Positions 1 through 64,000 of a DNA stretch of 64,000 nt are shown here, piece after piece. Under the pieces are notes generated by a model that had not been told where the DNA came from, ran no database searches, and worked only from the letters and a program-made list of their open reading frames with translations. The position numbers were made by a program, and so were the translations under genes. The DNA comes from Daucus carota subsp. sativus (lineage: Eukaryota; Streptophyta; Magnoliopsida; Apiales; Apiaceae), in NCBI RefSeq assembly GCF_001625215.2, contig NC_030381.2, positions 51,111,214 to 51,175,213 of the forward strand, given 5' to 3'. The first letter of the stretch is position 1. The number at the start of each line of letters is the position of its first letter.

Positions 1-1808
1 AAATTTTATCATTTTTTTAAAGAAAGATATTAATATAATTTATAAATTTATTTTTTAAAATAAGTGTAGTGTTCTCAGGGAAGGAGGAAGAGGGGTATGG
101 GGTGGCCTTAGCCCCCCAGAACCTTCCCAAAATCTTTATATATAATCAATTTATATGATTGAAATTTATAATTTATAGTATTTAATCATCAAAAACTCAT
201 AATTTGTAGTATTTAGCCCCTCAAAACTCATAATTTTGTAGTATTTTGTTCTTAAAATTTTTTAATTAAATTTCACCCCTGAGAAATATTTCTGGTTCGT
301 CCCTCCCTGTTCTCCTATCTGCAACCCGTCCACTGGGGAGTAATATTCTTCAGGTGTTGATGGGCAACTCTGCAAGGTGTCAAAGTCTGAGGGCGCTGGG
401 TTCGTTCCTCGCTTAGTCTGATAAAGACGCCCATTTAACTTGACCTTGACGTTTACTTAAGTAGTTGAAAATTATCAATCTTGAATATTGAGGGAAAAGA
501 AGAAATCTCACCTACTTAGTTTTGACAAATTTCGTGGGAAATTATCACCGTTTAAAGTTGATTCCTTATGAGCTATGGACTGGGGAATAAGAATTTTTGC
601 AACAAAGTACTCTTTCCGAAGGAAAAAATGAATTTATGTTTCTGTTTTTTTTAATATTTCATTATGTTAAGGATGACACTTTTTTAAATTTCATTTTTTT
701 ATAAAAAAATATAGATCTTATGTATATTTTTGTTATAATCAAAATTATTAAATATTTTTTACAAAATTAACTAAAGGCTATATGAAGTAAAATAAGAAAA
801 AGTATCCGAATGCTGCTAAGAACCTGGCATAACATTTTTATAAGCCCTCAATCCTTAATAGGCCTTTAAGAAAGAGTTAGTGTTATCTGTTATCAAATCG
901 TCTGTGCTCATGAATCGATTGTGGAAGCTTAATTAAAATGAATTCTCATTTTATAGTTACAATCAACACAGTAGCACTTCATTTGGATACTGATTTGAGT
1001 TTTAGGTGATGAAACAGCACTTCATTGATGATGGATTAGGTAAAAAAATGTTTTTTTCATTGACCACTCTTATCCTCTGGCATTACAGGTTTCATTAATC
1101 GTGAACCAAACACTATTTTAAGTTGTTAACATCATATACCAATTAAGCTAGATTACTAGGGGGCCGTTTGGGTGATCTTAAAATAAGTGTTTCTTGCTTA
1201 AAATAAAAAAATGGAGTAAAAGTTAGAAACAAGATAAGACTTATAAGTGGTAAAAGTGTTTGGGAAATAAAAGCCCTGAAACAAAAACTAGCATTCCTAA
1301 CTTTTTATAAGTGTTTCTTGACTTTTTACATAAACGGTACAAATAAGTGATTATAACTTATAAACCAGAAGCCCGGCTTAAAAGCGGCAAACAAACGCCC
1401 CTAGATTAGTGATAAGAGTAATATGGAGAATGCTCATTAAATGGGAAATTCAATAAGGGACCGATTACTTCTCATAGTGTTCACATAAAACTCTCTCCAC
1501 AAAACTGATTAAATAAAAAGAGGCTAATGCTCAAGAATGCAAGGAGTGTTAGAAACCTAAGATGTCAATATGATATTTCAAAGTTCATTGTAGCAATCAT
1601 ACCACCATCAAGTATTATGCACTGATGATGTTTCAAACAATTAAAGTCCAAAAACTAGTTTTCCTTATATTGCTCAAGGAACATGACGATAAATAAATTA
1701 AGGATATTTATATTCGATATCAAATTAATTGAAATTTAGTTAGAGCTGATAACACTTGCATTCAAGATCATGGGGCATTATATGTGAAATTGTATATACA
1801 ATTGATAT
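1..1808. other. AT-rich intergenic DNA with MITE remnants
   Basis: No convincing coding exon is visible. About 64-340 is bounded by CAGGGAAGG and CCCTCCCTG and contains GGCCTTAGCCCC-type text, resembling a degenerate hAT-type MITE, but its target duplication is unclear. A better-supported hAT MITE lies at 1158-1402. The rest is AT-rich and nothing else is recognisable. Confidence 0.5.
1158..1402. mobile_element. hAT-type MITE with 8-bp TSD
   Basis: The ends are imperfect inverted repeats (AGGGGGCCGTTTGG at the left, CAAACAAACGCCCCT at the right). They are flanked by AGATTACT (1150-1157) and AGATTAGT (1403-1410), an 8-bp target duplication with one mismatch, as expected for hAT transposition. 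At 245 bp it is non-coding and non-autonomous. Confidence 0.75.
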
Positions 1809-4028
1809 CTACCTCCTATAGGCAAATGGCTTCAGTTCCATTGCAGTTTCATTAGTGCCAAGAAAGTCATAGCTACCTCTCATATTCAAATCAAAGTTTA
1901 CAGCACCCGCTTCAACCTTAAGCTTGACATCTTTCTTTTCCGCAACTTCCCCTGTGTATATTGATGCACTCGTGTTCCTACTATTGGCATTAATTTTTCC
2001 CAATTCTGAAATGTTTTGATTCCTGTCTCCCTCGTTTAGATTTTCCATGAAGTTAGATAGCGCCAGGTTGAAGCTGTTTAGTTGGACTCTTGTAGCCTCC
2101 AAGTTTCCGGAGCTATTCATATCGAGTGAAAGATTTGTTTGAGCTTTCTCTAGTATAGCCTGCAGGTACTTTCCTTGGGCTTCAATTCTCATCTGTAATT
2201 TCTTTTGTACCTGTTGTGCCATAATTTTTGGTATACATAAGAAAAAAGATGGGGGCAGAGTCACAAGAAAGTTGCTAGGCGAAACAGCTAAAGATACATA
2301 CATCAAGCTGCTCTTTTGATCTTTTCTGAACATCGATCTCATACATTAATGACTCCCCTAGAGAATGATCTCTGATTAAAATTAGCAGCCATCCATCAGT
2401 AACAGATTATATTAGAATAGCAATTTACTCGGAGTAAGGATTTGTAAAACCGTAACATTTTAATCACTTTTGGTGCTAATATTGAGTTCTGCTGTTGCAT
2501 AAACTGATCACTGGGTGTCCTGATTTTAACAAATCAGACCAAGTAGGGTATCTGACATTGTTACACTAGTTATTTATCCGTGTTCTTTAAGCGAGGGGAG
2601 TTTGAGTACTTTAGGTAGCTTATAACAAAACATTTCTAAAAACCAGAGTTCTTAGAGCACATACCCTTGTTCATTGTTCACTTTTGATGAGGTGGCACTC
2701 GTGCTTACGACGTGCATACTGTATTGTCTGTAGGAATCCCCTAGGAATAAAGAAGCAATTAATCACCTAAGAGATCATGTTGTTTAGAAGTGATTTCAAG
2801 TTAAATCAAATAGTGGTATACTGCAATTTTTCTGATAATACTTCTCGAAAATTGCATTAAGGATAACAGGTTCAGCTTAATGATTATCTAATGACAAATT
2901 TTGGATTGTTCGATCATTTTTTCGTCAATTGGTATGAATTCCAAATCATGGTGGACTTACCACTGTTGTCAATATTTTGTTCTATTGTGTCCTGTTTCCT
3001 GGCCTGCTGTCCAAGTCTGTATTTCTACACACAATGTTCAGAGCAACATTGTTACTTAGGCTTTTTATCAGAACAGGGAATGATGCTTCTAAACAGACAT
3101 GCACACAGGAGACATTCATGCATATGCTCATTTGTATAACATGAAATTTTAATACATACCTGCAAATGGCTTTTTAAATGGTACAATGTCAATCCCTTTA
3201 ATCCCATGAGCCGCAGCACTGACTTGGGAGTTGCTTCTGCATCATACAGATTTCTTCTAAAGTGAGTGACTTTGCACCAGCCTTGTTAATCATTGCACAG
3301 ACTTATGGAGACACTAGAAGAGCTAAGCGAGATTATAGCTATGTGCTTTCATGACAACACTAACAGAACTAGCATCGCTAATCTAGAATGTGCTAGAAAT
3401 ATAATAAGAGCAAAAACAAAATTGCCTTCATTTTTACAATTTTGCTGCTCTAGCTTAACAATTTCCGGTGGCAGCAAGAAAACAATTGCCGATTTACTAG
3501 TGAAGTTTCTGGCAGTTAGGATATGGAGATGAAGCCCAACTAGCCAAGTATAAAATTTTTAGTCCAAATTTTAAAGTACAATGATCACACATGAACAACG
3601 ACGGTTAATCAAAGAGAAACCGAGCATGAGTTAGTATGATCATCTGTTAACTAGACCCTGGTGGCCGTCAAAAGATCCACTTTCGCGCAGTCAGAACAAA
3701 ATTCCCCTTCCTAAATCTGGATCAACATTTATATCACCTATACAATAACTCTCTTCACTAGTTCAATTCTGAAAAGCTACTGATTTAACAAGAACTAGCA
3801 AAAACAAAAAGATTTCACCATGAATCAGTATCATTATCAAGCCTGCAAGTTCCAAACTTTACTAGTAAAAACATCAACTTCTATTGATACCAAATCAGAT
3901 CAATACTAATGCTAATCACCCATAATACTATTCACACAAAAGTTCATCTTACCAACTACAAAGATCAACTAAATTATAACATATCCAAGACAAAATTCAG
4001 TTTAAATGATAAATCACTTTGAATTTGA

Positions 4029-4059
<31 letters not shown>

Positions 4060-4248
4060 ACATAATCAAGAAACATGCAAAGAGAGAAACTAACTGTCAG
4101 GGCCACCAAGCTTAGTAACAGCATCAACAAATCGATCATGAAGATCACTAGTCCACCTCAGCCTCGGCTTTGGATCTCTTGTCATCACAACTCCATGTTC
4201 ATACTCATACAAGCTTCCTCCACCACTCACACCATACATTCTCTCCAT
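1809..4248 (-). CDS. PHL11: MYB-CC (GARP) transcription factor, PHL11-like
   Basis: Six exons on the minus strand: 4095-4248, 3160-3236, 2961-3024, 2665-2740, 2302-2371 and 1809-2210. They total 843 nt (280 aa) with consistent phases and GT/AG borders. The start is the first ATG (4248), reading MERMYGVSGGGS. The single MYB/SHAQKYF-type DNA-binding domain follows (KPRLRWTSDLHDRF near residue 27, LMGLKGLTLYHLKSHLQ, then KYRLGQQ). The coiled-coil MYB-CC motif spans exons 5 and 6 (YEIDVQKRSKEQLD joined to VQKKLQMRIEAQGKYLQ). This domain order defines the PHR1/PHL family, nuclear dimeric regulators best known from phosphate signalling. The short length, the TRDPKPRLRW lead-in and KYRLGQQ resemble Arabidopsis PHL11. 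The subfamily call is from memory; the family call is firm. The usual LHEQLE core reads SKEQLD here. Intron 1 carries an (AC)n microsatellite. Confidence 0.88.
4030..4057. repeat. (AC)n microsatellite
   Basis: About 14 uninterrupted AC units lie in intron 1 of the PHL11-like gene, just beyond its exon 1 donor at 4094. Confidence 0.95.
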
Positions 4249-5051
4249 CAACTTTCACACACTAAAATCCCAACTATGTGCAAATAATCTTGATAAATGC
4301 TAATAAAACAAGTGGGGCATCACTAAAAGTGAAAAAGAGTGTAGCTTCTACTAAACGGGTGTTCACCAAACAATCATTCGAATGCAGAAAATTTATAGAG
4401 ATTCGTGAGCAAGAGTAAGGCCAAGAATGAAATCAAAAAGTACCATAGCTGTGTAAAGTAAATAGTGGTGCTAGAGATGTAGAATGGAAAGAACAATTAT
4501 AGGGGCTTTTTGGTTATTACAAATTTGTTCTAAACGATTTTTTATTTATCTTGCAATGATGGAGAATATATGCTTCGTATTTATATTGGAGGTCTGTTTT
4601 GGCTGTTTGCTATGGAGCATAGGGAGCGAAGACCGGCGACGAATCTGAAGAAACATGATCTAGCCGAAAATTAGTATTTAAATCTTTGTCGCCGAGGGAA
4701 TACTTGAACAGTAACTTAAGCTTTGTGTACACGGTCCGTAAACATGTTAATTTCGGATCATTTAAAAATTTGTCGAAATAAATTCTCTATAAATAAATAA
4801 ATTATACTTTATCAGTCCATTTCAATTTTATAATTTTTTAATTTCTTCATACGTGTTTAGATTGTATATAAAATATAACTTAATAATTTATTTTAACTTT
4901 TTTTATATATATATTTGAATATTAAAGTTTTTATTCAGAAAAAAATTATAAGTTATAGAGTAGAAATCTTAAAACGTGTATCAAGTCTCCGTTCACTTAT
5001 ATAAATTATTTTGGATGACTGAAAAAGTACTAAACAAATTATTTCAGACTA
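4249..5051. promoter_or_regulatory. Upstream region of the PHL11-like gene
   Basis: This is the 5' flank of the minus-strand MYB-CC gene and should hold its leader and promoter. It is AT-rich. I cannot fix a TATA box or start site with confidence and see no coding exon. Confidence 0.4.
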
Positions 5052-5068
5052 AGTTTTTATGATTTAAT
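5052..5068. repeat. LINE target-site duplication, left copy
   Basis: The 17-bp word AGTTTTTATGATTTAAT is repeated exactly at 6577-6593, immediately after the A-tail of the LINE. Confidence 0.9.
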
Positions 5069-6576
5069 TCCTTGAGTTCATCTATTTCCCATGAACGCAT
5101 ATCTCTTGACCATAGGGACTTTTTAGAGGAGTGAGTGGCATTCAAAAAATTCAGCTTCATCATGGAGAAGATAGGTTGATATGGTCCCCCTTTAAAAAAA
5201 CATTCTCAGTCAGGAATGCGACAAATCTTCTTGTTCCCACCACCAATAAGGTATACTGGCAATTTATATGGAAGCTAAAAATCCCACAGAAGATCAGGAT
5301 ATTTCTATGGAAAGTGCATCTTTATGTTCTCCCCACTAAAACTTTTCTGGCTCACAGAGGTGTCATTGATTCAAGTGACATATATTGCTCTTTCTGCAAA
5401 GTCTTCGAGGAAACAACCAACCACATCCTATGCGAGTGCGAATTTGCCAGTGAAGTATGGAGCAAAATTTTTGAATGGTGGCAAGTCAAAAGATCAACTT
5501 ACTTCACTCTCAGTCTACAGGAGCTTTGGCATACATTGATGGGGTGTAAATCTAAAAAGGTAAAAGCAGCCTGGAAATTAGTTGTTAGTGCAACCTTATG
5601 GACCCTCTGGCTTGCTCGGAACAAGTACATCTTTGAAGGCTCTAGTCTAAACGCTGAGGAATTGCTGGCCATTTCTAAAGTCCAGGCCAAAGAGTGGTGC
5701 CTGGCATTTAACTTAATCCACAAGTCCTCAGCTGGATTTTGGAATTCTAACCCTATAGGTTCCGCCACAAGCTCTGTCAACAGGCAGCTGCAGGAGATCA
5801 TTAAATCAGCAACTGGACTGGTGGGTTTTATAGATGGATCCTGGAAAGCTAACAAAGCTGCAAATTGTGCTGGCATGGGAGGTTTGATACAAGATCAGAA
5901 TGGCAGCGTCATTTTCACTTTTTCAGGACCATTAAAAGTGGAAAGCTCTTTTGAAGCTGAGATGAAAGCACTATTTTACCTAATGGAGTCCTACAATAAG
6001 TCAAGATGGAAAGAGCACGCACTGGTTGTATACTCTGATTGTAAGAATTTAGTGAGCAAATTTTTAGAGTGGCAAGTATACTCTAAAGATAGTTCTGACG
6101 TGGAATTTTCGAACTTGGCTTGCGTGGGGAAATTAAAGCTGAAGTATCTGCCAAGTGATATTAATATCGAGGCAGATAGACTTGCCAAAGAAGGAGCCCT
6201 CCGCAAATATTTGGTACAACATTGGATTTAACTTATTGCAGCATTTAGTTTTTTTACAGATATATATTAAGTGGGTAACTCAGCTCTTTGGAAGTCGTAA
6301 AGAGGTTAATGCTGATGGAGAAAGAGTGGAGACAGTAGAAATTATGGAGCAAGTCGCTGGGGTGCTGAAGCTGTAGTCTCTGGAGAAGTCGAGTAGTCCT
6401 TTGTAGTTTTTCTCTTCCTAATCTAAGTAGAATAGCGTGCATGTAGAGTTAGTACTTTCAAGACAGCTTTTGGATGGAGAAGCTTTAAAACTCTAGGGTT
6501 GGTTAGATTATGCTACTTGTAGGATCCTAATGTTTTTCTCATTATCAATGAATTCCTTCTGCTTTTCAAAAAAAAA
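5069..6576 (+). mobile_element. 5'-truncated LINE (L1-type) insertion
   Basis: The element is bounded by an exact 17-bp duplication (5052-5068 and 6577-6593) and ends in a short A-tail (about 6568-6576). These are signatures of target-primed reverse transcription. Only the 3' part of ORF2 and a 3' UTR remain: endonuclease and polymerase domains are missing, so it was probably truncated on insertion. The perfect target duplication suggests a fairly young insertion. Confidence 0.92.
5131..6231 (+). pseudogene. LINE ORF2 C-terminal remnant (zf-RVT + RNase H)
   Basis: This open frame of about 366 codons covers the last part of a plant L1-type ORF2. First comes the zinc-knuckle-like zf-RVT region: WKLKIPQKIRIFLWK, then CSFCKVFEETTNHILCEC, a C-x2-C then H-x3-C arrangement. 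Then comes a plant-type RNase H domain: FIDGSWKANKA with the first Asp, a Glu in EAEMKALF, an Asp in VVYSDCKNL, and an Asp in EADRLAKEG. All four acidic catalytic positions are kept and the frame is uninterrupted, consistent with recent insertion. The reverse transcriptase domain is absent, so it cannot mobilise itself, and there is no natural ATG at the start of the frame. It is not a host gene. Confidence 0.88.
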
Positions 6577-6593
6577 AGTTTTTATGATTTAAT
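6577..6593. repeat. LINE target-site duplication, right copy
   Basis: Exact copy of the 17-bp word at 5052-5068, directly after the A-tail. Confidence 0.9.
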
Positions 6594-6856
6594 ATATCAT
6601 ACTTGCCGAATTATATTGGATTTCGAGGTGAACTATGTAATATTTGAAAAGAGCATGGTGACATGCACAAATTGAATTGATTATAAAATTTGTTTTAGAA
6701 AAATTTATAAAATTATTCATATTTTCAAATTTATTTTTAAAAATATACGGTCAAAGTTGCAACTGAGATCCAAAACAATTGATATTACAAATGAAGCTAA
6801 CAGTATTCTTAAAATTATTTTCTGTAACTTAAATATTTTTGTCCGAAATTTTATTA

Positions 6857-7965
6857 CTCTTTCCGTCCCGTCAAAAAGTTTACGAATACTGTTTTCACGC
6901 GTTTTGAGACTCTCGTAAAATATAATTCTATAATGTATTTTTAATTTTTTTTTCTTGAATAAAAATTTAAATTTCAAACATTTTTTAGATTTTTTTTTAA
7001 AATATATATTATATACTTATATATAATAAGCGCAAAGGAGATAATTTGGTCGCATGGTCCTATGGTCCAAAAGCTTATCTTGGATCATATATTGAACAAA
7101 TAAGCACCGTTAGATTAGAACAAAATTAAATTCTGTTCTATAAGGAAACTGACATCTACTTACATGTTTATAATTCCTTTTCTGAATCCAAAACAAATTC
7201 TGTGTTTCATGTGTTTTTGGTTTTTTTAATCCAAAATAAATATTTTCTACAAAATTTAATTGTAGAATTGTATAAATCGCACCGTCACAAAATTATTTTT
7301 ATCCATCGGATCGTATATTGAACAAATAAACAACGTTGGATTAGAACAAAAATAACATCTGTTTCATAAGACAATTGATATCTACTTGCATGTTTATAAT
7401 TCCTTTCTTGAATTCAAAACAAATTCTGTATTTCATGTGTTTATGATTTTTTTAATCCAAAATAAATATTTTCTACCAATTTTATTTGTAGAATCATATA
7501 AATCGCACAGTTACAAAATTATTTTTATCTAATATATTTTTAAATTAATAAGCCCGATTTATGTGAGGAACGAATACAAAAACTTTTTCTTAATCCAAAA
7601 CAAATTCTACCATGTTATTGCATGTTTATGATTCATCTTCTTAATTCAAAATAAATTGTGTTTATCAATTTTAATCTCGAACCATAAAAAATTTTAAGAA
7701 AATATTTAAATCACATTATATAATCTAATAGGAGTTGGCGTCACATATTTTACTTAAAATAATTTAAAATTTGATAGAAAGAATTTAATACTTTGGCATG
7801 ATACATATAATTTTAATTTATTATTATAAAATAATTTTTTTCACACCATTTAAAATATATTTAAAAAAATTATAAATAATAAAAAAGCTCCCGTGCCTTG
7901 CACGGGCTATAAGCTAGTAATATAAATATACGGAGCTTTAAAATACGTGTGTGGGACGAAGGAAG
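6857..7965. mobile_element. Stowaway-type MITE split by a Helitron
   Basis: The ends CTCTTTCCGTCCC (6857) and GGGACGAAGGAAG (to 7965) are the inverted repeats of plant Tc1/mariner Stowaway MITEs, each next to a TA dinucleotide. Most of the interior is the Helitron at 7009-7917, so the MITE is the older insertion. Confidence 0.7.
7009..7917 (+). mobile_element. Non-autonomous Helitron
   Basis: The 5' end reads TTATATACTTATATATAATAAG. The 3' end has a short hairpin (CCCGTGC then GCACGGG) a few bases before a terminal CTAG followed by T, which is the standard Helitron terminus. There is no terminal inverted repeat or target duplication and no Rep/helicase coding. It shares both ends and much of its interior with the copy at 27386-28279. 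A block of about 226 bp is tandemly duplicated inside (near 7082 and 7308). Confidence 0.8.
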
Positions 7966-9708
7966 TATCTGAAATAAATTTGTGCTGGCCAGTGCCATGT
8001 TTGGATGATATAAGATTGCATGTGCTAGGGTTTACGCCTTTACGGTGGGGGTGATGGAGTATGGACTATGGAGTGATATGGTCCTTAGATTGAGTGAAGC
8101 GTCGGAGATGAGAGTGATCAGAGAGTGCAGAGGAGAGGGACACGTGGAATGACAGGGTGGAATATTCGCCGGCAATTTAGGAGGAAGGAATATTCGTGGA
8201 GACATGTGCCACGTCCATTGAAGCTGTGTTCTCACATGAAGAGATGTAGAGAGGTGCATGTACATGTATTTCAATGTTTTGCATTTCTGAATACCACCAA
8301 AAACAAGATGAGTGAGGAGAGAATACAGGGAGACACGTTTTGATGTGCTGGGAGGGATGGATGCTTGGTGGCCGTGATGGCAACATGTAGAGGTGGATCA
8401 GGTTCAAACTTGATTAATCTAATTCGAAAAAAATATTTTCAGATTTTAAAATTAAATTGAAATTATCAAATTTTGGATTCATTCGAATTTTTTAGATATA
8501 TTTTTCTAGTTAAATATATTAAAATCCAATATTTAATATGGACAAAAAATTCTATCCTTTTATTTGAGTAAATAATATTATATGTGTGTATAGCACATAA
8601 TATTATAAAAGAATATATTTGAATAAATCTCAAAAATATAAGGGAACTAGATAATTTAAATATCAAATAATAATGAAATGGTGGAATAAACAGATATATA
8701 TTATTATTACTATATATGTATATAAATCTGTTGGATTTTGATTGTGTTTAAAGTTTGGATCGGATTTTATTATGTTATATTTGAGATACAAATCCAAATC
8801 CAACTTATCTAGATCGTAAAATATTTAATTACATCAGAACATATCGATATTCGTCGTATAAGATTGTTCTGTCATTCCTGCTTCGAGGTGACTTCACAAT
8901 ATTAATGTTGTTTTGTCCTTCCTAGTTAGAGGTGACTTTATAATATTAAACCATATATTATATATATTATTTATTATATAAGTTCGTATATGTGGGGTTA
9001 AAATAGCATAAATTGATTTCAAGTTTTATTTTAAATTTAATCGGCTTTCAATTATCACATCGCTAGATAAGAATTCGACGGACTTTAAAATACATCTTTA
9101 TCCAATTCTCTTACCTTTTCACTTTAATAATTATAAATTTATATATATTTTTTCAATAAAATATAGCACACTTCTGCGGTTGGAAGTCTGTGACATTGTC
9201 TAATGTCTCAGATGAACAGGTAAAAGTGGGTGATAAGAAGTTTTGGAACTTGAAAGTTGAAAAGTAAAGCAACTTTTGTTTTTGATTTTCTTCAAGTTCA
9301 CACTCCAGCCCCACGGGACAAGACAATTGTGTGTTTGTTGGGTTAAAAAAAACAGATCTAGTACTATAAAACTCCAAGGTGCTGGTCCTGCTGGAGATGG
9401 ATGGACAAGCCTTCGGATCAGCCCAATCAACGTGTTAATTTTTTAGCCCAACATGGATGGGCCCATCCGCGACAAACTTATAATGATCCGGTCCCGTCCA
9501 GTTAATTTGGCGGGGGACTTAAAAAATATAGATCAACTAATTTTTGTTATTAATAATTAATATATTTATTTAACAATATATAAATGTAGTAAATTAATTA
9601 ATATATTTTTACATAAAAAAAAAATTTACGTGAAGTAACTTAATGAAACGATTGGATGATAATGAGATGCTTTCGTATTAGCAAAGAAGACTATCACCTC
9701 GAAAAACA
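7966..9708. other. Intergenic AT-rich DNA
   Basis: No coding exon or clear element is recognisable. A less AT-rich island at about 8000-8400 contains CACGTGG-type text, but nothing shows it to be a promoter. Confidence 0.4.
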
Positions 9709-9710
9709 TA

Positions 9711-10430
9711 CTCCCTCCGTCCCAATGAATTATATACATTGGGATCGGACACTGAGACCAAGAAAAAGTGTAAGAATTGAGTAAAGTTAGGTGGAAAGTG
9801 GGTAAAATGGTGGGATCCACATATTTTTTAATAATAGATTTGAGATAGTGGAGTAAAATAGTGAGTGTAATAGTGTTTTTATTTTAATATAATGGAGATA
9901 GTGGGAGGATGTAGTGGGTGTAGTAGTGTTTTAGAGCAAGTCCAATGCTAGATGCTATATATCTATTGCTATTGCTATAATATAGCACCAAAAAGTGTTT
10001 TTTGGTGCTAAAATAAAATTTGCACTCCAAGTCTCCAATGCTAAGTTCTATAACTAGTTTCAAATTTAACCAACTCATCAACTTTTACCTAACTTTTATA
10101 TAGAACCAACTCATTAACTTTTACCTAACTCATTAACTCATTAACAAGTTTCCAATTTCTAGTTATTGATGATGTGGCGACATGGATGGATCCATCCTTG
10201 GTTTCAAATATAGAACCAAGGATGCATCTAAATATGGATGCATCCAAATATAGCACTCCTTTGGAATTGAGTTTTTTTTACTTTTGATGCTATAATATAG
10301 CAATAGAACCAAGTATAGCATTGCATTGGAGTTGCTCTTATATTATAAAAAGTTGCTATTTTGGAAATGTATAGAAATGATGGGACATCCCAAAAAAGAA
10401 ACCGTATAGAATTGATTGGGACGGAGGGAG
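9711..10430. mobile_element. Stowaway MITE, host of a nested MITE
   Basis: The terminal inverted repeats are CTCCCTCCGTCCC (9711) and GGGACGGAGGGAG (to 10430), with TA on both sides (9709-9710 and 10431-10432). This is the classic Stowaway structure. It is longer than usual because another MITE (9934-10337) is inserted in it. Confidence 0.88.
9934..10337. mobile_element. PIF/Harbinger (Tourist-like) MITE nested in Stowaway
   Basis: The ends are GAGCAAGTCCAATGC and GCATTGGAGTTGCTC, near-perfect inverted repeats. Both are flanked by TTA (9931-9933 and 10338-10340), the 3-bp target duplication of PIF/Harbinger elements. No transposase is encoded. Confidence 0.88.
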
Positions 10431-10730
10431 TACTAATAATGAGATGTTTGATTTATTTTATTTTTAAAAATAAATACTCCTACATACCGAAAAAACATGA
10501 TTAACAGGACAAGACAAGACCAACGTTCCTCCAGTAAAAAACAGCTTGCAAATTACTCATTGGATAATCTTCCTACAACTCTGCAAGCATAATATACACA
10601 CACATGTATATACATACACTTATCACAATCTCACTGTCACTGCCACTACACTAGTAGTCTAGTACTATTTCCATTCCTCTGTAACCCAATTTTCTTGGAA
10701 CCCAAAAACTGAAAAAGCTGAGAGATTTCA

Positions 10731-13689
10731 ATGAAGAATTTGAAAGCAGGAAGTTTGGTATGGGTGAAGAGGAGAAATGGGTCATGGTGGCCTGGGAGAA
10801 TAATGGGTCTGGATGAGCTTTCTCCTTCTGCTCGCCTCAAATCTAGTTCTGCTAAACCTGTGCGCCTTCTCGGCAGGGAATACAGCTCTGTGTAATACAC
10901 TCTTTACTCGTTTTTTCTTCAAAACATACTTGTCAATGTTCAAGATCTTTTTGCTTATATATCTCAGTTAGTTTTCATCTCTCTCCCTCTCTCCCTCTCT
11001 CTCTCCCTCCCCCTCTCTCTCTCCCTCTCCCTCTCTCTCTCTCTCTCCAGTCTCCCATTCCCCTTCCCCATTCTCTCTCTGTCTCTCCCCCCTCTCTCTC
11101 TCCCCCTTCCCCCCTCTCTCTTTGTGTGTGTGAGGGAGGGGGTGAAATGAAAGGAAATATTTAGGGGGTTATCTAAAGTTCTTGATATGTAATACAAATC
11201 TATACATGCTACTTTTTACTGCTTGCAAAAGTCTACTTAGATATGTTTATTTCTAAATGAGTTGCTATGAAGATTGAGAACTATGTTTATCTTTTGTTTT
11301 GTAAAGTTTTATGAGTGTGTATGTTTGTTGAACCTTTAAGACAAGGGTATGATTTTCTTCATAACTTCAAGTTCTAGATTCTATTAGATAGTCTGTTCAT
11401 GTTTCTTGAACATGTTTTTTCGAATTTGCAGCTCCTGTTTTTTGGATTACTTTTAATGCGATAGATTTGCAGATATAACTATGTTTGCATTGTGCATTCT
11501 CTAAGTGGTTTATCTTATATCTGGCAAAAACGTAGGATTTATAGTAAGTGTAATTGCAAATGAGTAAATTACCCCTCTCACAAGTCACAAGTAACTTGAA
11601 ATGATTAAAGATGATTAGCACCTAGCCATCATTTATAAATGGTAGGTATAGCTGGAGATGTAGTTGCGTGGTAAAAAGATGGGAGGATCCAACCCGATGT
11701 AGGCTGGGAGGATCATCCTCCGTATTTGTTATGTTATCTTCTGTATTGACCTTGTGTGTATGATGATTTACTATATTGATTCAATTGTTTTTCTGTTTGC
11801 ATCTTTTTAGAGACTGGTACAACTTAGAGTCAGGGCGCATAAAAGCATTTCGATGCAATGAGTTCGCTGACTTCATTAAGAATGCTGAGGGCTTGAAGGC
11901 CTCTCCTCTCAAAGAACATGTGAAATATGCACACAGAACAGATGCTATCATTCATGCTCTTGAACTTGAAAACAAAGAACCTCGAAGGAAACGGAAAATG
12001 ACAGGTAATTGATCTCTGTGTCTGTATGTTCCTATATTCTCCGAGTATAATTTTCCAATTTCTTTGGAAGTTTTAACTTCCATCACACTTATGTTTCTTG
12101 TTTTAATTTATTTTATCTGTTAAATAAGGTGACTGCTACTACTAAGTGGTTATTTAGAGTTTGCACATTATGAACCAAAGTTGCGAGGTACAGTTTGCAA
12201 GTTTTAGTGTATAAAGTTCTTTTCATCTAGGTTCGGAGTAATTTGTTTCAGCAAGGATCCTAAGCAGTTTGATGAATTTCTTGTAATGGGCTATTGCTAT
12301 AAGTAGGCGAAGAACATTCAAAAATCTTGTTTACAATTTAGTTAAGTCATTGCAGACCGTAAAGCAGAAGCAGTGGAGAATAAACCAGTATGCAGATTAA
12401 AGAGAAGCAGATGTGTATACTTGCCAGTTGGATCAAGAAAAAATTCAGAATGCACTAGTTTTCATGCTCAACCCTTACCACGCCTGGTTCGAATGGCTGG
12501 TGACCCGTATCAATCCAGTGCATCTGAAAACAATTATTCTTCAAGATCCCCCGATACTTATACTTTTGGCGAATATGCTCCTAACGGAAGGGCAGATGAA
12601 ACAAGTAAACAACTTTCAGGTGAATGCTATTATCTTCCGTTTCTATCAGTTGAGGATAATTTGAAATCTTTAAGTGTACTACCACTCTCAATCTCGAAGT
12701 TTATATGGCATCCTTAATTTTTCTCTTTATTATTTTGAGTCTATAATCTTATGGATTGATGATGATGATTGGTGCTAAACTGCTCATATGTAATATACCC
12801 AGGTTGCTGTAGTGGGTATCCCAGAACTAGGAGACACAAGAGGCATGAAGAACTTAGTGACATAACTCGTGATGACCGTATTTTAGATGATGTTGAGGCG
12901 CCGGAGAAGAAAATAATGCTGAAACTGAAACATCTAAACCCGTACAGGGATTTACCTGATGGGCAGAGGTTCATTGCTTCTGGAAATGCAATTCAGAATG
13001 ATAGCAATCCTTTCACTGTAGATGATGTGAAGTGTCCAAAAAGAACTGGATGTTCTGGTAAACAATCAAGGAAGCCGATAAGAGATGTCTACTTCTCATC
13101 ACAGTTTGAAGATGGTGGCCTGGAAATTTCCAGAAGGCAGACTAGATCAATGTCCTCCACGGAACCGCTGATTGATATCAAGCTGACAGTTGAAACTCGT
13201 TACGAAGGAGCATCTGTCCCTTTGGTTTCTCTAATGAGTAAAGTGAACAGGAAATCAATCATAGGGTATCCAGTCGAAGTAGAGAAGTTAAAAAACGGCT
13301 CCACAGAGATTATTCTTCCTATCAATGACAATGCCGGCAACCAAATATTGGATACAAAAGGCACTCTAAAGCTCCAATCGTATCCCAGGACTCCAGCTTG
13401 TCATCGTCCAGCTACCTCTCTATTGACTCGGTCTGTTCAGACAACTGCAAGGAGGACTAGTGTTTCTTATTTTCCAGCTCCCTCTCCTCCCATCAAGAAG
13501 GAATTTCAATCGCTAAATGTTCCCAGTAAGAAAATTCATTCAAGGCTGGTGAAAAGGGAAAACAATTCTCTTCCTGGAGAGATGCTTCAAAATCTGCCTG
13601 CTGTCGTAACGTGTGTCCCTGTGAAACTCATATTCTCTAGGTTAGCAGCAGCAGTCCAACTTCAACCCGAAGCCAACATTCACAGTTAA
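10731..13689 (+). CDS. PWWP-domain protein
   Basis: Four exons (10731-10891, 11811-12004, 12356-12619, 12803-13689) total 1506 nt (501 aa) with consistent phases. The first ATG opens directly into a PWWP domain (residues about 5-90): GSLVWVKRRNGSWWPGRI, then after intron 1 VDWYNLESGRIKAFRCNEF. SWWP replaces the canonical PWWP core. PWWP modules bind methylated histone tails and DNA, so the protein is probably a nuclear chromatin reader. The middle is basic and low in complexity (PRRKRKM, RTRRHKRHEEL). The C-terminal half has blocks shared by the plant At1g51745/At3g21295-like group: VPLVSLMSKVN, IIGYPVEVEKLKNGST and VTCVPVKLIFSRL. I know no firm biochemical role for that group. The neighbouring TOPLESS-related gene is convergent, about 1.36 kb away stop to stop. 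Intron 1 holds a long CT-rich tract. Confidence 0.88.
10978..11124. repeat. (CT)n-rich low-complexity tract
   Basis: A pyrimidine tract of about 150 bp (CT, CCCT and TCTCC units) lies in the first intron of the PWWP gene, less than 100 bp from the exon 1 donor. It could be transcribed, but I see no evidence of regulatory use. Confidence 0.9.
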
Positions 13690-15053
13690 GCACTTGGGCA
13701 TACTAGCTTAGATCACATTTTTTTTGCACAGAATCAAACTGTTTAGTCTATTCTGATCTTTGTGGACCATCAAGGGTCTGCAAATGCTAGTTGTGACATA
13801 TTGATTATATTTCCATCTGTTCTTTGAGTGCACTGAAAAACTGTCCTTTCCCTGTTCGAATTTGAGTCTGAAGAACCCCCAACTAAAATTATCTCAAGTT
13901 CCTATATTTTGTTTTTCACGGAAATCGCCGTGTGGTTTATCCCCATCCCCGACCCTAAAAAAAGACGCAATAATCGAGCAGAAGCAAGCTAGCCTTCCTT
14001 TTTATTTCATCGTTTTTATAGAGGGGGTGGAGAGAGTGGACAAAACAGGCTCCCATTTCCCAGTCGAAAAGATGGGTTCCTTTTTCGTCACACATTTCTC
14101 ATCGAACAAATACAGGAAAAGAATCATATTGAAAACGAGCCTAACTCAACCCCTTTCTTCACACAATAGAGTTCTTTTACTTTTCTGTAATCACCTCATT
14201 CACTCCAATGTGAGTGAAATGCCCTACTTCTACCTACAAAAGGAAATCCAATTGGAAAAACCTGACTGAACGTGGGCTTAGCCTGAAGTTGAAGATTTTG
14301 ATGGTCTAGCCCCAAATGGGAGTGATAAAAGTCTCTAAAAAGGCCATTCTTAGATAGGAAGCATGAGCGAAGCACGAGCTCCTGGTGCGACATAAAATAC
14401 CAGATACTGAAATACAAAATATTTAGAACACAAAAGAAAAAACCTAGGAGGGTAGTAGTACATAACTAAACGCAACATGCCAGCACCATTATTTGTATAT
14501 AATTCAACCACTATTCTATCCTAGCATGCTGTTCAAGAGTGTTTTTACTGCGAAAAACTCAACATCTACGGGCTACTATCACCATGAACTATGACTAGAA
14601 TACACGCAGTTCAGTCTCACCACCCCCCACATATTATAGTAAAAGAGAAACTGGTGCAAGTTATAAATGTAAATTTACCACTAATACAACCACAAACAGC
14701 TTCAATATGTATAACTGCATACGGAGTTTATAGGAGCTGTGATGTTCCCATTACTCGACATGCTAGTTAAGCAAGAGTGAAGCTTTAAAAAGCTCCACTA
14801 CTGTAGAGACGTTAAAATCCAAATCTTTTTTTCCTCTTGCATCATAAAGCTAAAATGTTAAAGAGAGAAACATGCAAGTATAAGACTGTAAAATATACCT
14901 TCTACCTAAATGACCAACGGTCTACTCCTACAAAAATTTTACTATCACAGTAAAATTAGACTCTTCGAATTTGGGTATATTAAAACATAAACTAACTGTC
15001 TAGTTGAACATTCGAAACTAAAAGTACAAGGATTGCACTTGGGTTTTACAATT
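13690..15053. other. Convergent 3' region of the PWWP and TOPLESS-related genes
   Basis: The two stop codons face each other across this interval, so it should hold both 3' UTRs. Open frames here have no recognisable domain and skewed composition; I treat them as chance. Confidence 0.5.
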
Positions 15054-18000
15054 TCACCTAGAGGGTGTTTCAGAAGGCTGACTATTTAAGGCTGAATTTG
15101 AGGGAATGGTAGGCAGGGATCCATTTTCTTGGGGGACTGGTCCACCCCACTTTGGCTCACCATCTGATGGCTCAATGACATGAACTGAACCATCGCTCAT
15201 TCCAAGCGCAAACTGGTTAGAATCAGTTGGATGTGCTGCGATTACCACAGGAAAGGCACCGCTACTGCTGCAAAATCAAAAACCATTGTCAAACTGTGAA
15301 ATAAAAGGTTGTCTGCGTATTGAATATGATGACCCATGAAATAGCCAATTCAGAAGCCAAAAGTCGTGCACACAGGTGGATAGAGGATAATAAACTTGAG
15401 ATTGTATGGGGTATTGCATCTCTCAACATTTTCTTGTTAATTGGCAGCAGTTAAACAAAAAGTCTAAAACAAGGCGATTACAATCACATTGATATTACCA
15501 CACCAGTTAATATTTGAAAGATTGATCTACACTATACGTCAAGGAAAATCAAGTAGATTCTACTCTGAAGTTCTATTCGCATACCTGGAAATTGAAGAAC
15601 CTATGTAGGCAGAGGATGCTATTCGACATCGGAGCCTCAGCCCGTCCACATCAAAAATTCCAATAGCTCCATCAGAAAATCCAACAAATATCAGCAGACC
15701 GTCACATGAGTATATCGCGCTTGATATGGCAGCAGAAAGAGAGTCTCTTGGAGACCACTGCAATAGTTCACGGTTTTAAGCACATAGAAATCTTTATTTT
15801 GGAAACAGAGAGTTACACTAGTAATGAATAATGCATGAGTTCTTTGATTCTTTCTAATCTAAAAAGTCTGCCAGCCAAAACCCTATCACGTTATGAGTTG
15901 GCAACTAGCAAAACATTAAAACAGCATTTAGTTTGTATTTACTGAAATACTGAAATAAGATGATTAAAAAAAATAAGAACTGATATAAGAACCAAAAAAA
16001 TACAAGATTAGTTTATTTATGAGGAGACATCTTAATAGCTTAACAGTCGACAGACCAGAATCCAGCTTGCAAAGAAAAAGCTGTAAGGTAAGTTCAATTA
16101 CCAGTCGCAAGCACTCAAGTTGGCTATCATAGATACCAATTTGGCTTTCATGAACCACAAGCAAATGAGTCTGATCATTGTGGAACTGAACTCTAGTATC
16201 CCCAGCCAGAGGAGCTGACTGACCAGATGGTGTCTGTATTGGCCTAGCTATTCTTTTTTCCCACCCATCGATGTTCCAAACACATAGCTATAAACCAAAC
16301 AAAGAATATACTGTTAGGAATTGCACTTTATGCAATTTAAGCTGAGATATAACTGCTTAAATCAGCTTTCTAATCTCTACCACTTGCCTGTGCATCAGAT
16401 CCAGAAGACACCAGCACATTCAGTGCCTGTGAAAATGCAAGCCCTGTGATCGGTTTCTGATGACCCTTCAGTTTGATTTTGACCTATAAACTCAGAAAAG
16501 TATATGTAGTCATGACATAGTTCTAGGAGCTATTAACACGAATGCTAGAGAAACTTAAAGACATATGCAAAGATCAACCCCATTTCTGTCAAAATAGCAA
16601 CAAGATTGAACCCAAGAGACTTCAGTTTATAAACAAGAAACACTTTGATTAGCGCTTAGTAATATATTTACAACAAATCAACTTAATCATTTTTATCGGT
16701 ATTGCTCGCTCAGGCATTCGAAATTAAAACCGGTATATTGCAACAAACTGTGTCCCAGCAACTATCTTATTACTTGCGTGATCAATTAATAAGTGACAGA
16801 AAGGAAAAAGAAATATTTACTTAAAACTATATCAAGGAATTGTGTCCACTAGATTTTAATAACATGTGCTATGTTTTGGTTATATTTTTCCAAACAACAC
16901 ACAATAGGCTGTTAGCATGACACGGTATAGGCTTATTCACCTCGTCAACCCTGACATTGTATATTTGAATAGTAGAATCATCCATTCCAATGGCAATAAC
17001 ATTGTTGTCCTGGGGATGGAATGCTAGATAGGTGGCTGCTGGAGGAGGGGGCATAAATGTTGTCATGACCTGGAGAAATGAGCCCATTTTGGATGTCAGA
17101 GTTATTAAATAACAAATGTTGAACAGCCATCGAGTAATATGATACTGAATTAAAAAAACCATAAAGCAGAAAGAGAAAGAAAGCCTAAAAGATTGGAACA
17201 GACCTTGAAGGTCATCATGTTGAACAGCGACACTTTCCCGCCTGATGCAGACATCACATAAGAATCATTTTTTGATAAAGCAATGCACGCAGCAGATTCT
17301 TCAGCTGGTTTAGCTTCATTTATATCATTAGACATAGGAGCGCCACTTGATGGCTGCCACAACTGGGGCATGATAGATGCTGTAGACTGACCAAGTACAA
17401 GAGAGAGCAATTAATTATCATCAGTCTTACATATAACTATAAACATCAAATAATAATATCATAACACTAACCTTCCCTGACGGATTACGTTCACTGCGCT
17501 GCCATTTCCAGAGCTTATGAACAGCATTGGAAGCAAGGGCAAGCAAAGCTAACCCAGAATTTGTGTAGATTAAACGAACAACCTATAGTACATCGGTTGG
17601 CAGTTTAAACTTTGTAGCACAATAAATGTTAAATACTACTAGAAAAACTAAAAGAACTAAGGCGACAAAAATAACAATTAATGGAATTGGTTTGAACCTA
17701 AAGATGGACTTGAAATAGAACTTGTGATTGTTATCTTGGATAATATATAGGATTGTTTTAGTGCATCTCAAAGGCATGCTTCTGGAACATACCTTACTAG
17801 CTGACAATGGATCAGGCAATCGAATAGCCCTTAGTTGAGTTGATTCTGTTACATCTGGAAACTTCCAGGCTATCATTTTGTCAGCATTTTCCAAAATCTT
17901 TGGCTTAGTATCAGCCATCTTGCTACTCTCAGCAGCAGCCTGTAACAAGTCCATAATAAATTGAGCAAAAAACAATCAACTTCGTAGAGAAACAAAACAT

Positions 18001-21000
18001 AGGAACTCCTAACTACCTAAATAAGGAGAATTAAGATGATTACAAATAGGAACACTCACAAGATTGCCAATGGATAATGGGGTCTGCATTCTTTCGGAAT
18101 GATCTAGGACTGGTTGTATAGGGTTGGAAACATTAGGGCCTAGGGACCCAGAAAATGGAGGCTGTGAAATAATAAGATACTCCGATCAATATTCATTATG
18201 AAAAAACAGAGAGGAAGAGATTTAGTTTAATATTCAGAGAAAGAGATTTACTTTAATATTGACTGCTTCTGGAAAACCACGAGAGCTGTCAAATGCTCTG
18301 CCTTCCAGCATCCTCAACATACGTTGCCCATCTGAATTAGCAATAACCTTGATGGCATTTTCATTGGCTGTTACAGCCAGTAAGGAACCTTCCTTGTTAA
18401 ATCTCAATCTAGGACTTGCCTGCATGCGATATAAACATCAATTAAAATGTGGGGAAACAGAATACTCAATAACATGCTCCATCAAAAACAATCTCAAGTT
18501 GTCAATATTGTGTGTACTAACAGGCAATCCACCCTCAGCATCGATAACTGTCAGAATGTTATTATTGTCCATGTCCCAGAACTTTATTTGAAATTCATCA
18601 CCAGCAGCTAGAAAACGATTCCTAGTTGTGTCAAACTGAACAACACCTAATGACCGTTTCCTAAATCCAGAGTATGTCCTTTTAATAGCTCCTTCACTTT
18701 CATTCCACTCAACTAGGTGGGATTCACCTTCTTTGCTTGTCCCACAAGAGAAAAGCCTGGAAAGTTAAAGAATAAGAACATAAGAATTATTTACAAATAC
18801 GAATCAACAGAAACAAACCTGTCACTTTCTCTAGAAACGAAAAAGAAGGAAAAACCCTAAAAAAGTTATATTTTAGCAACACTGGTGCAATATCATGTAT
18901 CTCAATAACTTCAAAAAATAAAAAATACTAAGCTTAACTGATGAGTATAGCAGTATACTATATATATTGAGAACTTCGCGAGAGAGGGAAAATAAACCTG
19001 GTTCCATCAGCACTATAAGCCATTGTGGTGCACCAGTGTCCAGGGGCATCATAATCTACTCTGGACCCCAAACAATCATATAGCCATGCTTTAATTTTCC
19101 CATCAATTGCAGTGGAGAAGATGAACTGCAAAATGCGACAAGGAGAAAGAAAATAAGATAACAAACCTGCAAAAAGTTGATAGGAAATACACAGAGCTCC
19201 GTTTTTATCAAAGCCCCCCTCCCTTAATCCACCTCCTCTTTCCCCCATAAGAGAAGTCAGCTTAAATTTTATCTGAATTTATAGGCAACGCAAAGAGCAA
19301 AACTTTAATGCATTACCTGTATATTTTCTTTAAAGTGAGGGCATACAGAATAAACAGGAGCTTCGTGACCCTCAAATATAAATTGTCTTCGTCCAGATAC
19401 AGCATCCCACACCTATTACAAAAAGATTTATTTTACGAAATCAGTTATCAGGCTCAAAAAAAGTATTACGCTCAGTTCATTTATACCTTTATTGTTTTGT
19501 CATCGCCGCATGTAACAATGCACAGTTGCTTATTGGGATGAGAAAAAGCAATATCATTTACACCTCCAATGTGAGCATCAATCTACAATATAGAAAGGCA
19601 CGAACTTCATGTCAGTTACATAGCTTTCCTACTAAGAATACATATATGAAAATAGCATGTCTATTGATCAGTTCATAGTTTACTTCTAAGTGCTGTCTCA
19701 ACTCTCCCGCTGGATTGTATGCATATATCTGAACTATATGCTTCGAGAAAGCGACGCCTAAGAAGAAGAATAAATTAGACACTTTATTTATGATAAAATC
19801 TAACGGAAGTACCTGACAAAATAAAAAATAAAAAAAAATCTAACGGAAGTAATTAATAAAGTTGCTTTAATCAAGTGATTTAGCTTTACCGAGTATAGAT
19901 CCATCCGGGCCCCATATGCACCGGTTGACGGATATTGTTGCATCTTTTACCAAATTAGTCTGGAGAAGAAGTAAAACATTGTTAAAATAGATAACGTGAC
20001 TTATAGATCATAGTTCAACAGACTAAAGAAAAGGAGCAAAGGATTATCATTTCCCACCTGCAATGGCATTGAACAAGCTGACAAATCCCACACCTTGAAT
20101 GTTTTATGGACTAACCTTTCACGAGATCCAACTTCCCAGATGCTAATATCACCGACATTAGTACCAACTACAGCAAAAAATGATATATTCATTGTTAGAT
20201 GCGGACAGATAACAGATATATGCATAAATATTTCTTTCTTTTGTTTACGTCATGATAGAGGTCAAACGAGAGCTAACCTAAAAGAACAGTCTGCTGCTGT
20301 GGATGGAAATCCATGCTCATGACATTTGACCCTTGGTTAAGGATCCGCACAACAGCTTTTGGAAGATCATCAGTTGAGTACATATGAGGAGGATGACCGG
20401 AGAAGGACACCTGCATACCAAAATTGAGTGTGTCAAACTGGAAGTCTAAGTATCAGCATTAGGTACAAAATCAAGCAATAATGCTGTGCAACAAAAAGAT
20501 TTTCACATATCTCCAATGCCACCTGGTCCCCTGGGAAACAACAGACATATCTACAAAGCCACTTCAGTTCATACATACCTCGTCAGATTGACCAGTGCGC
20601 ATACGCTTCATTAGGTGCTCTGAATCACCCATTTGGTACTCCAACCCAGGACCACCAGGAGGCGTTCTGGGATGTTTCAGGAATGCAGCTGCTGATATAG
20701 GTGTAGAATATTACGATCAACAATAAACAGAAGACACAAAATAACTTCCGAAAGAATTTAAGTTCAAAGTGAAGAAATAACAGACCCACCTGCACCAGGG
20801 GACTGGACAAGACCAGGGGGGGCAGATGCAACAGCAGCATGAGGCATGGAAGGATTGGGACTCGACATCCAACCTGCGATTGCACTTGCAGAAGGAGAAA
20901 CAATCGGCTGGAACGGCTGTTTGCAAAATAGTACTTCATAAATCAGTTTTTAAACAAGTATCTCTAAAAAAAATTACAAACAACTCCAGCTTACTTACGT

Positions 21001-21278
21001 TATGACCTCCAAGAGGTGGAAAAACCCCAGCTTTTGGAACAGGTCCAGCAAGAGGGCTATTAGCAGGTGGAGGAGCACGAGCTCCATTGCTAGAAGCACA
21101 AGTATGATCAATAAAAAGTGTCTTAATATCAGGGTTTGGACGTGGGTTCTTGCAAAGTTGGTGCTGCCAATTAAGACTGAAATCCAAAATTACTATTAGA
21201 CAGAGAACATAAAAAGGGTTAAACAAATAATATATACATATATACATATACATATACATATACATGTACATGTACATG

Positions 21279-21327
<49 letters not shown>

Positions 21328-22400
21328 CATTGTTGCAACATTTTCTTTCATTATAACAACATTTAGAGATAAAGAATGACAATGAATTCAATATTAAAAA
21401 GCAAAACAAATACAAAGGAAAACAATGAGGCTGGCATGTAACCTTTGATTAATCAATGTCCGCAACCGTGAGGCTTTGAAAGTTGGAAAGGCGAGTTTCT
21501 CACGAAACAATGGATTCGCCTCTATAAGCTTTTTGAGTTCAACAAGCATAATGCTGCGCGCTGATTTTGTATCCCCGTACTTGGAGAGCTGCTCATTTTG
21601 CCTATTGGACCAAAAAAATATTATTGAAATGGAAGGTGTCAAAGAAAGGTGACTCCTATAAACAGAGGCATCACACTTCAGGTAATACCTGAAATTGTCT
21701 AGAGCAAGTAGTTGCGTGATTTCCTTGAAAAGATCTTCATTGAAAGAGGAGAACACTTTCAAATCCTTTACGAGAATATCAACAGCTTTAGGCCGGTCAT
21801 TCCTAAGAACAAAAAATAATTGGATTAGCTTGGCTTTTGTCAACAAAATGATAGAAGTATCAGCAATATAAGTTTACCTATCAAGGGCTTCTAGATATTT
21901 TTGTTTCCTGATTTCAAAAAATATCTTCATTGAGTAGCGATTGTCCTCAACTTTTGTAAAGCCACATAAATAGCGTTCAACTTCATCCCACTCACCAGCT
22001 TGAACTAGCTCGTCAAAGTATTTCATGTTGAAGTAAAAGCCAGACTCGTGTTCCAACCTAATCAAATAGAAAATCAGGTCATTTTCAACAAGATACATTA
22101 ATACTAATATACGGTCATCTTCCTAAAAGTAAGTAAGGTTTAGTTACAAGTCTTCTTTACAGGAAACATTCAATGACTGTGTTACCGTTTCTCAAATGAC
22201 AAGAACTGAGAACCTACTAAAACAGTATATATAAATATAACAGTCTATCAACACTATACTACATCATTTAAGCATTAGAGAAGGTCATAACTTAAATGAA
22301 AACATGCAAAGTACACTTACTTGTGAACGGTATCCTTAAATTTTTCCTCATCAAGGAATTGCAGTATCAGGAAAACTAGTTCCCGACTCAGAGATGACAT
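15054..22400 (-). CDS. TPR: TOPLESS-related transcriptional co-repressor
   Basis: Twenty-five coding exons on the minus strand: 22321-22400, 21878-22057, 21689-21802, 21443-21601, 20999-21176, 20790-20916, 20579-20691, 20278-20410, 20058-20167, 19890-19959, 19684-19757, 19487-19582, 19317-19412, 18998-19125, 18522-18756, 18252-18419, 18060-18161, 17793-17939, 17472-17582, 17204-17386, 16941-17069, 16388-16483, 16102-16287, 15585-15757 and 15054-15267. The sum is 3402 nt (1133 aa), the usual TOPLESS length. It opens MSSLSRELVFLILQFLDEEK (LisH), followed by CTLH and CRA helices, a Pro-rich linker (ARAPPPANSPLAGPVPKAG) and two WD40 propellers to the C terminus. Residues K71, F74 and N176, implicated in EAR-motif binding or in the tpl-1 allele of Arabidopsis TPL, are conserved at the same numbers. 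The protein should be a nuclear co-repressor recruited by EAR-motif regulators such as Aux/IAA and JAZ/NINJA. I cannot assign the subtype (TPL/TPR1 against TPR2-4). One intron uses a GC donor (16387). Confidence 0.95.
16288..16387 (-). other. GC-AG intron of the TOPLESS-related gene
   Basis: The exon ending GATGCACAG (16388) is followed by GCAAGTGG, and the intron ends TTTATAG before CTATGTGTTTGG (16287). Joining at GC keeps the reading frame and gives the expected WD40 text (SGSDAQ then LCVWNIDGW). The next downstream GT would break frame. GC donors with an otherwise strong consensus are a known minor class of U2 introns. Confidence 0.85.
21226..21324. repeat. (AT)n / CATATA / CATGTA microsatellite
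   Basis: A compound microsatellite of ATATAC and ATGTAC units followed by about 20 AT units lies in intron 5 of the TOPLESS-related gene, near the branch-point side of the 21176 acceptor. Confidence 0.93.
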
Positions 22401-23388
22401 GGTACCTGCTCCCGGGATCCCGAAGTGCTCCAGTGCAAAATTCTGAGTATTGACCAAGATATAGTGGGTGGAGAACGAACTCAAACTGATATGGAATATA
22501 TAATTATCTGATCGCCTGGGGAGTGACTTTATTCAAAACACTTGTTGTCTACAATTTTGATTTCTGAAAGCTTTGAGCAGACTTCTTTCGGACTTCCAGG
22601 ACTAAATTAATTTATCCTAGGCCCTGTACAGAAGAAGACATACATCAATATCAAGGAGAACTGAGAACTGCTCATAGTGCCACTACCAAATAGAAAGCCA
22701 ATGAAATTAAACCCATAAATTCAAAGACCTCATTTCATTGCATTCAGTCTTCAAACCAAAAGATTAGTCTTTAAACAAGTATGTAACAATAAAACAAAGT
22801 GCCAAAAAATAAGCATACAAATTCAAAACCCTGAATTTCCTTCTGCTCTTTCAACTACACATAACAAAAAAGCCCCCATCACAAATTCGCCAAGACCACA
22901 CAACAACATAAACAACTTCAATTAACAACAATCAAATTAAAAATCCAAACTTTCCTCCAAAAGGAGCCTTTAATCAACCCAAGATCAATCGAAACCAACA
23001 AAGAAAACCAGAAACAAGCAGAATCCATTCACATTAACCAAATAAAACATCAAAGATCCTACCTTTCTCTCATTTTCACATCAAAAAACATAAAAACAAA
23101 GAGCAGGCCTAATGGGGTTGCCGCAAAATAACAAAAATTCAACGAAAAACAAAAACCCAGTTCAGATCCACACCCAAGAACTCAAATTGCATGTAAATGA
23201 AGAAAAGAATTGAAAAAGAAGCATACCTAGGAGCATCACATGTAAGAAAGCTAGGGTTTTTAGTTTGAAGCACCTATTTTGCAGACAGGAAGCACAACAC
23301 AAAAACCTCTTTTTATGTTTATATATGTGTGTAAAGTATAGATGGATAGTACACGTTGTTTGTCTAGGTTTCTCTCTCTAAAAACATC
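22401..23388 (-). other. 5' leader and leader intron of the TOPLESS-related gene
   Basis: Upstream of the ATG the leader runs to an acceptor at 22443 (CTCAG before 22442). A matching donor (CTAG|GTATGC) lies at 23227/23226. A leader intron of about 780 bp therefore separates a non-coding first exon (about 23227-23360) from the coding exon. The exact start site is inferred from the TATA box. Confidence 0.6.
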
Positions 23389-23396
23389 CTTTTATA
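23389..23396 (-). promoter_or_regulatory. Putative TATA box of the TOPLESS-related gene
   Basis: On the minus strand the sequence reads CTAGTATAAAAGGATG. A TATAAAAG core lies upstream of the predicted non-coding exon 1 at a reasonable distance for a start site near 23360. Confidence 0.5.
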
Positions 23397-23399
23397 CTA

Positions 23400-24318
23400 G
23401 GCTCCTTGTCTTGGGTTTCTCACTTTTCTCTCACTCTCCAAGTCACATCAGTATTGCTGTCTTTAGTGATTTTGGGGAATTTTAAAACTACAGACCTGTC
23501 TCCCAACTGTACCAGATAAAACATTAAAGAGGTAAATTATTTACTTCACCCTCGGACAGATTAGAATGTGGTACAGTAAATGTTCAAGATTTTGTTTTAT
23601 GACTATCCTTTGACAGATTTTGATTTTGGTCCTCTCACTTATCTCTAGAAAAGAAAGTTACAGGACTCAAAAACAAAATTAAATTTATAAATATAAATAT
23701 ATGTAAATTTGTAAAAATTGATATTAACAAAATTAAGACACAATTTAAGACATATATTCACGGCATAGTTATGTAATTTACAATTTAAGAAAAAAATTGT
23801 AAGTATAAAACTTTTATTTACAAAAGAGGAATCACAAAATCTCTGTTTTTTATTTTAAATTAAAAAATATTTATTTATATATTAAGTCAAAAATTGACAT
23901 AAAGTTAAAATAAGTCAGAAATTGATGGTATGTACTTTTTATGATTTTCACTAAAATCATTAATTTTTTAAATTATATTTAATTGTGATGGAAATTCTGT
24001 TTGAAATTTGTGTTTAAAAACGAGTGTTCTGAAAACAATATTGTTTACGGTTTTTCGATATCTACATATCATCAGTATTAAATGATAGTGACGTATAACT
24101 AGCTATTTTCTTAAAGACGAGAAATGCGTTTTTAGATTTACCAAATATATGCATGTGATACAGTCGGAGTAAATAGAGTTATTAACATGATACCGTTGGA
24201 CATGATACAGTTGGAGTAAATATATCCATGTGATACGGTTGGGGTAAAATATGATATATAGTTATTGTGAAAGTTTATTATGTCGTTATCAACTAGACAT
24301 TAATAAATAAGATGATAT
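23400..24318. other. Intergenic AT-rich DNA
   Basis: No gene is visible. A short repeated phrase (GATACNGTTGGAGTAAAT-like) occurs at about 24155-24245 and again at 25415-25435. Its nature is unclear. Confidence 0.35.
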
Positions 24319-24327
24319 ATATAATTA

Positions 24328-24520
24328 CGGTTTGGCTAGTGTGTGCCCATGGGCACATGCTAAGCGCGGAAATTTTTGTATTTGGGAGATTTTGATTGGT
24401 GTGGTTGGTGTATTTGCAGGGGGGTCCACCATTATCATAAGATAGGAGCCAATCAAAATGATCCAAGCACAAAATTTTCCGCGCTTAGCATGTGCCCATG
24501 GGCACACCATAGAAAAACCG
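24328..24520. mobile_element. Mutator-like MITE with 9-bp TSD
   Basis: The ends form a long inverted repeat of about 50 bp: CGGTTTGGCTAG, then GTGTGCCCATGGGCAC, then ATGCTAAGCGCGGAAA, mirrored at the right end. GTGTGCCCATGGGCAC is itself palindromic. The direct repeat ATATAATTA flanks both sides (24319-24327 and 24521-24529), a 9-bp duplication typical of Mutator elements. At 193 bp it is non-coding and can fold into one hairpin. Confidence 0.85.
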
Positions 24521-25036
24521 ATATAATTATTATGAAAAGGTTCATATTTTAAATTTAATATCATTAAAATTCATAATTTTTGATTATTAGTTAAATAAAT
24601 AATTACAAATATTTAATATTTTCACTGGCCATGTATTAATTTAAATTGGTCTTAACTAAATTTGTAATAATAATTTATTTCATGCAAATTTATGTATAAC
24701 TATTACTAAATTGTCTTTGAAATAAATTGTAACAACATTATTTTATCACTAATTGTACTATACTTATATTAAAGTTAACTAGATTTTCAAATTTCATATT
24801 TTAATCAATTTTATAATATAAATATTGCCAGGCATAAATTCAAATTTTTCTGTTTATACTGAAGACGTAAATAAATTACAACATTAAAATGATTTTTAAT
24901 AAAGATATTAAAAAATTTGAACTTGGTTCTAATCGTGATCATGAAATTTTTGTCAGGAATTCAAGAAATTTAAAAATAATTTATAACTTTTCTGATATCT
25001 ACATTTTGAGTATTAAATGTCAGTGACATATAACTA

Positions 25037-25339
25037 CTCCCTCCGTCCCTCTCATTTCTTTACAGTTACTATTTTGGGATGTCCCTCTCATTTCTTTACG
25101 TTACCATAAATAGTAAGTCTTTTCATCATTACACCCACTATCTTCTCCCACTATCTCATATTTAACAATAAAAACTACTATTACACCCACTACTTTCCTC
25201 CACTATCTCAAATCTATTATTAAATATTGATGGGTCCCACCACTTTACTCACTTTTCACCTAACTTTACTCATTTTTCATACATTGTCTTGGTCTCCGTG
25301 TCCCCCACCAATGTAAACAATTGAGGGGGACAGAGGGAG
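25037..25339. mobile_element. Stowaway MITE
   Basis: CTCCCTCCGTCCC at the left and GGGACAGAGGGAG at the right, each beside TA (25035-25036 and 25340-25341). The length of about 300 bp and the CTCATTTCTTTAC interior fit the plant Stowaway group. Confidence 0.88.
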
Positions 25340-26173
25340 TAGCTGTTTTTTGAAAGATGAGAACTGCTCTTTAGATTTATTAAGTACATTTATCTGATTT
25401 ATCTGATTGTATTTGATACTGTTGGAGTAAATGCGGTTATTGATTATACATCGTTAAATTTTATAAAAAATTATTTATTACTTTACAGTTGGAAAGTGGA
25501 AAAAGATATATACATTAATTGTGTTGAAGTTTTTTTTTATTTTGAGATAAAGCCAAGAGAAAATTTCCCAAAATATATATTCCGGGTGTTTTCCTTACAA
25601 ATAAATGATTTTATTATTATTATAACATATTTTATAAAACAAGTATCAAAACCATGACAAATCAAACCTCTTGACTGTCAACCATAACCTGATTGTTAAA
25701 TAAGTAACGAGTTAAACAAATAATTGTTTTATTTTCAGACCCTTAACACATAGAACAATTCTTTAATCTAAAAAATATTACAATGACATATCGAGTAATC
25801 TGATCTACATAAGCATTATCAGTACTTGAATGTTCAAAACTATCTGTTAAATCGACTAATTTTGGATCAACAAATGTCCCGGGAATATGAACAACGTTTG
25901 AGCTCTTACGCTGTCCATTACCGTCCTAAAATCGATGCGAGTTTTATAAATCTCCCAAAATACCCATATAAATCTTTCTCAAAAACACTGCCAAAACTCA
26001 TACCAATACACAACAACATAAAAAAAACACGCTGACATCCCAAAAAGATGAGTATGACCCACAACCTTGATAATAAGGTACTCGACAAGATCTAATAAAA
26101 ATAAATTAGATTTGGGTTTTATTGAAAAACTGAGAAATGAAAGATAGTATGAGAGAGCAAAGGGGGTTTAATC

Positions 26174-26536
26174 CAGGGATGGAACCAGAAATTTTTTCGG
26201 ACGGGCGAAATTTTTTTTATCCAAAAAATACATACCGACAATCTAGATTTTATTGACAAGTTCATGAATTTGCATGTACAAAATTCAAATTTACATGAGA
26301 TTTCTATATATATATGATGGGAACATCAAAATTTGTAAGTTTTTTGGGGACCAAATAAACTCTATAATTAATTTTTATACTCAAAATTGAATAAATACAA
26401 GCTTTTGGGGAGATTTTTGTGGGGCGGCCGAATGACTATATAATCAAATTTTTTCTCAAAATAGAATCAATTGAAGTTCTTAGGGGAGGTTTTGGAGGGA
26501 CCATGACTACCCCATGTCCGCTGGATTCTATCCCTG
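26174..26536. mobile_element. hAT-type MITE with 8-bp TSD
   Basis: The ends are CAGGGATGGAACCAG and CTGGATTCTATCCCTG (imperfect inverted repeats), flanked by GTTTAATC (26166-26173) and GCTTAATC (26537-26544). The interior GGGGCGGCC and GGACC...ACCCC text resembles the element near position 64. Confidence 0.75.
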
Positions 26537-26735
26537 GCTTAATCGATGAAGGAGATGAAGATCTAAAAAGTAAAGAAGTGACCGCTAATACTTAAATTTA
26601 ATAACTAAATTCAAAATGATTGTTAGTGTCTGTCCGTAAACACATGCTTGAGAATCCGTATCTTTATTTGAAACATTAGCATACCCTAGGCCCTAACGCA
26701 GCTTTCCGGCTTTTAATGTGGTTCTTGGGCCATCT

Positions 26736-27098
26736 TAGGTGCTGTTTGGCGTTGCTGTAGACAGCAACATCAGCTTTTTACCGAAAAGTAGGTAAAAAAT
26801 TGTTTGGTAATTCTAAAAACAGCTTTTCTAAACAGCAGTTTTTAGCTGAAAAGCCACTTTTGGAAAAAGCAGGTTCTCCCATACTTTTGGAAAAAGCTGT
26901 TTTTAGCTTTTGCTGGAAACTGTTACAAATTTAAATATCATGTCTCACAAAAAATTATTATTTTTTATATTATAACTCAAAATAAGCAAATATCAAAAAA
27001 ATTACCAAACAGTTGTCTGATTTCTACAACAGCACTTTTTTACTAACACTTTTTGTAACCGCACATCAATTTTTACCAGCACTCTCAAACAGACCCTA
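26736..27098. mobile_element. hAT-like MITE, TSD unclear
   Basis: The termini TAGGTGCTGTTTGGCGTTGCTG-like (left) and its diverged inverse ending AAACAGACCCTA (right) are the common plant hAT-MITE ends. The interior is rich in AGCTTTT and AAAAGCTG inverted words. I found no clean 8-bp duplication. Confidence 0.5.
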
Positions 27099-27385
27099 AT
27101 TACCATCGGAGGTTCCCATCGGCGAGATGAGAAACCAAAACTTTTGTCCTAATGGTTGTTTGACTAAAATTATTTCTTAAAAATAATAATTTATTTTTAA
27201 AAAAAAATACGTACAACTTTCGTATTTTCTAAAACAAGTCTTATTCTTTTGCTAAATAACTAATATAATACATCTTTTCAACAATTATATCTAATTTTAT
27301 TTAAAAAATATACATTCTCCAAAAAAAGGGCTCTTAAATTATGTAAAAAAGATGATAACCCCAAACAAGGCTATATCCCATATTA

Positions 27386-28279
27386 TTATATACTTATATA
27401 TAATAAGCGTAAGGGAGATAATTTGATCGCATGGTCACATGATCCATAAGCTTATTATCCAATGTGACCCATAAGCTTATTATCCGTTGTATCGTATATT
27501 GAACAAATAATCACCGTTAGATCAGAACAAAATTAACTTCTAATTCTATAAGGCAACTGATATCTACTTGCATGTTTATAATTATTTTTTTGAATCCAAA
27601 ACAAATTCTGTCTTTCACATGTTTATGATTTTTTTAATCCAAAATATACATTTTCTACCAGTTTTAATTGTAGAATCTTATAAATCGCACCGTCATAAAA
27701 TTATTTTTATCTATTTTAAAATTAATAAGCCGGATATTTTTAATCCAAAATAAATATTTCGTACCAGTTTTAATTGTAGAATCATATAAATCGCACCGTC
27801 ACAAAATTATTTTCATCTAATATATTTTAAGATTAGTAAGCCAAATTTAAATCATATTATACTAATTCTAATATAAAATACATTTATAAATATAATCTAA
27901 TGGAAGTTGACGTCACATATTCTACTCAATATATATTAAAACTTGATAGAAAAAATTTAATACTTTGGCGTGATACATAAGAGAAAATGAATGGCTTGAT
28001 TACAATAGTTTATTTGAAGTCATTTAATGGCTGTGACGGTGTATTTTATACTGTATCGCCACTGTATTGCCACTGTCGGATGATCCAACATGTGTGACCA
28101 TTTTTTTTTTTACAGAAACAAGTCTGAAAAGTAAAATCTATATATTTTTACAATAGTTGAGACTTACAAAATTTTAATTTATTATTTATAAATTAAATTC
28201 TTTCACACCATTTATAATATAATTAAAAAGCTTATAAATAATTCAAAAGTTCCCGTACTTTGCACGAGCTATAAGTTGG
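27386..28279 (+). mobile_element. Non-autonomous Helitron, second copy
   Basis: It has the same 5' end (TTATATACTTATATATAATAAG) and internal text (ATAATTTGATCGCATGGTC) as the copy at 7009-7917. It ends with a weaker hairpin (CCCGTAC then GCACGAG) and TTGG instead of CTAG before T. The internal duplication is partly deleted here. Confidence 0.72.
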
Positions 28280-28821
28280 TAAATATAAAGCTATGTAGAC
28301 ATATTAAAGAGGTCGGAAAAATCACAGTTCAATATTTTTTTTAGTCTCAAATCATAATAAATATAAAACCATCGCCTCTCGACATTTATTTCGATAACAA
28401 AACATCATCATCAATTCTAATTCTTTCCACAAACCTCTAATAATATTAAACTCAAATAACTCCATCAATATTCTTTTTTTTTGCTAAATAACTCCATCAA
28501 TATTTAAATCTAATAATATAATAACTAATTTAATCCAACAAATCTTTTACTATAATTAGAATTAAAAATATATTGCTCGCAGCTGTTTAAACGACAACTT
28601 TTTATGAATGTAATATTTGATAGTATTATATCCTTAAAAATATGATAATAAAGAGTCTTTTTCTCATTTTAATCCCCACTAACAAAGTAATTATTTTCTT
28701 TTCTTTTCTCTTTGTCGAAAACCTAAATTACAAGTTTACAAGTCCCAATTACAAAATCTACGCCCAGAAACTAAAAACCCAAAATCATTTCAATTAGTAA
28801 AACCCCATTTCGGATCCAAAG
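28280..28821. other. Upstream region of the bL35m gene
   Basis: The 5' flank of the mitochondrial ribosomal protein gene. It is AT-rich without a clear TATA box and with a C/A-rich leader close to the ATG. No other feature seen. Confidence 0.35.
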
Positions 28822-31800
28822 ATGCAGAGATGGTGCTCCAAGCTCCGATCACTTTCCGCCGCCGCTAACCACCGCACAACCACCACCACCATTACTCCTC
28901 TCACTCACTCAAATCGACTTCTCCACTCTTCTAACACTCCTAATCATTTCATTCACAAACCCCTTTCTATTTCTTCTATTTTTAATCCCCCTTTTGTTGC
29001 CCCTTTAAAATCAAGCCTCTCACTCTTTAATCATGCTTCTCCAAGCAGTTTAACAGTAAGTATTTGTGATTTTATTATTCCCCTTTGGGGGGGGGGGGGG
29101 GTTTGATTGGTGTTGGTGAAATTGTTGAGGAAATGATGAGGCCCTTGTAAATGTTGTTGTTGCAAGTTTGCTAGTTTTTGATTTTACGTGAAATATAGGT
29201 GTAAGTATGTGTGATTATATGACTACCCATTTTGTGTTTCCGATGGGTTTTTGCAAAATTCTTGAGAAAATGGTAAGGTTGTTGTGAATGTGGTCGCAAG
29301 TTTTCTCATATATGATTGTACCATATGTATAGTTTTTATTCTGACAATGTAATATTGCAATTTTTGAAACGCCTATTTTATGTTAGTTTTGAGGGAAAAA
29401 TTTAGACCTTTACAAATGGTGGTGAATTTGCACCCGTTTCAGTTTTTGATTGGTTTTCCAGAAGTCGATGGCAAAATGACAAGACAGTAAACAAATTGCT
29501 TCAAATTCTTTCATTTATGATTGTCCAATATCTTCTTCACTCTTCTTGAAAATGTACCTTGTGGAAGATTCATTTTTATATTTAAATGGTTTTTGACAAA
29601 TTGTGGTCCTTGCGGATAACCTGATGAGAGCCCGTAAAAGCAATAAGTAGAATGTGCAGATTATGCTTTTTTGTTCATGAAAGACCCGTTTATATCTTTT
29701 GATTGGTTTCTGAGTAATCACAGGGAAATGACAAGACGCTTGTAAAGTAAATATTGTTTGACATTTCAGACACACGTAACAGTGCAATATGCACAATTAA
29801 GTTTTTGGAAAGTGATATATCAAAGGCAGTTATGTTACTCATATTATGTGTAAAGAACAAAGATATTTTGGGTTAAGTTGATTGTCAATCTTCTTCCTTG
29901 GATTTGTCTATTTAGTTGATACAAGTGAGGCATTGGACTTTAAAACAAAGGAAAAGAACATTGAAGCTCAGGAGGCCGGCTACTCCTATTGTCTCCAAGG
30001 TGAAGAAAATCAAAATGAAACCCTATTCGTATGTCCTCTATCTTCTTATATTTGTATCTTGGAATGTACTACCTCCGTCCCAATTTTTTTGTCTTGCTTG
30101 ACTTTTTATGGTCAAATTGACCAAATTTTGTCTAATATTGAAATTATATTTTGCATGATTTTAAGAAACTGAAAAATACATGTTAAGGTATACTAGATAT
30201 AGTTTTTGATAATATATTATTTATATTTTTTTTCCAATTATCTAATATATATAATTTCTAGTCAAGTATTTGGTAAATTTGACCAGAAAAAATAAACAAC
30301 ACAGATAAATTGGGACAAAGGGAGTATAATTTTACATTTACATGTGCGTTGTAATTTTTATGTAAAAAGATGATGAAGTACATTTGTTTGATATTCATCA
30401 GGTCATACAAGGGAAGATTTAGGCTTATGAATGATGGGCTGATTAGACGTTGGAAGGAGGGGAAAAGGCACAATGCACATTTGAAGGTACTACCATTCTT
30501 TCTTCTGCTACTGAACAGATATACCTGCATTTTTTTTTTAAAATTCGGGAAATCTTATAAGAAGTATTTGTGGAACTTTTAGTTTCCACTATTTAAAAAC
30601 ATTTTTATCGAATATTTTAAGTGAAGGAGCTTATATTTTGACATGGGTTTGACTAGATTACTCGTCTATTTCATTTATTGTCGCGGAGCTGGATTTTCAT
30701 GATGCCTAGTAGTATCTACTATCTAGTGACTATACTACCCCAAATTTTGATGAGGCAGATTAAATAGAGTGCTTTGAGATGAAGTGTAATGCAGATAGAG
30801 GTTTTGCAAATTAAAGTATTAAACTGCTAGCTGGATTATAGATTTCCTCTAGACCCTGATTATCTGGTCTAATGTATATATACCAATGAGCTTTAGTTGT
30901 TATCTTTGAACTTTTGAATTGTGATATATATATTTTTGGAACAGATTAAAATGGAATCTTATTGGAGTGAGGTGATTATAAATTTATAACTACACCACTT
31001 CTGTGTATTGATATGGACCCATTACTCAATTACGGTATCAGTTATCATAAAAACAAGTTCTAGTTAGAAGCATCACTTGCAAGTCTCAGTTTGCTTTCAT
31101 CTGGCTTTTGTATCACTATTAATTATAATTTAGAATTGTAGGTTATAAGCTACATGCTAGAACAGTAGGGTCCTAGCCTTGAGAAGATTAGTAGTGCTGA
31201 ATGGATGCAAGGAAAAGATTGCACTTTTTACTCATTAACCGATAATCAGGGTAATTTGATGTGACATTTATAATAAGTAGGGGTAGTGATAATAAACAGA
31301 ATGAAATAAAATAGGGGTATTAATGTTCTTTACTTGCTTATTCTCTTAGAGATCCTTCATGATCCCTGTTCTTTTATTTGCAATATTTCTAATAGTTAGT
31401 TCTTAACCTAAGAAATATCATTACAGTAAGCAAAGTCTACACGTATTATAGGGGTTGGAGCAGTATGCCTTTTGCCCCTTCTATTTTAGTGATGCTAATT
31501 GGTATCAATGGATTACTGTTGCAGCCACTCTGCCTCTAATATTAACTATCAGTTAAAAAAGAAAGCGTGTTACCTTTTGTACGACTTATGTTTGAATAAT
31601 GTGTCGATGTAACTATATCAAGTATGTGTGTTGTCAAATGATTTAAGGAAATTTGTTCAAGTTATTGCATAATGTTTGGGATGCCAACCCTATTGTTGCC
31701 AAATAATAGCAAAAGTAAAATATTCCATATCATATAATTTTCCTTTTCTCAAAGTTAGTTGTGTAAAACAACGAACTCTTTGTATGGACACATTTTTCTG

Positions 31801-32052
31801 TTCCCATAAATTTTAATTACTGCATATTATCACTGGAAACTGAAATAATATCTGTTATACAATACCTAGTTTTCATCCTTTTACGAGTTCTTCATGGAGT
31901 GATTATAATCTGTGTACTGCATGTCTTTCAAGAAATTAATTGGTATCTGTTGCTAATTACAGTCAAAGAAATCCAAACGTAGACTCAGGCAACCTGGCAT
32001 TGTTCCAGCGGCTTATGCAACAGTGATGAAGAAGCTAAATTTTGGCGGCTAA
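28822..32052 (+). CDS. bL35m: Mitochondrial large-subunit ribosomal protein bL35m
   Basis: Four exons (28822-29055, 29916-30028, 30402-30486, 31963-32052) total 522 nt (173 aa) with consistent phases. The first 78 residues (exon 1) are rich in Ser, Thr, Arg and His with almost no acid, as in a mitochondrial targeting presequence. The mature part holds the bL35 signature: KVKKIKMKPYSSYKGRFR, then RRWKEGKRHNAHLKSKKSKRRLRQP, here split across exons, ending VMKKLNFGG. bL35 is a small basic protein of the large subunit that contacts 23S-type rRNA. The Thr/Ser-rich leader, rather than a plastid-type one, and the plant bL35m-like core favour mitochondria. Intron 2 contains a Stowaway MITE. Upstream, downstream and opposite genes are unrelated. 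Confidence 0.92.
29088..29101. repeat. Poly-G run
   Basis: A run of about 13-14 G lies 30-40 bp after the exon 1 donor of bL35m. It could form a G-rich structure in the nascent strand. It is also a place where assembly length is unreliable. Confidence 0.9.
30069..30324. mobile_element. Stowaway MITE in bL35m intron 2
   Basis: CTACCTCCGTCCC at the left and GGGACAAAGGGAG at the right, each next to TA (30067-30068 and 30325-30326). It lies wholly in the intron between exons ending at 30028 and starting at 30402 and makes up about two thirds of it. Confidence 0.85.
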
Positions 32053-33435
32053 ATTTGAATAATCTGGCACTACCAATATGGATTAAAAGAAGTATTTAGG
32101 TGGCTGTACTCTAGTTTTAGATGACAACTGCGGAGCAAGGAAATTGAGAATGTTTTGTTCATTTTAGTTGTTGCAGGATAATCCTTGCCATCACTTGATT
32201 TTCTAAAATCAGTGATAAAAATGATTTGTTATGATTTTTGAAAAAGAATTGTATTGACGACACGGGATGTCATTGTGTTCAGAAAGTGTACAATCTGGTA
32301 CTTATTTAATCTTTTATAATAATTTACTGCATCGTTAGTACTTAGTAGTAGTAGCTGTTACAGGCTGCAGGTGCAAATATGAGTTGCCATTGCTGTGGGT
32401 CATTTTCCCCCATTATTGTCAATAAATTATCTGTGAAACTTGCAGATTCAATTCCAGAATTTGACATAAACTGGCTTTGTCTACAAACATGTTTCACATT
32501 TTGTGGTTAGGTTATTGTGTCCTTATGTTCCGACATATATCTGTCTAATTATAATTAGCAGAAAAACTGAAAGTTTTTCAGCGTGATTTTCATCAGGTGG
32601 TTGTTATATGACACTCTTATCGTAGATGTTCATACATGTAACTGCAAAACACGTGGTGCAGTTATAGGTTTGAAATGAAGAAAACTCATGCATGATACGT
32701 GAAGAGCTCGAATCAAACAATCCTTAACATATACCGCAATTTCCTTCTGCTGATAGTATGTCATTTTTGTGAAATTTGGGGTCCTAATTAGAATTCCAAA
32801 TCTTTGGAGTTTCATGACAGTTCATATGGTAAAAGTGAAAGTTCTGCAGATGTTAGTGAACATTTATATACAAATGATTTCAAAGCTACCATTCACCCAT
32901 CATGCAAAATTTCAAAATATTAGGTTGATTCTTGTTGTAATATTTGCTACTTGAAAATGTCAATAAAATGACCTATGCTTTGAACAAATTCAGTGCTATC
33001 ACAAAACAGATTATCATTCTGAACAGAAGCTAATCTAACATATCTTCGACAGAAGTTCTTTTACTAATTTTTGAAATTCAACCGGGTCTCAGTAATTTCT
33101 GTTTTCTGTTTATTGAAGGTATGCCCCTTTTTCTAATCATGAGCCATGGGTCTGTCCAATGTTTTCTCATAGTCACTGACAAAACAAGGCTACTATATTA
33201 TAAACTATTTCTAACATTTCTGTTGTCTTGTATATGGCTTCAGAGATGCATGACTGTCATGTCTCATATGAATTCCAAATGATCACAAAAGATGCCACTA
33301 TAATAACCAAGGCCTCGGCTTTAACAACCAGCTGTGATTGTCCTTGACATCTTGTATATCTAACCGTCTTTACACGCCATAGCAATCTCAACTTTGCTGG
33401 AACCAACAAGGGTTCTCCCAGAACACGCGCAGTTA
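32053..33435. other. Intergenic region
   Basis: Between the bL35m stop and the MFS-like gene start. It holds the bL35m 3' UTR and the promoter/leader of the next gene. No exon or mobile-element ends were recognised. Confidence 0.4.
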
Positions 33436-35130
33436 ATGGCAGAAACAACGGACGTGGAAGGAGTTGAAGGAAGTCCAGAGGCACGACGTTCTGGATTGTT
33501 AGAAGAGGAGGTAACAGATGGGGAGACACCAGACGTGCATAGCGTGAGTATGCAACTAGAGAGAGCTAAAGAAATCTACAGAGAATTTGGAGGAATTCAG
33601 GATAAACCTAGCAAGGGTGAAGTTATACTTTGGTGCTTCTATGGACTGTGTTCATATTTTCTTCACACTGTTCTTATTCCTATACTGTTTCCGCTTATTA
33701 TAAGCCAGATTTTTAAAGTACCAGAGCCTAAGCAGGGGTGGGAGAAAAGCTTTGAAGGATTTAGTTGCACTAAAAAGGATATGCAAGTGTAAGTGAGTTA
33801 TGTTTTTGTGTTTGAAATGGTAGGAGTTAAAATGTTTAATTTTACTGAAGGTAAAATGCACCTTTTCTTCATGTTCTGCAGGTACCAAGGTCTGACATCA
33901 AAGTTGATTAGTGTTAGCAGTTTGAATTTCTCAGCATTAGAGTGGACATCAGTTTCATGGTTTATAGGGATAATCCTATCAGCTCCGGTCCTTGGCATCA
34001 TCTCAATCAACCTTGACTATGGCACACAGCCTCAACTTCTAGCGGGAGCAGTGACAGCTCTGGGAGCCATATTCTGTCTCCCTGCTGGATTTTTTAGAAC
34101 ATATTGGATCTTCCCACCATACATTGCAGCCATTGTTGTAGCTGCAACTGTTGGCACCGCCTCCCACACACGTTCCCTTGGCCTCATGGTTCATGGTTTC
34201 ATTGGCTCCACCATTCACAAAAGTGAATTCACATCAAGGCAAAGAATTGCAAGCCGGCTTTCCCTTTATGCCACTGCTGCTGGTTCTTTAGGTTCTGTCA
34301 TTTTTTCCGCCTTCACATACCACATGCTTCATGGGCCAGATAAGTTCACAAGCTTATGGATTGTTGCTATTTTCAGTGGATTAAAGTGGCTCACAGGAGT
34401 AGTACACATCTTCACTGCTAATAGGCCTAGCGGGAATTCATCAATTTCTCCCAGCTCTGTTCCCAGAACATACTTTGTTTCAATTTTTCACTATCCTCAT
34501 GCAGCTGGCAGTCTTGCAAGTGTTTTTCTTTCTTCCATGGTTACAATGTCCATATTTACAGGAGGTGTACTTTTTCTAGTAGGGCAACTTTGCTTGGAGC
34601 CAAAGACCATTTTGTTTATATGGTTAACATACTTTGCCTTCCCTTTATTATCCTTACCACTACTACATCCACTCCAACAATTCATTAGGGCAGACGCAGT
34701 AAAAATGCAGCTTCTAGGCTTTCTTCTTTCGACACTGATCACGGGGTTTGGGCTATACTATCGCCACAAGAACTGGCAGAGCCAACATGTGTTGTTCTTC
34801 ACTGCAGTTCAAAGCACTGCTACCGGTGTCTTACATGCTTTTGGAAGAAATTTGTTGTTAGACTGTTCTCCCCCCGGAAAAGAAGGTGCATTCGCAGTGT
34901 GGTTTTCATGGGTGAGGGCTCTGGGAACATGTGCAGGTTTCACGCTTGCAACAGCTGGCGCTGGGACAATTGGAAGGCCATTCGGGGTTGCTTTCTGTGC
35001 TTCTATATTCGGAATCCTTGTACTCATATTTTCTAATATCAGTAACTTTGAAGGAGCTGTTGCAGCTGGAAATTTGAGTGACCACAGTGACAAGGATTAT
35101 GAAAATCCAGACCAAACAGCCACAGCCTAA
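33436..35130 (+). CDS. MFS-like multi-pass membrane protein, function unknown
   Basis: Two exons (33436-33788 and 33882-35130) total 1602 nt (533 aa) and join in phase. The ATG at 33436 starts an acidic soluble head of about 70 residues (MAETTDVEGVEGSPEARRSG, then a conserved-looking KEIYREFGGIQDKPSKGE). About 11-12 hydrophobic segments follow, beginning with VILWCFYGLCSYFLHTVLIP and ending with FGVAFCASIFGILVLIF. The tail is short, hydrophilic and acidic. Length and the run of helices with a longer central loop (near TANRPSGNSSISPSS) fit a major-facilitator or Atg22-like fold. I do not recognise a signature that fixes a substrate. It could be a transporter of a plant-specific, uncharacterised family. 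Confidence 0.75.
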
Positions 35131-35759
35131 GCCTAAATCTCAAGTCTCAACTTCATACTTTGTAATCAACTATAAAACAAGAAACTCTAAAGATGTCATA
35201 TTCATTACAATTTCAAAAGTAACTTTGGTTATATCCATCTGCATTCTTTCTGTAAAAAACATAATAATTCCTGTCTTGTATCACCAACAAATCGTGTAAA
35301 CTGATCCATCTTCGGGATAACTTTTCCTTTATGTGAATTGTGACATTTAGCATTTTATTAACTAAATTGATGACTTTTTCCTTCCAGGACGCCCATTCCT
35401 TTGCACATTCATCGTAATTTCTGTGATGTTTAAGTTTCAGAATCTAACCTTAATATAACAAAATGTCAGTCCACAGGGAAACAGACAAACATACGTAAAA
35501 TAAAGCGATTCCAGACAATTTAAAAAGAAATTATTAATAATTACATTACAGTACTACTTTCTTGACTTCCCAGCAGTAAATGGACAGCCTGCTTAGAAAA
35601 TGCATATAGCATAATTTGCCTGCAGGATCCTGTCAAACATTTCAGATGGTATAAAATATCCTTAATTATTTAAACAAAACAAAAAGCCAAAAAACAAAGC
35701 CAGTTAGTTGTTTCCATAAATAATAAGCATGGCAGATGAAGTAGTATTGAAATTTTAAA
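35131..35759. other. Intergenic region upstream of the receptor kinase
   Basis: About 630 bp containing the 3' UTR of the MFS-like gene and the promoter of the receptor kinase. No distinct motif was identified. Confidence 0.4.
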
Positions 35760-38700
35760 ATGGTTGTGTTCTCCAGAAAGTTGTTGTGGTTGATAATTTG
35801 CGCAGAATTGCTTGTTGCAGCCCAGCAGCACATTCTGAAACAGGGTGATTTCATCAATTCCTCCACCACATTAGTTTCTCCTAATCAGCTCTTTGCCCTG
35901 GGATTCTTTCATTTGGCTGATTCCAATCTCAGTTACTTGGGAATATGGTACACCAACTCCAGTGAAGGACTTAATGTTAACCATCCAGCATGGATTGCTA
36001 ATAGAGACACGCCTATTTATAACAGCTCGGGTGTGCTCACCATAGACTCCACAACAGGCAATTTAATTATCAGCCACAGCGATGCCAACAATCCTATTGT
36101 CTTATATTCTGGCAGAGGCTTAAACAGAAGGTTACTACTGTGGGATAATGGGAATTTAGTACTTAAAGAAGGGAATACAACTCTATGGCAAAGCTTTGAT
36201 CATCCCACGGATGCACTTTTACCAGGAATGAAACTTGGGATCAACCACAATACTAACTGGACGTGGTCATTAACTTCTTGGATAGGTGCAGACAATCCAG
36301 CCTCCGGAGCTTTCACTCTAGAATGGGATCACACAGAAAAAATGCTGGTAATTAAGTTTCGAGGGAAGACTTACTGGACTAGTGGAAAATTGATCAACAA
36401 AAACTTTGAGTACATCAGACCTAAGGTTGAGTTCATCAACCTCAACTACAATTTCAAAATAATTTCAAATGAAGATGAAGAGTACTTTGCTTATATACTT
36501 ATGGTTGATCCAGTTTTAACACCTGAGTCCCGAAGATATCTATCAGGTTGGAGGTTGGATTACCAGGGAAATATATTTGATGAAGATCGGCCACAAATTG
36601 CTGGTGTTGACAATTGTTATGGATACAACACAAGATCAAAACCACCGCACACTTTCTATGCAGGATGTAAGTTGTGGGAGCAGCCTACATGTAGGGATCA
36701 TCTTCAGTATGAAATCCAAACAGGATACTTTGAAAATAATGTTTCTTATCTTAATGATAGTAACACGAGCCTCGGTTACACTGACTGCAAAGTGAAATGT
36801 TGGGAAGACTGCAATTGTTATGGCTTTATGAATAACGGTGATACTGGTTGCATTTTCTACAGGGGAAGTAATTTGAAGTTTCATAGCAGTGGCAATTATC
36901 CAAAAATATATGTTCTGCCTCCTGCCAGTCCTTCAGAGAGTAAGTTCAAAGCACAAGTCATTTTTTTTTGCTTTTTAGCTAGACATAAAAAAGGTGAAGA
37001 TATTGACTCTTATAATATGTGTAACTGAAAAATTGGTTATATCACTTAAATGCAGAGAGGAAGAAGCTGATAACGATGATCGTTATTGTGATAGTTTCCT
37101 TGTTTCTAGGGCTTCTCTCCAGTCTTTTATACTACCAGAGAAGAAAAAACAAGCAAGGTACAAGAAAAGTCACTGGTCCAGCAGAATGCACCACATGGTA
37201 ATGTTTCAAAATACTAAATGTTGTTGATCTTGATAGCAAAGAAGACTGAAATCCAAGAGCTGTTGACACTGAAAGGATACTCAGACAGCATTAACACAAT
37301 GGGGGATGATTGCAGGAATGATCTTAAATTCTTTAGCTTTACAAGTATCGTAGCTGCTACCAGAAATTTCTCCTCAGACAATAAGCTAGGAGAGGGCGGA
37401 TTTGGACCTGTTTACAAGGTAAAATTAAATCTCTTCAACTATAAAGATGCATATCTAGTGTGTTTATCTTGCAACACACATAATAATTTAGAATTTTCAT
37501 GAATGCACAGGGAGAATTCTTAGATGGACAAGAGATAGCAGTAAAGAGACTTTCAAGAAAGTCGACTCAGGGGTTGACAGAGTTAAAAACTGAGCTCATT
37601 CTAATAGCCAAACTCCAACATACAAATCTAGTCAGGCTGCTTGGTTGTTGCATACACAGACAGGAGAAGATGTTAATCTATGAGTATATGCCTAACAAAA
37701 GCTTAGATTCTTTTTTATTTAGTAAGTCATACTATATTCACTTTTTAACTTGCAATGTTAGTGTATGTTTAATTTATGGAGTTTGCTCTAAATAGTTACC
37801 TGTCGTTGCAATGTTAGTGTATGTTTAATTTATGGAGTTTGCTCTAAATGGTTACCTGTTTACGACAGATGAAAGTAAGAGGGAGCAGTTAACTTGGGAG
37901 AGGCGTTTTAGCATCATAGAGGGAATTGCTCAAGGACTACTTTACCTTCACAAGTACTCAAGATTGATAATAATCCACAGAGATCTGAAAGCAGCAAATA
38001 TATTGCTTGATCAGCACATGAATCCTAAGATTTCAGATTTTGGTTTGGCTAGAATTTTCAAGCTGAATGCAGCAGAAATCAATACAAGCAGAGTTGTTGG
38101 GACACAGTAAGTTGAGTTACTAATATTTATCGACTTGCAGTTAGACATTGACCTATATGTATCCATGTACACTTTGCATATGATTAATCAATTTCAGTAA
38201 AATAATGACAGTGGTTACATGGCTCCTGAGTATGTGATGGAGGGCATATACTCAATGAAATCCGACGTTTATAGTTTTGGAGTTCTGATCCTTGAAATCC
38301 TAAGTGGCCGAAAAATCAACAGCTTCAATCACGTTGATGGTCCTTTAAACCTAGTGGCATTTGTAAGTCATATGATATATACTTATCTATTTTCACAAGG
38401 ATTGTAATTTACAAGTTATATTAACCCTGACATTTAACACATTACTTGGTTATATTATGGACAAGGCTTGGGAATTGTGGAATAGAGATGCTGCATTTGA
38501 GCTTATGGATCCATCAATAAGCAATTCTTGCATTAAACACCAATTTCTGAGATGTGTTCATCTGGGCCTCTTGTGCGTTGAAGGAAATGCTGTTGATCGG
38601 CCTACAATGATAAATCTTGTTTCCATGTTAAGAAATGACACTGCAGTTATACCTCTGCCCACAAGACCAGCATTTTGTACCGGAGGCAAGGCTCATGAGA

Positions 38701-38777
38701 AACAATCACATGACACCAGGCCATCAATAAACATATCACTGAATCGTCTTTCCATCTCTACAATGGAAGCAAGATAG
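35760..38777 (+). CDS. G-type lectin S-receptor-like Ser/Thr kinase
   Basis: Seven exons: 35760-36939, 37056-37157, about 37237-37418, 37511-37721, 37869-38106, 38212-38362 and 38466-38777. Only the exon 2/3 junction is uncertain. A signal peptide ([17 protein letters not shown]) leads into the bulb-type lectin domain ([20 protein letters not shown] with [13 protein letters not shown]), the S-locus glycoprotein region and a Cys-rich PAN segment ([18 protein letters not shown]). Exon 2 encodes the membrane helix ([20 protein letters not shown]). The kinase has the Gly loop ([10 protein letters not shown]), the VAIK lysine in [19 protein letters not shown] (an RD kinase) and DFGLARIF, then HGYMAPEY. 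This is the plant SD-1 (CES101/B120-like) type: a plasma-membrane receptor kinase thought to sense extracellular ligands, often in defence. Fragments of a close relative are scattered through the array downstream. Confidence 0.9.
37751..37862. repeat. 56-bp tandem duplication in kinase intron 4
   Basis: A 56-bp unit starting TGCAATGTTAGTGTATG at 37751 is repeated at 37807 with one or a few mismatches. It lies just before the exon 5 acceptor. Confidence 0.92.
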
Positions 38778-38963
38778 AAAGCAGTGAAGCCTGCATGAGT
38801 ACTATAATTATGTTTCTGTAAAAAGGCCTAATACTAATACTTAGTTCATATAACCAAAACCAAGACAGAAACTAGTAAAGCCTGTTTGACACTGGTGTCA
38901 AATTAGTTGCATCTCAAGAAAATATCTAAACTGTAGAAGACTACAAGCTGCATATTATATAAA

Positions 38964-39148
38964 CTGATCGGCCTACAATCGCTGATGTTATCTCCATGTT
39001 AGGAAATGACAATGCAGTTTTGCCACTTCCCAAGAGGCCTGCATTTTATAGCGGAAGCAGGGTACGCGAGAATGAAATACAAGAGACTAATTTAGCTGAA
39101 TATTTTTCGGTGAATGGTCTTTCTATATCTGCCATGAAAGCAAGATAG
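38964..39148 (+). pseudogene. Receptor-kinase last-exon fragment (remnant A)
   Basis: The frame reads DRPTIADVISMLGNDNAVLP, then KRPAFYSGSRVRENEIQETN and ends SISAMKAR with a stop. This is the end of an S-domain kinase C-terminal tail. It is closer to the remnants at 50646 and 56299 (SGSRVREN, NGLSISA) than to the intact gene 190 bp upstream. Everything before DRPT is missing, so it is a detached fragment marking the left edge of the duplicated array. Confidence 0.85.
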
Positions 39149-39313
39149 GGAATATGTGAGTAACACAACTTTGTATCTTCAGACTGTACAAAAAGGCTGA
39201 TACATTTTTAATTTGAAAAACGCTAGTCGTTAAAATCAACATCTGTCTGTCACGTTATTTGAATAGAATTTATTGATGCCGATGTGATAATAGTGTCACG
39301 TTGTGGATGTTAC

Positions 39314-40130
39314 TGAGGGTGAGCAAAACCGGATATCCGGTCCGGTTATGAATTATAAACCGGATATCCGGTTTTTCGGATCACTAAATTTTCATTCCGG
39401 TTCCGGTTCCGATTTAATCGGATATTCGGATATCCTCTTAAATCGGATCGGAAAACGGATAATCCGGATCCTGTTTTTTTCAAAAAATATGTATTACTTT
39501 CTAATTCCATAAATTTGTAATGTTTAACTCTGTTTTTTCACAAGTATAAAAAGAAAAACTATTATCAGTAGCTTAGGCAATTTCAAAAAAAAACCCAGTA
39601 GCTTAGGCAATAAATCCGGTGTCTTTAATAACCGGCTGATCTCAAATAAACTATAAGGCACTACTGCTCTTGATGCATAAAGTTGCAGTTTTTTAACATC
39701 TCTGTCTCTGCTTCTGCATAATTGAGGGGCTCTTCTCTGCGAATGGCTAGAATTCTCCCTCGGTCTACTTAAATCTCAACATCTTAAAATCAACTGGGAA
39801 TAAATTTCACACAATGTTGTTGTTAAAAAAACATAGATGCATAAAGTAAAATTTTGTAACAAATATTCTATAGAAAAGATTTATAAAAAGTATTATATAT
39901 TATTTATAAAACTATTTTTAATTAAAAATAATAAAACCGGATCGGATCCGGATATCCGCTTTCTTATATATATGTGATCCGGATCTGAATCCGAATTTAT
40001 AGAAAAAAACCGGATCGGATATCCGGTCCGATTTATTCGGATCGGATATCCAAATTTCCGGATATTTTAAATCGGATACCGGACCGAAAAATCGGATAAT
40101 CCGGATTTCGGTTTTTTATGCTCACCCCTA
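39314..40130. mobile_element. hAT-type element with GGATATCCGG subrepeats
   Basis: The ends TGAGGGTGAGCAAAACCG and CGGTTTTTTATGCTCACCCCTA are inverted repeats of the plant hAT type. They are flanked by a perfect 8-bp duplication GATGTTAC (39306-39313 and 40131-40138). Both subterminal regions are packed with ATCCGGATATCCGG-like words, candidate transposase-binding repeats. The middle is AT-rich and non-coding, so it is non-autonomous (817 bp). Confidence 0.88.
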
Positions 40131-40524
40131 GATGTTACGAGGAGCTTACTTATTAAAAATTTATTTGATTTATCAATTACAAATAAATCTAAACACATTT
40201 ATTATTTATTTAAAATCTATTTTAACTAAATTACACTATTATTCTGAACATTCGAAATAAAATTATATATTCAAACATATAATAAAATATATTTTATAAG
40301 TCTTCACGTATAATAGAAAAAAGTTACTCACTCTGTCCCACTCATTTCATTACAATTTTTCCATTGCTCGACATGCATTTTAAGACGCATGTAAAACATA
40401 ATTTCATAATTTTTTCTGAAAATTTTCTTTTTCTCTTTTAAAAAAGTAGACAGTGAATATTTATTCAGAAAAAAAATTTCAAAATAATTTATCAGACAAC
40501 GACAGTATTTTGTAACTGTTTTTT

Positions 40525-40540
40525 AGGGTTCGGAACCCTA
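40525..40540 (+). promoter_or_regulatory. Conserved AGGGTTCGGAACCCTA palindrome upstream of F-box gene 1
   Basis: An interrupted palindrome containing the telo-box-like AGGGTT lies about 57 bp before the ATG. The same motif, as AGGGTTTGGAACCCTA or a close variant, sits at a similar distance before three other F-box copies (48625, 52842, 59059), so it belongs to the shared promoter or leader. Confidence 0.5.
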
Positions 40541-40596
40541 GGCTTACAAATACAAAACAAACATACTTCACAATCGTGAATGAATCCTTAATTCTC

Positions 40597-41817
40597 ATGC
40601 AAATTATGGAGGAGCAGCTGCGCAAAAGGAGAACACAAACCACAACAGAGCTGCCACAAGAAATAATCCACAACGAGATACTTCCACGACTGCCACACGA
40701 ATCCGTAATACGATGCCGATGTGTCTGTAAATCCTGGCTCTCTCAAATTTCAGACCTCGAATTCGCTAAACTCCACCTTAGTCATCATCAATGCCGATGT
40801 GTTTGTAAATCCGGGCTCTCTCAAATTTCAGATCCCGAATTCGTTAAAGTCCACCTTAGTGATTATCAATGCTGTGATACTTATCTCCTGAAACGCTATA
40901 TCAAACCGGAACTAGAAATTGTCTCTCCCATGAAAGAAACTTCCATCGACACGGCCCCTTTCCTCGGCATCAGCCTCTTGATTGGTTCCCTTAATGGTTT
41001 AATCTGTTTCGTACGTCAGGAGGGTTTCACGTTGTGGAACCCTGCTATCCGTCAATACAAGGAACTTGGCACCGCACAGCTGCATACTAGTATATGTAAA
41101 CAAGTTGTGGACTCGTGTAATTGGAGATGCATTAATGGTAAATCTAAACATCTGTACGGGTTTGGATGGGATCGTAGGAGAGACGATTATAAGATTGTGG
41201 TAGTGTGCTATGTTCAGCCTGACTCGAAACATGCTTTTGTTTACTCGGCTATTTCTGATTCTTGGACTGAAGTTGTGCTTCCGACAGGTATATTTGGAAC
41301 AAATTCGAGGTCTTATATAAATTCTCCGGTTCCAAGAGTAGTTGTGAACGAATGCCCGTACTGGACTTACTCGAAATATTTGCAATTACCTGGAAAAAGT
41401 TCTAAACGTCGATTAACTGTGGTGTTCAAGTTTGTGGCTGAGAACAATGAGTTCAGATTGTTGCCTGAATTTGATTTCGCGGAGAAGAGGGAACTGAAAC
41501 TTGTTAATTTAAGGGATCGTCTTGTCGGAACGAATTACATATATAATGGATATCGTCCTAAAGTTTTGAATATATATTCATTGGACCATGAGGGATCCAC
41601 TGGTGTCTGGAGTAAGATATATACTACGGAAGCCGTGGATTGTGGTTTCCTGAACACACGTGTTGGATTAGGGCGTTTTACTTACACGCCTAGTTTGGTT
41701 TTTGTCCAAGGAATGAAGAAGATCATGCATTCTGAAACTCATTCCCAAACAGATGACAACCCTGGTAACCTTGTTCCAAACCCGGTTCCTACATCTGCAA
41801 TTCAAAAGGCCCCTTAA
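40597..41817 (+). CDS. F-box protein with FBA domain (array copy 1)
   Basis: A single exon of 1221 nt (406 aa). I chose the ATG at 40597 (MQIMEEQLRKRR) because upstream in-frame starts in sister copies are not ATG, whereas this one is kept in all. The F-box lies at residues about 19-60 (LPQEIIHNEILPRLPHESV, then CRCVCKSWLSQISD). A 26-residue segment then repeats almost exactly (CRCVCKSGLSQISDPEF). The rest is the type-1 F-box-associated domain: LLIGSLNGLICF, LWNPAIRQYKELG, YGFGWDRRRDDYK, SDSWTEV. Such proteins join SCF ubiquitin ligases through SKP1 and use the FBA region to recognise targets; CPR1 is a known member. The target is unknown. It is downstream of the receptor kinase on the same strand, with similar copies following. 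Confidence 0.85.
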   Translation: MQIMEEQLRKRRTQTTTELPQEIIHNEILPRLPHESVIRCRCVCKSWLSQISDLEFAKLHLSHHQCRCVCKSGLSQISDPEFVKVHLSDYQCCDTYLLKRYIKPELEIVSPMKETSIDTAPFLGISLLIGSLNGLICFVRQEGFTLWNPAIRQYKELGTAQLHTSICKQVVDSCNWRCINGKSKHLYGFGWDRRRDDYKIVVVCYVQPDSKHAFVYSAISDSWTEVVLPTGIFGTNSRSYINSPVPRVVVNECPYWTYSKYLQLPGKSSKRRLTVVFKFVAENNEFRLLPEFDFAEKRELKLVNLRDRLVGTNYIYNGYRPKVLNIYSLDHEGSTGVWSKIYTTEAVDCGFLNTRVGLGRFTYTPSLVFVQGMKKIMHSETHSQTDDNPGNLVPNPVPTSAIQKAP

Positions 41818-42807
41818 TATTTCAGCATGATACTTTTAAAGCATATAGGTGAAGTACCTGCCTCGAATTATTAATGATCTTTTCTTACCTTAGTTAACTA
41901 TTAATGATCTTTTATTTCTCCCTTTGGCCTGTAAGGTTGAGTTCATTTTAATTTCTTGCTCATAAATTAAATGCTGCTTTGCCTAGTGTTTAATTCTTCA
42001 AGCCTTTTGTTTGCAGATGACCTGTCATCTGATAATTCATATAGATTCTGAAAAAACTCATCTGAATTGTGTAAATGGATTCTACTAAATATCAAAAAAA
42101 TGTAAAAATACGCTATGCAATAGATTTGAATGAAGTTGGTCCAATTTAAAAACTATGCATTGGAGCACTAGTTGTATTTTAAGAGCAACACAACTTTTTG
42201 GTGTCAAATTGTAACAACGGCTATAGCCATGTTAGCTTTAGCATTGGACTTGCTCTAAATAAACACTGTGCCTGGGAACACAAACCCTTTTCTGCAGCAG
42301 ATTCTTCTTGCAGGCATGAATGTGTTAGGAATACTCTGCCACAATTTGCATAGTTATTGCTTTCATATTTCATAATTCATACAGTAACTTCCCAAAAACG
42401 TAAACTAAATTACTCAACAAACATCAAAAGCATTATTGGTTAAAAATGGACTAATACTCAGAAGTGTGCAGAAAAGTGAGCTCTTGATTGCTACTTTAAA
42501 AGTTCTATTTAAATCCGGGGCTTAGTCAAGGATCAAAAGTCATGATAGGCTTAAAAATGGTTCTCCCTTTAGTGTTACTTATAATTGAGAAGTTACTTTT
42601 AATATATGTTCCAAGCTCTCTCTAGATGTTGGACCTTTGCCAAATTCTGGTAGAAGTATCATGTGTGTTGAGATCAGTTTTGCATGTCTACAACATTTTA
42701 GGAAGAACAAAGTTGGTGACCTGTGTTCATTTTGCCTCTAAATTTTTTGTTTTCAAATCAAACAAAGAACTCTTGGTATTAAGAATTAATTAATGGAGAT
42801 TTTTCAA
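41818..42807. repeat. F-box downstream repeat block (copy 1)
   Basis: Sequence from the F-box stop to about 42780 recurs after the copies at 49864, 55509 and 60274 (AAGCATATAGGYGAAGCACCTGC, CTTTTCTGCAGCAGATTCTTC, CCGGGGCTTAGTCAAGG). It contains no coding exon. Here and after 60274 it continues AAAAGTCATGATAGG; the other two copies switch to kinase sequence at that point. Confidence 0.8.
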
Positions 42808-42887
42808 CGAACCGAGGATTCACAAAACAAGGGCTAAAAGTGCGAACCGAGGATTCACAAAACAAGGGCTAAAAGTGCGAACCGAGT
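42808..42887. repeat. 35-bp tandem repeat
   Basis: The unit beginning CGAACCGAGGATTCAC is present twice in full, and a third copy starts (42808, 42843, 42878). It lies just upstream of the F-box pseudogene. Confidence 0.95.
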
Positions 42888-43048
42888 AACTTCGTACCTG
42901 CAGAAGTCTGCCTAAGGAAGGAAATACCTAAAATGTCTGCCTTAAATTGTGGGATAAAGCATACGGGAAGGAACGTGAAAGTGTAAAACCTAGGCCAATA
43001 TATATTACAACTGTATCGTTTGCATTTTGCAGTGAATTCATAATCCCC

Positions 43049-43600
43049 ATGCAAATGGAGGAGCAGCTGCAAAAAAGAAAAGCAAAGACTGAAACAGAGC
43101 TGCCAGAACATATTATCCACCAAGAGATTCTTCCTTGGCTGCCAAACATATATCCCTACTACGATCCTCTGTGTTTGTAAATCCTGGCTCAGTGGCTCTC
43201 TCTGTTATCCGATCCTAAATTCATTAATAAACTCCGGCTTAATCATCAATATGGTCAAGATCATCTCGAGGTCGAGAGTAACATATACGTGTCACAGTTA
43301 AGAATTATCTCTCGCTTGAAAGAAACTTGGATCAACACGACCACTTTCATCAGCAACAGCCTCTTGATTGGTTCCGTTAATGGTTTAATCTGTTTCGCTT
43401 GTCCAGATGTTTTCACGCTCTGGAATCCCGCTATTCGTCAACACAAGGAACTTACTACAGCACAGCTGCATAGTAGTAACTGCGAAAGAAGTGACAGTTG
43501 GAATCCTGAGCGAAATATTAGTGGAAATTGTAGACATCTTTACGGATTTGGCTGAGATCCTTCGGAAAACGATTACAAGGTGGTCATAGTGTGTTATTTC
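43049..43600 (+). pseudogene. F-box/FBA pseudogene
   Basis: It starts MQMEEQLQKRKAK and reads into ELPEHIIHQEILPWLPN like the intact copies. A +1 shift then produces a stop before the expected CKSW. The FBA frame reopens (RLKETWINTT, LLIGSVNGLICF, LWNPAIRQHKELT) and ends at YGFG with TGA. Homology to F-box copies stops near 43610, and from about 43622 the sequence matches the stretch that follows the kinase remnants (AATATGTGAGTAACAT). It is more diverged than the other copies (QKRKAKTETELPEH), so it is an older member truncated by recombination. Confidence 0.85.
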
Positions 43601-43621
43601 TTATTTGGTGCCGAATTGAAA

Positions 43622-44048
43622 ATATGTGAGTAACATAACTTTGTATCTTCAGACTGCACAAAAAGGCTGATACATTTTTAATTTGAAAAACGCTAGTTGC
43701 CGTTAAATTCAACATCTATCTGTCACGTTATTTGAACAGAATTTGAGTACGCATCATTACTCTTTTAATTTTGCTAAATATACAAAACTGAAACTTTAGT
43801 TCCGGTGAACTTCTGCCACTTTCGCAAAAATGAGGCGAAGTTTCATCGGCAATCACGCTTATGTGTGTGTAAAATTACCTAAATACTTTAAAATAATTCC
43901 AGTGGGTCAGGGTCTACTGAATTCATTGCTGTAATGATATACATTGATGATATGTTATAATTTACTTACGAGATTGGTTAAAATTTGCTGCACTCTGGTG
44001 GGTTGATGGCCGGAATAGCTTATGTACTGTGTTGTTGTTCATCTGGTC
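43622..44048. repeat. Post-kinase repeat block
   Basis: Similar to the sequences after the kinase remnants at 39149, 51277 and 57413 (GTGAGTAACATAACTTTG, AAAAACGCTAGTTGC, GGCCGGAATAGCTTATGTAC). It is non-coding and serves as a landmark for the duplicated unit. Confidence 0.8.
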
Positions 44049-44644
44049 CAGGGACGGATCTAGAAATTTAGTTAAGTATGGGCAAACATCACACAAAAAA
44101 TATTGTTCTTTAGAGGTCAAATTTTTCAGGACGGCACCAAATTCACATATTCAATATCACACGCGAAAAGGTCTCAGACATATTTTCTAGGGGTTGAGGA
44201 TTAGGGACCAACATGTAACTCTTTCTTAGATAAGATGTATTGAGTTTATGATCCAAGTGAAGAAAACCTGCAGAAAGCAAAACACTATACAACTGTGTCT
44301 TGTGTCTGTTGTCAGATAAAAACCTTTGGCTATGCAAATTTCCTCATTTTACTGATACAACAACAAACTCATAAATTAGAAATGCTAGTAAAAAACAGAA
44401 ATTAGATATGCTAGCAAAAAACAGAAGTTTGTAATGAATATACAATCTGCAGGCAAGAGCTATGTGGTGTGGGAAAAAAGATAAATGCAATAGGAAAGAG
44501 TTGAACTCCTGCTATTCCTATTTCCTAGTATGGGCCAATGCTCGACATGGGGGCAAAGCTACACCCAAGAAAACTTACATAACAAAAAGATTAAACTACT
44601 GACAGGGTACTGGAGGCAAGTACCCTAGTGTCCCTCCGTCCTTG
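44049..44644. mobile_element. Candidate hAT-type insertion
   Basis: It begins CAGGGACGGATCTAG and ends GTCCCTCCGTCCTTG, which pair imperfectly as inverted ends. Sister units lack this sequence and continue with unrelated MITEs or directly with TTGGAGTCTTGG. I could not find a clean 8-bp duplication. Confidence 0.5.
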
Positions 44645-44744
44645 CTCTCGGCTATACTCTCTTATATTTTGGGAATTGGTCCATTAATTAGTTATAGTAC
44701 AAAGTTCAATAGTAAAATTCGGGTAAAAATGATTATTTTAAAAA

Positions 44745-45228
44745 GGGTTAACTATCAACTTGGTCGCTAAGCTTAATGTAACTAGTTGGTCACTGAACTC
44801 GTATCTGGTCACTAAAATCAACATAAAAAATTATTATTTATAAAGTTTTAGGCAATGTTACCGCAACCAACTAAAAGGTTATGACTTCCGGTATTTAAAA
44901 TAATATATTGATATTTTATCAAGTTTATTTATTATTTATATTTTGTTATATAGTTACTTTCTTTGTTTTAATTAAAAATAAATAATAAATGAACTTGATA
45001 AAATCTAAATATATTATCATAAATATTAGAAGTCATAACCTTTTATTTGGTTTTGGTAACATTCAAAAATAATGTGTAAAACTTTATAAATAATATTTTT
45101 ACTGTTTGAACTTATATTTCAAGATATTTGTTTGATATTTATGGTCACTTCAGTGATCATCTTCATATCGTTTTGAGTTCAGTGATCAATTTTAAACCCA
45201 CTTCAGTGACCAACTAAATAATTAACCT
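44745..45228. mobile_element. Fold-back Mutator-like MITE, copy 1
   Basis: Nearly the whole 484 bp is one inverted repeat: GGGTTAACTATCAACTTGGTC at the left mirrors GACCAACTAAATAATTAACC at the right. The direct repeat ATTTTAAAAA flanks it exactly (44735-44744 and 45229-45238), a 10-bp duplication. Sister units at about 52080 and 58270 show the empty site. The same family occurs at 45628. Confidence 0.88.
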
Positions 45229-45627
45229 ATTTTAAAAATTGATCAAACATTAATTAATTGATCAAAGATTGAATTAATCAGTACAAAAATGGAATAATCT
45301 GTCAAAATCAATCAGTATTACTAAAATTTGTAAATTTTAAAAATAATTATATTATAAATAATATTAAATTAATTTTAATTAGTGATAAAATTAATCCCCG
45401 ATTTTTAATTAATAGCTAACTAATTCCTAATTCTCGTTTCACAACACTTACTCTACTATATATTAAAATCGTAATATTAAAATATGGTTATTCAATATTT
45501 CACCTGACTTACAATCCTCTTCAATTTATAATATTTTTAATAATTTTCTTTATTAATATTTACGTATTTATAAGGGGAAAAATCTCAAATAGGTCACTGA
45601 AGTGAGCCCATGGTATCCAAAATTATA

Positions 45628-46180
45628 GGGTTAATTATCTAATTGGTCATTGAAGTGAGCTTAATGTATCAAATTGGTCACTGAACTCAAAACGGTATCA
45701 TGATGGTCACTGAAGTGGCCATAAATATCAAACAGGTACTTTGAAGTATAAATTCAAACAGTAAAAAAATTATTTATAAAGTTTTACACATTATTTTTGA
45801 ATGTTACCAAAACCAAGTAAAAAGTTATGACTTCTAATATTTATGAATATATTTAGATTTTATCGAGTTAATTTATTAATTATTATTAATTAAAACAAAG
45901 AAAATAACAATATAATAAAATATAAATAATAAATAAAGTTGATAAAATATAAATATATTATTTTAAATACTTGAAATCATAACCTTTTAGTTGGTTGTGG
46001 TAACATTTAAAAATAATGCGTAAAACTTTATAAATAATATTTTTACTGCTTGAACTTATATTTTAAAGTACCTGTTTGATATTTATGACCACTTCAGTGA
46101 CCATCTTGATACCGTTTTGAGTTCAGTGACCAATTTGATACATTAAGCCCACTTCAGCGATCAACTTGATAATTAACCCA
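45628..46180. mobile_element. Fold-back Mutator-like MITE, copy 2 (nested)
   Basis: Same family as 44745-45228 (GGGTTAATTATCTAATTGGTC at the left, GATAATTAACCC at the right). It is flanked by AAAATTATA (45619-45627 and 46181-46189), a 9-bp duplication. It interrupts the left terminal repeat of the larger element. The uninterrupted right terminal repeat shows the pre-insertion order. Confidence 0.88.
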
Positions 46181-46413
46181 AAAATTATATCGAACTCAAC
46201 GAGGTCTCATCCGTATCACTTTAGTAACGGATAATGATATGTCCGTTAGTTTGACTTGTTTGACCAAACGGAAAACTGACATGGCGAATGTTTGTTTAAT
46301 AGAGTGGCTGACAGACGTCCCTATCAGCAGTTACGTGGATTGTAATGTTACAAAACAAATAAATACCCTTATCAGTTATCCCCTCTTCTCTTCTCAATCT
46401 CTCTGTCTATATA

Positions 46414-46834
46414 TCTATACTATACTATAATATAATAAGCCAACATATGTTTAATTTGTAGTCGTACAAAATTTTGGTTTGGTCATCTCCTTTATAACTA
46501 CAAGTCGGTCACATATAGACTTCTCTTACTCTTACAATATTAAAGAGTTTTATACCATTCAAATTACAAACACTTGTGATGTAATACAAGATAAAAAACT
46601 CCACCATTATTCTTTTAAATATAATTTATATATTATTTATATACTATATTATAATAAACTGATATTGGTATAATTCGTAGTCGTCCAAAAAATGTAATCA
46701 GTTGGTAAATATAATATGGTTAAAATCTAATTCATTAATACTAAAATACTAATAAGACGATATTAAAATTTAAATTATAATTAATAAATTACAAATTCTA
46801 TACTCGCCCGTGCTTTGCACGGGTTAAAGGCTAG
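46414..46834 (+). mobile_element. Small non-autonomous Helitron
   Basis: The 5' end TCTATACTATACTATAATATAATAAGCC-like lies after A. The 3' end has the GCCCGTGC/GCACGGG hairpin and CTAG before T. It lies inside the 45575-48362 element and is about 420 bp long. Confidence 0.78.
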
Positions 46835-47481
46835 TAAACTTAATATGAGAAGATGATATTTAAGAGTCAGGCCCACGAGAGAGATGTTGCTAGAGATCTC
46901 AGGCAAGTGGAGGCACGCATCAAATACATCCGAGCTAGCCAACCAATGCTAATTTGAAAAACAGAAAAAACATAAATTTCTATTATTTTTTATAAAACTT
47001 TTATTCTATTTTTACTTATCCACTTTTCAAATTTATTAATTAATTACTGCTTTTATTGACCCATTTTCAAAATCTTTTTACCCATTTTCTTTTCTTTTTC
47101 ATCGAAATTGAAAGTATCAAAGAAAAATAAATAAAATATTAATAGATCCCATCTTGTTACCCATTTTCTTATCTTTCTTACTATTTTATACAAAATTTTT
47201 AAATTCTGTGCACTATCCAAATATAACAAACTGGAGGGGGGGTTAAAATATTCGATTATCTATATATAAATAATTTATTTAAACTAAATAATTTAAAATG
47301 ACATAATCTTATGATTAATTCTAAAAATTGTAAGTACTTTTATAAATAATTTAGTTTTTTTATCGATATAAATGAATTAGTTAATCTTATATTAACAAAT
47401 TTAGAAATAATTATAATTACGTGATATCATAAAAATTCAAGTTTTTGAGAATCATAATTAAGATTAATAAATACTGATAAG

Positions 47482-47716
47482 TACTCCCTCTGTTTTTTAT
47501 ATGTCACTTTTGACTTGAGCACGTACCTTTAGGTGGGTTGACCGGCTAGTAAAAATTATTATTTTTAATTGATATTTTTTTGTGAATAAAAATTTTGATT
47601 ATATATTTTTATTAAGAAAAAAAAATTTAAAAAATAATATTTTTAACTATCCGGTCAAAACACTTAAAAGTGTGTACCAAAAAGTCAAACGTCATATATT
47701 TAAAAACAGGTAGCAG
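47482..47716. mobile_element. Degenerate Stowaway MITE
   Basis: Left end ACTCCCTCTGTTTTTTATATG; right end CATATATTTAAAAACAGGTAGCAGTA. These are weakened Stowaway ends. The interior is AT-rich. Confidence 0.5.
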
Positions 47717-47823
47717 TAAATATAAATACTGTGCTTTTGTTCGTTGACATGCAGCTTGGTGGCCTGAGTGAGGGTATTTGAGCTTGCAATGTAAGGATCA
47801 AAAGGCCCTATTTTCAAAGACAT

Positions 47824-48023
47824 GCTGTTTGGGAAGCGGAATCAATTTCTGCTTTTGGCTTCTGCTTTTCTTGACCCGTTTGTGTAAAGAAGTAGAAGCA
47901 CTTTTAAGAAGCTGAGAATGCTAGCTTTTCTCTCACAGCTTCTGCTTCTTTTCCAAACACTTTATTCACTTATTTACTTTTCACTTTATGGAATCACTTT
48001 TTTTAAGTTTGGCCAAACGGCCC
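47824..48023. mobile_element. hAT-like MITE
   Basis: GCTGTTTGGGAAGC at the left and GTTTGGCCAAACGGCCCC at the right are hAT-type ends. The interior has repeated GCTTCTGCTTTT words in both orientations. No duplication was resolved. Confidence 0.45.
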
Positions 48024-48624
48024 CATAATCTGAGGCTCCATTTAGCCTGGCTTCACTGGCAACATTATATCACTGGCAACAACATATATACATATATATA
48101 CACACCGGGAAAGAGAAGAGAAAAGGGGATAGGGGTATTTAATCATTTGTAATGTTACAATCCACATGGACGTAGATAGGGACATTCGGCAGGCACTCTG
48201 GCAAACAAATATTCGCCACATCAACTTTCTGTTTGGTCAAACAGTCAAACTAACAGACATGTCATTATCCATTACTAAAGTGGTACGGATGAGACCCCGT
48301 TAAGTTCGATATAATTTTTGATACTACAGGCTCACTTTAGTGACCAATTTGAGATTTTTCCCTATTTATAAGTCTCCTATCCAACTTAATTATTATGATG
48401 AGTTTAATCATTAAAAATTTATTTAACATGTCAATTACAAATATATTATTCCAAACAACTTTATTAATTCCTTAAAATCTATTTTAATTTAATTACATAT
48501 ATTATCTAACATTTAAAATAAAATTATATATTCGAACATATATAATAAAATATAAATTTATAAGTCATTCCAAAATTGCAAGTATAATAAAAAAAGAGTT
48601 ATTATGTACAGTAACAATTTTTTT

Positions 48625-48640
48625 AGGGTTTGGAACCCTA
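48625..48640 (+). promoter_or_regulatory. Conserved AGGGTTTGGAACCCTA palindrome upstream of F-box gene 2
   Basis: Same motif and spacing as at 40525, within the shared F-box promoter. Confidence 0.5.
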
Positions 48641-48694
48641 GGCTTACATAAACAAAAAAACGTACTTCATAACGTGAATGAATTCTTAATTCTC

Positions 48695-49864
48695 ATGCAA
48701 ATTATGGAGGAGCTGCTGCGCAAAAGAAGAACACAAGCCGCAACAGAGCTGCCACAAGAAATAATCCACAACGAGATACTTCCACGACTGCCACACCAAT
48801 CCGTAATACGATGCCGATGTGTCTGTAAATCCTGGCTCTCTCAAATTTCAGACCCCGAATTCGCTAAACTCCACCTTAGTCATCATCAATGCCGATGTGT
48901 TTGTGAATCCGGACGATCTCAAATTTCAGATCCCGAATTCGTTAAATTCCACCTTAGTCATCATCAATGCCGTGATACTTATCTCGTGAAATGCTATTTC
49001 AAACCAGAACTAGAAATTGTCTCTCCCACAAAAGAAACTAGCATCGACACGGCCCCTTCCCTCGGCACCAGCCTCTTGATTGGTTCCGTCAATGGTTTAA
49101 TCTGTTTCGTTCGTCGTGAGGGTTTCACGTTGTGGAACCCTGCTATCCGTCAATACAAGGAACTTGGCATCGCAGAGCTGCATACTAGTATATGTAAACA
49201 ATTTGTGGACCCGTTTAACTGGAGATGCAATATTGGGAAAAGTAGACATCTGTACGGATTTGGCTGGGATCGTAGGAGAAACGATTATAAGATGGTGATA
49301 GTGTGCTATGCTCAGCCTGATTTGAAACAAGGTTTTGTGTACTCGGCTAATTCTGATTCATGGACTGAAGTTGAGCTTCCGACAGGTATATTTGAAACAA
49401 AATCGAGGTCTTGTATAAAATCTCCGTGTCCAAAAGTAGTTGTGAAGGACTGCCCGTACTGGAGTTACTCGATATATTTGCAATTATCTGGAAAAAGTTA
49501 TAAACGTATATCAACTGTGGTGTTCAAGTTTGTGGCTGAGAACAATGAGTTCAGATTGTTGCCTGAATTTGACTTGGCGGGGCAGATGGAACTGAAACTT
49601 GTTAATTTAAGGGATCGTCTTGTCGGAATGAACTACAGATATACTGGAAGTATGTTTCGTCCTAAAGTTTTGAATATATATTCGTTGGACCATGAGGGAT
49701 CTGCTGGTGTCTGGAGTAAGATATATACTACAGAAGACCTGGATTGTGGTTTCCTGAACACACGTATCGGATTAGGGCGTTTTACTTACACGCCTAGTTT
49801 GGTTTTTGTCCAAGGAATGAACAAGATCATGCATTCTGAAACAGTGAAACACATTCCCAAATAA
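48695..49864 (+). CDS. F-box protein with FBA domain (array copy 2)
   Basis: A single exon of 1170 nt (389 aa), starting MQIMEELLRKRRTQ. The F-box (LPQEIIHNEILPRLPHQSV, CRCVCKSWLSQISD) is followed by the same 26-residue internal repeat as copy 1, here CRCVCESGRSQISDPEF. The FBA domain is complete (LLIGSVNGLICF, LWNPAIRQYKELG, YGFGWDRRRNDYK). It ends SETVKHIPK, about 20 residues shorter than copy 1, because of a stop close to the C-terminal SETHSQ site. Intact and probably functional as an SCF receptor; its target is unknown. A kinase remnant begins 780 bp downstream on the same strand. Confidence 0.85.
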   Translation: MQIMEELLRKRRTQAATELPQEIIHNEILPRLPHQSVIRCRCVCKSWLSQISDPEFAKLHLSHHQCRCVCESGRSQISDPEFVKFHLSHHQCRDTYLVKCYFKPELEIVSPTKETSIDTAPSLGTSLLIGSVNGLICFVRREGFTLWNPAIRQYKELGIAELHTSICKQFVDPFNWRCNIGKSRHLYGFGWDRRRNDYKMVIVCYAQPDLKQGFVYSANSDSWTEVELPTGIFETKSRSCIKSPCPKVVVKDCPYWSYSIYLQLSGKSYKRISTVVFKFVAENNEFRLLPEFDLAGQMELKLVNLRDRLVGMNYRYTGSMFRPKVLNIYSLDHEGSAGVWSKIYTTEDLDCGFLNTRIGLGRFTYTPSLVFVQGMNKIMHSETVKHIPK

Positions 49865-50645
49865 CCCTGGTAACCTCAATTCCCAAACCCGATTCCCCCA
49901 TTCCCATTCCCGATTCAAACGGCCCCCTAATATTTCAGTATGATACTTATAAAGCATATAGGCGAAGCACCTGCTTCGGATTATATCTTATTCCTCTCTT
50001 TTCTTACCTTGGTTAACTATTAATTATATTTTATTTCTTCCCTTAGCCTGTTAGGTTGAATTCATTTTAATTTCCTGCTTATAAATTTGATGCCGCTTTG
50101 CCTAATGTTTAATTCTTCAAGCCTTTGGTTTGCAGATGATCTGTCATCTGATAATTTATTTTGTAGATGCTGCAAAAACTCATTTGAATGGTGTAAGTGA
50201 ATTCTATGGACTTTTAAAAAATGTAAAAATACGCTATGCAATAGATTTGAATGTAGTTGGTCCTATTTTAAAACTATGTATTGGAGCACGAGTTGCAATT
50301 TAAGCCCAAATCAACTTTTTTGTGTCAAACAACGGCTATAGCCAATTAGCCATGTTAGCTTTAGCAATATTGGACTTGCTCTGAATAAACACTGTCCAAT
50401 ATGGGAACACAAACCCTTTTCTGCAGCAGATTCTTCTTGCAGGCATGAATGTATTAGGAATACTCTGCCCCAATTTGCATAGTTATTGCATTCATACAGT
50501 AACTTCCCAAAAAGGTAAACTAAATTACTCAACAAACATCAAAAGCATTATTGGTTAAAAATGGACTAATACTGCAGAAGTACTTTAAAAGCTCTTGATT
50601 GCTACTTTAAAGTTCTATTTAAATCCGGGGCTTAGTCAAGGATCA
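49865..50645. repeat. F-box downstream repeat block (copy 2)
   Basis: Homologous to 41818-42540, 55510-56290 and 60275-60985. It ends at GGATCAAAAGTC, where it joins kinase exon sequence. No gene within. Confidence 0.8.
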
Positions 50646-51276
50646 AAAGTCGACACAGGGGTTGACTGAGTTGAAAAATGAACTCCTCCTCATTGCCAAA
50701 CTCCAACACACAAATTTTTAATATCTGCAAATATCATCAATCAATTGCATTATGATCATCACAGTGGTTACATGGCTCCTGAGTACGTGATGGAAGGCAT
50801 ATTCTCCATGAAATCTGATGTCTTCAGTTTCAGAGTTCTGATTCTTGAAATCCTAAGTGGTCGAAGAATTAACAGCTACAATCACATTGAAGGTCCATCC
50901 AACCTCGTGGCATTTGTAAGTAAAAGATATTATGATTATAACTAAAATGTAAAATTAAACTCGAAAGCTAACAATTTAATTTATTATATTAACAAAAGGC
51001 CTGGGAGCTGTGGAACAGAGATGCTACATTTGAACTTGTTGATCCATCAGTACGTGATTCATGTGTTCAACAAGAATTTGAGAGATGTGTTCACCTCGGT
51101 CTTTTGTGCGTCGAAGATAATGCTCTTGATCGGCCTACAATGCAGTTTTGCCACTTCCCAAGAGGCCTGCATTTTATAGCGGAAGCAGGGTACGTGAGAA
51201 TGAAATACAAGAGACTAATTTATGTGAAAAAATTTCGGTGAATGGCCTTTCTATATCTGCCATGGAAGCAAAATAG
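50646..51276 (+). pseudogene. Receptor-kinase 3' fragment (remnant B)
   Basis: It begins inside kinase exon 4 ([20 protein letters not shown]) and skips to the end of intron 5. It continues with exon 6 ([22 protein letters not shown], with R for G in SFRVLILEI) and, after an intron, exon 7 ([16 protein letters not shown]). The catalytic loop and DFG exon are deleted. In exon 7 a 34-bp stretch between two ACAATG words is missing, shifting the frame after DRPT. It cannot encode a working kinase. Confidence 0.88.
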
Positions 51277-52841
51277 GAATATGTGAGTAACATAACTTTG
51301 TATCTTCAAACTGTACAAAAAGTCTGATACATTATTAATTTGAAAAACGCTAGTTGCTGCTAAAATCAACAGTTGTCTGTCACGAACGTAGCATTACTCT
51401 TTTAGTTTTGCTAAATATACAGAACTGAAACTTTAGCTCTGATGAACTTCTGCCACTCTCGCAAAATTGAGCCGAAGTTCTATCGGCAATCACGCTTATG
51501 TGTGTGTAAAATTACTTGGATACACTAAAATAATTCCAGCGGGTTAGGGTCGACCGAATTCATTGCTATGATGCTATAAAATTTTAATGATAGGTTAAAA
51601 TTTACCTGTGAGATTGGTTAAAATTTGCCGCACTTCGGTGGATTTGATGGCCGGAATAGCTTATGTACCGTTGTTAATCTTGTGTTAGTGTTTGGTTGGG
51701 GTGAATGAATCTCGAATGAATGGAATGAAAAATGAACTATATTATGGACAATTGTTAAAAATTTCATTCTCCATTCTTTACCTCATGTGCTAGATATCAA
51801 ATCTTCAATTTGAGATGAATGCTCCATTCTCTCCTATTCTCAATTTCTTTACAAATCTTATCATAGCAATTTTGCACTCCCTCAAATAATTTCCAAAACT
51901 TCCTTCCTATTTATCTTAATTTCAAGTATTTTTACTCATTTCATTCCATTCTATTCCATTCCATTCTTCCCAACCAAACACAACATTGGAGTCTTGGTAT
52001 CCTCCATATTTGGGGAATTGGCTGACTAATTAGTAATCGGACAAATTGCACTCTGATTAATTTGATTAAAAAATGATTGTTTTAAAAATTGATCCAAATT
52101 CCAACATCAATCAATCAGAATATTACTAAAATTTGTAAAATTTAAAAATAATTATATCATAGATAATATTAAATTAATTTCGATTAATGATTGTATTAAT
52201 GCTTGAATTTTTTTATATTAACTGCTAATCAGTATCTTCCCCGATTAGCTCTGATTCTCGTTTTTACAACACTTACTCTACTAGTATATATTAAGATCGC
52301 AATACTAAAATGTTTGGTTGGTCAATATTTAAACTAACTTACCGTCTTCTTTAATTCATAATATTTTTAATAAAAAATTTATTTAATTTTATTCATTTAT
52401 AAGTCTCCTAACTAACTTAATACTGTGATGAGCTTACCTATTAAAATTTATATATCAGTTTCAAATATTTTAATCCAAACAAATCTATTATTTGTTTAAA
52501 ATCTATTTTAACTAAATTACATTTTTTATTCTGAACATTTGAAATAAAATTATATATTCAAACATATAATAAAATATTAATTTATATGTCTTCACGTATA
52601 ATTGAAAAACACTCATTTTTTTTATATTTTTTTATTGATCGACACGTATTTGAAAACGCATGTAAAACATAGTTTCATAACTATATTTTGACTTTTTTTT
52701 ATAAAAGTTTAGATAATAAATATTTATTTAGAATTTTTTTTAAAATAATTTATCAAATTATATTTTATGAAATACTAATTAGGCTTAATTTCCGTCGTAA
52801 ATAGCCCTGTAGTGACGGGGGTATCTTGTAACTATTTTTTT
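51277..52841. other. Inter-unit spacer with MITE
   Basis: Post-kinase repeat block (51277-51680), a MITE (about 51687-51983), then AT-rich F-box promoter sequence shared with the other units. No coding exon. Confidence 0.7.
51687..51983. mobile_element. TIR MITE at the inter-unit site
   Basis: Left end GTGTTTGGTTGGGG, right end CCCAACCAAACACAAC; the interior has GAATGAAT and ATTCATTC-type words. A different MITE occupies the equivalent position at 57836. No target duplication was resolved. Confidence 0.55.
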
Positions 52842-52857
52842 AGGGTTTGGAACCCTA
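52842..52857 (+). promoter_or_regulatory. Conserved AGGGTTTGGAACCCTA palindrome upstream of F-box gene 3
   Basis: Same motif as at 40525 and 48625, about 44 bp before the ATG. Confidence 0.45.
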
Positions 52858-53376
52858 TGGCTTACAAATACTCCATAAAGTGAATGGATCCTTTATTCAC
52901 ATGCAAATCATGGAGGAGCAGCTGCGCAAAAGAAGAACACAAGCCACAACAGAGCTGCCGCAAGAAATAATCCACAACGAGATACTTCCACGACTGCCAC
53001 ACGAATCCGTAATACGATGCCGATGTGTCTGTAAATCATGGCTCTCTCAAATTTCAGACCCCGAATTCGCTAAACTCCACCTTACTCATCATCAAAGCCG
53101 ATGTGTTTGTAAATCCGGGCTCTCTCAAATTTCAGATCCCGAATTCGTGAAAGTCCACCTTAGTCATCATCAATTCTGTGATACTTATCTCGTGAAACGC
53201 TATTTCAAACCGGAACTAGAAATTGTCTCTCCGATGAAAAACACTTCCATCGACACGGCCCCTTTCCTCGGCATCAGCCTCTTGATTGGTTCCATTAATG
53301 GTTTAATCTGTTTCGTTCGTTGTGAGGGTTTCACGTTGTGGAACCCTGCTATCCGTCAATACAAGGAACTTGGCAC

Positions 53377-53658
53377 TCATTATCCCGGTCAGTCATTAGC
53401 TGATTCAACTGGACAGAGACACCCACTATCATCTCGTTGAGATCTGCTATGGCTTTAGCATTTGCAGCAATAGTGCTACCCTGCTGCTGGTATGTGGAGT
53501 CGAGCTTGGTACTCTGTTCATCGAGAAGAGATTTAAGAATAGTCTCTGAACGGTGAACATCGTCGTCGCCATCGTGACTTCTGCTCTTGCGTGATGAAAC
53601 CATGGTGGCCGAGAATGGACTGCTCTGATACCAATGATACCTTGCACTTAAAAAGAGA
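53377..53658 (-). mobile_element. Ty3/gypsy 5' fragment, inverted (PBS + gag start)
   Basis: On the minus strand, TGGTATCAGAGC (about 53622-53634), a primer-binding site for initiator Met tRNA, is followed by ATG and a gag-like N terminus (MVSSRKSRSHDGDDDVHRSE, then a coiled-coil-like stretch). It ends abruptly at the F-box junction. Its orientation is opposite to the pol fragment next to it. Confidence 0.75.
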
Positions 53659-54837
53659 ATCTCAGGAAATGCATTCTGGTATTTTTTGACGATATTTTAG
53701 TCTACAGCCCCACTTGGGAAGATCATTTACAGCACTTGCAGGAGGTTCTGGAGCTCATGAAAGTCCACACTCTCCATGCTAATCTAAAAAAGTGCTCGTT
53801 TGGGACTACGCAGATTCATTATCTGGGTCACATAATCTCTGAGAAAGGGGTAGAAACAGAGAAAGACAAAGTGCAATCAATCTTGCAGTGGCCTCAGCCC
53901 ACCACATTAAAGCAACTCAGAGGTTTTCTTGGCCTCACGGGGTACTACAGAAGATTTATTAAAGACTACGGAAAAATCTGTAAACCAATGACCCAACTGC
54001 TTAAAAAAGATGCGTTTCAATGGAATGCGGAAGCCACAATTGCCTTTGAGAACCTGAAGCATATTATGACTTCTCCTCCAGTGTTGGCTCTTCCAGATTT
54101 CAGCAAACCATTCTTAATCGAAACAGATGCCTCAGGCCAAGGCATGGGTGCGGTATTAATGCAATTTGGGCACCCTATTGCATTTGCCAGCAAAGCATTT
54201 TCAGAGAGAACTATGCAGTTATCAGCATATGAACGGGAACTCATGGCCATTGTGATGGCTGTTAAGAAATGGCAGCATTACTTGATGGTACAGCCATTTG
54301 TAATCAGGACAGATCAACAGAGCTTGAAATTCATTCTGGAGCAGAAGTTGGCCACGCCATTTCAGCAAAAGTGGCTTTCCAAACTTGCTGGTTTCGATTA
54401 CTCTATTGAGTACAAATGTGGAGCTGAAAACAAAGTGGCTGATGCCTTGTCAAGGCTCCCAAATTCACAGCTGCAGTCTATGATAGTATCGACTGTACAT
54501 TCTGGCTTATGGGAAGAAATTGTGCAGACTTGGCAAGATGATGGGAACTTAAAGAAAGTAATTGAGGACTTACAAAATGATCCAGCTTCACACCCCAAGT
54601 ACACTTGGAAGGACCAGCAATTGAGGAGAAAAAGGAAATTAGTCATTGGCAATAACAATGTGGTCAAACAAAAGATTTTAGACTGGACGCACAACTCTGC
54701 TCAAGGGGGGCACTCGGGGATGGAAGCCACTTATAAGAAAATCAGAAATCTGTTCCATTGGAAGGGCCTCAAACAAGCAGTGCACACTCATATTCGGAAC
54801 TGTCTAACATGCCAAAAGTGCAAGTAACGGTATCACC
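53659..54837 (+). mobile_element. Ty3/gypsy pol fragment (RT end, RNase H, integrase start)
   Basis: An open frame reads FFDDILVYSPTWEDHL (the RT active-site FxDD). It continues through YLGHIISEKGVETEKDK and LRGFLGLTGYYRRFI, then RNase H (LIETDASGQGMGAVLMQ, FAYERELMAI-like text, RTDQQSLKF, KVADALSRLP). It ends in the integrase zinc-finger region (HSGMEATYKKI, then CLTCQKCK). Protease, the RT fingers, the integrase core and both LTRs are missing. The order is typical of plant Ty3/gypsy Pol. It lies inside an F-box gene. Confidence 0.88.
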
Positions 54838-55509
54838 CCACAGCTGCATACTGGTATATGTAAACAAGTTGCGGACTCCTATAATTGGAGATGCATTAAT
54901 GGTAAATGTAGACATCGGTACGGGTTTGGCTGGGATCGTAGGAGAAACGATTATAAGATGGTGACAGTGTGCTCTGTTCAGCCTGATTCGAAACAAGGTT
55001 TTGTGTACTCGGCTAATTCTGATTCGTGGACTAAAGTTGTGCTTCCGACAGGTATATATATAAAATCTCCGTGTCCAAGTGTAGTTGTGAAGGACTGCCC
55101 GTACTGGAGTTACTCGAAATATTTGCAATTACCTGGAGAAAGTTCTAAACGTAGATTAACTGTGGTGTTCAAGTTTGTGGCTGAGAACAATGAGTTCAGA
55201 TTGTTGCCTGAATTTGACTTCGCGGAGCAGATGGAATTGAAACTTGTTAATTTAAGGGATCGTCTTGTCGGAATGAACTACAGATATACTGGAAATAAGT
55301 TTCGTCCTAAAGTTTTGAATATATATTCGTTGGACCATGAGGGATCTGCTGGTGTCTGGAGTAAGATATATACTACAGAAGACCTGGATTTTGGTTTCCT
55401 GAACACACGTATCGGATTGGGGCGTTTTACTTACACGCCTAGTTTGGTTTTTGTCCAAGGAATGAACAAGATCATGCATTCTGAAACAGTGAAACTCATT
55501 CCCAAATAA

Positions 55510-56290
55510 CTCTGGTAACCTCAATTCCCAAACCCGATTCCCCCATTCCCATTACCGATTCAAACGGCCCCCTAATATTTCAGTATGATACTTTTAAAGC
55601 ATATAGGCGAAGCACCTGCTTCGGATTATATCTTATTACTCTCTTTTCTTACCTTGGTTAACTATTAATTATATTTTATTTCTCCCCTTAGCCTGTAAGG
55701 TTGAATTCATTTTATTTTCCTGCTCTTAAATTTGATGCCGCTTTGCCTAATGTTTAATTCTTCAAGCCTTTGGTTTGCAGATGATCTGTCATCTGATAAT
55801 TCATTTTGTAGATGCTGCAAAAACTCATTTGAATGGTGTAAATGAATTCTATGGACTTTTAAAAAATGTAAAAATACGCTATGCAATAGATTTGAATGTA
55901 GTTGGTCCTATTTTAAAACTATGTATTGGAGCACTAGTTGCAATTTAAGCCCAAATCAACTTTTTTGTGTCAAACAACGGCTATAGCCAATTAGCCATGT
56001 TAGCTTTAGCAATATTGGACTTGCTCTGAATAAACACTGTCCAATATGGGAACACAAACCCTTTTCTGCAGCAGATTCTTCTTGCAGGCATGAATGTTTT
56101 AGGAATACTCTGCCTCAATTTGCATAGTTATTACATTAATACAGTAACTTCCCAAAAAGGTAAACTAAATTACTCAACAAACATCAAAAGCATTATTGGT
56201 TAAAAATGGACTAATACTGCAGAAGTGTGCAGAAAAGTGAGCTCTTGATTGCTACTTTAAAAGTTCTATTTAAATCCGGGGCTTAGTCAA
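55510..56290. repeat. F-box downstream repeat block (copy 3)
   Basis: Nearly identical to 49865-50645. It ends at GGATCAAAAGTC and passes into kinase exon 4. No gene within. Confidence 0.8.
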
Positions 56291-56298
56291 GGATCAAA

Positions 56299-57412
<1,114 letters not shown>

Positions 57413-59058
57413 GAATATGTGAGTAACATAACTTTGTATCTTCAAACTGTACAAAAAGTCTGATACATTTTTAATTTGAAAAACGCTAGTTGCAGCTAAA
57501 ATCAACATCTGTCTGTCACGTTATTTGAACAGAATTTGCGTACGTAGCATTACTCTTTTAGTTTTGCTAAATATACAGAACTGAAACTTTAGTTCTGATG
57601 AACTTCTGCCACTTTCGCAAAATTGAGCCGAAGTTCTATCGGCAATCACGCTTATGTGTGTGTAAAATTACTTGGATACTTTAAAATAATTCCAGCGGGT
57701 CAGGGTCGACCGAATTCATTGCTATGATGATATAAATTAATGATAGGTTATAATTTACCTGTGAGATTGGTTAAAATTTGCCGCACTCCGGTGGATTTGA
57801 TGGCCGGAATAGCTTATGTACTGTTGTTACTGTTGGGTTGTGTTCACTTCATGGAATGAAATGATGGGAGAATGAAATGAAATTATATATAAAAACAAGT
57901 TTTATGGAGATTGTCGAAAGTATATGAGGCAATAATGATTAAATATGAGTGAGTTAAAATTTTTCATGAAGAAAATGATAGAAAAAGATGATGAACAAAT
58001 GGAATCAATATTCTTTTCAAAACATTTGGGTTAGATTTTTAGTTAAAATAGTTAGAATGGAATGAGCGAAGGAATGAAAATTATAAACAATTTCACTAAT
58101 CACTCACAATTTATAATATAAATTTCATTCAATTCTTCTCTCATTAATTCTGTTCCATGAAGTAACACAACCTTGGAGTCTTGGTATACTCCGTATTCTG
58201 GGAATTGGCTGATTAATTAGTAATCTGACAAACTGCACTCTGATTTGATAAAATTCAAGTAAAAAATGATTATTTTAAAAATTGTTTTAAATTCCAACAT
58301 CGATCAATCGCTCAAAGATCGAATTAATGGGTCCAAAAATGGATTACTGTCAAAATCAATCGGTATCGGAATATTACTAAAATTTGTAAAATTTATATTA
58401 TAGATAATATTAAATTAATTTCGATTAATGATTGTATTAATCCCTGATCTTTTTTTTATTAACCGCTAATCAGTATCTTCCTCGATTAGCTCTGATTCTC
58501 GTTTTTACAACACTTACTCTACTATATATTAAGATCGCAATATTAAAATGTTCGGTTGGTCAATATTTAAGCTAACTTACCCTCTTCTTTAATTCATAAG
58601 ATTTTTAATAAAAAAATTATTTAATTTTATTCATTTATAAGTTTCCTAACTAACTTAATACTGTGATGAGCTTATCTATTAAAATTTATATATCAGTTAC
58701 AAATATATTAATCCAAACACATCTATTATTTGTTTAAAATCTACTTTAACTAAATTACACTTATTATTCTGAACATTTGAAATAAAATTATATATTCAAA
58801 CATATAATAAAATATAAATTTATATGTCTTCACGTATAATTGAAAGAGTTACTCCCTCTGTCCCACTCATTTCTTTATATTTTTTTATATCGACACGTAT
58901 TTTAAGACGCATATAAAACATAGTTTCATAATTATATTTTGAATTTTTTTTATAAAAATTTAGATAATAAATATTTATTCAGAATTTTTTTTAAAAATAA
59001 TTTATCTAATTATATTTTATGAGAGTAATAGACCGGGTATTTTGTAACTATTTTTTTT
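57413..59058. other. Inter-unit spacer with MITE
   Basis: Post-kinase repeat block (57413-57830), a MITE (57836-58172) and the AT-rich F-box promoter region (58173 onward), which includes one Stowaway-like end (CTCCCTCTGTCCC at about 58853) without its partner. No coding exon. Confidence 0.7.
57836..58172. mobile_element. TIR MITE at the inter-unit site
   Basis: Left end GGTTGTGTTCACTTCATGG and right end CCATGAAGTAACACAACC pair well as an inverted repeat. TTG lies on both sides (57833-57835 and 58173-58175), possibly a 3-bp duplication. The interior is AT-rich with GGAATGAAA words. Confidence 0.68.
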
Positions 59059-59074
59059 AGGGTTTGGAACCCTA
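59059..59074 (+). promoter_or_regulatory. Conserved AGGGTTTGGAACCCTA palindrome upstream of F-box gene 4
   Basis: Same motif as at 40525, 48625 and 52842, about 43 bp before the ATG. Confidence 0.5.
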
Positions 59075-59116
59075 GGCTTACAAATACTCCATAACGTGAA
59101 TGGATCCTTCATTCTC

Positions 59117-60274
59117 ATGCAAATCATGGAGGAGCAGCTGCGCAAAAGAAGAACACAAGCCACAACAGAGCTGCCGCAAGAAATAATCCACAACGAGATA
59201 CTCCCACGACTGCCACACCAATCTGTAATACAATGCCGATGTGTCTGTAAATCCTGGCTCTCTCAAATTTCAGACCCCGAATTCGCTAAACTCCACCTTA
59301 GTCATCATCAATTCTGTGATACTTATCTCGTGAAACGCTATTTCAAACCGGAACTAGAAATTGTCTCTCCGATGAAAAAAACTTTCATCGACACAGCCCC
59401 TTTCCTCGGCATCAGTCTCTTGATTGGTTCCCTCAATGGTTTAATCTTTTTCGTTCGTGGTGAGGGTTTCACGTTGTGGAACCCTGCTATCCGTCAATAC
59501 AAGGAACTTGACACCGCACAGCTGCATACTAGTATATGTAAACAAGTTGGGGACTCGTGTAATTGGAGATCCGTTGATGGTAAATGTAGACATCTGTACG
59601 GGTTTGGCTGGGATCGTAGGAGAGACGATTATAAGATGGTGGTAGTGTGCTATGTTGATCCTGATTCAAAACAAGGTTTTGTCTACTCGGCTAATTCTGA
59701 TTCGTGGACTGAAGTTGTGCTTCCGACAGGTATATTTGGAACTAAATCGAGGTCTTTTGTAAAATCTCCGTGTCCAAGTGTAGTTGTGAAGGACTGCCCG
59801 TACTGGAGTTACTTGAAATATTTGCAATTACCTGGAGAAAGTTCTAAACGTAGATTAACTGTGGTGTTCAAGTTTGTGGCTGAGAACAATGAGTTCAGAT
59901 TGTTGCCTGAATTTGACTTGGCGGGGCAGATGGAACTGAAACTTGTTAATTTAAGGGATCGTCTTGTCGGAATGAACTACAGATATACTGGAAGTATGTT
60001 TCGTCCTAAAGTTTTGAATATATATATGTTGGACCATGAGGGATCTGCTGGTGTGTGGAGTAAGATTTATACTATGGAAGACGTGGATTGTTTCCTGAAC
60101 ACACGTCTCGGATTAGGGCCTTTTACTTACACGCCTAGTTTGGTTTTCCTCCAAGGAATGAAGAAGATCATGCATTCTGAAACTCATTCCCAAACAAGTA
60201 ACAATCCTGGTAACCTCATTACCAAACCCGATTCTCATTCCCATCTGCAATTCAAAAGCCCCCTTAATATTTGA
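59117..60274 (+). CDS. F-box protein with FBA domain (array copy 4)
   Basis: A single exon of 1158 nt (385 aa), starting MQIMEEQLRKRRTQ. The F-box (LPQEIIHNEILPRLPHQSV, CRCVCKSWLSQISD) leads directly into HLSHHQFCDTYLVKRYF. The 26-residue internal repeat of the other copies is absent, so this copy probably shows the ancestral length or a clean loss. The FBA domain is complete (LLIGSLNGLIFFV, LWNPAIRQYKELD, YGFGWDRRRDDYK, SDSWTEV). The tail resembles copy 1 (SETHSQT...). Intact; predicted SCF substrate receptor with unknown target. The downstream block lacks a kinase fragment, marking the right edge of the array. Confidence 0.86.
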   Translation: MQIMEEQLRKRRTQATTELPQEIIHNEILPRLPHQSVIQCRCVCKSWLSQISDPEFAKLHLSHHQFCDTYLVKRYFKPELEIVSPMKKTFIDTAPFLGISLLIGSLNGLIFFVRGEGFTLWNPAIRQYKELDTAQLHTSICKQVGDSCNWRSVDGKCRHLYGFGWDRRRDDYKMVVVCYVDPDSKQGFVYSANSDSWTEVVLPTGIFGTKSRSFVKSPCPSVVVKDCPYWSYLKYLQLPGESSKRRLTVVFKFVAENNEFRLLPEFDLAGQMELKLVNLRDRLVGMNYRYTGSMFRPKVLNIYMLDHEGSAGVWSKIYTMEDVDCFLNTRLGLGPFTYTPSLVFLQGMKKIMHSETHSQTSNNPGNLITKPDSHSHLQFKSPLNI

Positions 60275-61676
60275 GTATGATACTTTTAAAGCATATAGGT
60301 GAAGCACCTGCTTTGGATTATATGTTATTCTTCTCTTTTCTTGCCTTATTTAACTATTAATGATATTTTATATCTCCCCTTAGCCTGTAAGGTTGAATTT
60401 ATTCTAACTTCCTACTCATAAATTTGATGCTGCTTTGCCTAATGTTTAATTGTTCAAGCCTTTTGTTTGCAGATGATCTGTCATCTGATAATTCATTTTG
60501 TGGATGCTGCAAAAACTTTTTTGAATTGTGTAAATGAATTCTATGGATTATCAAAAAAATGTAAAAATACCCTATGCAATAGATTTGAATGTAGCTGGTC
60601 CTATTTTAAAACTATGTATTGGAACACTAGTTGTATTTTAAGACGAAAACAACTTTTTGGTGTCAAATTATAACAACGGCTATAGCCATCTTAGCTTTAG
60701 CATTCGACTTGCTCTGAATAAACACTGTGCCAGGGAAAACAAACCCTTTTCTGCAGTAGATTCTTCTTGCAGGCATGAATGTGTTAGGAATACTCTGCCT
60801 CAATTTGCATAGTTATTACATTAAAACAGTAACTTCCCAAAAACCAAAACTAAATTACTCAACAAACATTAAAAGCATTTTTGGTTAAAAATGGACTAAT
60901 ACTGCAGAAGTGTGCAGAAAAGTGAGCTCTTGATTGCTACTTTAAAAGTTCTATTTAAGTCCGGGGCTTAGTCAAGGATCAAAAGTCATGATAGGCTTAA
61001 AAAAGGTTCTCCCTTGAGTGTTACTTATAAGTGAGAAGTTACTTTTAAGTGAAAAGTAACTTCCAATATATGTGCCTAGCTCTCTAGATGTTGGACCTTT
61101 GCTAAATTCTGGTAGAAGTATCATGTATGTTGAGATAACTTTTGCATGTTTACAACACTTTAGAAAGAACAAAGTTGGTGTACTGTGTTCATTTTGCCTC
61201 TAAAAATTTATGTTTTCGGATCAAACAAGGAACTCTGGGTTTTGAGAACAAGGTAAAGGGTCATATATGTTGATAAGCATTAAGAGTTGGTTCCTCTCTT
61301 GGTTATATATTCCGCAGTAATCAAAACTTACGTAGCCTTTCTTCGTCTTGGCCCTCTACTACCTCAAATCAAATTTCAGAAAAATGAAATTGTCTATAGG
61401 CTGTATAATGAAGAAACAAGACTATCACCTGTGAATTTCAAATTTCTAGCAGATAATAATGTAATGCATCATCAAGTAGATACTCTAACATTATGCATAC
61501 GAACTCTTTAATGAAACACAGACCATTATGAAGTACATGTTCAAATTTAAAAAGGATGTTACATCATAGTTGATTCAGTTATGGATGTTCCATTCATCAT
61601 AACTACCAGGAAATTATGTCCCAACCTGGGTAATATTCATAACCATACCTTATGTGAATGACCCTCATGAGTCATG
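60275..61676. other. F-box downstream block (copy 4) and spacer
   Basis: 60275-61250 matches the block after copy 1, including AAAAGTCATGATAGG in place of a kinase fragment. 61250-61676 is unique, includes the 3' flank of the HD-ZIP gene, and shows no recognisable exon. Confidence 0.65.
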
Positions 61677-64000
61677 TCAAACGTTCTGATTAGGCAGTAG
61701 TGCACTTATAATATTTTCTATTACGCATTTGATAAGGGAGTTTACAGGTGGCATCGCTCCAGGTTCGAGTCCTTTTGTTGGAATTGCATCATTTAGCATC
61801 TGAAATGCAACAGTGAGCAGGGAACCACCAGACCCGACCCCCACAATTCCTCCTGCATTTGGTCTAGGACCATCAGGAAGTATAGCAAATCCACATGGCA
61901 GTATCCTAACGTTGCCGGGATCACCTCCACAGAAGACCACATTCACGGAATCAATGTTAACTGGAGCATATATCACATATGATACAGTAGGGTCCGCACA
62001 GCTCTCTTGTAGGATATGCACATTGCCATGGCACTCTGTGTCCTACATGCAATTTTATTATGCAGTATATATGTTAGTTCAGCATATAAGCAACGGAAGT
62101 ACAGGCAATGAAGGTGATAGATTATAACTTACATATACTTGCAACAAGGAGACAGCATTAGCAGGACCATGGCCAGTAGCAATATGTAACTTTTCCTCCA
62201 CTAGTCCACCATTGGACATGATGTCCCACTGTAGATACAGAGTAATTAGTCAAGTACCAGAGATTTTCTTTCATTTCTAGAATAGGAAGCACAAGTACTG
62301 CAATTATAATTTTCACAGAATCATTTTCGTAAAGTAAGATAGTTCATTTCATATGACAAGCAGCATAGTTATAAGAATTACTGAATACAAGTATTTCAAT
62401 TTTAGTGGAGACTGATACTTATGATCAACCTTGTTTGCTACCTATTCATTAAACTTGTGTTGCATTCTTAATCTATGGTTGAAGATTAAATGTGCTGAAT
62501 ATTTCTCACCTTGCTTCTTAATTGTGGGTCTCTGAGGAAGTCAAAAACCCTTTTAGGAGGAACTGGAATCCAGAAAGAAGTTGCACCGCTGATTACAATA
62601 CCAGGAGGCGTGCCTGGATCAGAAAAATTATTCTTGGTCATGATTCTTGCAGTACCATGAGCGCTTTCACAATAAGTAGTCCACATGTGTGCAGTTGAGA
62701 CTCCAGCAGTAGTGCAATAGGTCAACACCATTCTCTCCGCCAACTTCAACAAACTCTTCTTCCCTTCATAAGTAGTTATCTTCGCTGTTTCCAGGAATAA
62801 TGCAATACGAAATATTATTCATCTTTCACTCATGATCTCTAACTAGATATACACATATATAGGCAAAAATTCTATAGAGTGTCAGTTAACATGTTGGACT
62901 GTCAAGGACTCTTAACATAATTAGGACTTATGGATTGGCTGATGTACCTGTCAGATTTGGTGCTTGAAAGACATTGTTTGCCATGGCACAAAAAAAGCGT
63001 CCACATTGCCTATGTAGAGTTGTTAGCCAGCGTGTTGCACCAAATGCGAGACCTGAGTTGACTACTGGTTTGTATATATAATGAACAGCTTTGTCGTCTG
63101 CTTCCACATGTTCAACCCATGTTACCTGGAAAAGTACTTGTATATTCTTAAAAAAAAGAGAGAAGAGAGTGCGTTGTATGCATTACGTAATTATGATAAT
63201 GTAAAGTAGTGAAGGAGAAATTTGTACTGTGCAGAAACCATTAGGCAGTGCTTGGATCAAACAGCCCGATGGCCTTTTTCGACATTTTGATGAGGCAGAA
63301 CCCGAATTGTCCAAGGAAACATCAGCCACTGCCCATGTCACATTATCAATCTGTCGGCAGTACCTTGAAAAGTAGAATTCTCTAGCAGAAACTAATGGGG
63401 ACGGAAGCTGAAACTCAGCTGTCATCTGGAGAAGCCCATCATGTTAGTATTCAGATTCAATACTTTTATAAGCAATATCTATAATTTTGGATTCAGTGCT
63501 TATGGTACAAAACATATATAATCATACCACTTGTAAGGCTCCATTATAAGTTCCCGCCACGCCAGTTGAAAGAACATCAACGGTCGATGCTCGTGAAACA
63601 ATACCAGAAAACATATTTGACCATTGCTTCTGATGATGACAATAGATTAGTGAATGATAGCATTAATCGAGAGAGGGAGGGGGGCAGGGAGAGAGAGAGA
63701 GAGGGAGAGAGAGCGAGAGAGGGAGCGAGAGAGGGAGGGAGGGAGGGGGAGAGAGAGAGAGAGAGAGAGAGAGACCACGTCCATCATGATTTCCACAAGT
63801 TTGGTAGGATTCATGTAAACAACTGCAGACTGTTTCGATGCCTCAGATTTCATTCCCATGGGTTTCATTTCAATTTTGTCAGAAAAACTACGCATATACT
63901 CATATTTATTCAGCCACTCAATACCCCTTTCTCTGATTGGTGGAATCCACAAGGGTTCCCCAGCTTGAACCATTTTGAGCAGCTCCTCCATTGCTGCAAC
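61677..64000 (-). CDS. HD-ZIP IV START-domain transcription factor (3' part)
   Basis: Seven exons on the minus strand, the first cut by the window edge: 63776-64000+, 63528-63629, 63228-63425, 62948-63125, 62510-62784, 62133-62228 and 61677-62042. Phases agree throughout. The visible start ([17 protein letters not shown]) is the linker before the START domain. START follows ([70 protein letters not shown]), then the START-adjacent domain ([44 protein letters not shown]). This order is specific to class IV homeodomain-leucine zipper proteins such as GL2, ATML1 and HDG, nuclear regulators of epidermal identity thought to bind lipids through START. The homeodomain must lie beyond 64000. It is quite diverged from ATML1/PDF2, with a GL2-like GGDPGN; I cannot place the subgroup. 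Confidence 0.9.
63664..63774. repeat. (GA)n-rich tract
   Basis: A purine tract of about 110 bp (GAGA with GGGA variants), seen as CT on the coding strand. It begins directly at the donor of the exon ending at 63776. Confidence 0.95.

Follow-up and report, generated by a model that had tools for sequence, protein, structure and literature searches.

A carrot tandem array of F-box genes and receptor-kinase ends that probably grew by unequal crossing-over

Related systems and layout of the array

Plant F-box proteins with an F-box associated (FBA) domain bind SKP1 and are members of SCF ligases, and unequal crossing-over is known to yield tandem duplications that leave passenger genes truncated. 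Relaxed selection and many pseudogenes have been described for lineage-specific tandem F-box (FBX) genes (Hua et al., 2011; PMC3030570). An array in carrot, located in a stretch of 64,000 nucleotides analysed here as a whole (the window), resembles these genes in tandem birth, low constraint and pseudogenes beside open copies; in contrast to them, its unit includes a portion of an unrelated gene as well, and the site of the crossover behind one copy can be located. With duplications made by unequal crossing-over it shares a microhomology junction, the repetition of this junction and a chimeric unit; it is the same in kind, and only the pair of families is special. For a mixed unit of F-box gene and receptor kinase nothing on point was found in the literature covered, which consisted mostly of titles and abstract openings with few subscription journals.

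The preliminary description had proposed the recurring order kinase 3' fragment, spacer, F-box/FBA gene and downstream block, for which a dotplot would be the appropriate check. A self-comparison of this type revealed direct repeats at 38965-61248, including spacer pairs, and the order recurs in four copies, A to D (Table 1). Identity is 81-94% between the F-box blocks and for the majority of kinase-piece and spacer pairs, falling to 74-78% for some spacer pairs, and a fifth F-box copy, P, older, broken and missed at first reading, shows 70-81% identity to the other copies. A kinase part is indeed present in all four units, but exons from exon 3 onward occur only in C and D, with A and B carrying just the tail, so that the claim of a kinase-fragment unit had been overstated. 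The two copies of the junction J1 (see below) lie 5651 bp apart, or 4194 bp minus the 1457-bp insert of C, and the second lies 4685 bp from the equivalent point in D (60987), or about 4.4 kb once the short repeat is subtracted. The proposed period of 4.2-4.8 kb fits 4194 bp and about 4.4 kb with the insertions removed as well as 4685 bp with the insertion kept.

The interval holding K0 and the array is flanked by membrane-protein-like ORFs (33364-35130) on one side and a PDF2-type gene (61677-62818) on the other. The array is irregular because every unit has its own insertion. That of unit A has the inverted repeats I21/I24, the element in the spacer of B (inverted repeats I5-I7) is taken by us to be Mutator-like, and the retrotransposon fragment in F-box C (Pfam RT_RNaseH_2, E 1.3e-30; Integrase_H2C2, E 1.1e-14) is presumably of the Ty3/gypsy type. 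The short repeat of unit D (query part 1470-1807) has more than 30 other places among the matches listed. As the array is known from assembled sequence, an assembly artefact or uncollapsed haplotypes might be suspected; this is extremely improbable in view of the divergence of 3-12% between the 3' flanks of the copies, the separate insertion in each unit and the different nearest relatives of the two halves of C.

Table 1. Features of the array and its left-hand neighbour (positions in the window)
Feature	Position	Strand	Remarks
K0	35751..38780	+	S-domain receptor kinase: B_lectin ectodomain exon, kinase exons, DUF3403 tail
Kinase block A (remnant)	38965..39271	+	last-exon end and 3' flank; 93.2% to 57229-57537; DUF3403 match at C1:51150218
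Insertion, unit A	39314..40130	+	presumably hAT-like; 8-bp target duplication GATGTTAC at 39306-39313 and 40131-40138 (by eye)
F-box block A	40139-42785
F-box A	40597..41817	+	open, 406 aa; in-frame 78-bp tandem duplication in F-box region
P	43033..43597	+	older truncated F-box pseudogene; 52-53% aa to D; 2 stops
Kinase block B (remnant)	43621..44039	+	3' flank only, starting at kinase stop; 90.7% to 57414-57834
Terminal-inverted-repeat element, unit B spacer	45575..48362		~10-bp target duplication TATTTATAAG
F-box block B	48611-50651
F-box B	48695..49864	+	open, 389 aa; carries 78-bp duplication
J1, first copy	50646..50651	+	B/C border
Kinase block C (fragment)	50646..51692	+	internal ~455-bp deletion, broken last exon
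F-box block C	52828-53376 and 54834-56302		split by insert
F-box C	52901..55509	+	5' part D-like, 3' part B-like; interrupted by insert
Retrotransposon fragment in F-box C	53377..54833		reverse transcriptase end, RNase H, integrase zinc finger
J1, second copy	56297..56302	+	C/D border; breakpoint identical to first copy
Kinase block D	56297-57844
Kinase fragment D	56297..57415	+	exon 3 to stop; premature stops and frameshifts
Short repeat insertion, unit D	57845..58121
F-box block D	58633-61248
F-box D	59117..60274	+	open, 385 aa; without 78-bp duplication
Original right flank	60988..61248	+	past junction point; common to A (42542-42785) only

A shared junction and a chimeric unit

At J1 the 3' flank of an F-box gene runs into exon 3 of the kinase, the two overlapping by 6 bp (AAAGTC). 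Within the window the J1 string was detected at 50644 and 56295 and nowhere else, and the uninterrupted F-box 3' flank at 42534 and 60980. Successive units of a tandem array are thereby linked by an identical novel junction at the B/C and C/D borders, with no copy of J1 at the A/P/B borders. Trees of the blocks of unit C led to conflicting placements, the left blocks grouping with D (support 98/96 and 99/95) and the right block with B (100/100), and the point of the switch lies inside the F-box coding sequence. B and D differ at 162 sites, 153 of them assignable in C; left of the best split the ratio of D-like to B-like sites is 41:18, right of it 17:77, and none of 20000 permutations reached this pattern. 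As its left half pairs with D and its right half with B, its two neighbours, unit C appears to be a crossover product, its conflicting halves matching what would be expected from unequal crossing-over. The remaining 35 of the 153 informative sites contradict a single crossover and fall partly in runs (e.g. DDDDDD near the right end), indicating that gene conversion or a later exchange is likely to have occurred in C.

Separate tandem expansions of kinase and F-box genes, interleaved by chance, might be proposed from the upstream kinase relatives, which form a cluster of their own, and from the sequence up to 50 kb to the left of the window, where the sole F-box match is distant (28% aa, at about -41 kb). 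Such a history would hardly account for the identical F-box/kinase junction at two borders or for a kinase-spacer-F-box block of several kb with its order kept, and we consider it most improbable. The common junction and the recombinant unit C instead bear out the earlier proposal of co-amplification as a mixed unit.

Among the matches listed, the unit did not recur elsewhere in the genome, nor did the array spacer among the candidates scored, and the best-scoring F-box matches listed elsewhere reached only 39-44% protein identity. A kinase and F-box pair lying within about 1 kb at C1:49.926 Mb was rejected as a second unit, its genes being arranged tail-to-tail with 28-65% aa identity. General linkage of the two families was assessed with 71 DUF3403 places (34 clusters) for the kinases and two F-box sets: set (i) with 106 places in 48 clusters (114 matches, from which 8 of the 9 window matches had been removed) and set (ii) with a further 87 of 150 places, hand-picked for clusters (120 clusters, some omitted). 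At 20, 50 and 100 kb, and with the window included, 2, 2 and 2 F-box clusters of set (i) were near a kinase cluster (shift-null means 0.27, 0.51, 0.89; P 0.04, 0.10, 0.22) and 3, 6 and 6 of set (ii) (means 0.53, 1.07, 1.96; P 0.02, 0.0015, 0.02), but these P values carry no weight either way, because gene density is not part of the null, the lengths used for three chromosomes are approximate and adjacency was the reason for choosing the window. Without the window, 1 of 47 clusters of set (i) is near a kinase cluster, and 5 of 119 of set (ii) are so within 50 kb.

The reading we favour, with a probability of about 0.87, is a local tandem array formed in two steps, with the kinase pieces as passengers and F-box A, B and D selected for an open frame. 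First, an illegitimate tandem duplication via the 6-bp microhomology would have joined the F-box 3' flank to exon 3 of the next copy of an S-domain kinase gene lying upstream, giving the unit of kinase end and F-box gene whose trace is the junction repeated unchanged at two borders. Second, unequal homologous crossing-over of B with D, within the F-box coding sequence, would have led to the chimeric unit C and the duplicated J1; the halves of C are directly visible, and the exact event is what we infer from them. Copy A may have separated at roughly the same depth as the B-D split, via a step unrecorded by J1. Judged from the sequence, the array would thus have arisen via ordinary unequal crossing-over, the F-box gene being copied along with a broken kinase end.

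Kinase remnants and selection on the F-box copies

K0, at the left edge, contains B_lectin (E 2.7e-25), PK_Tyr_Ser-Thr (E 8.7e-13) and DUF3403 (E 2.9e-6, slightly below the cut-off in the Pfam search and above it in a separate search), and this combination of B_lectin, kinase and DUF3403 assigns it to the S-domain (G-type lectin) receptor-like kinases; the S_locus_glycop and PAN models gave no match at 1e-3 in its first exon. Two neighbours have the same exon order, and manual reading of the frames against these, rather than gene prediction, suggests that K0 is complete, as had been described. Its implied role as source of the fragments has to be abandoned: K0 is not the founder because the pieces in the units group in a clade separate from it, next to the pair made up of K0 and its sister, the kinase 16-19 kb to the left (96/99; rooting by one long distant row). 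By plain identity, in contrast, piece D would be closest to a third kinase, 21-25 kb to the left.

In contrast to S-domain receptor-like kinases, the unit copies are 3' fragments only and non-coding as genes. All begin at exon 3 or later, C and D carry stops and frameshifts, and none combines the open frame, ectodomain and whole kinase domain of a working kinase, in agreement with the earlier view that every kinase copy in the units is broken. Due to the position of J1, the pieces in C and D are without promoter, ectodomain and first kinase exons. A function of the pieces, e.g. through RNA directed at the intact upstream kinases, might be deduced from the identity of piece D to three nearby kinase genes (80% to the one located 21-25 kb to the left of the window, 76% to the 16-19 kb kinase and 72% to K0), but is highly unlikely: the divergence of the kinase pieces of C and D (0.037) resembles that of the adjoining spacers (0.041 and 0.067) and so gives no sign of constraint, all pieces have one orientation, and the 25 longest of 148 inverted pairs at 37-62 kb include no hairpin with another kinase copy. 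The kinase pieces are passengers.

The F-box domain PF00646 was detected above cut-off at the N-terminus of A (E 1.4e-6), B and D, and the C-terminal F_box_assoc_1 domain TIGR01640 in A (E 1.4e-13), B, D and the 3' piece of C, with no match to the Pfam FBA models at 1e-3. By analogy, we assume that the predicted proteins are most likely substrate adaptors of SCF ubiquitin ligases. The 78-bp duplication of A was also identified as a TRF repeat at 40713-40872. The C-terminal tail of B and C is shorter than and different from that of A and D, indicating that the 3' end of the gene has shifted frame.

As described before, A, B and D are open; C and P are broken. Up to the conserved IMHSET, the three open copies contain zero frameshifts and zero premature stops, and the three coding indels among them (78, 6 and 3 bp) are all multiples of 3; in their 3' flank, indels of 1, 1, 1, 2, 5 and 14 occur in addition to those divisible by 3 and to a gap at the edge. 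With 4, 6 or 7 events in this flank as neutral standard, 6.4-11.2 frameshifts are expected (P(0) 1.3e-5 to 1.6e-3), and the neutral probability of no stop in all three copies is 9e-4. Selection on the F-box, as suggested previously, is therefore supported by the kept reading frame, but not by the contrast with the broken kinases, whose decay is uninformative because the pieces that follow the junction were truncated from birth. The Ka/Ks comparison of the open copies gave dN/dS of 0.60-0.95, close to 1 for A-B (0.95, CI 0.62-1.57) and B-D (0.86, CI 0.52-1.52), with A-D (0.60, CI 0.38-0.96) the sole open-copy pair below 1; comparisons with the broken C yielded 0.60, 0.64 and 0.43 for its 5' piece and 0.71, 1.38 and 1.05 for its 3' piece, every CI including 1. 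Pure genomic drift, with neutral F-box copies open by chance, would be in line with the values of 0.86-0.95 in two of the three open-copy pairs, with the broken state of C and P, and with relaxed selection being frequent in lineage-specific tandem F-box genes (PMC3030570). It is nevertheless unlikely, as A, B and D are free of frameshifts and stops, contrary to what neutrality calibrated on their own 3' flank would predict. The comparison supports that these three copies have been kept open through selection against frame loss, with an amino-acid sequence that would be changing fast.

What the array records

The link to receptor turnover or immunity raised at the outset finds no support here. 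Recognition of the adjoining S-domain kinases by the F-box proteins, with the kinase ends as leftovers of a block of receptor and degrading adaptor inherited together, is regarded as exceedingly doubtful. The array is a well-recorded case of ordinary birth-and-death evolution. It provides a clean record of the growth of an F-box array, in which a microhomology duplication would have been followed by a homologous crossover in coding sequence, leading to a chimeric gene, and it calls for caution: that the passengers of a tandem unit are broken is no evidence of selection on the intact gene, because passengers can be broken from birth.

Layout of the array and its shared junction

Self-comparison of the window, as suggested in the preliminary description, revealed the direct repeats proposed there as one family extending over 38965-61248. 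Without their insertions, unit C measures ~4.2 kb and unit D ~4.4 kb, in agreement with the predicted period of 4.2-4.8 kb, and the uneven spacing of the units is due to a separate insertion in every unit. The one in unit A we take to be a hAT-like element. The insert in F-box C contains an ORF encoding the end of a reverse transcriptase, RNase H and an integrase zinc finger, with an adjoining ORF on the opposite strand without a Pfam match, and looks like a rearranged fragment, not a whole element; no long terminal repeats were noticed around it. Long membrane-protein-like ORFs with 0 Pfam matches at 0.01 lie at the left border of the array (33364-35130); its right border (61677-62818) is marked by exons on the minus strand from a gene encoding a PDF2-type C-terminal domain (PF25797).

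Features of the array in window positions
Feature	Position	Remark
K0 kinase gene	35751-38780	
Kinase tail A	38965-39271	last-exon end kept
Insertion in unit A		8-bp target duplication
F-box A	40139-42785	
Old F-box P	43033-43597	
Kinase 3' flank B	43621-44039	3' flank only
Insertion in spacer B	45575-48362	terminal-inverted-repeat element, splits spacer
F-box B	48611-50651	
Kinase fragment C	50646-51692	
F-box C	52828-53376 + 54834-56302	two parts around insertion
Insertion in unit C	53377-54833	retrotransposon fragment inside F-box C
Kinase fragment D	56297-57844	
Insertion in unit D		high-copy short repeat
F-box D	ends 61248	

In F-box B and C the 3' flank breaks off at one identical position, where kinase exon 3 takes over; 6 bp at the junction (AAAGTC) match both sides. 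Within the 64-kb window this junction string is found only at 50644 and 56295, and the flanks of F-box A and D run unbroken past the junction point (42534 and 60980). Such a junction is most simply explained by a single origin, and its occurrence at both the B/C and the C/D border shows joint duplication of kinase end and F-box, which bears out the proposed co-amplification as a mixed unit.

Origin of unit C

In a two-unit array B-junction-D, unequal crossing-over of the two F-boxes (D with B) would create a middle unit that is D-like on its left and B-like on its right. Unit C has this composition: D groups with the spacer preceding F-box C (98/96) and with the flank following kinase C (99/95), and B with the 3' half of F-box C and the adjoining flank (100/100). 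Divergence is 0.037 between kinases C and D; in the 3' flank it is 0.0285 between B and C versus 0.108 between B and D. Copies B and D differ at 162 sites, 153 of which could be assigned in copy C. The best switch point falls at 55157-55327, within the F-box coding sequence, with D:B sites of 41:18 to its left and 17:77 to its right, a split equalled by 0 of 20000 shuffles. As 35 sites contradict a single crossover and are partly clustered in runs, some gene conversion or additional exchange is likely. At a plant rate of ~7e-9 substitutions per site and year, which is uncalibrated for carrot, step one (the junction) would be roughly 8 and step two (the crossover) 2-3 million years old.

The F-box copies and selection

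F-box A, B and D are open genes, and all three score over the cut-off for PF00646; the F-box associated domain TIGR01640 does so in A, B, D and the 3' piece of C. The reading frame of C is interrupted by the insert, and copies C and P are lost. A 78-bp (26-codon) in-frame tandem duplication, repeating part of the F-box itself, was observed in A (40713-40872), B (48811-48972) and C (53019-53173); D is without it. With 107 of 560 first-look candidates scored in the genome search, the best-scoring full matches outside the window reached 39-44% protein identity and none of those listed exceeded 45%, and the array therefore seems to represent an isolated F-box lineage that has expanded locally.

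In the suggested Ka/Ks comparison, dN/dS was 0.60 for A-D (CI 0.38-0.96), 0.95 for A-B and 0.86 for B-D; values including the two pieces of C lay between 0.43 and 1.38, and their intervals were wide. Taken alone, dN/dS is a weak sign of selection, and the indel pattern is a stronger one. Up to the conserved IMHSET, A, B and D differ by three coding indels, each a multiple of three; the 3' flank, ~60% of the coding length, has six that are not multiples of three, plus an edge gap. Taking this flank as neutral standard (4, 6 or 7 events) predicts 6.4-11.2 frameshifts in the three genes up to IMHSET, and 0 were observed; the count excluded the extreme end of the genes, where the frame is shifted and the termini of B and C are unlike those of A and D. 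The probability of no premature stop in A, B and D together is ~9e-4. From frameshifts and stops absent against the flank expectation, we read this as selection retaining an F-box protein while its sequence evolves fast, in keeping with the earlier suggestion that selection, if any, acts on the F-box.

Source of the kinase pieces and genomic context

K0, the kinase gene left of the array, comprises a B_lectin domain, kinase exons and a DUF3403 tail. Left of the window, two inverted S-domain kinase genes were located at -15934 to -18966 and -21513 to -24580 (C1:51086.6-51095.3 kb); another, more remote kinase lies near -48 to -49 kb. Kinase fragment D extends from exon 3 through the stop, with stops and frameshifts inside; fragment C additionally lacks ~455 bp. 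Both form one clade (100/100), and a shorter tree separates pieces C, D and A from K0 and two neighbours (100/100). The sister of K0 is the kinase 16-19 kb to the left of the window (95/95), not any of the array pieces, contradicting the implied place of K0 as a complete member of the unit series. Because the pieces form their own clade and K0 pairs with another gene, the source of the unit is, judged from these trees, a separate kinase, only pieces of which were seen here. Its closest living relative differs by method: by identity, piece D matches best (80%) the kinase located 21-25 kb to the left, whereas in the tree the pieces stand next to K0 and its sister (96/99, a support that depends on the long outgroup row).

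The genome searched comprised 441 Mb in 11 contigs, with the window at C1:51111214-51175213. Among 40 of 2805 first-look candidates scored with 56367-59000 as query (common words skipped), no unit copy was detected outside the window, just the short repeat and the kinases to the left. At C1:49924001-49932000 (~49.926 Mb), where a cluster of eight F-box relatives of the array copies has its edge, an S-domain kinase and a broken F-box stand tail-to-tail; this pair differs from the array in orientation and is only 28-65% identical. A test of F-box/kinase linkage gave P values of 0.0015-0.22 by set and distance, with the window included and a null blind to gene density.

A function joining receptor and F-box is not supported. 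With a probability of nearly nine in ten, the array is a genuine mixed tandem unit, formed by well-known processes, with selection seen on the F-box part. This is consistent with the birth-and-death evolution described in PMC3030570 for lineage-specific F-box genes.
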